NCBI GenBank assembly: GCA_000827205.1
Contig: KN832565.1
Location: 561,656-625,655 of the forward strand
Source: Plicaturopsis crispa FD-325 SS-3
Taxonomy: Eukaryota; Basidiomycota; Agaricomycetes; Amylocorticiales; Amylocorticiaceae
Direction: 5' to 3'
Length of the DNA: 64,000 nucleotides
Position numbers and translations under genes: made by a program. Shown piece by piece: positions 1-64,000 of the stretch (position 1 is its first letter; each line of letters opens with the position of its first letter). The notes beneath the pieces are model-generated. The model did no database searches and was not told where the DNA came from. It saw nothing but the letters and a program-made list of their open reading frames with translations.

Positions 1-1603
1 CATCAATCCCACCGACATCTAGCTAGAGTATTTGTAAAACACCCACTGCATCAGGTGTTTTTTTGCCTTCAATCGTATGTTTCGTCCATCGCTCATTTAT
101 CAGACAGTGAAAACTAATTATTCACTGCAGCAGCCCCCGCGCCCGCTACCCCTCTCGCCGGACGACGACGACTTACACGATCCATGCAGTGGTCAGAACA
201 TTCGACACATGAACTAACTTGTCAACGAGATTGGACTCCAATGTTACTGCCAGGATTATAATGCTTTCGGGATTCAAGACTGCCTACAGTACAGTAGCAT
301 TAGGTACTTGGAATGTTTATAATAGAATGTCATAGCCCTGCACATGCCCTCTAAAGATGAATTCGACTTGAATTCGACAGCATTTTCGTGAGTACATACA
401 TGGCCACTGCGCCTCCTTGAGACGCTCGAGAGCAGTGTCGGAGGTTCCGAATGCCGAATGTACCCCCCTACCGCGCCACCGATAAGTTGGGGCAGACCTT
501 ATATAGAGCATCGACTATCATGCTCTATTAGGTCAGCAAAGGAGACTAACTATCATAGGTCCTGCATTCACGGAATCAAATCTGCTTCAGCCACAAATGC
601 CAAATACTATACAACGCGGAATACAGGCGCGAGGTGTTGCGCTTTCTCTTTTGTTGCCTTCACTTTTCTCGAATCGCTGCTAGCGTCGTCTACAGCGCAC
701 CCCAACGTCGACTAGCTGGATTAGCTGGGTGTGTCTCGTCAAGAAATACCGCGGGAGGCGTCCACGGACATTCTGTCATGGTCCTTATCAGTCCCACGGC
801 GGTCCGTCATGATCATATCAATCACACGACTCAACCTGCTCAACGGTCCTCTGCCTCTGCGGTCCTATCGAGGTACTCTCAGATCAGATGATACAGATCC
901 TCTGTATGCAGCACCTGTCGCCTGATGCCTGTGCAGGATCTGGGAGGAAGAAAACGCGCGGAGAACGCGTTGGATCGTGGATGCACGCGTCAATTCTGTG
1001 CTTTCCATACTCGTTCTGTGAGTGCTTTTTTTCCTTGGCATTCGCACCCTTGAATCTAGGACCTACAGCCGTGTTGCACATATATAGAGCCCTGTGTACT
1101 CAGCAGGACCGATATCGCGTTATCGAGCGATATTTCGGCCCGTGCCTACGTATATGTGGGGAAGGCACTGCCGTATAGGGGTATGTCTGCTCGGGCGTCT
1201 GCACAATCGAGACATGGTTGTTCACCGACATCCAGTCCAGCTTTGATCTAGGCTATCTAATGCATCTTGCTACGTCTCTGCATCCTGCCACAGTGCATGA
1301 TCAGGTGAGTGGCAATGATCGGAGAGCCCCTACAAATGCAGTCATCTGTAGCAACTACGATATACCATTCTGTCTCCTCCTTGTACCGTATCGTCGACAC
1401 AATTTTACTTGTTGCAAACACAGTTCTCCTTGCGATCTGCAAACCGACCGGAAAACTAAAGCATCCGCGGTCTTGGCGTTGTATTCGCGTGCATCATCGA
1501 AAACACGACACTGCCAGGGGCGCTTTCAATTTGTTTCCGCACACCGTCCTCCGTTTATCAGCCTCTGATAAGTCAACCAGCGGCTATAAAGGCTCACCGC
1601 ATC
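1..1603. other. Intergenic, no supported gene
   Basis: Only short overlapping frames occur on both strands, with no recognisable domain and no spliceable chain of exons that I could follow. An 8-bp inverted repeat (TAGAGCAT / ATGCTCTA) lies near 500-525, which is not remarkable. A TATAAA stands at 1585-1590, only 14 bp before the BTB start codon. Confidence 0.5.
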
Positions 1604-4414
1604 ATGTCTCATAGAATACGGCCCAGGTCAGAGGCTTTCCATATCCCGCTTTCCCTCAGCGCGACCTCCACATTCGACGGAATGCCCCAGTCGCCAGGCA
1701 TGCGTTCCCCAGGCCCCTCGCCGGTCGACATACAGAACCATCTGTACCTCTCGTTTCTTTCTGGATCTACCGCGGACGTCGCGTTGCGCGTGCACAGTGT
1801 GCACTGGAGTGCACTGTACAGACTGCATCGCGTCGTTCTCATCCAGTCGGTGCGTGTCTTGAGAGTGTGAGGTTAGGGGCTATCTCTTGACAATCGAATT
1901 TCAGGGATTTTTCAGAGGGCTCTTCACCTCTGGTTTCGTCGAATCGAGTCCAAAGGCAAGAGGATGGACCGGGTTGGATGAAATAGACGTCGTGTTTGAC
2001 GACCCTAATATCACACGAGCTAGTGCGTATGCTACTTTTCGGTGCACCGGAATATACTCATCTATCTCTTCTGTATAGCATTTGAGTGAGTTTTTGTGGT
2101 CTGCGTTCATTCATGGTGATAGAGATGAACGACAGATGACCTACTCCATATAATATTTCTGAATCATTTGCATGACCTACGGTTACTGACCATGCGTTTA
2201 GATTATGTGTCGCTCGTTTATACGGAGGAGGCCCCCCGCTACACATATCCCCTCTACTGATCCCCACGTCTACGCACCCCTTAACCCGTTCTTTCCCTCC
2301 GTCCTCGAGCGCAAATCCAAACGCAGCCGCACCGCCTGGCTACCAAGCAGGCACACCCACATTTCTCCTGTCCCTTCTCGCCACAGCCGTCTACCTCTCC
2401 ATTCCTTCTGTTGCTTCGTTAGCACTGAACTCCATTTTAGGCAGCATCGGACCATGGACTGTCGTTGCCTACTTGGACTTTGCTATGGGAAAGCCCGTCA
2501 AAGTTGACGGAGGCGGGTCGGATGCTGCCGTTGGATTGGAGGAAGTGGCCGCGAAACTCGAAGAAGGCACGCAGTCGACGCGGGGTAGCTCAAGAAGATC
2601 CAAGGCCCGGAAGCTGGATAAGCAAGAAGAGGAGATTGAGTCGGTCGCGCAGACCCTCGATGACCTATCTCTGAAAAAAGAAGCCCCGTCTGAGTGCTCG
2701 TCGGACTCGTCCTTCGAGGATGCCGATGACGGTGATTGCCAGCCCGCCTGCCACTACGGTACCGTCTCGGACAAGATAGGCGAGGCATGCGCATGCTGGC
2801 TCGCCCGCTGGGGTCCTGATATGCTCTCGTATGAGGACTTATCGTACTTCAAAAATTCACCGCCCGGTTCGACAGGGACCTCCCAGCAACGGCGCCGACA
2901 GAAAGCCCACTCCGTTCCGATGCTGAATACATCCCCCGCTACGATATACTCGCCGGTGCCCGCGATATGGCGCCGCAATGGACTCAGCATCGATTGGGTG
3001 CGCGCCCTCATTGGCAGCGATGCCTTATTCGTGAAGGATGAGCGGGCACGGTACGAATTCGCAAAGGGGGTGTCAGAGTTGCGGCGTCGAGAGGGCTTGG
3101 ATGATAAGGAAGAGGAGCAATGGGAAGGCATTTTTAAGGAGGCAATTTACTATGCTAATATAGTGAGTGTGTATCTACTTTGTGCAAATGAATGCTCCAT
3201 TAATCATCCCCCTCTTTTCTCGATAGTCCACGGAGGATCTCATCGCGATATCAAAAGACATCTCTCCTTCCACGGGGCGGCCATTTGTCCCACTCTCCGT
3301 ACTGCAAGCCGCGCAATGGAACCAATCACTCCTCCGCCATCGCATTACCGCTAAACCGTCGTCTTCTCCACCTTCTTCGCCCAGCCCAGGTCGCGAGAAG
3401 GAGCTTGGCCTCTCGAGCACGGTGTCCGAGATCTCAGGCGACGACCAGGTGTACTATCCGGTGCCCAACGACTCGTCATTGCGGCTAGGTGACAACGGAG
3501 GGATCGAAGGTGCGACCATGGATGAGCTCTTCGACAACACCGCATGCATAGATCCGAAGAAGCGGCCTACGACCTGCGCACGAGCAAGCAACTTCTTCGG
3601 TCTTCAATCTGAGCGTCGCGTCCTGCCTGCCGATGCCGACGAGGTTGCAAAGGAACCGCAACAACGGTGGTCTCCGTACCCGCCGTTCCGCTTTGCCGTC
3701 GAGTTCTGGGACGTCGATGCGCTGAGGGAGAAAAACAGACTGCACTCGCACACCGTCTGGTATGCGGGAAGTCTGTTCAACGTGTACGTCCAGGTCGTGC
3801 GCAAGAAAGGTGTCCAGCTCGGTGTATACCTGCACCGCCAATCCAGCGTCGACCCCATCCCCCCTTCATCCGCGCCCCACCCGCTCCTCGCCCCGCGTCA
3901 CAGCAACCACGGCTCGCCCCTCTCCTCGCCGTCGCACATGCGCGTCCCGTCACTGCCTAGCATCGGCGCGGGGATGGGAATGAGCACATCGCCGCCGTCG
4001 ACAGGGCCGATGCACTACTCGCCCTCAATACACCCGCCCACACGTTCGACGACACCCCTGCCGGTGGGAAGCACTCCCCCGCCCGCCCACGTGCTACCTG
4101 CGGTCGCCGCAGCGTCTATCCCAGCGACCGCGCCGCCCGTGATGCCGCCGCAGCCGTACCGCGACTCGCGCCCCGAGGTCGCTGCGCACTTCACCATATC
4201 GTGCGCGAGCGCGACAGGCGCGGCGCTCACGCGGTTCACGAGTGCGCCGGACGTCTTTCGCGTCAGCCAGAGCTGGGGGTGGAAGTCGAGCTCGCTGCGG
4301 ACGGAGGAGTACATTGATGTGGACAATGTGGAGGATTCCGTCCCGGCGGCGAACGTGACTCCGGCGGGGAGGGAGGTCAGCCTGCGTGCGACTATCGTGC
4401 TCGGGATTGTTTGA
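1604..4414 (+). CDS. BTB/POZ domain protein, Germ cell-less-like
   Basis: Four exons (1604-1849, 1905-2026, 2202-3162, 3227-4414) join in phase to about 838 residues. The BTB domain lies in the first 150-200 residues: a VALRVH strand, the helix around LYRLHRVVLIQS, GFFRGLF, then LCVARLYGGGPPL, which is the usual BTB pattern of large fungal proteins resembling the Germ cell-less family. The middle is acidic and Ser-rich. The C-terminal third is Pro/Ser-rich with a beta-rich block (FRFAVEFWDVD, FNVYVQVVRKKGVQLGVYLHR). Such proteins are thought to be protein-interaction or ubiquitin-ligase adaptors; the partner is unknown. The second intron was placed at the gtatgc donor because the nearer gtgcgt donor breaks the BTB frame. 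Confidence 0.85.
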
Positions 4415-5116
4415 GGTATCACGGTGTGATCTCTGCTATTATTTTTCTTTCACTAACCTATGGATTGGAACTTATTTTCTGCCCTTGTGTACGAGTGGCT
4501 GCTTTAGATATCTAGATCCCAGCCACCACGGACCAGAGCTATGTAACCTGGATGTTTGACTGCTATTGACTTGCTTTGTGTATCCTATATAGATTACTTA
4601 CTAGGATTGCTATGATTTTCTGCCTACTCCTTATGTTTATACGGTATAGCTTAGCTTCCAATGTGCTGTTCGTATATTTGGCACCCAAGTTGCCAATGGG
4701 TGCTTAGGCGTAGTCTCCCTTAGCATCCGTCGAAACAATTCTTTCAACCTCACGGGCTCGGATATTTACTTAGGCGCTAAAGCTTACTTCCATGCCCTTT
4801 TCCATCGACGCGAGTACTCTTCACCGGGTCTTCACAGGTCTTCACGCTCCACGCTCAACGCCTTTCAAAGAAACACCTGCTCAGTTCAACTTCAAGTCAG
4901 CGTCAGTTGTCCTCTGGAACCGGCCTTGGTGCGACACGCATACATAGGTCACCCCCTCTGGAGTGCTATAAACACCCAGTTTTCGCACCGTGAACCGGTG
5001 CCACAGCTGCGCGGTGTCATAGTGTGTTCTGGTGAGTACTAAGCCATAATGAAGCTACCATATGCAATTGACCCGCCAGCGAATGATGTAGGCCATTGCA
5101 GGATATCTGTTTCACG
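4415..5116. other. Intergenic; probable 5' UTR intron of the F-box gene
   Basis: No coding potential seen. The last part looks like transcribed leader: a GTGAGT donor at 5032 and a TTGCAG acceptor ending at 5101 would remove a 70-bp intron just before the F-box start codon at 5117. Confidence 0.4.
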
Positions 5117-6499
5117 ATGGACGTTGGCGCGAATGAAGCCGATAACGCATCGTTGCCACTGGTGCACACCGACTCGGATGAAACTGGCAGAGTCTGGGAC
5201 ACTGTGCAGGAAAGCGTCGAGACACCAAGCTCCTGTTCGACATCGACTACATCTGAGACGCACAGTGCGACTCCTGAGCTACCTCCAGAGATATGGGCAG
5301 AGATTTTTTCATACCAAGAAGATGGAGACACATTCCGGCCAGACTGCGCGCCCCTGCTGCATGCACAAGTATGCCGACATTGGCGTGCTATCTGCCTTTC
5401 GACGCCCCGGCTCTGGTCTTCGCTCACTATCCATTTCCACAGACGGAATTCCGACTCCCAGCTCGCCTTGACTAAGCTATATCTCGAACGATCGCGCGAG
5501 CACCCGTTGTCCATCGAGCTGCACATCGGTCGGGACTCCAAAGACAGATCGTTCGTGGAGGCTCTCATCCCTCATTCCCATCGATGGCTTAACGTCGAAC
5601 TCATGATGCCATGGTCGTCTGTGGATCTACTCGACTCTGTTCGAGATCGCATACCAATTCTCCGCAAATTGCACGTCTTTCCTCATCCCTTAGACCCGTG
5701 GGTTTCGACAACGGATGCTTTTACCAACGCCCCTAGCCTTCGCTACTTCACGATCTATGACGAGGGCATATGGGGACTAGTACGGGTTCCCTGGAGCCAA
5801 TTGATACATCTTGAGATGCGGTCCTTCTCCTTGGATATCTTCATGGAAGCACTCCGTATGGCGCCTGCTCTCAGGGAATACGTTTGTTACAACATGACCG
5901 TGCTCACGGGGCAGATGATAGCGGACGTAATTGCGAGACCGGTGCATCATCTCGCGCTGCGCTCGCTGCGTTTGTGGGTCGAGGGGAATCATATCGCAGT
6001 CCTTTTCGACTCTCTCTCGCTACCAAATCTCCGTGTCCTGGTGCTACATCAGAGAACCGCATCAACCAGGGAATCAACGCTACATCGCATCGGCCTCTTC
6101 CTTCGTCGCTCGCAGTGTTCATTGGAGACCCTCAGCATAACTGGCCTGCAAAAATACTCCATCGAGGACCTACTCACATGCCTTGAAAGTTGTCCCGACC
6201 TTCTTGACCTTTCATTAGAGGAGCCTGCCGTTCGAGGCGTTCTGGATATTACACTCGTGCACCGATTGACCATGCGAGCTGGACAACAACCTCTAGTGCC
6301 GAATCTGCGGACTCTTCACCTCACAGGGCCCCTCGTCTTCCCCGATGATTCTTTCGTAGACATGGTATCTTCGCGACGCGGGGTCGCTGGCTCTCTTCGC
6401 TCTGTATCTCTGCATCTCTACAAGCGCGTTATGGATGCCCCTGCCTTTGACCGCTTGATGTCACTGCGGAGCGGTGGGTTAAAAGTGTCAGTCGTTTAG
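5117..6499 (+). CDS. F-box protein with leucine-rich-repeat-like region
   Basis: Single coding exon of 460 residues. After an acidic Ser/Thr-rich leader of about 50 residues comes an F-box: ELPPEIWAEIFSY, then VCRHWRAICLSTPRLWSSL, the hallmark of the very large basidiomycete F-box family. The rest has repeated leucine-rich patterns (LRKLHVFPHPL, LRSLRLWVEG, LPNLRVLVLHQ, LETLSITGL, LRTLHLTGPL), suggesting an LRR-like substrate-binding surface. The expected role is a Skp1-Cullin-F-box ubiquitin ligase substrate adaptor. The start at 5117 was preferred to in-frame codons upstream, because those lie across a likely leader intron. The substrate is unknown. Confidence 0.85.
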   Translation: MDVGANEADNASLPLVHTDSDETGRVWDTVQESVETPSSCSTSTTSETHSATPELPPEIWAEIFSYQEDGDTFRPDCAPLLHAQVCRHWRAICLSTPRLWSSLTIHFHRRNSDSQLALTKLYLERSREHPLSIELHIGRDSKDRSFVEALIPHSHRWLNVELMMPWSSVDLLDSVRDRIPILRKLHVFPHPLDPWVSTTDAFTNAPSLRYFTIYDEGIWGLVRVPWSQLIHLEMRSFSLDIFMEALRMAPALREYVCYNMTVLTGQMIADVIARPVHHLALRSLRLWVEGNHIAVLFDSLSLPNLRVLVLHQRTASTRESTLHRIGLFLRRSQCSLETLSITGLQKYSIEDLLTCLESCPDLLDLSLEEPAVRGVLDITLVHRLTMRAGQQPLVPNLRTLHLTGPLVFPDDSFVDMVSSRRGVAGSLRSVSLHLYKRVMDAPAFDRLMSLRSGGLKVSVV

Positions 6500-6735
6500 G
6501 ACACCATCATCGCCTCCGAACGTTACCTTCCGTGTCTGCCCTTGGCTCGCCTCTCGTGTTATACGTCTGGGGAATTCCTGTAATCATACGGCAATCGTCT
6601 TCGACACTATCGACCTGCCAGTACTTTAGCCCAAGACTTTCCTCTCCACATCATGAAACTCTGCTGATAATTTCTTCCTCGAGTGCAGATTCAAGCACAC
6701 GTCGTAGTATCTGTTCCGTTCAAACGAGAACGACG

Positions 6736-7701
6736 TTAAGCACTGTCGAGCAACCCGGCGAAAGCAGCCACGCCACCCCTCCCAAGCAAGGTAGCGCATC
6801 CCACCACCCCCGCACCGGCCTCAAACATCCGCGACGCGGAAGCTTTGTCTACAACTCCTCCGACTCCGATGATAGTGACGCGAGCACGCTCCGGAGGCGA
6901 AGGCGCCTCGTCAAGCAGCGCGCGGAAGGTATACACATTCCCGAGAGCGAGAGGATGAAGCGCTGCCCCGGCTAGCCCGCCGAGGGGTGTGGGTAGCGCG
7001 AACCCACCGCCCACAGCTAGGTCGGCTGTCTGGGACGAGAACAGGAGGGAGGATCCGAGTGTATTTGTGCAGGTCAGAAATGCGAACGTGTTGTTACCGA
7101 ATCGCCCAAGCGCGTCGAGGACGTTGGTGAATTGTATGCGGTAGGTATATGGGGGAAGTTTCAGGCCGAGCGTTAGTGTCGGATCGGCAACGTATGCTTG
7201 TTGGAACACCGCGAGGAAGGGGAAGAGAGACTCGACGTGATATGATGGGGGAGGGTGGTCGGGAATGTTTGGGCAAGAAGTGTTCAGCTCGATGGCAATC
7301 CTACGCTTATTGTTATCCGAAAGCGCGAAGCGTAAGGATTGGATGGAATTAACGAGCGATGTCAACTCCTCCGCCGTAGACGCTGTCACGCTTATAATGA
7401 ACGGCTTAGATGGGCTCGATGGGGGTGGGGGCGTTTCGAGAAGACGGCGAATCCACTCGAGGTAGATGGCGAGTGGGTGCGGGGAATAGCCATACGAGTT
7501 GATCGAGGTGGTAGCATCCGAAGCGAATGCTACAGTATGTGCTGCACCTTCTGCGAATCCGTCGCGCGTCGCAGTGCGCGTCGTCACTGCGCCGGTGTGA
7601 GGGCAGTTGTACAGGGTTTCTAGCTGTTCAAGAGATGATGCCCAAGCACAGGATGTGTTGATCAACGGGGGGTCGATCGTTATAGTGTGGATTTTCGCCA
7701 T
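6736..7701 (-). CDS. Dihydroorotate dehydrogenase family protein, class 1A type
   Basis: Uninterrupted frame of 321 residues, close to the usual length of cytosolic class 1A enzymes. FMN-barrel signatures are in order: the substrate/catalytic motif ELNTSCPNIPD with the class 1A cysteine, LGLKLPPYT, TCTNTLGSS, the phosphate-binding LGGLAGAALHP, and IIGVGGV followed by GAGVVGCATLLGRGG. Class 1A enzymes oxidise dihydroorotate to orotate in pyrimidine synthesis using a soluble acceptor. The start is the only Met (MAKIHTITID); upstream codons in frame would encode a hydrophobic stretch without a Met. No mitochondrial presequence is visible, so this is not the standard membrane-bound fungal enzyme and could be a paralogue with a different job. 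Confidence 0.85.
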   Translation of the reverse strand: MAKIHTITIDPPLINTSCAWASSLEQLETLYNCPHTGAVTTRTATRDGFAEGAAHTVAFASDATTSINSYGYSPHPLAIYLEWIRRLLETPPPPSSPSKPFIISVTASTAEELTSLVNSIQSLRFALSDNNKRRIAIELNTSCPNIPDHPPPSYHVESLFPFLAVFQQAYVADPTLTLGLKLPPYTYRIQFTNVLDALGRFGNNTFAFLTCTNTLGSSLLFSSQTADLAVGGGFALPTPLGGLAGAALHPLALGNVYTFRALLDEAPSPPERARVTIIGVGGVVDKASASRMFEAGAGVVGCATLLGRGGVAAFAGLLDSA

Positions 7702-8082
7702 TGCGAGTGGTTTGTATGTCGCTGCGAAACTGACAAGGTGTGAAAAGCAAAAGAGCACGATAAGATAAGATGCCAAATTAGGGCTCCTGACTTGAGAACA
7801 GGTGAGCAAGCTAGCTCACGGTTACGACTCACAAAAAGACGCAGCGGCGAAACGTACGAGGGCGATCTGACGATTTCCTCAGCAAAAGAATAAAATATCC
7901 CCGTACCCTATCGTACAGCGCATGAACACCAGACCCCGAATATATCACTTCAGCACTTCCTCCCGTTCGAGTACACTTCGTTCGAGTTTGATAAGTATCG
8001 TAGTCCGTGTCGGAAACTGTTTCGTTGGGGTGTTGTGTGCCGTTACCCGAGCGGGCTGGGGACAGAAACGTCAGTGGCCAAT
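7702..8082. other. Intergenic
   Basis: This 381-bp stretch lies between the start of the DHODH-family gene and the stop of TRAPPC5, both on the minus strand. It must hold the DHODH-family promoter. No clear TATA box or repeat was seen. Confidence 0.4.
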
Positions 8083-8848
8083 TTAAAGTACAGAAGAAAG
8101 AGGACCTACAAATCCTAAACCATCAAGGACCGCTTCAACAATTCCAGCCGTGAACGAGGAGCAGCTGAGTTGGCTCATATCTCGTGGAACGCTGATGTAC
8201 CGTTCAACGACGGGCTCATTATCAATGATCATGTCTGCTATGCTGTCAGCTGCTATTCATTGTGATATTGAGTAGAAGACAGTACTCACACTCGTCTGCA
8301 TTCTCAACACTCTTTTCAATGGCATCTGCACCCTTTCCAAAGACTGCACGCCATACCTGCCCGTGGACGCTCACGAGTGCGGGCAGGAACTTGATCTCCC
8401 GTTTCGGGGTTTTCGATGCAGACTCCGTGCGATGAGAGAGTAGCTCAAGTACACGCGTACCGATACGATAGCCGAGAGTATTCAGCCTACGCCGACAACA
8501 CAGGTTAGCAATGCACGGTAGGCGGACGCAATGGGGTACTTGCCGCCGCTCGAGGTCATTTATACCACTGACGCGCTTCTGGGTGTACTGTACGACCTCC
8601 GAGAATAGGAACGCAAAGGCGCTCGCGCTGACCTCCGCTGTGCGTGTTTTTGCGAGACTTCGGTCATATATGTTGGGTCGTACGCCCGGCTTTGGTACCG
8701 GTTTAGCAGCGGTGTTGATGCTCGGTGTCGCAGTGGGTGCGGACGAGAGGGAGAACCGGGTAGAGGACGTTGCTGTTGGCGATGCGACACGGTCTACTGA
8801 AGATGAAGAAATCACAGAGAAACGAGACGGAGCCTGCGGGTAGGACAT
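8083..8848 (-). CDS. TRS31: TRAPP complex subunit Trs31/TRAPPC5
   Basis: Three exons (8848-8544, 8486-8290, 8234-8083) give 217 residues. The protein has a Ser/Pro-rich leader, then the full Trs31 core: IYDRSLAKTRTAEVSASAFAFLFSE, VSGINDLERRLNTLGYRIGTRVLELL, REIKFLPALVSVHGQVWRAVFGKGAD, DNEPVVERYISVP and FTAGIVEAVL. TRAPP is the tethering and Rab exchange complex of ER-Golgi and Golgi traffic; this subunit belongs to its small core. Intron 1 uses a GC donor (gcaagt): the only GT nearby would shift the frame and lose LNTLGYRIG. The gene faces the SET gene across 81 bp. Confidence 0.95.
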
Positions 8849-8929
8849 GACTGCCAGGATGAAGAGCACTTGACGCGGCGACGCGAGCCTCGAGCAACTT
8901 TGCTTCTCGCTTTCCTCCGCCCAACATCC
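8849..8929. promoter_or_regulatory. Very short shared promoter of TRAPPC5 and the SET gene
   Basis: Only 81 bp separate the two divergent start codons, so both transcripts must begin here or within each other's coding region. No TATA box is visible. The stretch is C/T-rich toward the SET side. Confidence 0.55.
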
Positions 8930-9936
8930 ATGTCTTCCATGAACCTGTGTCTCGATATCAATGGCAAGCTAGTATTCTACCCCTATGGTCTAAATACATG
9001 CTTAACGCTCCTGTACTGTTGGTGATAGGTGTCTTCGCGATTAGAACACGCGACGCAGTTGGCGTCCGCAGAGCTCACGGCTAAAACTATCCTGGACATC
9101 GACGACGTAGTCGTGCGGGCCTGTTTTGCCACTGCCGACGGCGATGCAGAGGACGCAGAAAACGTTATGCACGTCCCAAAGACCATGGCGATCTCCCCTC
9201 CCATGGACGCCTCACTTCTGAAGTCCATCAGAACCCTTCACAAGGCAGTAGAATGGCATGACCTATCGAATGCCCTGTTTATGCGGGAGGTTCGACTCAT
9301 GGTCAAGAAGCTGCGCGTCGAATATCCTAGTTTTCTCCCAGATGGTCATCACTTGGACGTCGCTAGATGGTGAGTTCTGCCTCTTAGGATATGCTCTTAT
9401 TCGGCGAAGGCATGACTTAAGTCGGTTCAGGTGCTTCGCAGCGTACACGTCCGTCATGCGTAGTGCTTCACCTGTAAGGTTGATCACCTGCGCAATGGGC
9501 CCTGAGCGAACCAATCAATTCGCCGTCGTCGCGTCCGCGCCCATCCCGGGCGGCGTAACGGTCTACGAGATGCTGGGTCTCATGGCCATCAACGACGACT
9601 GCCCGCACACCAATCTATCGGTGATGCTCCCCGACCCTATGCAAACTGGCCACCAGGGCCCGCGAATAATGATTGGCCCACTTCGATTCGTGAACCATAT
9701 ATGCGAAGGCGCGAATGCAGAGGTGCGTAGCCTCGACGTCCTTATTTTAACGAGCCCGTGAACGTAGATAATTCTAGATTATTGCGCTGCAACATACGAG
9801 CGCGTTCTACCTGCGCACGCTGCGGGCGATAGAAGTGGGTGAGGAGATCCTTGTGGATTACGGTAAGGGGTATTTTGACGACGAGGAATGCTGCCCTTGC
9901 GCGGCTTGTAGCGCACACACATCTCGTTCATCTTGA
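8930..9936 (+). CDS. Small SET-domain protein (putative lysine methyltransferase)
   Basis: Four exons (8930-8971, 9029-9369, 9431-9722, 9778-9936) give 277 residues. A SET core occupies the C-terminal half: VVASAPIPGGVTVYEMLG, PLRFVNHICEGANAE (the NH.C motif), then AIEVGEEILVDYGKGYF (GEE.l.DYG), followed by a compact CCPCAAC cluster like a post-SET zinc site. The domain resembles the SUV4-20/Set9 type more than Set1 or Set2. The N-terminal half has no recognisable domain. It probably methylates a histone or other protein lysine using S-adenosylmethionine; the target is unknown. The first intron has a weak donor (gtattc) and is the least certain part of the model. Confidence 0.8.
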
Positions 9937-10459
9937 GCTTATATATCCTCCACTTGTACTTAGGCAACTCTAACGAGGGATCCATCAGTCTTAATCTTAT
10001 CCCGTGCATTCACAGTGACGATCAACCGATGAATTCTGCTTCAACTTTTGTGAACAGGTATGTATGTAGGCACGTATGCAGATCAGGCGCAAACAAGCAA
10101 AGGCAAGGGAAAAGAAAATACACGGAAGAATAAAGGGAAATGATGTGTATGTATGATGGTGGCTACAAGATTAATTAGTTGGAAGGCGTAGTGGGTAAAG
10201 GGTTGGTTGTGGTAGTGGAAGGGGGAGAAGTATACACAGAAATACAGCGGTCGATGGATTCCTGAACGCCGCAAGAAATGTCGAGATGGGAAAACCAGCT
10301 AATAAGGAGATAAGTATAAACAATACCGATGGAGAGGAAGGGAAAGAATTGGGAAGAAGCTTGAGACCAAGGACAAAGAGACGAGGCGAGGACAACATTT
10401 TGTATGTGCAAAAAAGTCGATCAGGGAAAGGGGATGTCCGATGAATGGAGACGCGTCGT
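9937..10459. other. Intergenic between convergent genes
   Basis: 3' ends of the SET gene and the HMG-box gene face each other here. The stretch is A-rich toward the HMG side and probably holds both 3' UTRs. No gene or repeat recognised. Confidence 0.4.
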
Positions 10460-11936
10460 TCAGTAGGGAGAATGGGCCCATTCGGCGTTGGCGCTGTACG
10501 GTGCAGCCATACCATCGTCGGGCGGGTAGTACATCTCCGGGATGCCAGTATCGTACGACGCATTGCCTCCGTAGGACATCTGGTATGGAGTCGGGAGGGA
10601 CGTGAAATGCTCGATGCCAGAGGGGAGACCCGCATCCATATCCGGACTGTAGACGCTCGGGTAGCCCGGAAAATGAGGTGGCGGCGGCTGAGCAGCGAAC
10701 GCGCCGGAGCGGAAGTCTGCCTGAGCGCACGCATTCTGCGGCGCGGCGTCGTAGTTTTGGAAGTCCCCGTACTGATTCGAGTTCCCGGAGAAGAGCATCG
10801 ATTGCTGCCTGGGCTGGTAGGAGTACCCATCGTAGCTGGTGGATTTAACCATATGCTGGGGATAATCGGTGCGCTATAAGAGCAGAAAGTTAGGGATGAG
10901 ATCGAATTGAAGGAGGGATCAGATGCGCTTACCTTGATAGCGTCAGAAGGGGACGAAGAGACAGCGGTCGGAGGGCGAAGCGGGTCGCGGAACGGGGAGG
11001 CGTCAGAGGGCTGAAGCTCTACATACTCCGCATCGCCGTCCATAGGCTCCCAGCTATGCACAGAAGGCGGCGTAGCAGGAGACGCGTCCTTGGCCTTGGG
11101 TTTGCGCGGTGCGGACTTCCTCGGCGCGCGCTTTTTCTTCGGCGGCGTCGACGCGTCCGTGTCCTTCTTCCCAAACTCCTCCACCAGCGCCTCCCCAACC
11201 TTTCCAACCATGAGCCGCTTCGCAATTTCGACGTCGCGGCGCAGGTCCTCCTCCGTGTTCCGGTTGACCTTGCGCTTGATGGGCTTCCGGTCACTTGCGC
11301 TCGGCGCGAAGTGGTAGTCCGGGTGGTCGATCATGTGCTGCGCCTTGAGCGCGGACGCCTTATCCTTGAACGGCTGCTTCTCCGCGTCGGAGAGCATCCG
11401 CCATCTGTGGCCGAGGATGATGGATATATGGCGGTGGTCGTGCTCGACGGAGGAGGGGATCATCTTCGCCGCGGCGAGCTCGGAGCGGAAGACGAAGAAC
11501 GCATTCGGTGGGCGGGGAATATGCCCTTCGCGTGTGCGGCGGGACGTAGATGAGACCGTCTTTCGCGCCTTTTTGGAGGCTGATTTGGGAGAGTACGGAG
11601 ATAGGGAGGGGGTACTCGATGTAGACGCTAGGGACGCCGGCGTGGAAGGTGAAGGGGAGCTGTCCGTGGGCGAGGGCAAGTAATCCGTGGGGTAGAGTAG
11701 AGCTGGCGTAGGTGGAGTCTCGGGTGCTGGGATCGGCAAGTAGAGCTGCCCGTCTTGCCTAGTCGAAGGGGGTGCCAGTGGATCGTTGAAGGGGGGCGCC
11801 GAGCCGATGCTGCTAGAGTCCGGCTGCTCGTAGTAGCCGTAGGTATCTGAGCAGAGGAGGTCAGCAACGAATGAGACGGAAGGCACACAGTAGATCACAT
11901 ACATGGGGGAAAGTGGAACTGGTAATCGTTGGACAT
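10460..11936 (-). CDS. HMG-box transcription factor (MATA-HMG type)
   Basis: Three exons (11936-11903, 11846-10933, 10873-10460) give 453 residues. An N-terminal Ser/Thr/Pro-rich region precedes an HMG box at about residues 120-190: HIPRPPNAFFVFRSE, then ISIILGHRWRMLSDAEKQPF and AQHMIDHPDYHF, a sequence-specific MATA/Ste11-like box. A basic stretch follows (PPKKKRAPRKSAPRKPKAK), likely a nuclear signal, and then a Tyr/Pro/Gly-rich tail (MSYGGNASYDTG, PEMYYPPDDG) typical of activation regions. In basidiomycetes this class includes Prf1 and Pcc1-like regulators of mating and fruiting; assignment to one of them is inference. The first exon is only 34 bp. Confidence 0.88.
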
Positions 11937-13581
11937 TGTGGGAGGGGGGAACACAAACGGATGATGGGGGCCATGGTGGGCGACGAAACCTTTTATACGC
12001 GCGCACTAGGACGAGGATACAGGACCGGATCCGCTCTCCAGACCTGGTGTGACGGTGTAGAGAGGTGTCGAGGGAGGTGTTCTCATCCAGATTAGGAAAT
12101 TTCAGAGGTCTTTCACATTAGCGAACCCCTCTGTATAATCACCTTGAGGCTGCCACGCCACGCGAGATGTGATTCCAGCAAGTCCTGTCATGTCGGCATC
12201 AGTGAACGTGGCCGCGGTGTATGCCGACCGGTGACATACCGGTTATCTACGATCACTTTCCTGCCTCTTCCTGCCTCTGCAAAATCGCCATTGCCGCCTC
12301 CAGAGATCTCATATCGTATGCTTGTCGCCATTTGGAACACAATGCGCTGAACGTGGCCGCGGCATCCGCCGACAGCCAGTAGCATCGCTCTATTTTTCTG
12401 AACGTGGCCCAGGTACGCACCGATAGATGCTCGACGCAAGATACATGAACTGATCTCTGGGTGTCCAGAGAATGTCTCGGGATCCGTAGGTCAATATGGA
12501 TCCACGTCTACGTTCCGATTGCGATGTGACAGTGTCGACAGCCGCGGCCCAGTTGCAGTCCAGGGATCAATGCTGCGGGTAAAATTTGACGTGAGCTCCC
12601 TTTCACAAGCAACATATGAAGGGGGGTCTGAGTTTGATTCTCATAAATTTGCCGCACGGGCAGGTTTTTGCAGGCGCTGCCCTGAGACGATGTACTCGCA
12701 AATGCAGTCATCGCTGATATTTGACGGCCTCTCGGGGCGCAATCTCCGAGTGCATGTATCGTCGAGTCTTTGCCGACCCCGCGGCCTTCACCATTTATGG
12801 GAATTGAACAATGACCCAAGAAGAAAGGGGAAAATGTGACATGGACTCACTTTCAAGAATGTAGCGCGCCACGGGCATTGAGAGCCACAGACTGTCGAAA
12901 TGCCCGCGGCTATGGACGCCATACAGGCAAGAGTGGGTCCGTCATCTGTTAATTTACGGAGAGTCCATAGCATACAGACTGCACGTCTCATGACGTCCTA
13001 TCCATTCAACGCCAGATTCCGACGTTCTGCTACATGACCTGTTGCGATGGAGAAGTTAAACCACTGCGGCCGCTCGTTTGAGTGCATGAGAGACGGTAGA
13101 CATTACGAGGAGAGGCTGCACTACACGGGTACTACGGAATTTCTTGAATCTGGTCATTTTCATGGGCGGAATAAATACGGAGGTGCAAAAGAGAGGGAAA
13201 GAGTCTAAGTGCACAGATTTGACGCGTCTGTTTGGAGAAGAACTGGTACGCTTGCTCACACAACCGTAAACATGGACCTACATTGCTCAGAAAAAAAATC
13301 AGTCACATCTCTATTCCTGCTACTCGCACGGCGTGTAGGATGTAGAGTCTAGCTTGTTAATGCAAAGAAAAACTGACTGCAAAATGCGACGGTGACTCCA
13401 GGTGAGTCAAGAAATGAGGCGCACGGTTGGCGCACGGAGTCGGGAGTCGGCATCACATGGTCGCGTTTATTGACTCAGGGCAGGCGGGCGCGCGTCGGAG
13501 GCGCGGCCATAAAATGCCACCAGCGTCGGACTTTCATTCTCCATTTCTTACCTGAACCACTACCATCGCAATCCAATCGTT
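11937..13581. other. Long intergenic region upstream of HMG-box gene and PARP
   Basis: No gene supported on either strand. The half near the HMG gene holds a three-copy repeat (see 12203-12426). Divergent promoters for the HMG-box gene (minus) and the PARP gene (plus) must lie here. Confidence 0.45.
12203..12426 (+). repeat. Three-copy dispersed 27-bp repeat, TGAACGTGGCC core
   Basis: TGAACGTGGCCGCGG occurs at 12203-12217 and exactly again at 12348-12362; a third, diverged copy starts at 12399 with TGAACGTGGCC. In all three, five bases after the 15-mer comes GCCGAC or ACCGAT, so the repeated unit is about 26-27 bp. The copies are 267 to 463 bp upstream of the HMG-box start, which suits regulator binding sites, but they could equally be chance duplicates. 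Confidence 0.6.
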
Positions 13582-16500
13582 ATGCCGCCCAGGAAGAAAC
13601 CCGCAGACTCAGACGCAGACGCGTCAAATCCACCGCCAACGCGCGCGACGAGGTCTAGCGCAAGAATAGCAGCGAAACCGGTGTCTGACACGAGCGCTGC
13701 TGCTGCTGCACCGGCCACGAGCTCCAAACCTCCGTCAAAGACTGCGACTAAGCCGCCCTCCAAGACTGCAGCCACGTCTGCGTCCAAGACGGCAGTCGCC
13801 AAACCCGCGGCCAAGACGGCAGCCAAACCGCCGTCCAAGACTGCGGCCAAGCCTGCGTCCAAGGCTGCAGCGAAACCTGCATCCAAAACTGCGGCGAAAC
13901 CTGCATCCAAGCGCTCTAGGTCAGTCGCTGCGGGTTCAGATAGCGAGGACGATGCTGCCGCACCGCCTGTGAAGAAGTCCAAGAAGTCCAAGGCGAAAGC
14001 CAAGGTCGAAGACATTCCCGAGGAGGATGAAGAAGAGGACGATAGCAAAGACGACGTGAAGGATGTGCCCCAAAAAATGGTGAATCGCACTGCTGGTTTC
14101 TATGTACATCGCTTGGGCTCATTCTGCATAGGTAACCGTATTGAAGCGCGGTGCTGCGCCCGTGGACCCGAACTCGTCCTACGTCCGTAAGTTTGCGTTT
14201 CCTGTTTCTGCGACAGGGAGTAAGACGTTTGACTGAATGTCTTTCTGGATGTGATGAAGAAACCCATCAAGTCTACGCAGGCGACGGTGAAGTCTGGGAT
14301 GCTATGCTCAACCAGACAAATATCGGGAACAACGCCAATAAGTCAGTATGCTTCTCTACCTCAAGTCCTGCATATTCTCCGACAATCAGTCGTTGACACT
14401 GGGCATCTGATAGGTTTTATGTCATCCAACTGCTTCACCCGATTGGCAAAGACTCCCAAGTTATCCTCTTCACGCGCTGGGGCCGTGTTGGGGAGCGTGG
14501 TCAATCGCAAACCAAGGTTACTATTGCATCTCCAAATCAATCTATTTCGAGTATCCCAATACTTAAATATGCGTATTTGTCGCGTAGGGACCGTTTCCTC
14601 CAAGCGTCGCTATCAGCGAATTCAAGAAGCAGTTCAAGGCTAAGGCAGCTACGAATTGGGAAGAGCGCAAAGGCATGGTCGCGAAAAAAGGTGAGCGCGA
14701 ACGTGACCGGTATGCGTCGCGTAGTCTGGTGCTGACGCCGCAACAGGAAAATATATGTGGCTCGGTAAGGCGCGCTGCTACACGTCGCTCGGCACCTCAT
14801 TGTTGACATCTCCTTCAGAACGCACTTTCGAAGACGAGGAGGCAGACGAGAAACCCAAGTCCAAGCGGGCGAGCGGGAGCAAAGATGTTGCAGAGGAGGA
14901 CGAGGACGATGACATCGTCCCCGACTCTGTGTTAGCTCCCGAAATCCAAGTACGCGTTCAATTCCACTTGTATGCGTCCCCGAAGTATCGCGGCTGATTC
15001 AGACGCCTTGCAGGTCCTCTGCAGAATGATATTCTCCACCACGTAAGGCGTTATCAGTACCCCACTTCTTTGCGTTGCTGACCCGTTGCGGAAATAGTCT
15101 CATGTCTGCAGCACTGTCGTCCATGAACTATGACGCCAACAAATTGCCGCTCGGTAAGTACACACGCGGCATTGTATCATCCGTAGTAGATCCTCACATG
15201 CACCACTTAGGCAAACTCGCAAAGTCTACGATCCTCAATGGGTTTGCTGCGCTCAAGGTATGTCGCTCAGCGGTGCAATACCAACCATATCTTACATGGC
15301 CATTCCGTCTAGGCGATCGCAGAGGCTCTCGAGAAGCCGGACGGCGATGTAGTCAAAAGCCACGGCGGGTCGGTCGCCAAAGCTTGCGAGGAGCTTAGCG
15401 AGGCATATTACTCGTGAGTGTCTGCATACATCCGTGATAAATAAATGGCGCCTTCTCGCTAATAAACTTGCTCCAGTATCATTCCTCATGACTTTGGGAG
15501 GAATCGGCCCGTGGCGATCAACAATATAGTCGCCTTGAAGAAAGTAAGCGCACCCCTCGCAAATATGCGTACCAGGCGCTAACACCGACTACGTACCCCC
15601 AGGAACTAGAGCTCGTCGACGCCCTCGGCGACATGGAGATTGCACAGAAGCTCATAACAGGAACCGTGCAGAAAGACGCTGTCGGGCGGCCCATCAACCC
15701 CCTCGACGCGCACTTCCGCTCCCTCGGGCTCTCCTCGATGGACCCCGTCGCACGCAGCAGCGCCGAGTTCGCGGCACTTGAGGCGTACGCGCGCGACACG
15801 CATGGCGCGACACATTCGCACTTCAGAGTGGACGTGCAAAACGCGTTCCGCGTCGAGAGGTGCGTGCGCTCTTGCACTCCGTCGGCTGCGGTGTCCTGAT
15901 AATGGGGCGGGTGGAATGCAGACAGCACGAGACTCAGGCGTGGCTGAAAAGTGGATTCGACAAACTCCCGGACGGCGACCGGTTGCTGCTATGGCACGGT
16001 TCGCGGTCCACGAATTTCGCTGGTTCGTCGCGGCTACTCTACAGCTTGGGCATGGCGAGGCTGATACTAATTCCTCGCAGGTATCCTGTCGCAAGGCTTG
16101 CGAATCGCCCCGCCTGAAGGTACGTGGCCCAATCTTACGGGACATCTGTAAGAATGCTTTGTCTGACCTGTGTACGTAGCTCCGGTCACTGGGTATATGT
16201 TCGGAAAGGGCGTATACTTCGCCGATGTAAGCACTGTCGCTCGCTCAATTATACCGACAATAGTCTGACTGTTCCTTTACCTACCACAGATGATGTCCAA
16301 GGCAAGTTCTCATTGGATTTTTTGCGGTTAGCTAAACTTACTGAGGGTGCACCACTCTGTAGTCTGCGAACTACTGTTACTCTCAGTCAGTCCCCTCCCT
16401 TGCTTTGCTCCGCGTAGACGACGGCTGACGGACATGGCCGCTTTAGCATGAGTGACAACACAGGTCTACTCTTGCTCTGCGAGGTAGCTGCGAAGCCCTT

Positions 16501-16888
16501 CCATGAGGAGATGAACTCGAACTACAATGCCGATCAGGCATGCAAGGCCAACAAGAAGCTGTGCGTAACAGTCTATCTCTTCAATCTTGTCCCTGTCGCC
16601 CTAACGGCCGGTACATCATAGTGTGACAAAGGGTTGTGGTAGGACGCAGCCTGCGAAATGGAAAGACGCTGGCATGAGCCTCGGGAACCCTGAGTTGGCG
16701 GGCTGCCACATGCCCGACGGCCCGGGGCAGGACATGAATGGAGCAGGATTCGCTTTGCAGTACAACGAGGTCCGTCGCGTGTCTTGCTCATCGTTTTATC
16801 TACTGACACTGTGCTCGTACTGCAGTACATCGCGTACGACGTGTCCCAGATCCGCTTGCGGTATCTGCTTATGGTGAAGATGGGTTGA
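13582..16888 (+). CDS. Poly(ADP-ribose) polymerase (WGR + PARP catalytic)
   Basis: Twenty exons join in phase to 699 residues, including microexons of 18 bp (14747-14764) and 12 bp (16290-16301). Order: a Lys/Ala/Pro-rich tail with repeated TAAKP-SK units (about 1-120), an acidic stretch, a WGR domain (VYAGDGEVWDAMLNQTN ... FTRWGRVGERGQ), the helical PARP regulatory domain, and the catalytic domain. The H-Y-E triad is complete: LLLWHGSRSTNFAG, GYMFGKGVYFAD, and the Glu in QYNEYIAYDVSQIRLRYLL. The enzyme should use NAD+ to make poly(ADP-ribose) at DNA breaks in the nucleus. There are no zinc fingers or BRCT domain, so DNA binding probably rests on the basic tail and WGR, as in PARP2/3. Intron 17 uses a GC donor. 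Confidence 0.95.
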
Positions 16889-17129
16889 AAGCGTCACCGG
16901 ATTTCTGATCTCAGCGTCAAGGTACTTGAATTGATTTAGGGCCATAAATATATGTCACCATACAATACCATACACTATCCTCACTTCTGTCCATCGGACT
17001 GGCTGCTGGTTCTGTACATAGCGTACCAAATTGCATACTTCTGAATAAGTTCAGAATAACTCGGGAGACGCGAGTGCTAGAGGAAGATTCCGACTTCCGA
17101 CGTCGCGGTGCTCATTCATCTTGACCGCC

Positions 17130-19007
17130 ATGTCCGCTGCTCGTAAACAGGCTCCCCGTCTCCCTCGCCCGGCGGCTCGCTACTGGAAAGGCAAAGCACC
17201 CAAGGGCGTCGTAGACGTCGCCTCTGAATCTGAATCCGACGAGGGCCCGGAGCCGCAGGAAGAGGGCGATGTCTCAATATCCGGCGACCAGGAGATCGTG
17301 GACGCGCAAGATGAGGAGGTACTGCCTGCCCGAGCCAAGGCCGTGAAATCTATGAACGTCTCTTTGCGGGATGTGAACATATCGAAAGATGGGAAGGTCA
17401 TCGTCGCGGGCAGAGAGGAGTCGGGGCGCACTGCTATGGAGGAGGGTGAGATATCCGTGCATTTTACTGGGTCATACACACTCAACGGCGGCACAGAGAC
17501 CTCGGATGAAGAGTCCGAGGAGGAGGAGAAACCTCGCGTGGCAGCAAATGGAGCTCAAGGAGCTGCGTCCGACGATGTACGAGGTCTGTATAGCTGCTTG
17601 CACTACAACGCTCAATGTTTTGAAGTCTAGCGAATACGAGACCGATTCGGAGGAAGAAGATGAGAAGCCCAAACTTCAATTCCGGCCTGTTTTTGTGCCC
17701 AAGTGCGTCTATTCCGTGCCCTGGTCCCTCAACAATAGCCAATAACTTTTGTAGACGCGCTCGAGTCACAGTCCTCGAGAAGGAAGCTATCGCGCAGGAC
17801 ACTGAGGAGGCTCTGCGTAAGAAAGAGGAAGAAGCGGAAGAAAGGCGAAAACAGAGCCATGATCTCGTCGCAGAGAGTATCAAGAGGGAGTTGGCAGAAA
17901 GTGTGTCCTTATCTCTTGCCTTTACTGTACTTCGACTAATCTATCTGTAGAGGAAAAGGAGGAGATTATTCCCGACGTCGATGACACAGATGGGCTCGAT
18001 CCAGCGGCTGAATTCGAGGCATGGAGACTACGAGAGTTAGGCCGTATTAAAAAAGAGAAGGAAGAAGAGGTGCGACGAGAGGAGGAAAGAGAAGAAATTG
18101 AGCGTCGTCGGGCGTTGCCAGAGGAGCAGCGGCTGAAAGAGGATCTGGAGCGTGCTCAGAAACTGCGAAATGAGAAGCCGAAGGGCTCTCAGAAGTTTTT
18201 GCAAAAATACTGGCACAAGGGCGCTTTCCATCAGGTATGTCTAGCTGACTATCGGCTGGTCTATGTTCTTTAACGTTGTGTTTGTTTAGGACGAAGAAAT
18301 CTTGAAGAAACACGATTACACCGAAGCTACAGAGTCCACGCTGGATGTCTCGTTATTGCCGAAAGTCATGCAAGTGAGGGACTTCGGCAAGCGGAGTCGC
18401 ACCAAATACACTCACTTGGTCGACCAAGACACTACTGTCTCGACCGGGGGGTTCGGCGGGGTTTCTGGTGGCAAAGGCGGCGAGGGCTGCTTTACTTGTG
18501 GCGGTCCGCATATGAAAAAAGGTACTCGAAATTTATCATCCTCCCCCGCAGTTCCTCATGACTCGTGTCGTAGACTGCCCTCAGAACTCGGGTCCTTTGT
18601 CAATGGGCGTGAACACGGTGACAGGATCCAACTCCACAGCACCAGGTGGATCGCGGCAATGGGGTGCACCACCTCGCGATCCTCCATCATGGCGTGAGCG
18701 CGACAACGATGCATCCCGCGAAACTTGGTCAAAACACAATTCGCGCGGAGAGCAGGACTCGGATATGCGTGACCGGAGACGCGATGACGATCGTGACAGT
18801 CGCGGAGGTGGTAGTCGTAATGACCAGGGTCGCCCTCACGATAGCAGGGGTAGTGGCCCTCCCCGACGGCCCCGTTCCCGGTCTGGCTCTCCTCGCCAAC
18901 GAGATCGACGAGATGATGATCATCGCCACAGAGAAAGGCGGCGCTCGAGGGAACGGTCAGTTGACTATGATCACAGAGATAGGGATAAACGTCGGCGTAT
19001 AGATTAG
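17130..19007 (+). CDS. MFAP1: Spliceosomal protein MFAP1 with zinc knuckle and RS tail
   Basis: Six exons (17130-17576, 17626-17702, 17755-17900, 17951-18234, 18290-18521, 18574-19007) give 539 residues. The MFAP1 core is clear: acidic N-terminal half, SSEYETDSEEE, FRPVFVPKRARVTV, long charged helices (EFEAWRLRELGRIKKEKEEE, ERRRALPEEQRLKED), then FLQKYWHKGAFHQDE, VMQVRDFGKRSRTKYTHLVDQDTT. MFAP1 is a component of the spliceosomal B complex. Unlike animal MFAP1, the protein continues with a CX2CX3HX4C zinc knuckle (CFTCGGPHMKKDC) and an Arg/Ser/Asp-rich tail (RRPRSRSGSPRQRDRR, RERRRSRERS). Intron 1 was placed with acceptor gaag so that SSEYETDSEEE is kept. Confidence 0.93.
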
Positions 19008-19179
19008 CTGTGCGTGTTTCCTTCTCAGCATCGTGTAATTTTATCATCGTTAAAGCAGTTGCTGTATCGAAAGAAGGACAAGTTAGATATAGTTTGCGCC
19101 TACGCTCATCACCGCAAACGCTTCCCCTCGTTACTATTTTCGACTAGGCGCCCTGCCATCCTCCGTTCTCGTGCCGAAG

Positions 19180-19538
19180 ATGCCTCCAGCGTTTATCGAT
19201 GGCTTGAAGAGCATTCTATCTTGTGGTATCCGCAGTGTCGCGAACCGTTTGCCGGACTGCGCAACGACTTTAACGTCGTCTTCGCTATACGACCACCTAT
19301 CGCATCGACGCTTCTCGCTTACGAGGCAGGTCCGTTTGTAACTGCGCATTGCATCGGGCACTGGCCCTCCCTCTAGGCCACTCTGCGTGTCTTTGCGCAG
19401 CAAGCAATTCATTATCTCAAGTTATATGAAGCCGTACATGCTTCGACGGCATTCATCTACAGGTTTCTAGCCCCCGGTCCTGGCATCACATACAACGCGA
19501 TTCGTTTCTGTGCGTACTTCATTTTTATCATTCAGTAA
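19180..19538 (+). CDS. Possible small protein, 103 residues (low confidence)
   Basis: ATG at 19180 opens a 150-bp frame ending at a GTCCGT donor; a 47-bp intron ending in TCTAG at 19376 joins it in phase to a further 53 codons and a TAA at 19536-19538. The predicted C-terminal half (HYLKLYEAVHASTAFIYRFL) is helical and fairly hydrophobic. I recognise no family. It could equally be 3' UTR of MFAP1 or 5' leader of the RdRP gene. Confidence 0.25.
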
Positions 19539-19607
19539 CCGCACTCATGTATCTTGAAATAATGATAGGCACTCATCATATACTGAACTACGCGATTGCC
19601 GACCACG

Positions 19608-22600
19608 ATGCAGCTCTTCATGCGCAACGTTCCTTACGCTGCCACCGAGTTAGATATTCAGCTCGCACTGGTCGCTATCATACACCGACCGCCTTTCCCT
19701 ACGGATCCTCCTACCCATTTCCATGTCCAGCTCTTCCGCAAGAAACGCTCCCATGCCCATTCCGGAATCGGCATTTTGACGTTTCCTACTCAAGATATGA
19801 GACTTCTTTTCGATCAGACATATGGTCGACAGGGCGTCTCTGTTAAAGGCCGCACCATATTTTTCTCTCCCAACAATCGCCCTCTCGATGAACCACTCGT
19901 GCAAATGCTTCGCTCTACGCCATGGCAGGATCCTGATGTCTTGCACCAGCAGAAACTGCAGATGGCACAAGACTCTGAGCCGATCCCCCTCAGAGGCTTC
20001 TCCTTTGGACGGCTCTGCAGAGATGGCGCATTCTCCGCTGAGCTTACTCCATCTGGAGAGGGGAAAGTCGCGTGCGACCTCGAAAAGCGACAGTTGCGGT
20101 TGACGTTAAAACCATCCGCTCAGCGAGACACTTCCTCGGCTGATATGTTCTCGGGCGATAGCTTCAACATGAATATCTTGCGCGACAGGCTCACGGACGG
20201 TCTATCGTCCGGGGAAATGGCCGTCTCGTATACCCCTTCCCAAATCACCGCCATAGCAAACTCGACGGCGAAGAGCGCACCATTTCGCATTTTTATCGAA
20301 TCCGATTTGCCGCCCATGTTCGAAAAGTCCGGCCCTGATATTATGTCAATCGTTAACAATACTTCGGCGCCGCCGCCTGAGCGTCTCTCATCCTTGGGAG
20401 GAGATCGCGACATGGCATCGGCGTGCCTCGTTGTGTGTCTTGACTTCGACACCGACCGCGATCTAGCGACTTTCAAGGAGCGGGCTAGGGCTCTTCATCT
20501 TCCCCGTGTTCTTGAACGCCGCATCCCTGTGGTGGAAAGGCGCCTATATTCTTCCGAAAATCTTGCATCCCTTGACGAATTCTTTGTGTCTCTGGAGTTC
20601 GGGCTCGCATTCCAGGTCGAAAAAGCCCTATTTAACTGCCTTTTAGATCCTGTGGAACTGCTGTCGTTGCGCAACCCAATCGCTGCTCTACGTGACAGAT
20701 TCGGGTATCAGGCTGCCGAATTCTTCCAGAATTTCGCGTCCACACTGGATGTCCCGCGTATATCTCCCAGAGGTTGGTCGCAGAGGCGGTGGGGAAGGAG
20801 GCGCCGTGCATCGGAGGAAGCTGCACTTGCTCAGCAGCTCGAGACTACCGTTCAGACTTATCTTGTTGAACTCAGCCGCGCCAACCGCCTCCTTTCGGGC
20901 ACGCCAGCCTTTGTCCAATCATACCATCTGATCATTACACCAACTTCTCGTATCTTGGAGGGTCCTCTTCCCGACCAATCCAACAGTGTCCTACAGCGCT
21001 TCAAACACCACGAATGCTTTCTTCGTGTCTCTTTTCAAGAAGAAACTCGATCTAGACTACGCAGCGATCCGGCGTTTGCCATAGGCCAACTCCTCAAAAC
21101 ACGTTACCGTGACGTCTTGGTACGGGGCATGGAGATCGCTGGTCGCCGGTTCGAGTTTCTCGGATACTCTATGAGTGGCTTGCGGGAAGGGTCTGTATGG
21201 TTCATGACTCCATTTACTGCAGAGGATGGGTCAAGGTTGAATGCCGAAGGCCTCCGAGGCAAATTAGTCAGTCCTTCCTCACTCTCTTGTCGCATCTCTG
21301 ACAGAAGTCTTGTTGCCAGGGTAATTTTTCACATTTGACCTATAAACCAGCGCGCCTGGGTGCGAGATGGGCTCAGGCTTTCTCCGGATCCGACTCAACC
21401 GTAGATCTAGAGGAGTCGCAAATCGAACGTATCCCGGACATTTGCTCAAATTCTGGATCTGTCTTCACGGATGGGTGCAGTACTATATCTCCGGAGTTGA
21501 GTGATACTGTGTGGAAGATGCTGTGCAAATCTCAGCGAAAGTCATCGAAACGCCGCCGCTCTACACCATCGGGCTTTCAAATCCGCCTGGGTGGAGTAAA
21601 AGGCGTCGTTGTGCAAGATCCTAGGCGACAGGGCATGAATCTCAGCATCCGTCCTTCTCAGACAAAATTCGAGGCACCAGAACTCCGCACGTTGCATATC
21701 GCCTTGACTTCCTCTCGCCCATCCCCAATGTTCCTTAATCGGCCGCTCATACAGCTCATGGACCACCTTGGCTCTGACGAGTCCCGCATTTTCCAACTCC
21801 AGAAGACAGCTATCGACGACGTGCAAGCTATACGGAGTTCGTACATAGCGGCGTCGCAACTTTTTAGTGACCACGGGTTAGGTTCCTCTTTCCGGCTCCC
21901 CTCCCTCTTCAAAAACCTTGTCAAAGAGCTCGAGTTGGACGCTATCAACACATCCTCAGCACAGCGCCTACACCACGATCTGCTTGACACTTGCTTGACT
22001 TACGCGTGCACTCACGTACTCCGTGAGATCAAGTACCGGGCACATATTCCTGTCCCTGGGTCGTACACCTTGATCGGTGTCGCGGACGAATGGGATTGCC
22101 TTGAAGAAGGCGAAATCTTCGCTTCCGTTTACGATGACCGCACAGATATGGACCTCCCAATAACAGGCCGCGTACTTATCACGCGAAGCCCCCAAATCCA
22201 TCCAGGAGATCTGCAGATGGTGACTGCGGTTCGCCGTCCAGAACTAGAGCACCTAAAAAATGTGGTAGTGTTCTCTTGCAGGTGCGTGCTTTGCCTTTCG
22301 ATTTAGATTCGCATCGTAATGTTGTCGGCAGAGGTGAACGCAGCCTCCCATCTTGTCTTGGTGGTGGCGATCTAGACGGTGACCCATATAATCTGATTCT
22401 CGACGTGAGTACTCTCGCGATGTGGCAGCTAGCCTCCACCGTTGCTGAAATATTGTACGTCGCAGCCGAAGCTATTTCCCATGAGAACCTCAGAGCCTGG
22501 CTCGTACATCAGCCGCCCGGACAAACAAACGAGCGAGCCTTGTACCGTGGTTGATGTTGCGGACTTTGTGATCGACTATGTGAGTTACGCACTGTGCTTC

Positions 22601-23574
22601 GCTGGGCGAAATTAATATGTTCCCCATAACTAGATCAACTCCGACCTTGTAGGCTATATCTCCATACTCCACCTACGGTTCGCAGATCTAAAAGGTGCCG
22701 ATTGCGACGAATGCATCCGTCTTGCGGAGGCAGCCTCGTGGGCTGTGGACTTCCCTAAGACTGGCTCGCCTGTGGAATTTAGTAAACTCCCCCGTGCCAG
22801 CGGAAGAGAGAAACCGGATTTCCTCTCGTACGAAGGCAGCAACGTCGGTGCTGGAACAAATTACTATCTCAGCCCCAAGCTCCTTGGTCGCCTCTTTCGC
22901 AACGTCCCCGATATGGAAGACATCGTCTCAGACGAACAAAATCAATTCCCCTCGACCGATGGCGACGTGGTCTACGGTGCCCTAAGGCGAATAGATCTCG
23001 AACAAATCGGTCTGCCCTCGCTGCTTGACCCGGACGACAATCTTTTACAAGAAATGCGGTCTCTCCTTGACGAATACTCGGAGCAGCTTTTCAAAATCGC
23101 GCGGGCGCACACGGTCTCAAAGCACTCTGGTGCGTTTTTGACAGAGGCCGAGCTCGTGAGCGGTACTATTCAGGCGAAATGGGCGGATCATCGAAAGCGA
23201 AAGGAGGCGGTGACCGCGATGAATCTCCAGGTACGCGCTCTTACGCTGTGAACTGGATAAAGATCTCATTCATCTTTGGCTAGACTCATGAGCTCGCAAA
23301 AGCCATTCGGAAGGAGTTGCGGCGGACTGTGTCTATGGCGCTAGAAGATGATCAGCCCGACGACGACGATGACGACGAAGAAGATGAAGAGGACGACAAA
23401 GCTGCCCAGGAGAGCGAGGCATTCATGCGTGCGTGGGCGGCCTGGACTGTGGCAGAGGAGGCACTCGTTGAGACACCGGACGCGTTTGGCCCTCCAAGTT
23501 TCGGCCTCATCGCTCTCGGTGCCCTGCTCGAGACTGTGAAGGTGATGAGCGACAACGCGTACTCGGCCTACTGA
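19608..23574 (+). CDS. RNA-dependent RNA polymerase (RNA silencing)
   Basis: Six exons (19608-21266, 21320-22281, 22332-22404, 22466-22579, 22634-23230, 23284-23574) give 1,231 residues. The N terminus looks like an RRM fold (MQLFMRNVPYAATELDIQLAL). The conserved RdRP core follows: PFTAEDGSRLNAEGL, SGSVFTDGCSTISPEL, GFQIRLGGVKGVVVQDP, and the catalytic loop GGGDLDGDPYN at residues 884-894, whose aspartates bind the metal ions. The acidic Asp/Glu run near the C terminus (residues about 1145-1170) is low complexity. Such cellular polymerases make double-stranded RNA that feeds Dicer and Argonaute in quelling-type silencing. The ATG at 19608 was used because the in-frame codons before it include no other Met. 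Confidence 0.95.
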
Positions 23575-24373
23575 AAGACACAATGCCAGTGATCATGCAT
23601 GTCCATCTGTGTTTTACCCGCTTGGTATTGACACAAATTTCTACGGGTTGTCCTTCACTAACTATTCATGTTACAAAGTTACACCCTTAGGCTCTTCAAG
23701 GGGATATCGATGTGAAAGCTCATTCTGCAAGTTGGCGAGTTTCAATCAAATGTCGACGGACGGTTACTGCTATAAGCGTCTGTTCCCCGCACGTAGGCTG
23801 CAGCGCTGTATACGTACCTACTTGATAGTTACTTACTGTATGCTCAAAATCGACTGCAGCAGTGCACTGCCTGCGGCTGCGCCCGCCGCTACCTGACAGG
23901 CTAGCGCTGGCATCTCCGACGCGTCGTTTGAACTTTGAACGCAACAAGAACAGCCAAGAACGCGATGATACTTATCTATCGCATATGTTCATGCCAAAAA
24001 CCACATCAACTACGCGGCGATATCACCTGGCAGGAAACCTATCGAGATGCTGCCTGAGTCTCACCATGTGAAGACACGAACCCCAAGCGACTACCGCCTC
24101 GAGCTCGCCTTCGGCTGCTAATCCCGCTCGGTCCACACAACGTCGACCGTCTCCAGTACAGCGACGGCATATACATCTGTGTTTTCTTCTACACTCTGGT
24201 TGGACTCCTGCTGTACAGTCCACTTTGACGAGTATCCGGGAAAGAGCCATACATCGAACCGGCAACTACCCGAGCGACGCTGAGACTTCGAGCTTCCACG
24301 GAAATCGGAACACACGCCCCCACCCCAATTAATCCCAGGACTCGACACCGTTAGCTACTGTCAGCTAGCCACC
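23575..24373. other. Intergenic
   Basis: 3' flank of the RdRP gene and promoter of the FAD oxidoreductase gene. No gene, repeat or TATA box recognised. The context ACCATGCC at the downstream start is a good Kozak match. Confidence 0.4.
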
Positions 24374-26161
24374 ATGCCACGGACAGTCAAGGTTGCGATT
24401 ATTGGCAGTGGCTTAGCCGGCTTAACTTCCGCTTATATGTTGAGCACGATACCACTCAAGAGTGAGGTAGAGATTGAGGTCCATTTATTTGAGAAGGTAC
24501 GTCACTACAGTCTACTTGATGCTTCTAGGGCTTCAATCTGACTGGCAGAAAACAGGCATCAGAGGTAGGCATGGACGTGTCCTCAGTGTCTCTTCCACCG
24601 TCCGAAGGAATGGGCGAATGGAGAGTTGATGTGCCGATGCGCTCTTTCCAAGGAGGTGAGTGAGCCACGCGAGCTCGATTTCTTATGGTGGTTAATCGTT
24701 AGGCTGTAGGATATTATCCCCAACTTATATCGCTGTACAAACGCCTTGGAGTAGCGTTCCGCCGAGCGGACTTTTCCTACTCTTTTTCCTCGTTTCTACC
24801 GTCCACCAATTTGCAGGCCCAAAAAATAACGGCTCATACGATTTACAACGGTCTATCTGGACGTGCTGGCATAAGCATGCCATCTGCCCTCCACGACCAC
24901 CCATATGCCGTCTCGAAGGAAGACTCACTGCTCGCCGGATTATTCGCTAGTGCATTCGCCTATGGGGCATTTTGCTTCATAGCTCTTCAGCTGGCCTGGA
25001 ATTATCTCAGGCTGCTTGCGTTGACTCTTCCACTCACACGACCGACGCGCGTTCCCGAGATGACCTTCCGCGAATGGGCGGATTCCACGGCCCCGGATAG
25101 TATTGCGGCTCGGTGGATAGGACTGGACGCGTCGTGGCACGCGTTTGTACAGCAGATTCTCGTCCCTCTATTCTCTGCCGTATGTACAGCTCCCGCGGAG
25201 GACGTGATGGATCACCCGGCGGAAGAATTTTTAGGTGCAAAGCTTTCGCTATCCTATTGTCGCAGAGATAAATTGACCCCACTGTGTAGATTATATATGG
25301 TTAACTCTGGGCACACACCATTACGTCGTCATGAACGGTGTGCGCGACGTCGTTGCACGCTTAAGTGCCCACATCCCGCACATCCACCTTGCCTCGCCCA
25401 TTATCTCCCTCAGCCAGGATGCACAGTGTCCACATCTCGTGACCGTCCAATGCACGGGTAACATAGCCTACACAGGTTTCTCGCACATCATCTTTGCCAC
25501 GCAGGCTAACCACGCAGTCCCCCTCCTGCGTTCGTATGCCTCCAGTCTCCCCGCCGCATCAAGCGCCCTCGACGCCCAAATAAGGTGTTTGCAGAGCCTC
25601 ACGTACCGTCCGACAATTGTTATCAACCATACGGATCCCACGCTGATGCCTGACTCCGCGCACGATCGGCGCAACCTCAACCTCATCTCAGCAGCCGCGT
25701 CCGACGTGCATTCGACCTGCGAAACAAATGACCGACCGGCTCACTGCGTTTCGCAGTCGTACACGATGGCGACACACGTCCTCCATAAGGGAGATACGGC
25801 GTCGGCATCGGTATTCCAGACAACGAACCCTCTTTTCCCGCCGCGCCAGGATACGATCCTGTCCGTTGCACACCTCGAACGTGCGGTCTTGACGCTCGAT
25901 GCCAAGCGTGCTTTGCGGGGTTTGTACTCCAGCTCAGCGACGGAAGGTGGAACGACTCCAGGTTTAGGTCCGTTACAAGGAGCAGGGAAGTCCGCCGGAG
26001 TCCGTCTAGGTGAGAGTGTGGGGGCAGGGATTTGGTTTGTGGGCAGCTATGCGGCAGGTGGCATTCCGCTTCTAGAGGGATGTGTGGTGAGTGCGCGTAA
26101 TGTGGTGGAGAAGGGTGTGCTTGCGAGTGAGGGTGTGCCGGTAGTCGAAAGTCCATGGTGA
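24374..26161 (+). CDS. FAD-dependent amine-oxidase-like oxidoreductase
   Basis: Four exons (24374-24496, 24556-24655, 24710-25234, 25290-26161) give 539 residues. The N terminus is a Rossmann dinucleotide-binding motif, VAIIGSGLAGLTSAYML, closing with an acidic residue about 30 residues on (VHLFEK). A hydrophobic stretch, GLFASAFAYGAFCFIALQLA, could anchor it to a membrane. The second Rossmann half appears around VQCTGNIAYTGFSHIIFATQA, and the C-terminal FAD-binding segment is GAGIWFVGSYAAGGIPLLEGCVVSARNV. The architecture matches fungal FAD/NAD(P)-binding proteins related to amine oxidases and to the bacterial COG2907 group. The substrate is unknown. Neighbours give no pathway clue. Confidence 0.85.
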
Positions 26162-26922
26162 CTTAGTATATTACTGTTATGGTACGTGCTGTGTCGTTTT
26201 GGTTGATATTGCACTTACATGACACTCAACAATTCGTTGGCAGCATCTAAACATAAAGGCCGTTGGGTCATCCTGGATTAATTGGAGTCCGTCTTTCAGC
26301 CCTGTCGCATGCCTAACCCGGCGCCAAATCACTTAACATATATCATGTGAACATGGGCCGGCTCCGTACCACAGCTTTCGTCTTGGATTATCAGTCTACA
26401 GATTCTCAAGCCGTTCACTGATATACTGTGTACACTGACATCAAACGCTTCTTTTTAGTCCCGAACGCTCAGGAGATCGAACGGTAAACACCTATTAGAG
26501 CTAGCGTCGTACTGAAACGGCGTTGGCGGCGACTAGCTGGTCATCCGCTCCGCGAAGCGATGCATTCACTTCTCCAGTAAGTCATTGCATTGCCAGTAGT
26601 CTGATAGCGCTGACTTAACCTCCGATTGTGCAGGGGCGCTGATGCCCCCTTCCATGCAATCAAGTCTGCAACACCAGCGAGGAGAAGCAAGTTGTCCTGT
26701 ATCTGCGGTAAGACTGACCACAGGAAACACCGCATATACTCACTAAAGCCAAGACACCTGTCATGTCGGCGCTGTGTCTCGTGCGACGAGCTCCTCCGAT
26801 ACTTGCGGCGCCTGCGAACGCCTGATCACTGTCGGTCCAGGAAATTTACCGCGCCTTAGGACACGAATCCTATAAAATGCGGACACCTAGTCGAAGTCCC
26901 GCCATCTCATCTCACAGTCGCA
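26162..26922. other. Intergenic with nuclease promoter
   Basis: No gene recognised. The final 60 bp hold the promoter of the NucA/NucB-like gene, with a TATA box at 26871-26877. Confidence 0.4.
26871..26877 (+). promoter_or_regulatory. TATA box of NucA/NucB-like gene 1
   Basis: TATAAAA, 46 bp before the start codon. The paralogue at 43632 has CCTATAAAATG at nearly the same distance, so the match is conserved between the copies. Confidence 0.65.
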
Positions 26923-27773
26923 ATGTTCGTACCCAGCCTCCTCGCCCTCCTTGCTGTCGTCACCGCAGCCATCGCCACACCCATCGAAGTCATGACGGTG
27001 TCGCACGATGGTCAGCTTACGAGCCGCGAGTTTGTCGACGACTCCATCGTATACGCCCAGAGGCCAGGAAACGAATCGTCCTGGGTCAGCCAGCACAGCC
27101 AGGTGAACGCGACGGGACACACCCTCATCGCATACAACCTCAACTTCGACTGTGGAGCGGGAAACATCCCGCTCCCCGAGATCTGCGCGAACGTGTGCTA
27201 CTACGTTTATTGTGAGTTGGCTACGACTACCAGTGCGTACAGGATCTGAGCAATATGACCTTTCAGGCAAGGGCGGGAACTTCCAGCAGACGCGGAAGAG
27301 TGGGCGGACCGTCGCCGCTGAGTGCAAGAAGAGCCCGAATAAGTGCAGCACCAAATCCAATGCGCCTGGCGGCGCGTTCCCGCACTCGGACTATCAGTGC
27401 GATGAATATCCTATGGCGTCTACCACGGACGGCGGGATTGCCAACGTCGCTACACGCTGTTTGCCAGCGCAACAGAACCGCTGTAAGTTTTGTTCTGCGA
27501 TCTATATCATCTCGTGTCATGCTCATCTGTTTGTTGCTCTCACAGCGGCCGGAGGGAAGTTAAACGGAGTGCCCGTCGGTCAAACAGCCACAACAGGTAA
27601 GTAGGCCTGGCGTCTTGTCTTGTTGGCATGAGAAGACGGAGTAGCTAACCCCGATGACTCTGGTAGTATTGATCAACCCGGGCAGTGCACCCTTTTACTG
27701 TGAGCGGTATGGAAACCCGAATCAGCACACAACAAACTGCCACCCTGCGGGCGACGACAAAAGGCAGGCTTAA
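26923..27773 (+). CDS. Secreted NucA/NucB-type deoxyribonuclease-like protein, copy 1
   Basis: Four exons (26923-27211, 27267-27482, 27546-27596, 27667-27773) give 220 residues. A signal peptide of about 18 residues ends at AIATP. The mature protein is small and Cys-rich: FDCGAGNIPLPEICANVCYYVYC, then the NucA/NucB-like core RKSGRTVAAECKKSPNKC, YQCDEYPMASTTDGG, RCLPAQQN and a C-terminal FYCERYGNP. CDEYP.AST is the hallmark of the NucA/NucB nuclease family, whose acidic residues hold the catalytic metal. An extracellular DNase, for feeding or for competing with other microbes, is the best guess. The start follows a TATA box by 46 bp. The second copy at 43632 has identical exon lengths. Confidence 0.85.
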
Positions 27774-28033
27774 ATGAGTGCCAGTAGTGACGTCTATGCA
27801 CGCGCACACTTTTATTTTGTGCTCAAATATGACATGATGATTCTTGGGCCTTTCACCAGTGCGACACTATTTGCCGGTGTGCAAGCTGAACGTAGTATCC
27901 ACGCCCTTCGCAAAGGAAATATGGTGACATTCAGGCAGAAATATAGCTATGTAGTGAGACTGTGATCAGAGAGGGCCGGCAAGCTCAAGTCAACTGACTT
28001 CAACAAGACTTTCATACTGCGACTTCCAGCTTC

Positions 28034-28041
28034 CGCTACGC
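28034..28041. repeat. Target site duplication (left), CGCTACGC
   Basis: Eight bases CGCTACGC directly before the left inverted repeat, exactly repeated at 29136-29143 after the right one. Confidence 0.85.
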
Positions 28042-28082
28042 CAAGAGGCGAACGAAAGTGAAATCGCCGACCCTATGCCTCC
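28042..28082 (+). repeat. Left terminal inverted repeat
   Basis: 41 bp, identical to the reverse complement of 29095-29135. Confidence 0.9.
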
Positions 28083-29094
28083 GAGGACCCCGACCAAGCA
28101 CTTTTTCGTGATTTTCCGCAGTGTTTCGAAGATTTATAAACAGTTTGCGTCGTTTCCGCCCCGTTCCTTGCACTTTCTCCGTAAATCGATTTTGGCTGGC
28201 ATGTGTAGGTTCCTGTAAAGAGGTCCTCAAAATATGGAAGCCCCAAGTGCCTTAGTAGATAAGATAAATAGGATTCCACAACGAGCTACAGACAGGGGTC
28301 ACCGTGGATGCTCGTTCTCCACGATTTCCATCTCAAACGCTATTCTGCGCATCTGGAACTCTGTTCTGTATATGGATAGAGAGATTTGGATGTCAGACAC
28401 CCCTCGAATCACCAGGAGAATGAGATGCTAGGGCCCGAGATCTACCCTCTCCTGGAACCTTGTCTATGACGACTGCAATCCAGATATGTGATATTTTGTA
28501 CCATGGACCACTCTGAAGGTAAACGAGGTACTCAAGGAGTGATTCCTATCAGTAGTCCAGTTTTAACCTGCTTAAATCGATCCAAAATCACGAGAACTCA
28601 TGCCAAACTTGCAGAAATGACTGTTTAGCAGCAACATATGGAGTATTCACTTGAACTGAGCCTTAGAAAATGAGCCCCCGTGTCTCAGAGCAGTGCATGC
28701 ATGCTAGTACTGTCGAAGCTCCGAGAGACCAGTGGCAATAACGAGCTAGAACATGTATTCTCAACAGTACGAGCAGGCAAGATTTCGCGCCACCGCAGAA
28801 AATAACGCGACGCGTCTTGACGCGTGAACGAAAAAGATTCTCACGGTTTCCCTCGAGCGTTTCTCTCGATAAACAGTCTGAGGAATATCTATACCATACT
28901 GAGTCTTTTTGGTCTCAAATTTTACCTGGACCTATGGAGTTCGGACCACTGCAAGCACGAGTAAAATTTTTATGAGCAGGTAATATAGTCAAAATGTCGC
29001 CGTGCAAAACTCGACGCAAGGGCCAACGAAACTCGCCGATACAGGACCCCGGTCACTTAACCACTATGAAGCAGTGCATGAGCTTACCAATCAT

Positions 29095-29135
29095 GGAGGC
29101 ATAGGGTCGGCGATTTCACTTTCGTTCGCCTCTTG
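29095..29135 (-). repeat. Right terminal inverted repeat
   Basis: 41 bp, ends in CGCCTCTTG, followed at once by the duplicated CGCTACGC. Confidence 0.9.
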
Positions 29136-29143
29136 CGCTACGC

Positions 29144-29875
29144 AGTCGCGTCCACATCTTGCTCCGAACCGTCAACATCCTACCCATTATTTTTCATTGT
29201 GCACCATCTTACTGCTCGTCGTAAACGTACCGCATGCATATCGCCGATTCTCTACTGCCAAATGGATCTCAAGTGGATGCTCTGCATGTCAAAATTCGAC
29301 GATTCGAAGGCTCACACCTTAAGTAGTACTAATGCACTGTCTACGTTGATTGAGTCCTCTGAGACTGACCTTGCTCTGGCCTACCATTGTGCCCCATCCT
29401 AGAAATTTACGCCTGCGGCCAGTGCTAGTGATATCTGACTCAAGGAGTTGAGTATCTGTAGAACGAGGCCACCCCATGCGTGCATATGCACGCTGAAATC
29501 GCACGAAACTGGGTTCTCGGTCCGCTTCTTGCTGATTCCGATGGTCCTCAAAATGCCTGGCATCCATCCAGAGACGTTCATCCATCTCCTACTGTCGGCG
29601 AACACCGAGGTCGTGCGAGGTACACACTGCTATCAGGGCTGTATGACCTCTACCATGTCCTGTGCACTGCACCCTCGTGTGAGTGTCATCAACACCTTAT
29701 CTCTGAAGTTCCATCAGCTCAACATGCGTTAGCTGTGTTCTGTTCAAAGGATTACGCGTCCGAGCGTCTAGTATTAACGCTCACACCATTCCGCATACTT
29801 AATGGTCAAGTGATGCTTTGATTAGGACTTTCCGCGGCCTTTTCCCGCTGCACCCCATCCCACCGTTTACCTTGA
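29144..29875. other. Intergenic
   Basis: About 730 bp between the transposon and the membrane-protein gene. Short open frames only; nothing recognised. Confidence 0.4.
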
Positions 29876-30941
29876 ATGACTTCTCTGGACGAGCGTGGAA
29901 AACTCGCCGTCGCAATCATAGCATTCTACTTGCCGTGCTCACTCTTTACTGTGGTCCTCGTACTGAGGCACGGCTTCAAACGCGACGCAGGATGGATATT
30001 CCTTCTTGCTTTGGCCATCTGTAAGTGCATACTTACGCCTTTGAACAAATGCGTTTCATGTATTCAATGGGCCTGCTAGTGCGAATTTCTTTCGGTGTCA
30101 TATACATGGCAGCTGAACTGATCCGGCCACGAAATCCTAGACTATATGCGACGGCAAGCATATTTCAGGGTATCGGGGTCTCCCCGCTCCTACTAGCAAC
30201 GCTAGCATTTCTTGGGGCCATGTCTGTATGCGGTTTCTACTCCGCGTATTTCGTTACTCGGCTTGCGCATGACTGACGCCACAAATTCAGCGGGCAGGAT
30301 ATATCTGGAAGAAGTACGACCACCACAAAGGTCTTGCGCCTACTAGGAATGTTTACACTAGTAGCATTGGTGCTGCTCATCGATGGCGGGGCAACATCCG
30401 CCCTCGACAATGCAAACACGTCGAATCGGCCGAAAACCATCAAGAGAATAGGATACCTCATGTTTGTGGCACTTTATATCCTCTTCTCTGGCGTCCACAT
30501 AGTGTTTTGGGTTTTCAGAGGGCCTCTGTCGCCCTCCCGACGCTTGGTAAGTAATGCACCGACCTACTCCACAGCTTTAATTCTTCTGACACATATACGT
30601 GCGCATTCGTGTCCCAGCTTCTCAAGGGTATTTCTGCGGCACTGCCGTTCATCGGCGTGCGCGTGGTCTACGGCGTACTTTCAGTATACTCTTCGGAGGG
30701 ACACGACGTCGCCACCACTGTAATCTCCCCCAGAACCTCGATCTCCAAGTTCAACACCGTCAACGGGAGCTGGGCACTCTACCTGACCATGTCTCTCCTA
30801 TCGGAATACATCGCAGTGTGTATTTATATCGCGGTCGGTATGATGATCCGGGTGGAGAGGGTCGAAACGGAAGGCCAGCGGAGCGCCGAGACCACTGTGG
30901 ACACTGCACAAGATAATCATACAGCGCATGCCGGCGCTTGA
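29876..30941 (+). CDS. Fungal seven-helix membrane protein, DUF7702-like
   Basis: Four exons (29876-30020, 30080-30221, 30291-30546, 30618-30941) give 288 residues. Seven hydrophobic segments can be seen: LAVAIIAFYLPCSLFTVVLVL, GWIFLLALAILRISFG, LYATASIFQGIGVSPLLLAT, LLGMFTLVALVLLIDGG, IGYLMFVALYILFSGVHIVFW, GISAALPFIGVRVVYGVL and LYLTMSLLSEYIAVCIYIAVG. The pattern RHGFKRDAGWIFL followed by LRISFG matches fungal proteins I know as DUF7702. The function is unknown; a receptor-like or transporter role is only a guess. Residues after the last helix are acidic and polar, probably cytosolic. Confidence 0.8.
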
Positions 30942-31307
30942 TGGTGCGCTATAGGACTTTTGGTCTTCTTATAGCTCGGTATCATTTGCGTTGAGGATTG
31001 CAAGTCGTGTTGTCTTCCCCCGAATGACACAGATTTTGTCTAATTTATGTGGTAAGTATTGGCAGACTGCACATCATGGAAAGTATCAGGTGCGTGACTA
31101 CTTCGTACCGTTCGCGAAGTCGGTCAACGTTGGACATATACTGACTGACGTCACATCATAGCGCAGAGCTGAGGTCACTTCTGAATCACCTCTTGGACTT
31201 AAATATGTATGCTAGCCCTGTCCAAGGGCGAGCTGTTGTATATCCCTGCCATTCCCTTGTCAGACTCTAAACAAGCGATTAAACGGTAAGAAAAAGTAAC
31301 CGCCACG
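30942..31307. other. Intergenic
   Basis: 366 bp holding the 3' end of the membrane-protein gene and the promoter of the phosphosulfolactate-synthase-like gene. Nothing further recognised. Confidence 0.4.
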
Positions 31308-32749
31308 ATGTCAACATCCGCCCTCGCGCGTACGCTTGCGCCCCTCCGGAACACTACCGCCCGGAGTGCTCTGGCTTTCTCTGCACTTCGTGGGGTAGCA
31401 ACCAAGGCGGAGAAGACCGCGTTCCCCTTCGTTCCTATGAACGCGCTTGAAAAGAAACCCAGGTCGACCGGGTTGACAGAGATCAGAGGCCCTTACTATT
31501 CGGTGATGGGCCCACGTTAGTGCGTACTTGTTTCTTTCACAACGGGCGCGCACTGACGAGACGTGTGATCCGTAGTCTCCAAGACATATTCGATACATTT
31601 GGCGAATATGTCGATGGCGTAAAATATGCCGTATGCTTCCACTTGTTTCCTTGTTCGTGTACTACTTGCATTGATGACTCTGTTGCATCCAGGGCGGGTC
31701 CTTCACGCTGCAGGATCAAGATTCCTTGAAGAAGATGATCAACATCGCGCACGACAATGGTGCATATGTGTCGACGGGCGGGTTCCTCGAACGCTTGCTT
31801 TCCTCGAGCCCCGCAGACAAAGATTTAGTCGAAAAATACCTTCGCACGTGCAAACAGCTTGGGTACGTCTGTCCTACCGGGTGTTCTCGAGCAAGGCGTT
31901 CATACGAATCCGTCGCAGCTTCGATGTCTTAGAGGTCCGTCCCCCGTGCCATGTAATAAAATATAAATCCCAACTTATCGCAAACTAGATTTCGACGGGC
32001 TTCGTGAGCATCCCCGAGCGTGACTGGCAGAATCTGGTCCAGCTCGTCGCATCGCACGGGCTCAAGCCCAAGCCCGAGATCGGCATAGCATTCGGCGCGG
32101 GCGGCGGCGAGTCCGAGGAGCTCGACGCGCCCGTGCGGGACCCCTCGTGGGTCGTGAGTCGGGGCCGGGCCCTGCTCGACGCGGGCGCGGACAAATTGAT
32201 GATCGAGAGCGAGGGGATCACGGAGAATGTCAAGGTGTGTTGAGGTCTTGATTTTCTGAGTGTATATGAGGCTGATGGAGGGGCGACCGTGCGCATAGTC
32301 GTGGCGGACGGATGTGATCAGCAAGATTGAGGATGGTTTGCGTACGTCGTCACTCTATTGTTAGACTCATGCGAGTCGCTCAGCGCGCCCTTTTTCTAGC
32401 GTCGGACAAGGTCATGTACGAGGCTGCGGACCCCGCAGTATTTTCGTACTACATCGTGAGCCCTTGATCCAATGCCCGCAAAGTGTGTGTACGCTGACGC
32501 TAGGTATTCTGCAGCAAAACTTCGGGGCGGATGTCAATGTTTTCATGTATGTTTCCGGCTGGCTTTTCTCGCCGTACGAATTCTCTGACTCTGTTACAGA
32601 GACCATTCGCAAATCGTCCAGCTAGCTGCTCTGCGTCGCGGGATTTGGGGCACGGTATGTCTACGGTCCATCCCACAAATCGCCGCTTATTGACTATGCC
32701 ACAGAACTCTACCTTCGGTCGGATTGTGACCTTCCCGCACAGCGTTTGA
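31308..32749 (+). CDS. Phosphosulfolactate synthase-like protein (ComA/HSA32 family)
   Basis: Ten exons, among them one of 16 bp (31919-31934), give 309 residues. The first 40 residues are rich in Arg, Ala, Ser and Thr with no acidic residue (ARTLAPLRNTTARSALAF), which looks like a mitochondrial presequence. The TIM-barrel family motifs follow: EIRGPYYSVMGPRYLQDIFDTFG, VDGVKYAGGSFTL, AYVSTGGFLERLL, LGFDVLEISTGFVSIP, DKLMIESEGI, VMYEAADPAVFSYYI and VNVFIDHSQIVQLAALRRG. In archaea ComA adds sulfite to phosphoenolpyruvate, the first step to coenzyme M; in plants HSA32 serves in heat tolerance. Fungi do not make coenzyme M, so the role here is open. Confidence 0.9.
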
Positions 32750-32951
32750 GAGGTGGTGGATCTGGAGATGACTGTAGCATAATGACAATGAACATTCAAT
32801 GTATTCGCTCACCTATGTACCGCTGTATAATACAACTTCGTATGGATGAAAGCCGCGGACATAGACAGTTGGATCGTTCGTATTCCGTTTCAAACGCTTT
32901 GTATTCGGAAGGCTACATACAAATTGTCTACAGTACCGCAAATCCATACAG

Positions 32952-34039
32952 CTACAAGTTGAGCGAAGCCTTCACATCCTTCCACACATGGCCTGGCCAC
33001 AACTTATTCGAGCTATCGCCCGCCTCCGGTCCCTCCTTGTTCTCCTTCGGCACCCACGCGGTGCTCACTATACCCTGCTCAATAGCAAGCTGCATACCCG
33101 TCCGGAACTCTGCGAGCGGAACATCATCCGGGATGGCGTCGACGTGCACGACGGGGTATTTCCCTTCGTAGAGCTTGGAAACTTCGAGAATGGTTGTGCG
33201 TGCGCCTTGGATGCGGAACGTCGCGTTGGCGAGCTGGGAGGCGGGCAGATGCGTCACCGTGTACGCGACGAAGCCTTTGTACATATCAGGCACGTCGTAT
33301 GTCAGAAATTTGACATGTGCGGGACTGGAAAGTGGCGCACCTCCGATGTCTGACATTGATGTGGCGGTGAAGGGCGTCTGGCCCTTACCGACGAGGTTAA
33401 ATTTCCCCGTCTCCTCCAAGGCGACGACCCAAGGCAGCAACTCGGAGAACGTGCCAATCTAGATCGCAGGCCAATGTCAGCGAGCCGTGGAGAATGCCTG
33501 TATATCATGCTCACATAATATCGCGCGAATGGCAAGCCGATAGATTTCACATACTCTACAATCAGTCGCGTCAGACTTTGCGTCGTCTCATATGACAATG
33601 ACTTACCCAAGACCTCGTCTTTGGGACGGACGTACTCCAGAGTCTGCCCCTCTATCGGCATGCCGAACTCCGAGGGCACAAACAACGCAACGCCCGCCTC
33701 CTTGGCCGCCAGGGCGAGGTCCCTCTGCCACACAACTCCTGCTGCCCCAACAACCGAAACGACAACCTCGACCTTGTGCTCACGGAGGATCCGGGTAAGC
33801 TCTGTGCTGTTGGCGTAGTCGGCTGTGACCGACTTGACACCGGCGGGCAGGGTGTGGGCTGTGCCGCCTGCACGCAGGACGATGAGGACAGATGCGTCTT
33901 TCTCAGCCGCGAGTGCCTACGAGACGGTATTTTTCGCCGATGAGCCATTTCATGCATTTGAGTGCAACCTGCTTACCTGGATAACGTGGGTGCCAAGGGC
34001 TCCGGCACCAAAGACAGCGATGGATTTGTAGGTCGACAT
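32952..34039 (-). CDS. NmrA-like family protein 1 (subgroup A)
   Basis: Modelled with five exons following the plan of the other array members, about 284 residues; the internal exon ends were not individually checked. Rossmann motif FGAGALGTHVIQ at the N terminus, a catalytic-region motif LFVPSEFGMPIEGQ, the short exon EYVKSIGLPFARYY, then GKFNLVGKGQTPFTATSMSDIGG and FVAYTVTHLPASQLANATFRIQG. Such proteins bind NAD(P)(H); relatives include isoflavone and phenylcoumaran ether reductases and the redox sensor NmrA. The substrate is unknown. It ends GPEAGDSSNKLWPGHVWKD, a subgroup A signature shared with genes 2-4. It is separated from the main array by about 12.7 kb and diverges from the SNF2 gene. 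Confidence 0.88.
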
Positions 34040-34404
34040 TGCGGCGTACCAGACGGGTTTGTTGCGGGGAATTGCAACAGCCCATTACTGCTGGCATTAT
34101 TTCTATAGTCCAGATTTTTGTCAATGAGTCCGCTCTTACTGAGCGCGTTACTTACACATCTACTACACGCACCGAGGAATCGGAGGATGACCGCAAGGCA
34201 ATTATTGCATCGGTAGCAATGACAAGCGGACCAAAGTGAACCGGTTCAACACGAGCGGAGTTTAAAATGTGCTGGCTGCGGCTGCTGTGGCGGAAATCTC
34301 TCTGTGCGAACGCCATCTCAGTCGATTTTGTTTTGCAGATCACGCGCGGCGCAGAACGGTATTCTCTACTCGACGCGACTGACTTTTGACAGTCGGGCAC
34401 GGCC
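34040..34404. promoter_or_regulatory. Divergent promoter region, NmrA-1 and SNF2
   Basis: 365 bp between the divergent start codons. No clear TATA box or repeat recognised. Confidence 0.4.
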
Positions 34405-37400
34405 ATGTCCGCCCCAAATGTCCAGTACAATCCTCAACAACAACTTCCGCAACCGCCCATGAATCAACAACAGCGGCCCAGACAGCCTATGAACTTGGCT
34501 GGTATGCCTCGAGAGCGCATTCAGGCGATGTTTCAGGTGAGTGTAACACACGACATCTAGGTCTCCTACTGATCGCTAATGCGTGGTACAGCGCGCCAGT
34601 CAACTGAGGCAGTTGGGTCACAGTCCTGAAACGTCTCCGGAACTTGCAAATCTCACGAAACTCTTGCAAACCTGGCAGCATGATCAGATGCAGCAGCAGC
34701 AGCAACAACAACAACAGGCTCAGCACAGTGCGTCTCCTACACTACTCATATGTATCTTTTCCTCACCAGTATGTCAGGTCGACAACATTCAGAGCATCCA
34801 CCGTCAGTTCCTAATGGCCATGCCAATGGCAGTGTTCCACCATCTATAACTTCTGGCCCTGTACCCACCCCTTCTCAAAATCCGACCTCCCAAACACCAG
34901 TATCGTTTACCCCCGATCAGATCAATGCCCTACGCGCGCAAATTCACGCCTTCAAACTCATTTCGCGAGGCCTACCCGTCCCAGAGCCCGTCCAGCAGGC
35001 CATACGGGTGCCCAACGCCGCAATCCCCGACCTAGAGAAACTCCTCCAAGGCCACGATGTCAGTGCGCGCATTGTGGACAGTGCTGTCAAATCGCAACGA
35101 GGTGTTTCAGAGGCCGTCGAGAGTCTTAAAGGTGAGGACCTCGAGAACCTCCCCAAGGGACCGTTCCTTGAGGACGATGTCAACTCTGGTATATATCCGT
35201 ACAACGCGTATCGCCACCCCTTCAGTCACCTCAAGCGGCCAAACGATACCGACCCCGCGCTCTTTGCGACCAGACTCCAGCGCTTGCTCATCCCAACTAT
35301 CATGCCGGCTGGTCTGGATGCGCACCAAATCATAAACGAGCGAGACCGGTTCATCGAGGCGCGGATCCAGCAGCGTGTCCGCGAGCTCGAAGACCTTCCC
35401 TCGACTATCGGTGATGGCGGTTTTGAGGGCATCGAGACACTAAAGGAAAACGACCCGAATGTGGCGCACGGAAAGCTGCGCGCCACCATCGAGCTCAAGT
35501 CCCTGCGTGTGCTCGACAAACAGCGGGCGCTGCGCGCACTCGTCGCCGAGCGCCTCACGCACTCGTCCCTGCTCCCCCTCAACCGCGCCGATTTCCGCAG
35601 GACGCGCAAACCGACGATCAAGGATGCCCGCATGACGGAGCAGGCGGAGCGCAGGCAGCGCATGGACCGCGAGCGGCGCGCGAAGCACAAGCACGTCGAC
35701 CAGCTCAATGTCATCTGCGACCACGGCAAGGAGGTGCTCGCTGCCAACCGCCAGGCACAGGACCGCGCGCTCAAGCTCGGCCGTGCGGTGCTGTCGTTCC
35801 ACGCGCACACGGAGAAGGAGGAGCAGAAGCGCATTGAGCGTATCGCGAAGGAGCGTATGAAGGCGCTGAAGGCGGACGATGAGGAGGCGTACCTTCAGCT
35901 TCTTGATAGTGCGAAGGATACCCGTATCACGCATTTGCTGCGGCAGACGGACTCGTATCTCGACTCTCTTGCGCAGGCTGTGGTGGCTCAGCAGAACGAG
36001 AGCGGGCCAGCGGAGACTATGATGTTTGATATGGAGGACGGCCCCGCCAGCGAGGCTACTTTCGGTGCGAAGGTCGCCGCTGACGATGTGCAGGAAGCCA
36101 ACGGCAAGGTGGATTACTACGCCGTTGCACACAGGATATCGGAGAAGGTCACGCGGCAGCCCAGCCTGCTGGTCGGTGGAACGTTGAAGGAGTACCAGAT
36201 CAAGGGCTTGCAATGGATGGTGTCCCTTTACAACAACAGGCTCAATGGCATTCTTGCCGACGAGATGGTGCGTACACTATCATGACCATGATGTCTATTT
36301 CACGGCTCATCTTGTGCATGATTATCTCAACAGGGTCTTGGAAAAACCATTCAAACTATATCACTGATCACTTTCCTCATCGAGTCCAAGAAACAGCGCG
36401 GACCTTACCTTGTCATCGTTCCGCTCTCCACGATGACGAACTGGTCTGGCGAGTTCGCCAAATGGGCGCCTGGTGTACGAATGATGGCATACAAGGGAAA
36501 TCCGGCGCAGCGTCGCATGCTTCAAGGGGAATTGCGCAGCGGCCAGTTCCAGGTCCTACTCACGACATACGAGTATATCATCAAGGACAGACCGCACCTC
36601 AGCAAAATCAAATGGGTGCACATGATCATCGGTGAGACTAATCTCTTGTTGTGGCTTTTAAAGCGGTCGGCTGACCGCTGAGAAGATGAGGGACATCGTA
36701 TGAAAAACACGCAAAGCAAACTCTCGCAGACCCTGACGACGTACTATCATTCCCGTTTCCGGCTCATTCTCACTGGAACACCGCTCCAAAACAACCTGCC
36801 CGAACTGTGGGCGCTGCTCAACTTCGTCCTCCCAAAGATCTTCAACTCCGTCAAATCGTTCGATGAATGGTTCAACACTCCCTTCGCCAATTCGGGAACC
36901 AGCGACAAGATCGAGCTGAACGAAGAAGAGGCGCTGCTCATCATTCGTCGTCTTCATAAGGTGCTTCGGCCGTTCTTGCTGCGTCGACTCAAGAAGGACG
37001 TCGAGAGCGAGCTGCCGGACAAGGTGGAGAAGGTCATCAAGATCAGGATGAGCGCGCTGCAGAGTCAGCTGTACAAGCAGATGAAGAAACACAAGATGAT
37101 TGCAGATGGAAAGGATGTCAAGGGGTGAGTCCATTCGCATTCCTTGTGTATTTTTTTGTATCCGCTGACTTCGGTTGCACAGGAAAACTGGAGGAGTGAA
37201 AGGTCTGAGCAATGAGCTTATGCAGCTCCGGAAGATCTGCCAGCATCCTTTCCTCTTTGAGAGCGTCGAGGACAAGATGAACCCAAGCGGATTGATCGAC
37301 GACAAGATCATCAGAACAGCTGGGAAATTCGAGCTCCTCGCTCGTATCTTGCCTAAGTTCTTCGCCACGGGCCATAGGGTATGTGCAACATCTCTCCTCC

Positions 37401-39357
37401 AATAAACATATACTGAGTGCAGCATTTGGGTTAGGTCCTCATTTTCTTCCAAATGACGAAGGTCATGGATATCATGGAAGACTTCTTGAAGATGATGAAC
37501 TGGAAGCACTTGCGTCTCGATGGTGGCACGAAGACGGAGGAGCGCGCTGGCCACGTCACTGCATTCAACGCGAAAGACTCTGAGATCAAGGTCTTCATTC
37601 TTTCGACTAGGGCTGGTGGTCTGGGTCTGAACTTGCAGACGGCCGACACCGTCATCATGTTAGTATTTCCCTTTCTTCTGGACAAGGTCAGCGCTCACAC
37701 GTCATCTCCCTTGTAGCTTCGACAGCGACTGGAATCCTCACGCTGATCTTCAGGCGCAAGATCGTGCCCATCGTATTGGGCAGACGAAAGCTGTACGCAT
37801 TCTCCGTTTCATAACGGAGAAGAGCGTGGAAGAAGCCATGTATGCCCGCGCACGATTCAAGCTTGACATTGATGACAAGGTCATCCAAGCTGGTCGCTTC
37901 GACAACAAGTCGACCCAAGAGGAGCAGGAAGAGTTCTTGGTACGTACTACAGACGATGTCTAGCGGGCTGCCGCTAACAGGTGTTGACTTATTATAGCGG
38001 TCCATCCTCGATGCTGATCAAGAGGAAGAGAACGAAGAGGCCGGTGACATGAATGACGATGAGCTCAACGAGATGATAGCCCGAAACGAAGAGGAAGTCA
38101 GCATCTTCCGCGACATGGACATCCAGCGCGAGCGCGAGGCACAGGACGCATGGCGTGCTGCGGGTAAACGTGGCAAGCCCCTTCCAGGGTTGATGTCTTT
38201 CGAGGAGCTCCCCGAATGTTACCAGAACGACGAGCCCTTCGAGGTGGTCGAGATCGACGAGGCCACCGAGGGTCGTGGCCAAAGACGGAGGAATGTCGTC
38301 AGTTACAACGACGGGCTTAGTGATGAGGCGTGGGCTATGGTATGGCATTCCTATACATATCGGCCATCCAGAATCCTGACCGTCCCCCACGTAGGCTCTG
38401 GAAGAAGGTGAAGACATGCAGGAGCTTACCGACCGCGCCCGTGATAAGAAGGATAGGCGAATGGCAAACAAGTTGCTCAAGGACAACGATGTTTCTGGTC
38501 GTGGCACACCTGTCTCCGACACTGATGGCCGTGGCCGTAAGAGCAAGAAAGGCAAAGGAAAGATGAACGCACCAGACTTCGGCGGTACTCCTGCCAATGG
38601 CAAGCGTAAGCGTGGTGGCCAGAAGTCGATGTCTGTCACTCCATCGATCAACGACGACGATGACGAGGAGCGGGACCAGGTACTTGCAAATTTTTCTGAA
38701 TGCTTAACGAGTGAGGCTAACCAACTCTTCCATAGAAACGACGCAAAACAAAGGCTCCTGAATTACCGCCCGCGGTGCGCGAGAAAATGAAGAAAGCCTT
38801 TGCAGAGTGTTACCGCGCCGTTATTGCAGTCGAGGCTGTAAACGAGGATGGATCCACGCGCAAGCGATGCGAACTCTTCAGGGAGGTCCCCGACCGCAAG
38901 GCAAGTCTTCTCAATCTTTGTTACGCGTGCAAGGTCTGACTTTTCCCTTCAGGAGTACCCTGACTACTACCAGCTCATTCGGGAGCCGATCGCGCTTTCC
39001 CATCTTCGCAAACGCGCCACTTCCAATTATTACAAAAGTGTCAGCGCCTACCGCGATGATTGGAACCTCATGTTCAAGAACGCCTACACGTACAACCAGG
39101 AGGGCTCTTGGGTGTACAACGATGCGGAGGCATTGGAGAAAGTGTTCAATGCGACACTGGACCGTGTGACTGCCGGATCGGGCCTCCCTGGCGCGGCGCC
39201 TGCGCCTGCTGCCTCTGGGGCCGGGATGTACGACTCGGCGTTGACGCCCATGGACGAAGATGAACGGCCTGCACCGTCGAGGAGAGGCAGCGGAGGCCGC
39301 AAGCAGATCCCCGCCAGTGACGACGAGGAGTACCTGACTCCAAGTGACGAGGAGTGA
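34405..39357 (+). CDS. SNF2: SWI/SNF or RSC chromatin-remodelling ATPase (Snf2/Sth1)
   Basis: Twelve exons give 1,444 residues. Domains in order: a Gln-rich N terminus with a CAG/CAA run; a QLQ motif ([19 protein letters not shown]); a basic HSA helix ([20 protein letters not shown]); the ATPase lobe 1 with Walker [12 protein letters not shown] and box [10 protein letters not shown]; lobe 2 with [27 protein letters not shown] and [11 protein letters not shown]; a SnAC-like region; a basic stretch; and a C-terminal bromodomain ([14 protein letters not shown] ... [15 protein letters not shown]). It moves or ejects nucleosomes with ATP and reads acetyl-lysine. Whether it serves SWI/SNF or RSC cannot be decided here. 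Intron 11 (38901-38952) has a GC donor, required to keep DRKEYPDYYQ. Confidence 0.97.
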
Positions 39358-39731
39358 TTGTCGATTTGTGGGTTCTTTTTCGCGTCAGTCAGCTTTGCTT
39401 GTAGTCTGTGAACAGTATGCAGCGTATTTTATTGTAGCAGTTTTGTATTTTGGGTCGCATATATCGCTTTCAGGACGAGACGTTCTACCGTTGTCGTTAT
39501 CGTGCTGCTGCGAAAGAAGCTCACTTGTATACGACGCTTATAATCATGCTGCTGGCGCCACAAAATGTCCAAAATTCCAAGTACCGAACCAAATACATAA
39601 ATACAGATAGCAAGACAGTGTATTAGATGCATGCCCCAGATATCCAGATATAACAAGGTGGGGGTGAAGAAGAACGTGATGAAGGCTGGAAAGATGACGA
39701 GACAGTCAGACATTGCAGGGTGCGTGCGCAG
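39358..39731. other. Intergenic between convergent genes
   Basis: 374 bp holding the 3' ends of SNF2 and Ku80. Nothing else recognised. Confidence 0.4.
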
Positions 39732-42700
39732 CTATGAGTCCAAGAACTAGGCATCCAGCGTAAGCGACCGCCCGGAGGTGAGTGACGAGTTATAGGGCGT
39801 ACCGAGTCAGCGTCAGCGTCTGATACGCTAGACGTTGTACCGTATTGAGCAGCATCCGATTCACTTAGGAGACTCATTCCGCGGCCAAGGTGTTGGATTT
39901 GTGCCCAGAATCGCTTGTCGCCGCGTTCTGAAAGACACGTCTCCTTGAGCTTCTTGAGAAAGCTGACAGAAGTATCAATGAGAACGTGCTATGTAAAGAG
40001 CGGATGAAGACTCACTCGTTCCAAGCGTCGATTTCATCCTCCTGTTGGCCGTTAGATTGTCAGTGATTGAAGTCAGCGAGTACGACCAAGTATACCTTCA
40101 AAGCGACTGTCCTCAGCTCCCGCATGCAGTCGATCAACTCCGAGCTTCGTCGGCCTCCAAACGGCTTTGAGATGATCTCCAGGATTACCCACGCAAGGTC
40201 TTCGACAGCTTTCGTCACCAGGTCGCCTTCGGCAATATTTTGCTGGAAGTCCTTCAGAGGATAAGAGGTCCCGATTATCTTTCCCGGTGCACGGCCCTGG
40301 TCCATAGGTGGCGAGACTGAGCGCGCTGGCGTAGGCAACTTGTTTTGATGAGGTGTGTCCTTCTTCGGGGCTGCAAGCAGATCTTCGTCTTCGTCTTCGG
40401 TTGCGCTGTCATCTCCGTCTTTCTTATCCGCGGGAACTTGCCCAGAAGACTCGGCACGAAGTTGAATTTGTGCTTGCGATCCTCGTGGTCTCTTGGCACT
40501 CAGCAGATCCACGTCTTCGTCGTCGTCCCGCGCACGTACATGCCCGTCCTTCCGTAGTCTTGCGACCTTCTTGGGAACTGATCCACCATAAACAACGAGT
40601 ACAATGACAGAAGGAAGCAAATGGTAACATGCCTTCTTTGACGTTGAATTCTTTCTTGCATGTCTCGATTGCATCTCGCGCCCGCTTGAGAACCCGTTTC
40701 GGTGGATTGAAATATTTGAGGAGCTTAGGATGGGGCGGTGGAAGTGGATGCGTCCCGAGGTCTGAAACGACTGCCGAGTGGAAAAGCGCTTGCTTCGTAC
40801 GATGCACCGCTGGGTTGTAGGAATAGCGAGGGTCGAACCAGGGCTGACGATATCTGGAAGGGATGAATGGAAGAGGTAATATATGAAATGTCACATACGC
40901 ACCCGTCGTCATCTTTATCCCCAGCCTCCATTAGGTCCATGGCATCGACGAACGCGTCCATAGCCTCCATCTGCGACTCCGTTGGTATGTACGGATGTTT
41001 CGTAATCACCTCGCCCTTTTTCGATATGACGTTGTCAAGGGAAGCGAACGTATACTTGCGTACGTCGTCTGCAAAAGGCATCTACGGCAGGTATCAACAA
41101 AAGGCCGAGGAAGAGATATGCTGAAGGGCCCACCTGAACCCAAACCAAACAGTCGACTTTGTCGAAGAGCGAAGGGGCCAGGACACCCATCTTGGGGTCC
41201 ATACCATCTCGGCTTACCCACCTGGCGATGGCCATGACTTTCTCCTCGTGCATCGCTTGAGCAATCGACGAGAGTGCGACTTGCTGTTGTGGCGACGCAG
41301 GGTCTGCCCATATATATTGGACCTCGCCGAGAGCAAGTTCACGTCGAAACTGAACGCAGTCAGTCAGAGTGAGGCAAGGCGACGAATAGGAAAACTCACG
41401 TTTTTGCGTTTGAAGAACCCGCATATGTCGATGCCCTTCTTCGTTGGTAGGCGAGGAAATTGCCCGTCTGGGCACGGCGCATATGTAGATCCGTACTTGA
41501 AACCCCTCACCAGCTGTTCCTTCTCGACCTTCTCAAAGTGGCCCTCTTTCTCTTTGGCCTCCTCCTCCTCTTCCGGCTCCTCCTCTTTGATCTTGTCCTC
41601 ATCCCCGGCGCCTTTCGTGTGGTCGATATAGTACTCTGTGCGCATGCTAAGTTGGGCGTAAACCTCTTTCTCATCATCAACGTCCATGGCGTTCTCGTCC
41701 GGGTCTCTCAGCCCAAACTTCTTCCAGCTCTTTCCACGGGTTGTCGCTGTGCATTTGCTCGCCTTCACTAAAACCTCTACAGCTTCTTCTGGCCGAGCGT
41801 CCACGTCTCCAATGCGAAGAACTGTTCCCAGGAGGGAGCTCTTCGTCTGCTTGATGTCTGGTTTTGTTGTCTCTCGCAACGCGAATGCACACGTGCCCAC
41901 TATACCCGTATCCATATGCTCGGTAAGCATCCTGAAGAACGTTTCGTTTGCTTGCTGTGGATCTTAATCAGTATTGTAGACGATGACCAGTATGGTCTAC
42001 TGACCTTGATAGGGTCTTTGTCCTCTTCTTGGTACGGAAGCTCCTCGTCATCAAAGTCGATGCCACTGCAAAAAGTCAATACCTGGCACCGTCAAAACAG
42101 ACCTACACTCACACAACGGTTAAGCCAATCTCCAGCCTATTCATTTTCTTGACAGTAGCTTCCCAATCTTCAATCTCGATTGGGTTCTCGCCGTCCGTCA
42201 ATATGATAATCTTTCGCGTCCACGTCTTTTTGCTTGCGAGGTAGACATGTTGGGTCTCAATCCCGACGATGAGTGCGTCAATTGCTATTCCATGTAAAAT
42301 ATCATCGACTGAGCACATATGAGAATGGTCGCACGTACGATCCCCTATTTCTTCCGAAGGCTGCAAGGCGTCGATCTTCGCGAGGGTGGCCCCATTGGGT
42401 TGAGAGATAGGTATGTACTCGGACACATGCTCATAGCCTCCGCTTTTCTCGTTTATTATATTATCGGTTTCTGATGAAAGCAAATTAAGTGCCGTTGAAA
42501 CGTCGACAGGGCTAAAACGCGCACCTTCGGAGCCGAACACAATAACCCCGCATTGCTCAGTCTTTCTCCCGTTGTATATCTATGCCAACGTGAGTTCGCA
42601 TCGTGGAAGCAAGCTGTTGGGCTAACCATCTCCTGAATCTTCAGTTTTATGAACTGCAGGCCCCACTCCAGGTTCGTCATTTCCCTGGTTCGTCCATCTG

Positions 42701-42835
42701 GCAACTCGACCGTCCGAAGTTTGCCCATCGAAGGGGACGTGTCCACAAGAAACATCGTCACGGTATACTATAAGAGGCATGAGCAGGATCGACATATTGT
42801 GCTAGCGTACGTACCCCGGCTCGTTCTGCTGGCAT
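39732..42835 (-). CDS. ku80: Ku80 subunit of the DNA end-binding Ku complex
   Basis: About 13 exons and roughly 800 residues. The first exon is only 21 bp (MPAERAG). A vWA domain follows (YTVTMFLVDTSPSMGKLR, ECGVIVFGSEG-like CGVIVFGSEG, KIIILTDGENPIEI), then the Ku core barrel (YGSTYAPCPDGQFPRLPTKK, GIDICGFFKRKN, VMAIARWVSRDGMDPKMG, CLVWVQMPFADDVRKYTF) and the C-terminal helical region (AVEDLAWVILEIISKPFGG, EFL-like FLKKLKETCLSERG). With Ku70 it rings broken DNA ends and starts non-homologous end joining. The last splice was placed so the protein ends DADSFLDS. Not every internal splice was checked. The DNA-PKcs-binding tail of animals is not seen. Confidence 0.93.
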
Positions 42836-43631
42836 TGTGGTAGTCGAGAAACAAGAACGCTGTAGAGTCAGCGCGGCGCCGACGCGTCAAAATCACTCAA
42901 TGCATGTGACGAGCGGAGACTGAAATATTTCTATCGCCGCGGCGGTGGCGGCGACGAGCTCGGAAACGACCCGGTTGCACGTTGAACGTTGAGCAATGTT
43001 TTCTCGTTTACTGAAGGAGATACATACTGTATTCTTCCCAATTTCACCGTTTCGCAATCCTTCACAGCCTCTCTAATTTCTGTTTCCCGGGCCAAGAAAA
43101 TTCCTTGTCGGGAACGCTGGGCTACCCATCTTCTCGAAACCTGGAACGGTCATGGTCAGCTCTTTGAGCATCTGCAGCCACTTGAAACAAAAGCGGCGAC
43201 CAGCAGAGCTGCCGTTCAGTCGAATCCTTCTATTTCTTCCGTGCTTAACAGTGAGTCTGTGCTTGTTGAGTCCTCCTGAAGGATCTATGAGGCTGACACA
43301 GTTCCCGGTAAGGCAGGGATGCCTGTGCATCCATCCGACCCAGCATCAATTCTTACTATCACGAGGCTTGGCCCAGCTAACAGTCTAATTGAATTTAGGG
43401 TGGATGTACAGGATGCAACTCCCCGTATAGATTGGGTGCGTGCTGCTAGTACGGACGGAGCTTCATTCTAGTGTTACAGTACGATCCGCGCAAGCGATAT
43501 CCCTGCCGTTATGCCAAACTAGAATGCAGGATACATTCTGTTATTTGCCGACTCGGACACCGCCCATGGACACTCAACACCTATAAAATGTCGAGCCCAA
43601 CGTGAAAGTCTGAATATCGCATCGATCGACC
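42836..43631. other. Intergenic with nuclease promoter
   Basis: Some frames open here (for example 42989-43279) but I could not splice them into a recognisable protein. The final 60 bp hold the promoter of the second nuclease gene. Confidence 0.4.
43582..43588 (+). promoter_or_regulatory. TATA box of NucA/NucB-like gene 2
   Basis: TATAAAA, 44 bp before the start codon, in the same place as in the paralogue at 26923. Confidence 0.65.
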
Positions 43632-44478
43632 ATGTTCGCTCTCAACGCTCTTGCGCTCTTCGCTTTCATAACGTCCGCTATCGCCACACCGGTAGAGATC
43701 ATGACGATCTCCCCCGACGGTCAGCTCACCGCGCGCGAATTCGTCGACGACTCTGTCGTTTACGCCCAGAGGCCTGGAAATGAGTCGACCTGGGTTAGCG
43801 AGCACACCCTAGTGAATGCGACAGGGCATTCTTTTATCGCATACAACTACAATCTCGACTGCGGTGCTGGTAGAATTCCTGTCCCCGAGATCTGCGCCAA
43901 CGTGTGCTACTACGTTTATTGTAAGCCTTGTTTATATCCAGATCAATACGCCGTGGCTCATTTCTTTCTCACATCCACTAGGTAAGGGCGGACATCTCGA
44001 ACAGACTCGGAAGAACGGGCGAACTGTCGCAGCCGAATGCAATAAGAGCCCAAACAAATGCAGCACAAAGGCAGATGCACCGGGCGGTGCGTTCCCGCAC
44101 AGCAACTATCAGTGCGACGAGTATCCCCTCGCGTCGACAAACGAGGGTGGTAACCCCAATTCCGCCACGCGATGTGTGCCGCAACGTCAGAACGGTTGTA
44201 AGTATATTTTGTGTATGCTGTACCGGGTCTAAGCTGATATTATGCACTTGTAGCCGCGGGAGCCAAGTTTCAGTCGGTCCCTGTTGGTCAAACTGCCACC
44301 ACTGGTATGGCTCCGCGGCCCTGCCCATTCGATTCGTGATCCTGTCCTGTGGGCTAACCTTTCTTTCCCAGTCCTAATCAACCCGGACAAAGCGCCGTTC
44401 TACTGTGAACGGTATGGAAACCCGGACAAGAAGACTACTCAGTGCAAGCCCAAGGGTGACGGTAACAGGCAGCAGTGA
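43632..44478 (+). CDS. Secreted NucA/NucB-type deoxyribonuclease-like protein, copy 2
   Basis: Four exons (43632-43920, 43982-44197, 44254-44304, 44372-44478) give 220 residues; every exon has the same length as in the copy at 26923, while intron lengths differ. The signal peptide ends at AIATP. The mature part keeps all cysteines and the core motifs FDCGAG-like LDCGAGRIPVPEICANVC, KSPNKCSTKADAPGGAFP, YQCDEYPLASTNEGG and RCVPQRQNG. Most of the sequence is conserved between the copies, with changes scattered over the protein, so both look under selection to stay functional. Role as for copy 1: probably extracellular DNA cleavage. Confidence 0.85.
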
Positions 44479-44791
44479 CCGTCCATTGGCGGGATATTTT
44501 GTCATGGCTGCGTGTCACATATTCCGTGTTATTTGCTACTCTCAGCACCTTCTCTCCCTTGTGCAGCCTGTCGACGTCGTCTATTTCGATAGTTATGATG
44601 TTAAATCCAGTCTCTCTCTTCCCGTTCCTTTCGAGCTTTATTGAGATTGGCTTGGAATTTATGCACGAGTTGCACGTCCATGATTCTAAAGCCCTCTGAT
44701 AGTCAAGGAACGCTGTTTCTACAAGATGGAAGGTACATAGGTCTAGCTTATTGCCATAGATGAGCTCGTTCGATACTTCTTTGGTGATTGT
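44479..44791. other. Intergenic between convergent genes
   Basis: 313 bp holding the 3' ends of the second nuclease gene and the hypothetical gene. Nothing recognised. Confidence 0.4.
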
Positions 44792-45616
44792 CTAGTCCAG
44801 GATGATGGGCTGAGTAGGATCATCCTTGAATGCGTCCACAAATTTCCATGACCCGGTGACAGTTGCCGGCAACACCATCCCAATCGTTTGGACGCTGTAC
44901 CTACATGTATTTCAGTGAGCAAGTTATACTGTAACTCGATTGAGTGGGACTTACCTCGCTATTCGGATGGGATCGCGCCGCACCGGAATCTGGGTAAGTT
45001 GGTACACGACATCGACAGTTCCGTCCTCCGCAGTCCTCCCGTCGATAAGCAAGAAAGCCTCCAAACACACCTTCCTCTCTGGATTATCGAGGAACTCGCG
45101 ACCAACTAGAAGTGCATAGTCGATCGCCTTCCATCCACGCTTCGCCACGTCATGCGGCTCAATCACCAGCTGAAATGCCCGCTCTGAGCCCCCGTCTGTT
45201 ACCACACCCCTACGGAAATCATCACCGACGCGTGCGATCGTCTCCGGCGAGACGTTGTCGGACACCACAAACGCCCGCACGAAGCCCTCCGAGTCGCCAC
45301 CGGCGATGTTGGATTCCCACGGAAGCTGTGGCACGCTCTTGTCCTCTTGCTGCGGGATCTGGAACGTACCACGCTGCTGGGCTAGGGCTATTTCTTCGCT
45401 AGTGTAGAGCGTTCTCGGGATGGTCAAGAACACCCCGCCTGAGCCGATCTCGTTGTTCTCGAAGCGCGACGCTACAGTGACGGACACGTCCTTTTCAGGG
45501 AGACCGCAGTAGAAAGCCGTTCCAGACTGGAGATCAATGGTTTGGCCAGGTTGCCACTCTTCTTCAGTCACAGCGATGGTGTATGAATCGGATGAGAGAA
45601 TGTGCGGCGTGGACAT
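44792..45616 (-). CDS. Hypothetical protein, 256 residues
   Basis: Two exons (45616-44955, 44900-44792) give 256 residues. I do not recognise the family. The protein has no signal peptide, no membrane segment and no cysteine cluster. It is rich in beta-type sequence (SYTIAVTEEEW, DVSVTVASRF, GGVFLTIPRTLY, RAFVVSDNVSPETI, RAFQLVIEPHDVAKRG, KVCLEAFLLIDG, VDVVYQLTQIPVRRDPI) and ends SWKFVDAFKDDPTQPIILD. A globular soluble protein is likely. The intron keeps the frame and adds 36 plausible residues, so the model is believable although the function is not known. It sits convergent to the second nuclease gene. Confidence 0.7.
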
Positions 45617-46696
45617 GGTGGTGGAACGCTAGGAATTCTGTAGCAATTAGTCAAGGACCCGATGGAAAAGATGCGACTTACCTTGGTACAGCTCGCTGTA
45701 GTACTTTAGTCTCGGCGCTCGTTAGATGAAGTAGGAGACACCTATTAGTGAAGGCTGGATAGAGCGAAGGGTCTTGATCAGTGATGGGTGGGGTATGCCG
45801 TGACAATGAGTCAATATGCAGATGTATGGGTATGTACGCAACAGAAATACCTATATCCTTGTTGTGGACCAGGTGTGGAGCGTACTGCACTGTATCGCAC
45901 TGTACTACACACAGGGCCTCCGACTTGGTCGCAGCGCCCACTCACTGCCACCTGTCACGAGTGACGACACAGCCTGACTCGGAGAAGCCAAACGAAGTTT
46001 CACACTCTTTTATGTCCAAAAGGTGTAGAAAGAGCTTGTAGCAAGACAACCAGTCAATCGGTTAGACTAGTAGTGGTGGCACGTCAGCATGTCATTGCCG
46101 GAGGAGAAAGGAAAACCGTGCCAGGCGCCCTCAGGCCGCCGGCGCCGCTTTCTGTCGCGTCCATAAAAGGAAGGTCTTTAGGATGGGCTTTATGTAAGTC
46201 ATCGCCAAGTGACGAGACTGGGTTTTTTCTCCATTCGACCAACCTTCAACCAGAATATCTCAGCATGCCACATCCTTGTGCCCTTTTGAGCAGTCGCCTA
46301 GCTCTATCTTAAGCTGTTTCTTATATTTTCTTAGTGATAGGCTCGAAGGAGTCGGAGGGTCCGACATCGGACCCATCAAACCTGGTCTCCGCCTGTCAAG
46401 GTCACCGATGATAATCTCCACGGAATATTGGCATCGAGTGCGCCGTCACCCCACCGGTGTGTGTAGTATCTTCGATAAATTTTATAGCGCATGCTGACTT
46501 GAATCTGCATCCTAAAAACGCCGGTACTTACAGACTTTCCATGTAATGCCCCCGCTATACGATCAAAGCTGGACTTGCAAAGATTGGCAAATCTTGATGA
46601 CGCAGCTCTGTGTTCGACCAAAACTGCATAAATACGAATGCCCCAGCACAGATGTCTCGCAGCGCTTACGCCTCTTAAGCACATTCATCACAAGAA
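45617..46696. other. Intergenic upstream of NmrA-2 and the hypothetical gene
   Basis: 1,080 bp without a supported gene. A short stretch (46164-46185, AAGGAAGGTCTTTAGGATGG) resembles sequences at 47849 and 49544 in the array, evidence of duplicated flanks. Confidence 0.4.
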
Positions 46697-47790
46697 ATGT
46701 CAGTCTACAGATCCATCGCTGTATTCGGTGCCGGAACCCTTGGTACGCATGTAATCCAGGTAAGCAGGCTGGCAATGGAGCGCGTGGTTCGGATATATCG
46801 TTGAACAATGAGTTGTCCTAGGCACTGGCAACCGAGAAGGACGCTTCCGTGCTCGTCGTCCTGCGAGCAGGCGGCACGGCACGTACCCTCCCCGATGGAG
46901 TCAAGTCCGTGACCGCCGACTACGCGAACAGCGCAGAGCTCACGAAGATCCTCCGCCAGCACAAGACCGAGGTCGTCGTCTCGCTAGTCGGCTACCCAGG
47001 ATTTGGCTGGCAAAAGGACCTCGCCTTGGCGGCTAAAGAAGCAGGCGCGTCGTTGTTCGTGCCCTCGGAGTTTGGCATGCCTACGGAGGGGCAGACAGTG
47101 GAACATATTCGTCTCAAGGATGAGACTGTGGGTGAGCCATCAGTGTATGCCAAAATGCAAATCGGTTATGAGAGCTAACTTGACTATGTAGAATATCTGA
47201 AATCTATCGATTTGCCTTTCACGCGATACTATGTGAGGCTCATGCAAATAGTATGAGGCGGCTTCCCACTAATCCGTACAGACTGGAACGTTCTCGGAGT
47301 GGTTACCTTGGCTGGTCGCTTTGAAGGAGACGGGGAAATACAACATCGTAGGTAAGGGCGAGACGCCCTTCACCACTACCGCTCTGTCAGACATCGGAGG
47401 TTCGTCGCTCTTTACTCCCACATATGCTAGATCTCTGACAGACCTTCAAAACATACGTGGCTTGCAGGCTTTGTCGCGTACACGCTAACACACTTGCCAC
47501 CTGCTCAGCTCGCGAACGCGACGTTCCGCATCCAGGGCGCGCGTACGACACTGCTTGAGATTTCGAAGCTCTTCGAAGGGCAATACCCTGTCGTGCACGT
47601 CGACGCGATCCCGGGTGATATCCCCCATACAGAATTCCGGACGGGTCTGCAACGCATAATCGAGCTGGGCATGGGGAGCACCGCGTGGGTGCCAAAGGAG
47701 AATAAGGAAGGACCGGAGGCAGGCGACAGCTCGAACAAGTTGTGGCCAGGCCATGTGTGGAAGGACGTGAAGACCTCGCTCGACCTGTAG
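46697..47790 (+). CDS. NmrA-like family protein 2 (subgroup A)
   Basis: Five exons (46697-46759, 46822-47131, 47192-47232, 47282-47399, 47468-47790) give 284 residues. Rossmann motif FGAGTLGTHVIQ, SVLVVLRAGGTARTLP, VTADYANSAELTKILRQHK, LFVPSEFGMPTEGQ, the 41-bp exon EYLKSIDLPFTRYY, GKYNIVGKGETPFTTT and GFVAYTLTHLPPAQLANATFRIQG. It is expected to bind NAD(P)(H) as a reductase or redox-sensing regulator. The C terminus (GPEAGDSSNKLWPGHVWKD) places it with genes 1, 3 and 4. The promoter shares TGACGC and a TATA-like site with genes 3 and 4. Confidence 0.9.
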
Positions 47791-47897
47791 TCGTATTACC
47801 CGCCAGAGTCTGAATTCTGCCTGAGCAGTGAGAGGGTTATTGTTCTACAAAAGGAAGGTGCTCAGGATGCATGGTCCACGGATTGTGCAGCGTATGA

Positions 47898-47937
47898 TGG
47901 CTGACTGATAGTCAGTTATCACACATACCGATGACGC
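47898..47937 (+). promoter_or_regulatory. Promoter block of NmrA-3, conserved with NmrA-4
   Basis: TGGCTGACTGATA at 47898-47910, then a CACACATAC stretch and TGACGC at 47932-47937, 142 to 103 bp before the start codon. The same order and spacing occurs before NmrA-4 (49961-50002). NmrA-2 keeps only TGACGC (46598-46603). Confidence 0.6.
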
Positions 47938-48039
47938 TTCTGGGAACCGAACGGCATATATTGGGCGACCAAGTCAATGCTTGGTGGCAGGCATCTCACA
48001 GTGCAGACGCTCGGCTGAAACACAGTTCTCTCAGTACTA

Positions 48040-49136
48040 ATGTCAACCTACAAATCCATCGCTATCTTCGGTGCCGGGACCCTCGGCAAGCACGTCATCC
48101 AGGTGAGTAGGTTTGGCGGTTGAATGCGCGATGTGGGACACCGCTGAGCGATGATTCGCGTACAGGCATTCGCGGCCGAGAAAGAGGCATCTGTTCTCGT
48201 CGTCCTGCGGGCAGGCGGTTCCGCTCGCACCCTCCCCGCCGGTGTCGAGTCTGTCACTGCTGACTACGCGAACAGTGCAGAGCTCACCAAGATCCTCCGC
48301 GAGCACAAGGTCGAGGTGGTCGTCTCGCTTGTTGGGGCACCGGGAATCTTCTGGCAGAAGGACCTTGGCTTGGCGGCCAAGGAGGCAGGTGTTTCATTGT
48401 TCGTGCCCTCGGAATTTGGCATGCCCACGGAGGGGCATACTGTAGATTTCATCCGTCCCAAAGATGAGGTTGTTGGTGAGCCATCTCTGGATGCTGCGAT
48501 GGAAAGCCGTCGCTGGAGCTGACCTCACTGCACATAGAATATCTGAAGTCTATTGGTTTGCCTTCTGCGCGATACTACGTGAGCATGCTGCAAAGTGTAA
48601 GAGGCGGCCCCCTACTGACAATCTGCATAGACTGGAGCATTCTACGAGTCATTGCCCTGGCTCGTTGCCTTGAAGGAGACAGGGAAATTTAACATCATCG
48701 GGAAGGGCGAGACGCCCTTCACCACTACTTCTGTATCAGACATCGGAGGTGTGTCTATATCTACTTTCACATGTGCTAAATACTGACACGCGGTCAAAAC
48801 ACACCCGCAGGCTTTGTAGCTTACACGCTGACGCATCTGCCCCCGTCTCAGCTCGCGAGCGCGACGTTCCGCATCCAGGGCTCACGCACGACCTTACTTG
48901 ACATTTCCAAGTTGCTAGACGGCAAATACCCCGTCGTGCACGTCGATGCCATTTCGGAGGATGTCCTCGTTGCCGCAAACCGGACGCGTATGCAGCGCAT
49001 AATCGAACAGGGCATGGCGAGCAACGCGTGGGTGCCGAAGGAAAACAAGGAAGGACCGGAGGCGGGCGACAGCTCGAACGAGTTGTGGCCGGGCCATGTG
49101 TGGAAGGATTTGAAGGCCTCGCTCGCCGACCTGTAG
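48040..49136 (+). CDS. NmrA-like family protein 3 (subgroup A), with transposon at its stop codon
   Basis: Five exons (48040-48102, 48166-48475, 48538-48578, 48631-48748, 48811-49136) give 285 residues. Motifs as in genes 2 and 4: FGAGTLGKHVIQ, VLVVLRAGGSARTLP, LFVPSEFGMPTEGH, EYLKSIGLPSARYY, GKFNIIGKGETPFTTTSVSDIGG, LASATFRIQGSRTTL. A 347-bp miniature transposon sits directly after the last codon; its target duplication CCTGTAGC contains the TAG stop, so the protein is intact but the 3' UTR begins inside the transposon. One extra residue near the end (ASLADL) compared with gene 2. The family expectation is NAD(P)(H) binding; the substrate is unknown. Confidence 0.9.
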
Positions 49137-49137
49137 C
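49130..49137. repeat. Target site duplication (left), CCTGTAGC
   Basis: Contains the stop codon of NmrA-3 (49134-49136). Repeated exactly at 49485-49492. Confidence 0.85.
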
Positions 49138-49484
49138 AGGACCCCCGAATATTAGGCTAAATGCCGTTTGAATCATCCGGGCAAAATTTGCACTTTTCGC
49201 CCGAAGGCCATATGCCATCCGGGCAAAAATCTTGCCCTCTGCGAGGGAGGCCATGTCGCGTCCGGGCAAAAATTTTGCAGGGGAAAGGGGCGGCGCCGCA
49301 GGCGCCGCCACCAAAATTTTGCGCGTATGCACGTGACCTTTTGGGTGGGTAAAGCGCCCGAAAAGGCAATAAGGCCAGTTGCCATCCGGGCAAAATGGGA
49401 TCCGTCCCTCGCAAATCATCCGGGCAAAAAAAATCAGCTTTTGCGATTTTCATAACGGCATTTACCCTAATATTCGGGGGTCCT
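49138..49484. mobile_element. 347-bp miniature DNA transposon (MITE), hAT-like
   Basis: Terminal inverted repeats of 31 bp with one mismatch (49138-49168, 49454-49484), starting AGGACCCCCGAATATTAGG, flanked by a perfect 8-bp duplication. Inside are five direct copies of TCCGGGCAAAA (49176, 49218, 49261, 49385, 49419) and a central 9-bp-stem hairpin (49289-49309, GGCGGCGCC and its complement around GCA). There is no coding capacity. The 8-bp duplication suggests mobilisation by a hAT-type transposase. The ends are unlike those of the element at 28042, so it is a different family. Confidence 0.88.
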
Positions 49485-50104
49485 CCTGTAGCTGTATAAT
49501 CGCCACCATTTGCGCGGTGTAAATACTTTTTGCGTGGAAGTCCACAATAGGAAGGTGTTTAGGTTGGATAGCGCGGTAGCACAACCGGCAACTTGAACGA
49601 CGACCCGACGACTGAAATAGTTCCATGATTCACCGGTTAAAACTCCCATATTTTCTCTCATCCAACATCCCTCTCTCATACCCTGGTGCTCTCGAGAGTT
49701 ACAGCTGGGATAGCCGGTACCCTCTCCCCATGGAGTTCTCGATGCGGGCGCCGGAACGTCGCTCAAACATCAGTCCAGATTATATTTGGCGCATCATATT
49801 TGCCATTCTGAGTACTTTGGACACCACGGTCTGTCGGCCTGACACGCCTCGCCCACCGATGATCAATAATGGCACCGGAATGTCGACATTGAGGAAGGCT
49901 TGTCATTGTGCCAGTGCAGGCAAGTGCGTCTGCCATCCTACATTATACATAGCCGCGTGTTGGCTGACTGATAAGATCAGAATCACACATACAGAATGAC
50001 GCCTCTATACAATCAGCACTGCATATAATGGACGGCCAAATCGATAGCAGTAGAGACTCAACTTCACTCCCAACACTTTCACAACAACAACTCTCCCAGT
50101 AACA
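49485..50104. other. Intergenic; 3' flank of NmrA-3 and promoter of NmrA-4
   Basis: Includes the right copy of the duplicated target (49485-49492), the original NmrA-3 downstream sequence displaced by the transposon, and the NmrA-4 promoter with its conserved block at 49961-50002 and a TATA-like CATATAATG near 50022. Confidence 0.5.
49961..50002 (+). promoter_or_regulatory. Promoter block of NmrA-4, conserved with NmrA-3
   Basis: TGGCTGACTGATA at 49961-49973, ATCACACATAC, and TGACGC at 49997-50002. TGACGC stands 108 bp before the start codon, exactly as in NmrA-3. Confidence 0.6.
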
Positions 50105-51186
50105 ATGTCCACCTACAAGTCCATCGCTATCTTTGGTGCAGGAACCCTTGGCAAGCACGTCATCCAGGTAAGCAGGTTTGGCGATTGACAATGAAAGCAT
50201 GATGTGGGACACCGCTGAGCATGATTCTCGCTCAGGCATTCGCAGACGAGAAAGACGCCTCCGTCGTCGTCGTCCTCCGCGCGGGCGGCGCGGCGCGTCC
50301 CCTCCCCGACGGCGTCAAGTCGGTCACCGTCGACTACGCGAATAGCGCAGAGCTCACGAAGATCCTCCGCGAACACAAGACCGAGGTCGTCGTCTCGGTC
50401 GTTGGGGCGGCAGGAATCGTGTGGCAGAAGGAGCTCGCCGTGGCAGCCAAGGAGGCGGGCGTTTCGCTGTTCGTGCCCTCGGAGTTTGGTATGCCGACGG
50501 AAGGGCAGGAAGGGTTCGTCGCTCCTAAGAGTGATGTCGTCGGTGAGCCACTCTCTGTATGCAAGCCACGAGCAGAGCTGATCTTACGGTGATAGATTAC
50601 CTGAAGTCTATTGGTTTGCCATTTACGCGATACTATGTAAGCGCAATGCAAGATACTACCTGAGACGTCCCGCTGAGCAAGGCAATTGCTAGACTGGCTT
50701 GTTCGCCGAGTCTTTCCCATGGCACGTCGCGACGCAGGAGACGGGTAAATTCAACATCATCGGCAAGGGACAGACACCCTTCACCGCCACCTCCCTAACA
50801 GACATCGGAGGTCAGTCCTTATTATACCACAAATGCTGCACGCCCCTGATAGGTGTCGAACAGGTTTTGTCGCATACACCGTCACACACCTATCCCCATC
50901 ACAGCTTCACAACGCGACCTTCCGCATCCAGGGCGAGCGCACGACCTTGGTTGAGGCTGCGAAGCTCTTCAGCGACAAGTACCCGGTCGCGTTCGTTGAC
51001 GCCTTTCCGAGCGACGTACCGCTTGCGCAAATTCGGACGGTGTTCCAGGCACTCCTCGAGCAGGGCGCGTTGAGCACGGCGTGGGTGCCCAAGGAGAAGA
51101 AGGAAGGCCCGGATGCGGGAGACAGCGCCAACAAATTGTGGCCAGGCCACGAGTGGAAGAGTTTGAAGACGTCGCTCGGCCTGTAG
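50105..51186 (+). CDS. NmrA-like family protein 4 (subgroup A)
   Basis: Five exons (50105-50167, 50236-50542, 50596-50636, 50693-50810, 50864-51186) give 283 residues. FGAGTLGKHVIQ, SVVVVLRAGGAARPLP, VVVSVVGAAGIVWQKEL, LFVPSEFGMPTEGQ, DYLKSIGLPFTRYY, GKFNIIGKGQTPFTATSLTDIGG and GFVAYTVTHLSPSQLHNATF. It is the closest neighbour of gene 3 in promoter and coding sequence and likely arose from the same duplication. Relative to gene 3 it lacks a codon in exon 2 and one near the end. Rossmann-type NAD(P)(H) binding is expected; whether it has enzymatic activity is not known. Confidence 0.9.
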
Positions 51187-52510
51187 GCACAAGCTAGTGA
51201 GCTAGCGTCTTGACTGCCATAAACAAATTGTAACGACGTGTATTAACACCTTGAAACATGATTGTAATTGCGGATTGCTGGTGTACTTTTCTCGGTTTCA
51301 GGAAGATCGGGCCAGCAGGCAGGCGTTCTCTCATTCATACCCAGCTCGGCGACGATCTACAGCGCGCTTTCAATGACGACGGCGTGCATGAAGCAAGCCA
51401 TGCGCTACCCCCATATATCCTGCACGACTCGTCATTGTGAGCGCATCAACTTAATAACTGCTTCATGGCGCCATAAATCATTCTGCGTGTTGTGATTTTG
51501 AACAAAGGGCAGCACTCACTGGGACAGCAACTTGTGGCGTAACACGCTGTTAATAAAACTAACACAACCGTCAAAGCGCGTAGTTCAAGCACTCACGGGG
51601 CGTTCGTTTTGCTCAACACGAACAACCATCGTGTCCTCCGGGCTACATAGATAAGCCCTGAGTAAGATGGAGCGCTACGTACAGAAACATCAATATGACG
51701 AGAATCAGAGAGACGGACTTTGAGTGACGCGCCTATACTCGGAGCAAAAACGCTCCGGTCCGAGGGGGTTAATTAAGACGGGAAGGCCAAGCCCACCCAT
51801 ATGTACCGGAGTACCAAGTATACACCTTTGCTCCATCATCCGTGCGGATCACGCTTAGCCAGGCAAGTGCGCTGTAGGCTCAAACTTCATCAGCAGTTCA
51901 GTACATGGCATGAAAATGGGAGGGATCCTGGCCTCTGAAGCTATGCAGGAGGTACTGATCACGGTCCCCGGATGGAAGACTGGCGACAGCTGGTGAAACT
52001 CTGAGCAGTTGCAGGATGCGCATTGCGCACCTCCACGAAACGGTGTCATGATGGGAAAAGACCTGGTCTGGGCCCGTACGAAACACGCGTAGATGATCGG
52101 GGAGAGAGTTACCCCACAGTCGACGACAACTTGGCGGAAACACGGTGCAGAAAGTGAAGGAAAAGACAGAGACAACTCGGTCTTCCTGCTGCAAGATGAA
52201 AGCTGGAAACAAGCCAGATGGTTTGCAATGAAATTGGAATAAAAGCAAGAAAGAGATAAAAGGTCGGAATCTGGCCAAAAGTCGAGATCTAAGGGCGCCA
52301 GGGGCAACGGAGACGGACGTGACACGTGGAGAGTACCTTAAAAGGCAATTAAAATATGACGTCACCCCAGTTTTTACCAAAAACAAGACGGGGCCACTTT
52401 CTTTTGACCTTTTTCGTTCTTCCGTCTTACCATCATCATCTGCCCTGCTTTCCGCTGCAAGTCCAGCGTTCTGTCGCTCGCTCTTTTCGCTCGCGCCGTC
52501 GCTCGCAAAC
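51187..52510. other. Intergenic, phosphatase promoter at the right end
   Basis: No gene supported. The right 200 bp hold an E-box CACGTG (52323-52328) and a full CRE (52357-52364) ahead of the phosphatase gene. Confidence 0.45.
52357..52364. promoter_or_regulatory. Perfect cAMP-response element TGACGTCA
   Basis: Palindromic TGACGTCA, 147 bp before the phosphatase start codon; the full site of Atf1/CREB-type bZIP factors. Confidence 0.6.
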
Positions 52511-55500
52511 ATGGACTTTTTCTCGTCCGTGCAGACGGACGTCGATAGCAGCTCCACGCCGCAGGGCGTCGACTCTTTCGCAGAAGCCATAGCTACAAGA
52601 TTTGGCTCCGGTTCCATGCTCACAGCGAGATTGGTCGTACCGGAATTGCCCCCGCCCACATCCCAGCGTCCGCCGTCAACTCCGATGGCCAACATGTCGC
52701 TACAGCCCACGCCAAAGGTTGTTCTACAGAAACCGCCGCCAACGCAGCCGTCCTCGTCGTTCGCGTTCGCAGCGGTCACGCCGTCCGAATTGCCGTCGCT
52801 GCTGGAGGACCAGGGTGTGCTGATCCTCGACATTCGACCCCACGCTGCCTACTCCACCGCTCGCCTACCCCGCTCCCTCTCCCTGTCCGTACCCTCTACG
52901 CTCCTCAAACGGCCACTCTTCGGCCTCGACCGCCTCGCCGCCATGCTGCCCTCCGCCTCGGCGCGCAACCGCTTTTCGTCCTGGCGCACGGCCTCGCGCA
53001 TCGTCGTTTACGACGCCGACGCCTCCGCTGTCCCGGACAGTTCCAACATCAACGGCCTGCTGCGCAAATTCAAGAACGACGGCTTCGAGCCGTCACAGCT
53101 CGCCTGGCTCAAGGGCGGCTTCCAGGCCGTCTGGCGCGAGCGCCGCGACCTCGTCGTGCAGGACCCGCCCCATCCCGACACCGACGACGACGCAGAGGAC
53201 GGCGGCAGCACCGCCGACACCACCGCACTACGCACGCGACACCTACCCATGTCCGCGTTCTCCCTCACCTCGACCACGCGCAACAACAAGCCCGCCGCGC
53301 AGCCGAAGCGCGCATTCAACCCGTTTTTCGATACCATTCGCCAGAACACCGAGCTCTCGCACGGCATCACCGAGCGCATACCGCTGCGGTTGCCGGCGCG
53401 CGTACGCCGGCGCATAGCGGACCTACCCTTTCGCTGGCTTCAGGACATCGCGCGGCGGGCGGCACCCCGCGTGCAGCGCCCTGCCCGACCTTTTGACGAC
53501 GGATCGAGCGAGAGTGATGGGGACGATCCGGAGGTCGATCCTGCTGATGTGGACGAGGGGGCGGAGGCGCTTGCGATGCAGTTCTATCGCATTGAACTCG
53601 CGGAACAGCGGCGGCTACAGGGCGTGATGGAGCACCACTCGAAGGAGTCGCTCGGGGAGAAACCAGATATCGGTGACAAGCGGGGTGCGTTTCCATTCAG
53701 TATCACTGCTGGTGTCGAGAAAGGCGCCAAGAATAGGTGCGTGGGTTCGCCATATCGCTATCGAGTCAGTAACTCATTGGCTGGATGGTGCAGATATCGG
53801 CATATCTGGCCGTTTGAGCATGCTCGAGTACGATTGCATCGTGCACGGTGCGGGAATTCTTCGGACGAGGATGACTACGTGAACGCATCCTACGTCCAGC
53901 CACTTGGAACCAATAAAAGATACATTGCCACGCAAGGGCCCTTACCTGCGACATTCACGGATTTCTGGATGTACGTCTCCCACGCATCGTCATCCCATGT
54001 GCTGTCTTGCTCATGACATCTTGCGTGCTGCAGATTGTGCTGGGAACAAAATGTACACGTCGTTGTGATGCTCACGCGGGAGATTGAAGGCGCCATGGTG
54101 AAGTGCGGCACGTACTGGACCGAGGGCTCGTATGGCCCCTTGCGGCTCAAGCTCATCCACTCCACCGAGAACACCGCCCCCGAGCGCACGGAACGTGGTT
54201 TCTTCGGACCGGCGCGCCAGAGCGGGCCGCCGCCAGCAACGACGGTGAAGCGGACGTTCGAGCTCACGCACACGGGCTACCCGCAGGAGGGCGCGCGCGT
54301 CGTGACGCACCTGCAGTACCTCGACTGGCTCGACATGGACGTGCCGGAGGACCCGCGCGGCGTGCTCGGGCTGATGAAGGAGGTGGACGCCCTGCAGCGC
54401 GCGCACGGGGGCCGGGATAGCGGTAGCCCCACGCGGTCGCGGTCGACTTCGCTGGACGAGAGGACGGGCATCGTTCAGCACGCCCGGGGGGAGCACAGTC
54501 CGGTGCTGCTGCACTGCTCCGCGGGCGTTGGCCGCACTGGTGGGTTCATTGCAGTGGACGCTGTTCTAGATGCGATAAAGCGAGAGATGCTACTGAGCAC
54601 TCCCTCTCCCGAGGTAGAGACGGAGCCCGTCCGGCGGGGATTGGGCAAAGTCGTAGAAGGGCGTGTCACAGACATGGACGTGGATGGCGCGAGTACTTCT
54701 ATAGAACGGGGGCCGACAATGCCCCTCACGGTGTCAGCGGGCGACCGCTCGGGGCCTCATGTGCACAGGAGCGCTGCCGACGACACACTCGTCGTGCATG
54801 TACCCGTAGGCGGCTGGAACTTACGAGACGCGGCTGCGGCTAATATGTCCATGGACGTCGACGAGGAGAGCGCACGCCCGTCTACGCGCATGTGGGCAGA
54901 GACGGTGCAGGACGAGACGAAGGCGCGGTCTATACCGTCGCCCAAGTCCATGCCCTCGCTCAAATCTGTGGCCTCGCCTGGCCACTCCTCCACATCATCC
55001 ATCCTTTCGACGGCGTCGTTGGTGCGGCCCAGCTCCGGCTCTTCCTCAGACGCCCGGTCTGAGCCGGACTCCTTGGACATTGCCCATCGGGGCAGCACTG
55101 ACAGCTCCGGCGCCACCTCTGTTTCCACAGGCTCGACGAAACCGGTCCCGGAGACGCACGCGGACTCGTGGCCCTCTCTAGAAGCCGACACGCGACTCCG
55201 CACGTTCTCTGTGCCGTCAAAGCGCCCGGCGTTGCACGAAGAGCGCACCGCGAAGCCTGGCATTGGCTCCTCGCCCCTCGCGAGCACCTCGACGCCGTGG
55301 CTGGGGGCGGGTGCGCCCATGGCGTCGCCCTCACATTTCGCGGCGAACTCACCTGCGCCGATGGCCTCTTCGTCGCATCCGCGGCCCATGCAGGTCTCGC
55401 TTGACCGAGGCGAGTCGTCTTCTCGCGAGAGCAGCGGGCCACCGCAGAGCGAGACCGTGCCGAGCTCGAGCTCGCGCGAGGACTCCCTCGGGGCCGAGGA

Positions 55501-56071
55501 TAGCAGTCGGCCGGGTGCGCCGCATACGAATACGAGCCCACCAGCGACGATGGACGATGTGCTCGGGGGGAACCGCATAACCAACGTAGACTACAAGGAG
55601 CCGCGGCCGCTGCACGACGATGCGTCGCCCGTGCTGTTGAGCACGTTCGACGAGCCGATCTGGCAGGTGGTACAGGACATGCGGGAGCAGCGCATGAGCC
55701 TGTGCCAGAGCCTGAGGCAGTACGTTTTCGTGCACGCAGCCGTCATCGAGGGCGCGCTGCAGATCGTAGACGAGCTGCGGAAGGAGACGGGGTATCGCGG
55801 CGTCGATGTGCGGATGGGCGATGCAAAGGCGGGGTTGCCACCGGTGTTGATGCAGCACCACAGCTCGGGCTCGACGACGTCCTCAGGCAGCCCGTCGCGG
55901 ACGAAGCGCGGCGCGAGCCCGACGGAGCTGAGAAGGACAGACAAGTCGGGGGAGGTGTCGCTGTCGAAGCGGCCCAGCCTGAAGCGCAAGGTGCAGACGG
56001 CAGATGACCAGACAGCGGGGTTCCTCCCGCCTGGCTCTGGAGCCTCCAAGTCTTTCAAGACGGCGCATTGA
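52511..56071 (+). CDS. Tyrosine phosphatase with rhodanese domain, Pyp/Ptp2-like, split catalytic domain
   Basis: Three exons (52511-53736, 53794-53970, 54034-56071) give 1,146 residues. A rhodanese-like domain lies at about 100-220 (GVLILDIRPHAAYSTARLP ... IVVYDADAS ... WLKGGFQAVW), without the usual active cysteine, as in MAP-kinase-binding phosphatases. The classical PTP domain starts near residue 400: NRYRHIWPFEHARV, DDYVNASYVQPLG, KRYIATQGPLPATFTDFW, and the P-loop HCSAGVGRTGG with Cys 629. The WPD loop reads WLD (566-568). The Q-loop (QRMSLCQSLRQYVF, Gln 1026) comes only about 400 residues after the P-loop; about 47 is usual. The likely role is dephosphorylation of stress or pheromone MAP kinases. 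The Met at 52511 is the first in frame. Confidence 0.9.
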
Positions 56072-56912
56072 TCCGCATCCCCCTTCCCCTCCCCCTCGCA
56101 TTCATCTACTCACCGCCCCTATGTTTCTTCACGCCCATAACACATATCTGGATCTGGATTCGACACCATACACTAGTCTTTTTCTGTTTCCTTCTCATTC
56201 TCAATTTTTTTGTTCTGCCTGTCCTACCATATAGCCCCCCATGTCCCCTGTGCATCCCCATCCATTCATACTACCATCGTCGTCCGCTCTGCGTCGTGTT
56301 GTCACCCGCGCTCCGGGAAATGATCTTTGGATCCTTTTCCCTTTTCTCTTTCGCATAATTATTCTGGGACTTGTAATGACCAACACCATGTATCCACTAC
56401 TACCTCTGCCATGCCGTATATATGACGCCGACTACTTTTGATGAGCGCGCACCTGCAGTCAACCTGCAGCAAGTTGAAGCGGCGCCAGATAGGGGGATGA
56501 GGTGTGTCTTGTGCTTACTTTCTGGTGAAGCGCTTACTCAAACTCCGTCGTGTTCAACGTTCAGCGCTCAATCAGCGCTGCAGCGCTAGCCAGCTTTCAA
56601 TCCATTTTCAATTAGCGAAATTATCGGGAGCGCTGACATGCCTTGTCTATCGACTACTTCTCAATATTATCACAAAGCCACCAACGTCGACACCGTGCTC
56701 GGTCAGTACTGAGCTTCGGTTGATCAGCGCTCAGCTCCGAAGATTTCGGTATAAGTCAGAGACTGAGGAGTCAGACGGGTCCTATCGATGCTGACTTCCT
56801 GCTGACTTCTATACAAGAAGTATCGGTGTACAGTGCACATGTTAACGCCAACCTCTTGCTCTCGCGAGATACCAACTGACTCGCTACGTGTATTTACAGA
56901 ACAGACTGCGAT
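56072..56912. other. Intergenic with AGCGCT cluster, upstream of NmrA-5
   Basis: The left part is C/T-rich, probably phosphatase 3' UTR. The right part holds six AGCGCT palindromes and a doubled TGCTGACTTC near 56789-56811. Confidence 0.5.
56529..56731. repeat. Cluster of six AGCGCT palindromes
   Basis: Copies start at 56529, 56563, 56574, 56582, 56629 and 56726, four of them within CAGCGCT. They lie 180-390 bp upstream of NmrA-5. Confidence 0.65.
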
Positions 56913-58007
56913 ATGACATTCAAATCTTTCGCTGTCTTTGGCGCCGGCCACATCGGTGGCCCCATCATCCAGGTAAGTTTGGCCCTCTGCACGAGATGCT
57001 CACGATAATCTGACAAGTGCGCGCATCGTAACAGGCGCTCGCCAAACTGGAGGGGATCTCCGTCCTCGTCGTCCTCCGCACGGGCGGCGCAGCCCGCACT
57101 CTGCCCAGCGGCGTCAAAACCGCCACTGTGGACTACGCAGACAAGGCCGCGCTCGTCGCGCTGTTCAAGGAGCACGCAGTCGAGGTCGTCATCTCGGCGG
57201 TCGGGTTCCCGGCGCTCGAATGGCAGAAGGACCTCGCGGCGGCGGCCAAAGAGGCGGGCGTGTCGCTGTTCGCGCCATCGGAGTTTGGGTTGCCCAGCGA
57301 GGGCTGGACGGAGAATTCCGCCCTGAAGACGAAGAGCGACGTTATCGGTCAGTTGCCTCCGAGTCGCTCACGCTAGTCCTTGCCTTACTGAGGAGAATAT
57401 CTACAGAGTACGCAAGGTCCATCGGACTGCCATATGTCCTATACTATGTGAGAACCACACCCTTCGCATATGACGACAGCCCGCTGACGTTATCACGCAC
57501 AGACTGGGATGTTCTCCGAATACCTGCCCTTCCTCTCTGCTATAGAGGAGAGCGGTAAATACTACATCGTCGGGAAAGGCGACACGCCCCTCACCTTCAC
57601 CGCAATAGCAGACATCAGCGGTACGTCGTCCTGCACTTCTCCAGAAATCTGACGCGCCTCACACGCAGCATTCACGTCTCACAGGCTTCGTCGCGTACAC
57701 CCTCACGCAGCTCCCCCTATCCCAGCTCGCGAACGCCACGCTGCGCATCGAGGGCACGCACACGACGCTGCGCGACGCCGCGGCGCTGTACGGTGGGAAG
57801 TACCCCGTTGTGCACGTCGATGCGGTGCCAGGCGACGTCCCCGCGGCGGACATCCGGACGCTTCTGCAGCAGCTCATTACCCAGGGCGCGGCGAGCGCTG
57901 CGTATGACCCGAGGACCGGGAAGGATGGCGCGGAGAAGGCGGACAGCGCGAATGGGCTGTGGGAGGGCCATGTGTGGGAGGATTTGAAGACCACGCTCAG
58001 GCTGTAG
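56913..58007 (+). CDS. NmrA-like family protein 5 (subgroup B)
   Basis: Five exons (56913-56972, 57035-57347, 57407-57447, 57503-57620, 57685-58007) give 284 residues. FGAGHIGGPIIQ, SVLVVLRTGGAARTLP, VDYADKAALVALFKEHAVEV, LFAPSEFGLPSEGW, EYARSIGLPYVLYY, KYYIVGKGDTPLTF, and GFVAYTLTQLPLSQLANATLRIEG. The end ADSANGLWEGHVWEDLK marks subgroup B. Two loop changes against the family (VPSEFG to APSEFG; RYY to LYY) may affect substrate choice. It is the first gene after the phosphatase. NAD(P)(H) binding is expected from the glycine motif; the function is unknown. Confidence 0.9.
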
Positions 58008-58500
58008 GGATGTAGAATTTGTGAGTGCGCAGTCGTGTTTCTGGACGACTGGAAATTGATTGAGCATTTTTGACGGGAAGGTGATAGTATATACGTGTCA
58101 ACTCAATTTCACGCCTGCAGCTCAAAACAATGTATTCGATTTTGACGAGCTCGCAACAAACCTAAGACCATGAAAAGGCTAGTAGCTCGATGGTCAGGTC
58201 TATAGCTGTAGATAGACATGCTTGTGAGTACCTTCAAAGTACCTTGCTTCCTTGCTTAGCGATACTCAGTCAGATTATTTGTAATGGTCTCCGAGCCTCG
58301 GAATACTTATAGTCATCAGATTTTAACGATAAGAGCTCACAGCAGAAGCATCCAAGGTGAGTAGTCGCAAGTAATCCTATGCGTATATCCCACTGGCAGT
58401 GGCAAACTTTTCCTTCTCCCAGCAGAAACTGACATTCTGACGAACGCCACTGACCTACAGTTAACTAGTTAACTGCTTACCAACGTTGTGTGCACAAAAC
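58008..58500. other. Intergenic; promoter of NmrA-6 with 18-bp palindrome
   Basis: No gene. A perfect palindrome at 58458-58475 lies 26 bp before the NmrA-6 start codon. Confidence 0.45.
58458..58475. promoter_or_regulatory. Perfect 18-bp palindrome CAGTTAACTAGTTAACTG
   Basis: Identical to its own reverse complement, no loop, 25-43 bp before the NmrA-6 ATG. It could be a dimer-binding site in the leader or core promoter. No other copy in the window. Confidence 0.5.
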
Positions 58501-59610
58501 ATGACCGTGACATTCAAATCTTTTGGCGTCTTTGGTGCCGGAAATATCGGTAGTGCGATTATACAAGCAAGTCGTCTCTACACTAGCAGGCTGCAGTTAA
58601 CCAGAACGCTGACACCTATATCTTTGGACACAGGCACTCGCTGCCCAAGATGAGATCTCCGTCCTGGTCGTCCTCCGCGCAGGCGGCAAAGCTCACACAC
58701 TGCCCAGCGGTGTCAAATCTGCTACCGTAGACTATGCAGACAACGCAGCGCTCGTCGCGTTGTTCAAAGAACACGCCGTCGAGGTCGTCATCTCTGCGGT
58801 CGGGTTTCCGGCAATCGCGTGGCAGAAGGACCTCGCTGCGGCTGCTAAAGAGGCGGGCGTTTCTTTGTTTGTGCCGTCGGAGTTTGGGATGCCCTCTGAG
58901 GGCTGGAAAGACAACGGTGTCCTCTCGGTTAAGAGCGATGTTATCGGTGAGGTTTTGGCTTACCCGACTCGGAGTGCTAGAATCATAACTGAGAAAGCTA
59001 TCCACAGATTATGTGAGGTCCATCGGACTGCCATTCACGCTCTACTATGCAAGCACAGTGACCCCCGTATACCTAGTCGGTAATTGCTAACGGTACTATG
59101 TGCAGACCGGGATGTTCGCGGAATATCTGCCCTTTTTCGGTGCCATAGAGACGGGTAAATTCTACATCGTCGGAAAAGGCGAGACGCCCCTCACGTTTAC
59201 GGCCATATCAGACATCGGAGGTACGCCTCAGTGACTCCCTTAACACTCCAACCCATCTCACACGCAGCAATCCATACTGTTTTGCAGGCTTCGTCGCGCA
59301 CACCCTCACGCACCTCGCCCCGTCCCAGTTAGCGAACGCCACGCTCCGCATCGAGGGCACGCGCACGACGCTGCTCGAAGCCGCCACGCTCTACGGCGGG
59401 AAGTACCCCGTCATGCACGTCGATGCGTTTCCCAGCGACGTCCCGTCGGCCGAGGTCAGGACATGGGGCCAGAAGCAGATCGAGCAGGGCGCAGCGAGCT
59501 CGGGGTTTGACCCGAGGATCGGGAAGGAGGGCGCGGAGAGGGCGGACAGCGCGAATGGGTTGTGGGAGGGCCATGTGTGGAAGGATTTGAAGACTGCGGT
59601 TGGGCTGTAG
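58501..59610 (+). CDS. NmrA-like family protein 6 (subgroup B)
   Basis: Five exons (58501-58566, 58634-58946, 59008-59048, 59106-59220, 59288-59610) give 285 residues. FGAGNIGSAIIQ, SVLVVLRAGGKAHTLP, VDYADNAALVALFKEHAVEV, LFVPSEFGMPSEGW, DYVRSIGLPFTLYY, GKFYIVGKGETPLTFTAISDIGG and LANATLRIEGTRTTL. It is most like gene 5. Introns 1 and 3 both have GC donors (gcaagt after 58566; gcaagc after 59048), where genes 2-5 have GT. Placing the borders elsewhere would break the frame shared by all copies. It should bind NAD(P)(H); no substrate can be named. Confidence 0.9.
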
Positions 59611-60033
59611 GATTGGTCCTGTGATTGTGAGTGTGTGAGCACGTGTAATGGCGATGTTTCAGGACAACCTCGTTAATCATTTGTCTAGGATGAGATGATT
59701 GTAGGTCCGCGTCGAATGGGCCTTACACGCTATACTAGTCGTGCAGATTACCTGGAGCAAATTGGATTGACGTTTCCTCGCTACTACGTTTCTCTTCAAG
59801 CAGGTCCAGCCAACTGTGGGCTTTCCAGCTTCGCCTCCAGACATCAGTCCATATCACATCAATATCACGACACCATGGTCCTCGGTACCGTAAAGCTTCA
59901 AAAGCTTTAACTGCCCGAGGTTCCGACAATGACTCGTCGACATGATTTTACTTGAGGGGACACATATATACAGCAGACAACTAGATCTCACGGTAACGTC
60001 CTCCTTCTCCCACCGAAACAGTGTCCGCAACAA
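59611..60033. other. Intergenic with NmrA relic
   Basis: Contains the solitary exon described at 59747-59787 and the promoter of NmrA-7 (TATA-like ACATATATAC near 59960). Confidence 0.5.
59747..59787 (+). pseudogene. Solitary NmrA exon 3 (relic of a lost array member)
   Basis: A 41-bp block preceded by GCAG and followed by GTTTCT encodes DYLEQIGLTFPRYY, clearly the third exon of an NmrA-like gene (compare EYLKEIGLPFVRYY in gene 7). Its length equals that of exon 3 in genes 2-7. About 50 bp upstream, GATGAGATGATTG resembles the end of exon 2 (GATGAGGTTGTTG in gene 3). Exons 1, 4 and 5 are not recognisable, so this is the remains of a ninth copy. Confidence 0.75.
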
Positions 60034-61175
60034 ATGGCAGCGTACAAATCGTTCGCTGTCTTTGGCGCAGGGAACGTCGGGGCATACATCATCCAGGCAA
60101 GTACACCCACCGCACTCATATGTCATTGTCACCGATAATTACCACTGAACGGCCAATCACTTACTCTGCCAGTCCCTCGCCGCCCAACCAAACGCCTCCA
60201 CCCTCGTCGTCCTCCGCGCCGGCTCCACCACCCCCCGCCCCCCACTCCCCTCCAACGTCACCTCCGCCACCGTCGACTACTCCTCCAGCACCGCGCTCAC
60301 CTCTGTCCTCCGCGCGCATGCCATCGAGGTGGTCGTCTCCGCAGTCGGCCAGGCCGGGCTCGCGTGGCAGATGGAGCTCGCGCGCGCGGCGCAGGCGGCG
60401 GGGGTGAAGCTGTTCGTGCCGTCTGAGTATGGGATGCCCAGCGAGGGGTGGACGGCGGGGCTGATTGCGGAGAAGCCTGTTGTCGTTGGTGCGTCGCGTG
60501 TGTGTCGATGGCTCGTCAGCTGAGCAGGGAGAGGTGCAGAGTATTTGAAAGAGATTGGGTTGCCGTTTGTTCGCTACTACGTGCGTATGCTGCCTGCACC
60601 CACGTTCGTCCGGAGAATGATGACCTGATGCTACTTATCGCGCAGAACGGCCTGTGGTCCGAGTTCCTGCCCTGGATCGCCGCCGTAAAAGAGACGGGGA
60701 AGTTCAATATCATCGGCAAGGGCGAGACGCCCGTGTCCTTCACCTCCCTCTCAGACGTCGGAGGTAACCCATCTCACTCACCTCCATCTCATCCCATCCC
60801 CCTTTATCGTTGTTGCGCTGTCTGACGCCCAAATCGATATACGTAGGCTTCGTCGCGCACACGCTCACGCACCTCCCGCCACCGCGTCTCGCGAACGCGA
60901 CATTCCGCATCGAGGGCGAGCGCGCGACGCTGCTCGAGGCCGCCGCGCTCTTCCGCGGGACGTACCCCGTCGCGCACGTCACCTCTCTGCCCTCCAACAT
61001 TCATGTGCACGAGGAGATCACAGAGCTGCTGAAGCTGATGGAGGCGGGCATGGCGAGCTCCGCGTGGGTGGCGAGTCTGGGACGGGAGGGGGACGAGCGG
61101 GGGGATAGCGCGAATGGGCTGTGGGAGGGGCATGTGTGGAAGGATCTGAAGACGTCTCTTGGACTCAGAGTCTGA
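60034..61175 (+). CDS. NmrA-like family protein 7 (subgroup B)
   Basis: Five exons (60034-60096, 60173-60488, 60540-60580, 60646-60763, 60847-61175) give 288 residues. FGAGNVGAYIIQ, TLVVLRAGSTTPRPPLP, VVVSAVGQAGLAWQMEL, LFVPSEYGMPSEGW (Tyr for Phe), EYLKEIGLPFVRYY, GKFNIIGKGETPVSFTSLSDVGG and FVAHTLTHLPPPRLANATFRIEG. It ends with two extra residues after the usual SLGL. Intron 1 has a GC donor (gcaagt after 60096). Exon 2 is very GC-rich in its first half with a run of Pro/Ser codons. A reductase-like or regulatory NAD(P)-binding role is inferred from the family. Confidence 0.9.
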
Positions 61176-61275
61176 ATACCTACATATGCACTACCTCCTT
61201 CGTTGTAAAATGACGCACGCAATTCGCGCAGATGTCTATCGATAAATATGGGGACACTCACGAGCGACTACAACA

Positions 61276-62468
61276 CTACACCCCAAGCACACTCCCCAAA
61301 TCCTTCCACACATGCCCCTCCCACAGCGCATTCGCGCTATCCCCCTTCTCCGCGCCCTCCCGCCCCTCCGCGGGCACCCACGCAGTGCTCACAGCGCCCT
61401 GCTCGATGAGCACTTGCAGCGCCGTGCGGGCCTCTGCGTCCCACACCGTGTGCGCGTCTGCGTCCCACACCTTCGTATTGCCTACCCCACCCACCGCCCC
61501 GGAGATCTCGTCGCCTACCCCGCCCGGGATCGCGTCGACGTGCACCACGGGATACCTCCCCCCAAAAAGCTTCGCCGCCTCGCGCAGCGTGGTGCGCGTC
61601 CCCTGGATGTGGAATGTCGCGTTGTGCAGCTGGGCGGGCGGCAGGTGTGTTAGCGTGTACGCGACGAAGCCTATAAAGTGTGTGAGGTGCGTTTTCAGTA
61701 AGTGTCGGAAGGTGAGGAAAGGCAATGGAGCAAGGGAAAGGAAAAAGACGGACCTCCGACGTCCAAGAGGGAGGTGGTGGTGAACGGCGTCTCGCCCTTC
61801 CCGACGATGTTGTACTTCCCCGTCTCCTTCGTCGCAACCGCGTATTCTAGGAACTCGGACCACAAACCGGTCTGCCCGCCTCGTCAGTCCTTACGCGCCA
61901 CCTTACACATGGATGGGGATGGCTCACATAGTACCGCGCATACGGCAACTCTATCTCCCTCAGATACTCTGCCCAACCACTAAATCAGCTCAAATCACAC
62001 TGCCAGGCCGAGCACGCGCGGCTTACCGATGACATCCCCCTTCCGCCCCACATACGCAGCCGTCTGGCCCTCGCTCGGCATCCCGAACTCGCTCGGCACG
62101 AATAGCCGCACCGTGCCCGCGTCCTTCGCCGCGCGCGCGAGCTCCTTCTGCCACTGCAGCCCGCCGTTCCCGACGAGCGAGACGACTACCTGGATGGCGT
62201 GGGTAAGGAGGAGGGAGGTGAGCGCAGCGCTGTCTGTGTAGTCGACAGTAGCGGCCTTTGCGCCGGGGGGGATTGGGCGAGGGGTGCCGCCGGTGCGGAG
62301 GACGACGAGGACGGAGGTGCCTGGGGTGGCTGTTAGGGCCTGTGGTGGATTGGAAAGAGAGGTTAGCGGTAGGACGGTGTAGGTAGGTGCTGGGGGGATG
62401 CGTACCTCGATAACGGGCGTAGCGACGTTTCCGGCACCGAATATGGCGAACGACTTGTAGCCGGACAT
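61276..62468 (-). CDS. NmrA-like family protein 8 (subgroup B, inverted)
   Basis: Five exons on the same plan, about 305 residues, on the opposite strand to genes 2-7; only the first exon end was checked. Motifs: FGAGNVATPVIE, SVLVVLRTGGTPRPIP, VDYTDSAALTSLLLTHAIQV, LFVPSEFGMPSEGQ, EYLREIELPYARYY, GKYNIVGKGETPFTTTSLLDVGG and FVAYTLTHLPPAQLHNATFHIQG. It has an insertion of about 20 residues after HVDAIPGGV, including an 8-residue tandem duplication (WDADAHTV, WDAEARTA). Its tail ADSANALWEGHVWKDL-like (GDSANALWEGHVWKD) fits subgroup B. It is convergent with gene 7; the stops are 100 bp apart. Confidence 0.88.
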
Positions 62469-63409
62469 TTCTGTTGTGGGGGGAGGGGGTACGTTGGATA
62501 GCGAGACGAACCTCCAGAAGGGTCTATCCTTTATATGCGCTAGACGTGGAGAGGATCAGTCAGCTAGTGGGCATCCGTGGAACGGTTTACCTGTTAACTT
62601 ACGAGCCTGCCGCGGTGCGAAGTATCGAATATGGTAAAGCTGGGCGAGCGGTGTCAGGGTGACCATACTGCGTCAAGCATGGACCATGGTGGTTTCGACC
62701 AAGATTTGGCCGCTGGTACGAGCGGCCGCCGGACGGGGGTAGATCAGCCGGGGATGCTCCAATTCGTCTTTGTCGGTCTTGCATCCCTTCGGGTGGACAG
62801 AGTGATATGCAGGATAGCGCCAATGCCCGCACGGTATGTCCGCGGTAGATATCTGAATCAGCACGTCCAGAGGCCAACCCAAGCGAATCGCGTCGTGCAG
62901 TGAGTAGCTTCAGCGTGCTTGAACCGACCTAACTCCTCGTAGTCCTACCTACCGGTGTGGCACCGCTATGAGAGTTGGAGGAAGGCAAGCAGACCTCGTA
63001 CCGCACAGACTCGTTGACTTGAACATCATGACGAGGATCTGGTTAGTACTGGCGGTCCATGGAAATCGCGGTTTCGACCCGATATCCGTTGAGTCGACAC
63101 AGATACGCAGTGTATGTACATGAACCTGGGTTCTGCATAGACGACAGGCAAACGCAGAAACTTGTCGACGGAAACAAAGTCTTGCAGATCTCATCGCGTG
63201 GCCATCACGTAATCAACCCCGCACTTCTTCACCCTGACGTCGACATTGAGCAGCGTCGATCCTCTTTCCCTCCCGTCCCCAAAAGCGCGACGTCATCCTG
63301 CAGTAAAGCATAAGTATAATCCATGAACTCAACCGCACTCGTCGTCTTTTCTTTCCACCCACATTTCCATCCTCATTTCCAACCACAACCTCCGTAAATC
63401 CAATCCAAC
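62469..63409. other. Intergenic
   Basis: 941 bp upstream of both NmrA-8 (minus) and the LEA-like gene (plus). A TATA-like CATATAAAG (read on the minus strand, near 62535) lies about 65 bp before NmrA-8. No gene recognised. Confidence 0.45.
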
Positions 63410-63942
63410 ATGTTCCGCACACTGACCGCACGCGCATCGACTCAGGCGCGTTCCGCCATTCCCTACCGCGCGGCAGCGCTCCACTCGACGCCCGTAGCGC
63501 AGAAAACGATCACGGAGAAGGCTGCTGAGGTCGCTGACACCGTACGCATCCCTTCCAGCCGTCACCGCGTTCTTCCAGATACTAATAATATTCGACGAAC
63601 GAGTAGGTGAACAAAAAAGTCGGCCAAGGCCTCTCCTCCGCGCTCGAGACCGGCGAGAAAGCAGCCGACAAGACTAAAGGCGCTGTCGGTGCGTACTCCT
63701 CCCTCCCGTTGTGCGCGTTCTGTCTAACACACGAATAATAGGGTCTGCGACGGAGGAGACGAAGAAGAAGGCGCACCAGGCGGGGCAGAAGTCTAACCAG
63801 GTCAGTCCTCCTTCCTTCCGCCTCTTGGGGTGAAAGATCTGGAGGAGATTTATGTCTGACGTGCGACGTGTGCTGTGATGTGCAGGCTGTGGCTGGCGCG
63901 AGGGAAGGCGCGGACGACTTCAAGAGGGAGGTGAAGAAGTAA
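63410..63942 (+). CDS. Small LEA-like, probably mitochondrial protein
   Basis: Four exons give 109 residues. The N terminus (MFRTLTARASTQARSAIPYR) is basic, Ser/Thr/Ala-rich and without acidic residues, a likely mitochondrial presequence. The rest is a hydrophilic, Lys/Ala/Glu-rich amphipathic helix in LEA-type repeats: TITEKAAEVADTV, SALETGEKAADKTKGAVG, SATEETKKKAHQAGQKSNQAVAGAREGADDFKREVKK. Such proteins protect membranes and enzymes during drying or heat. There are no cysteines and no folded domain. The introns keep phase and all lie in the helical part. Confidence 0.8.
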
Positions 63943-64000
63943 ACGTGCATGCGGCATGGACATGAACTTTCTGCGATGGCGTTTTTGTAATTATGTTTTG

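Follow-up and report, generated by a model that had tools for sequence, protein, structure and literature searches.

Local duplication is a common genomic route to a wider metabolic toolkit. Eight NmrA-like genes (g1 to g8) lie close together in the window, which is the whole 64,000-nucleotide stretch of DNA analyzed here (C12:561656-625655). This arrangement raises two questions: whether the genes are copies of one gene made at this locus, and what their products might do. An earlier note on this DNA had proposed repeated local duplication, two subgroups, and perhaps a specialized reductase or redox-sensing set.

Eight complete genes with a common exon plan

Gene models were made by spliced alignment, with a manually spliced g2 as the template. 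Eight complete five-exon genes were obtained at window positions 32952-62468. All eight models run from ATG to stop, and none contains an internal stop. The intron phases are 0/1/0/1 in 8/8 genes, and exon 3 is 41 bp long in every gene. The earlier note had checked the 41-bp length of exon 3 in genes 2-7, and it is now extended to g1 and g8. Introns range from 49 to 83 bp across the eight genes, and three of them start with GC (introns 1 and 3 of g6 and intron 1 of g7). The positions and strands reported previously also proved correct, with g1 and g8 on the minus strand, g2-g7 on the plus strand, the g1 stop at 32952 and the g8 ATG at 62468.

Gene g1 (32952..34039, minus strand) has exons at 34039-33977, 33916-33607, 33555-33515, 33458-33341 and 33274-32955, with the stop codon at 32954-32952, and encodes 284 aa. 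On the plus strand, g2 (46697..47790) has exons at 46697-46759, 46822-47131, 47192-47232, 47282-47399 and 47468-47787 (284 aa), g3 (48040..49136) has exons at 48040-48102, 48166-48475, 48538-48578, 48631-48748 and 48811-49133 (285 aa), and g4 (50105..51186) has exons at 50105-50167, 50236-50542, 50596-50636, 50693-50810 and 50864-51183 (283 aa). The exons of g5 (56913..58007, plus strand) are at 56913-56972, 57035-57347, 57407-57447, 57503-57620 and 57685-58004 (284 aa). Those of g6 (58501..59610, plus strand) are at 58501-58566, 58634-58946, 59008-59048, 59106-59220 and 59288-59607 (285 aa), and those of g7 (60034..61175, plus strand) are at 60034-60096, 60173-60488, 60540-60580, 60646-60763 and 60847-61172 (288 aa).

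Gene g8 (61276..62468, minus strand) lies tail to tail with g7. Its exons are at 62468-62406, 62339-62027, 61968-61928, 61871-61754 and 61670-61279, with the stop codon at 61278-61276, and its product of 309 aa carries a loop insert. Spliced alignment first gave this gene a sixth exon by way of a doubtful 48-bp intron (61471-61518). The five-exon form was used because the reading frame is open across the 48-bp stretch and because some of the remaining surplus length can be put down to a tandem duplication of 24 bp. This duplication, identified by eye at 61423-61470 on the minus strand, encodes VWDADAHT/VWDAEART, lengthens g8 and adjoins the open 48-bp stretch.

Four proteins were scanned against PF05368 (NmrA-like, atypical SDR), and all of them exceed the curated cut-off of 27 bits. 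The values are 61.3 bits for g1 (E 1.5e-16), 64.9 bits for g4 (E 1.2e-17), 66.8 bits for g6 (E 3.2e-18) and 37.9 bits for g8 (E 2e-9 with the six-exon, 293-aa model).

Relatives elsewhere in the genome

Pairwise protein identity among the eight genes is 54-81%. The assembly searched (33.2 Mb in 49 contigs) was probed with two of the proteins. With g4, 27/27 matches at E≤0.001 fall inside the eight genes, and with g8 the same is true of 35/35 matches at E≤10; since the best candidates alone were scored (21 of 21 in each search), these results are no proof of absence elsewhere. A C-terminal motif pattern was found in the eight genes and at one other place in the genome, while the reversed control also hits one place. 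No ninth copy other than an exon-3 relic (see below) was found with the g4 and g8 genome searches, the motif pattern, or exon profiles, the last applied to the window after masking and to five loci flanking it or nearby. Pattern matches in bacterial/archaeal and viral contigs were confirmed as relatives in 0/18 and 0/8 cases, respectively.

The Pfam NmrA model has 26 matches in the genome, four of which are in exons of g3-g6. When 19 other NmrA-candidate loci were compared with the eight proteins, the nearest was L007, a 312-aa frame without introns that shares 25-29% identity (tblastn E 1.5e-9). L047 (4e-4) and L002 (0.002) come next, and the remaining 16/19 loci are at E 0.005 or worse. Another NmrA-type group is present elsewhere in the genome, comprising L003 and L005 on C6 and L006 on C5. 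The L003 and L005 matches are ∼2.5 kb apart and are possibly a second small local duplication.

By the g4 and g8 searches, in which the best candidates were scored, the copies resemble one another more closely than they resemble other genes of this genome, and they share the same exon plan. Given these searches, the 19 candidate loci and the 54-81% identities, the eight genes are, within this genome, best read as duplicates of one gene at this locus, copied as DNA with the introns included. Local duplication is well supported within this genome. The repeated local duplication proposed earlier is borne out to this extent by the common exon plan and phases in 8/8 genes, by the genome searches with two proteins and by the exon-3 relic inside the array.

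Relationships among the copies

Unrooted trees separate g1-g4 from g5-g8 with support of 100/99 for protein and 100/99 for coding DNA, and the split is retained (98/99 or 90/99) when outside genes are placed in the tree. The grouping of g5 with g6 is supported at 100/99. The proposed division into two subgroups holds as a split, but the second subgroup does not hold as a coherent group. Genes g7 and g8 share 54-62% identity with one another and with g5/g6, and 57-64% with g1-g4. Because they are thus no closer to the g5/g6 pair or to one another than to g1-g4, "subgroup 2" amounts to the pair g5/g6 and two lone copies, and the array is better described as a group of four (g1-g4), a pair and two lone copies. 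The shared strings that had been assigned to the subgroups were stated too generally, as each is exact in only one or two genes: GPEAGDSSNKLWPGHVWKD in g1 and g2, TADYANSAEL in g2 and g3, ADSANGLWEGHVWKDL in g6, and VDYAD.AAL in g5 and g6.

Three further readings of the history of the copies were considered and are not claimed. Support for a g7+g8 pair is 96/96 when all coding positions are used and 62/40 when the tree is limited to positions 1 and 2; the protein tree lacks the pair. Its appearance on all coding positions is perhaps a composition effect, as GC3 is 0.84 and 0.83 in these genes, but g5 also has a value of 0.83. Rooting the family with L007 alone as outgroup places g4 next to g5-g8 (86/96), but the L007 branch is longer than 2.5 changes per column. 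Recent gene conversion was sought by exon-wise nearest neighbors, which reveal no block of near-identity (highest 90%, for exon 1 of g3 and g4).

Nei-Gojobori dN/dS values are 0.13-0.49 in 28/28 pairs, with dS of 0.57-1.55. The pairs g5-g7, g7-g8 and g5-g8 have the highest ratios (0.40-0.49). Such values, estimated pair by pair where dS is large, do not constitute a test of positive selection. Judged by these values, the genes look like old copies under purifying selection.

A relic exon between g6 and g7

A 41-bp sequence at 59747-59787 (plus strand) begins directly after AG and is identical at 30/41 positions to exon 3 of g4 and of g7. When the masked window was searched on both strands, this was the only 41-mer outside the genes with at least 27/41 identity to any exon 3. 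It is an outlier in tblastn with g4 (E 0.014), and it matches an exon-3 profile with an E value of 0.0075, where the best match in five shuffled controls is 4.2 and that in L037 is 1.1. Its local score against g4 and against g7 is reached by 0/100 shuffles of the gap, whereas its scores against g1, g2, g3, g5, g6 and g8 are reached by 8, 3, 2, 64, 37 and 77 of 100 shuffles. No other exons of a lost copy were recognized around this sequence. We take it to be what remains of one or more lost copies, so that this locus has lost copies as well as gained them. A partial exon-3-like end is present at 59720-59737, 9 bp before the relic. With an E value of 1.1, equal to that of the L037 match, it may be a second relic or a chance match, and we do not claim it.

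Neighboring genes and upstream sequence

The earlier note placed all eight genes in one 30-kb stretch. The genes do span 32952-62468, but g1 is set apart from g2 by 12.7 kb in which Pfam identifies a Ku gene as well as coding sequence for HSA/QLQ/SNF2 domains and a bromodomain. Because of this intervening coding sequence the array is not unbroken. A phosphatase gene was correctly placed between the subgroups. Between g4 and g5, at 52232..56071 on the plus strand, there is coding sequence for rhodanese (PF00581) and protein tyrosine phosphatase (PF00102) domains, delimited as stop-to-stop frames rather than as a gene model, and it lies outside the family. HMG box and F-box domains are also found in neighboring coding sequence. 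Taken with the short introns, the SNF2, Ku, RNA-dependent RNA polymerase, HMG box and F-box sequences point to a fungal genome, probably that of a basidiomycete. Farther away, the window contains RNA-dependent RNA polymerase coding sequence at 19587-22303 (PF05183), which is likely an RNA-silencing component, and a minus-strand frame at 6739-7815 with a dihydroorotate dehydrogenase match (PF01180, E 1e-17).

A metabolic gene cluster was considered and rejected, as there is no evident partner enzyme in 30 neighboring frames, 17 of which have no Pfam match. The scan covered ten frames between g1 and g5 (three without a Pfam match), ten in the first 26 kb of the window (five without) and ten in the right flank (nine without). 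Of the 19 kb that precede the window on the left, most reads N, as do stretches of two other loci in the genome.

The 250 bp upstream of each gene was searched for shared words. The top 7-mer, GCTGACT, occurs in 5/8 genes (g2, g3, g4, g5 and g8), a count reached in 3/100 shuffles. The 8-mer CTGACTGA is upstream of 4/8 genes (1/100 shuffles), and the top 6-mer is present in 6/8 genes (13/100 shuffles). The upstream regions of g3 and g4 share 89 columns at 74% identity. A shared regulatory word was rejected, as the signal is too weak and partly reflects descent.

Nearest relatives of known structure

A profile of all eight proteins was compared with solved structures. Its best matches are leucoanthocyanidin reductase (7e-11), isoeugenol synthase (3e-9), PCBER (5e-9) and A622-like protein (isoflavone reductase-like; 8e-9), and the first eight hits also include pinoresinol reductase 1 and YtfG (2zcu, E 5e-8), a bacterial quinone reductase. 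At the bottom of the 21 hits stands NMRAL1, which belongs to the human HSCARG family (E 0.0079); the profile does not reach the NmrA regulator (1xgk, 1k6i) at E 0.01. Single proteins give varied results. With g4 alone the NmrA regulator appears at E 0.11-0.13, with g6 alone it appears at E 0.016-0.023 and NMRAL1 at E 0.13-0.15, and with g7 alone the regulator is not listed at E 1. Among solved structures, the eight proteins are nearer to reductases than to NmrA, and they do not classify as NmrA-type co-regulators.

Catalytic, cofactor and pocket residues

Correspondences with eugenol synthase were established by alignment and motif spacing, with the alignment past column 145 ambiguous by one residue. 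Three residues are invariant in 8/8 proteins: Lys120, which aligns with eugenol synthase Lys132 and with the lysine of PCBER, LAR, A622-like protein and isoeugenol synthase; Arg36, which aligns with Arg39; and Ser103, which aligns with Ser110. Position 142, Phe in g1-g6 and Trp in g7 and g8, aligns with Phe154. According to excerpts of the eugenol synthase study (PMC1991597), Lys132 is needed for activity (the Ala and Gln variants are inactive), Arg39 holds the NADPH 2'-phosphate, the nicotinamide ribose is bound by Ser110, and Phe154 forms a stack with the nicotinamide. The lining of the substrate pocket there includes Phe85 and Tyr157. The same excerpts describe a lysine of the Lys132 type in all PIP enzymes and in most SDRs. 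Because most SDRs also have this lysine, Lys120 does not single out PIP-type chemistry; it is necessary but not specific.

The glycine motif is FGAGxxG in g1-g7 and FGAGxxA in g8, rather than the GxxGxxG of PIP enzymes. Because of this GxGxxG form and the Ala that takes the place of the last Gly in g8, we treat the array proteins as PIP-like in working and not as PIP members.

The two aligned pocket positions are far from constant. Column 79, which aligns with Phe85, reads A, Y, A, A, F, F, Q, N from g1 to g8, and column 145, which aligns with Tyr157, reads L, W, S, S, Y, Y, F, F. Among 284 alignment columns, 89 are invariant and 15 have at least five residue types, columns 79 and 145 among them; the other very variable columns include 17, 83, 114-116, 118, 119, 214, 231, 234, 237 and 240. 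The chance that two given columns are both among the 15 is 0.003, a post hoc figure that becomes 0.03 with a cut of four types, while at six types neither column qualifies. Column 107, aligned with Val114, is nearly constant, and column 146, which may align with Phe158, has two types. The variability of columns 79 and 145 in the putative substrate pocket is best regarded as a post hoc lead, not a result.

Possible functions of the array

The best explanation, to which we assign a probability of roughly 0.6, is that these are locally duplicated atypical-SDR genes, with eight survivors and a decayed copy, whose products would be NADPH-dependent small-molecule reductases, perhaps diverging in substrate. 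It builds on the gene structures, the relatedness of the copies, the finding of no other close copy in this genome, the low dN/dS, the invariant aligned motifs and the relic exon. One atypical short-chain dehydrogenase/reductase gene would have been copied several times here as genomic DNA. In the order of events that we infer, the first copying gave rise to the lineages of g7, g8, the g5/g6 ancestor and the g1-g4 ancestor, and later copying took place within g5/g6 and g1-g4. Gene g1 would have ended up apart and inverted, and at least one copy would have decayed between g6 and g7. As for the cofactor and chemistry, every one of the products most likely has a Rossmann domain at its N terminus that binds NADPH. 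The invariant Lys120 would aid the transfer of hydride to a small molecule, probably one that is aromatic or electrophilic, as does the lysine in the plant isoflavone reductase/PCBER/eugenol synthase group. The copies may differ in substrate because their aligned pocket positions differ. The eight products might also act together.

The "specialized reductase" part of the earlier proposal is plausible because neither the aligned catalytic Lys nor the NADPH Arg varies, and because reductases are the closest relatives of solved structure. The redox-sensing part is unsupported, as NMRAL1 comes last in the profile search and the regulator is missing at E 0.01, although both do appear as weak matches with g6 alone. 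If the proteins were noncatalytic NADP(H)-sensing regulators of the NmrA or HSCARG type, the PF05368 matches of the four scanned proteins and the single-protein matches of g6 (to the regulator and NMRAL1/HSCARG) and g4 (to the regulator) would be accounted for. However, the eight-protein profile ranks plant reductases first, and the lysine that is essential in eugenol synthase (excerpts of PMC1991597) is kept in 8/8 proteins, though it is common to most SDRs. We therefore consider such a sensing role very unlikely.

Catalysis could also serve ends other than a substrate-specific pathway. The proteins might be general electrophile or quinone reductases that act as stress detoxifiers rather than pathway enzymes, which we regard as doubtful yet a real possibility. 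The YtfG match points in this direction. In excerpts of PMC5540887, reactive electrophiles induce Chlamydomonas IFR1 (NmrA-like/IRL) and tolerance is lower when the gene is knocked down, but the protein is described there as showing no NADPH consumption on 2-(E)-hexenal. A detoxifying role would fit within the best explanation, from which it differs in the substrate chosen. It is somewhat unlikely that the copies are redundant, with duplication raising the dosage of one reductase and the pocket differences arising by neutral drift. The low dN/dS in 28/28 pairs is consistent with redundancy, and many of the variable columns (those listed above besides 79 and 145) need not touch the substrate. 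On the other hand, dS values of 0.57-1.55 are old for pure redundancy, and columns 79 and 145 take five residue types each, in contrast to the constancy of the columns aligned with catalytic and cofactor residues. A bolder proposal, that a birth-and-death array builds a substrate repertoire from PIP-like reductases in which the catalytic core is frozen and positions 79 and 145 are re-set in each copy to suit different aromatic or electrophilic substrates, seems unlikely.

At this locus a gene family has expanded locally; the expansion is real and well defined, a relic of it can still be seen, and as gene-family biology it is ordinary. To our knowledge, few fungal NmrA-like reductases have an assigned substrate. 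Eight natural variants in one genome that agree in their aligned catalytic residues but are predicted to differ in their pockets would be convenient material for working out which compounds such enzymes reduce. NmrA-like genes appear in excerpts of wood-decay expression tables (PMC6867892, PMC7089950) and of a Moniliophthora list (PMC3948071), and the hit in PMC4495060 is a spruce transcript. No description of this array was found in the literature excerpts consulted.

Comparison with known systems

The closest known systems are the plant PIP reductases, which comprise the pinoresinol-lariciresinol, isoflavone and phenylcoumaran benzylic ether reductases, eugenol/isoeugenol synthase and LAR. 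They provide the best solved matches (top five, E 7e-11 to 8e-9), and g1-g8 keep the aligned Arg, the serine of PSE(F/Y)G, the Lys and an aromatic residue at the nicotinamide-stacking position. In contrast, the array proteins match over partial length and are shorter (283-309 aa versus 307-346 aa), have GxGxxG in place of GxxGxxG, and are fungal proteins that end in LW(P/E)GH(V/E)W. The NmrA regulator of nitrogen metabolite repression shares the Pfam family name, but is unmatched by the profile at the threshold used. HSCARG/NMRAL1, whose role is that of an NADPH sensor, is a distant sequence relative at the foot of the profile hits. As an example of genome organization, the array resembles the clustered P450 genes of Phanerochaete chrysosporium, as described in excerpts of PMC1184071: local duplication and divergence are alike in the two cases, whereas the enzyme family is different.
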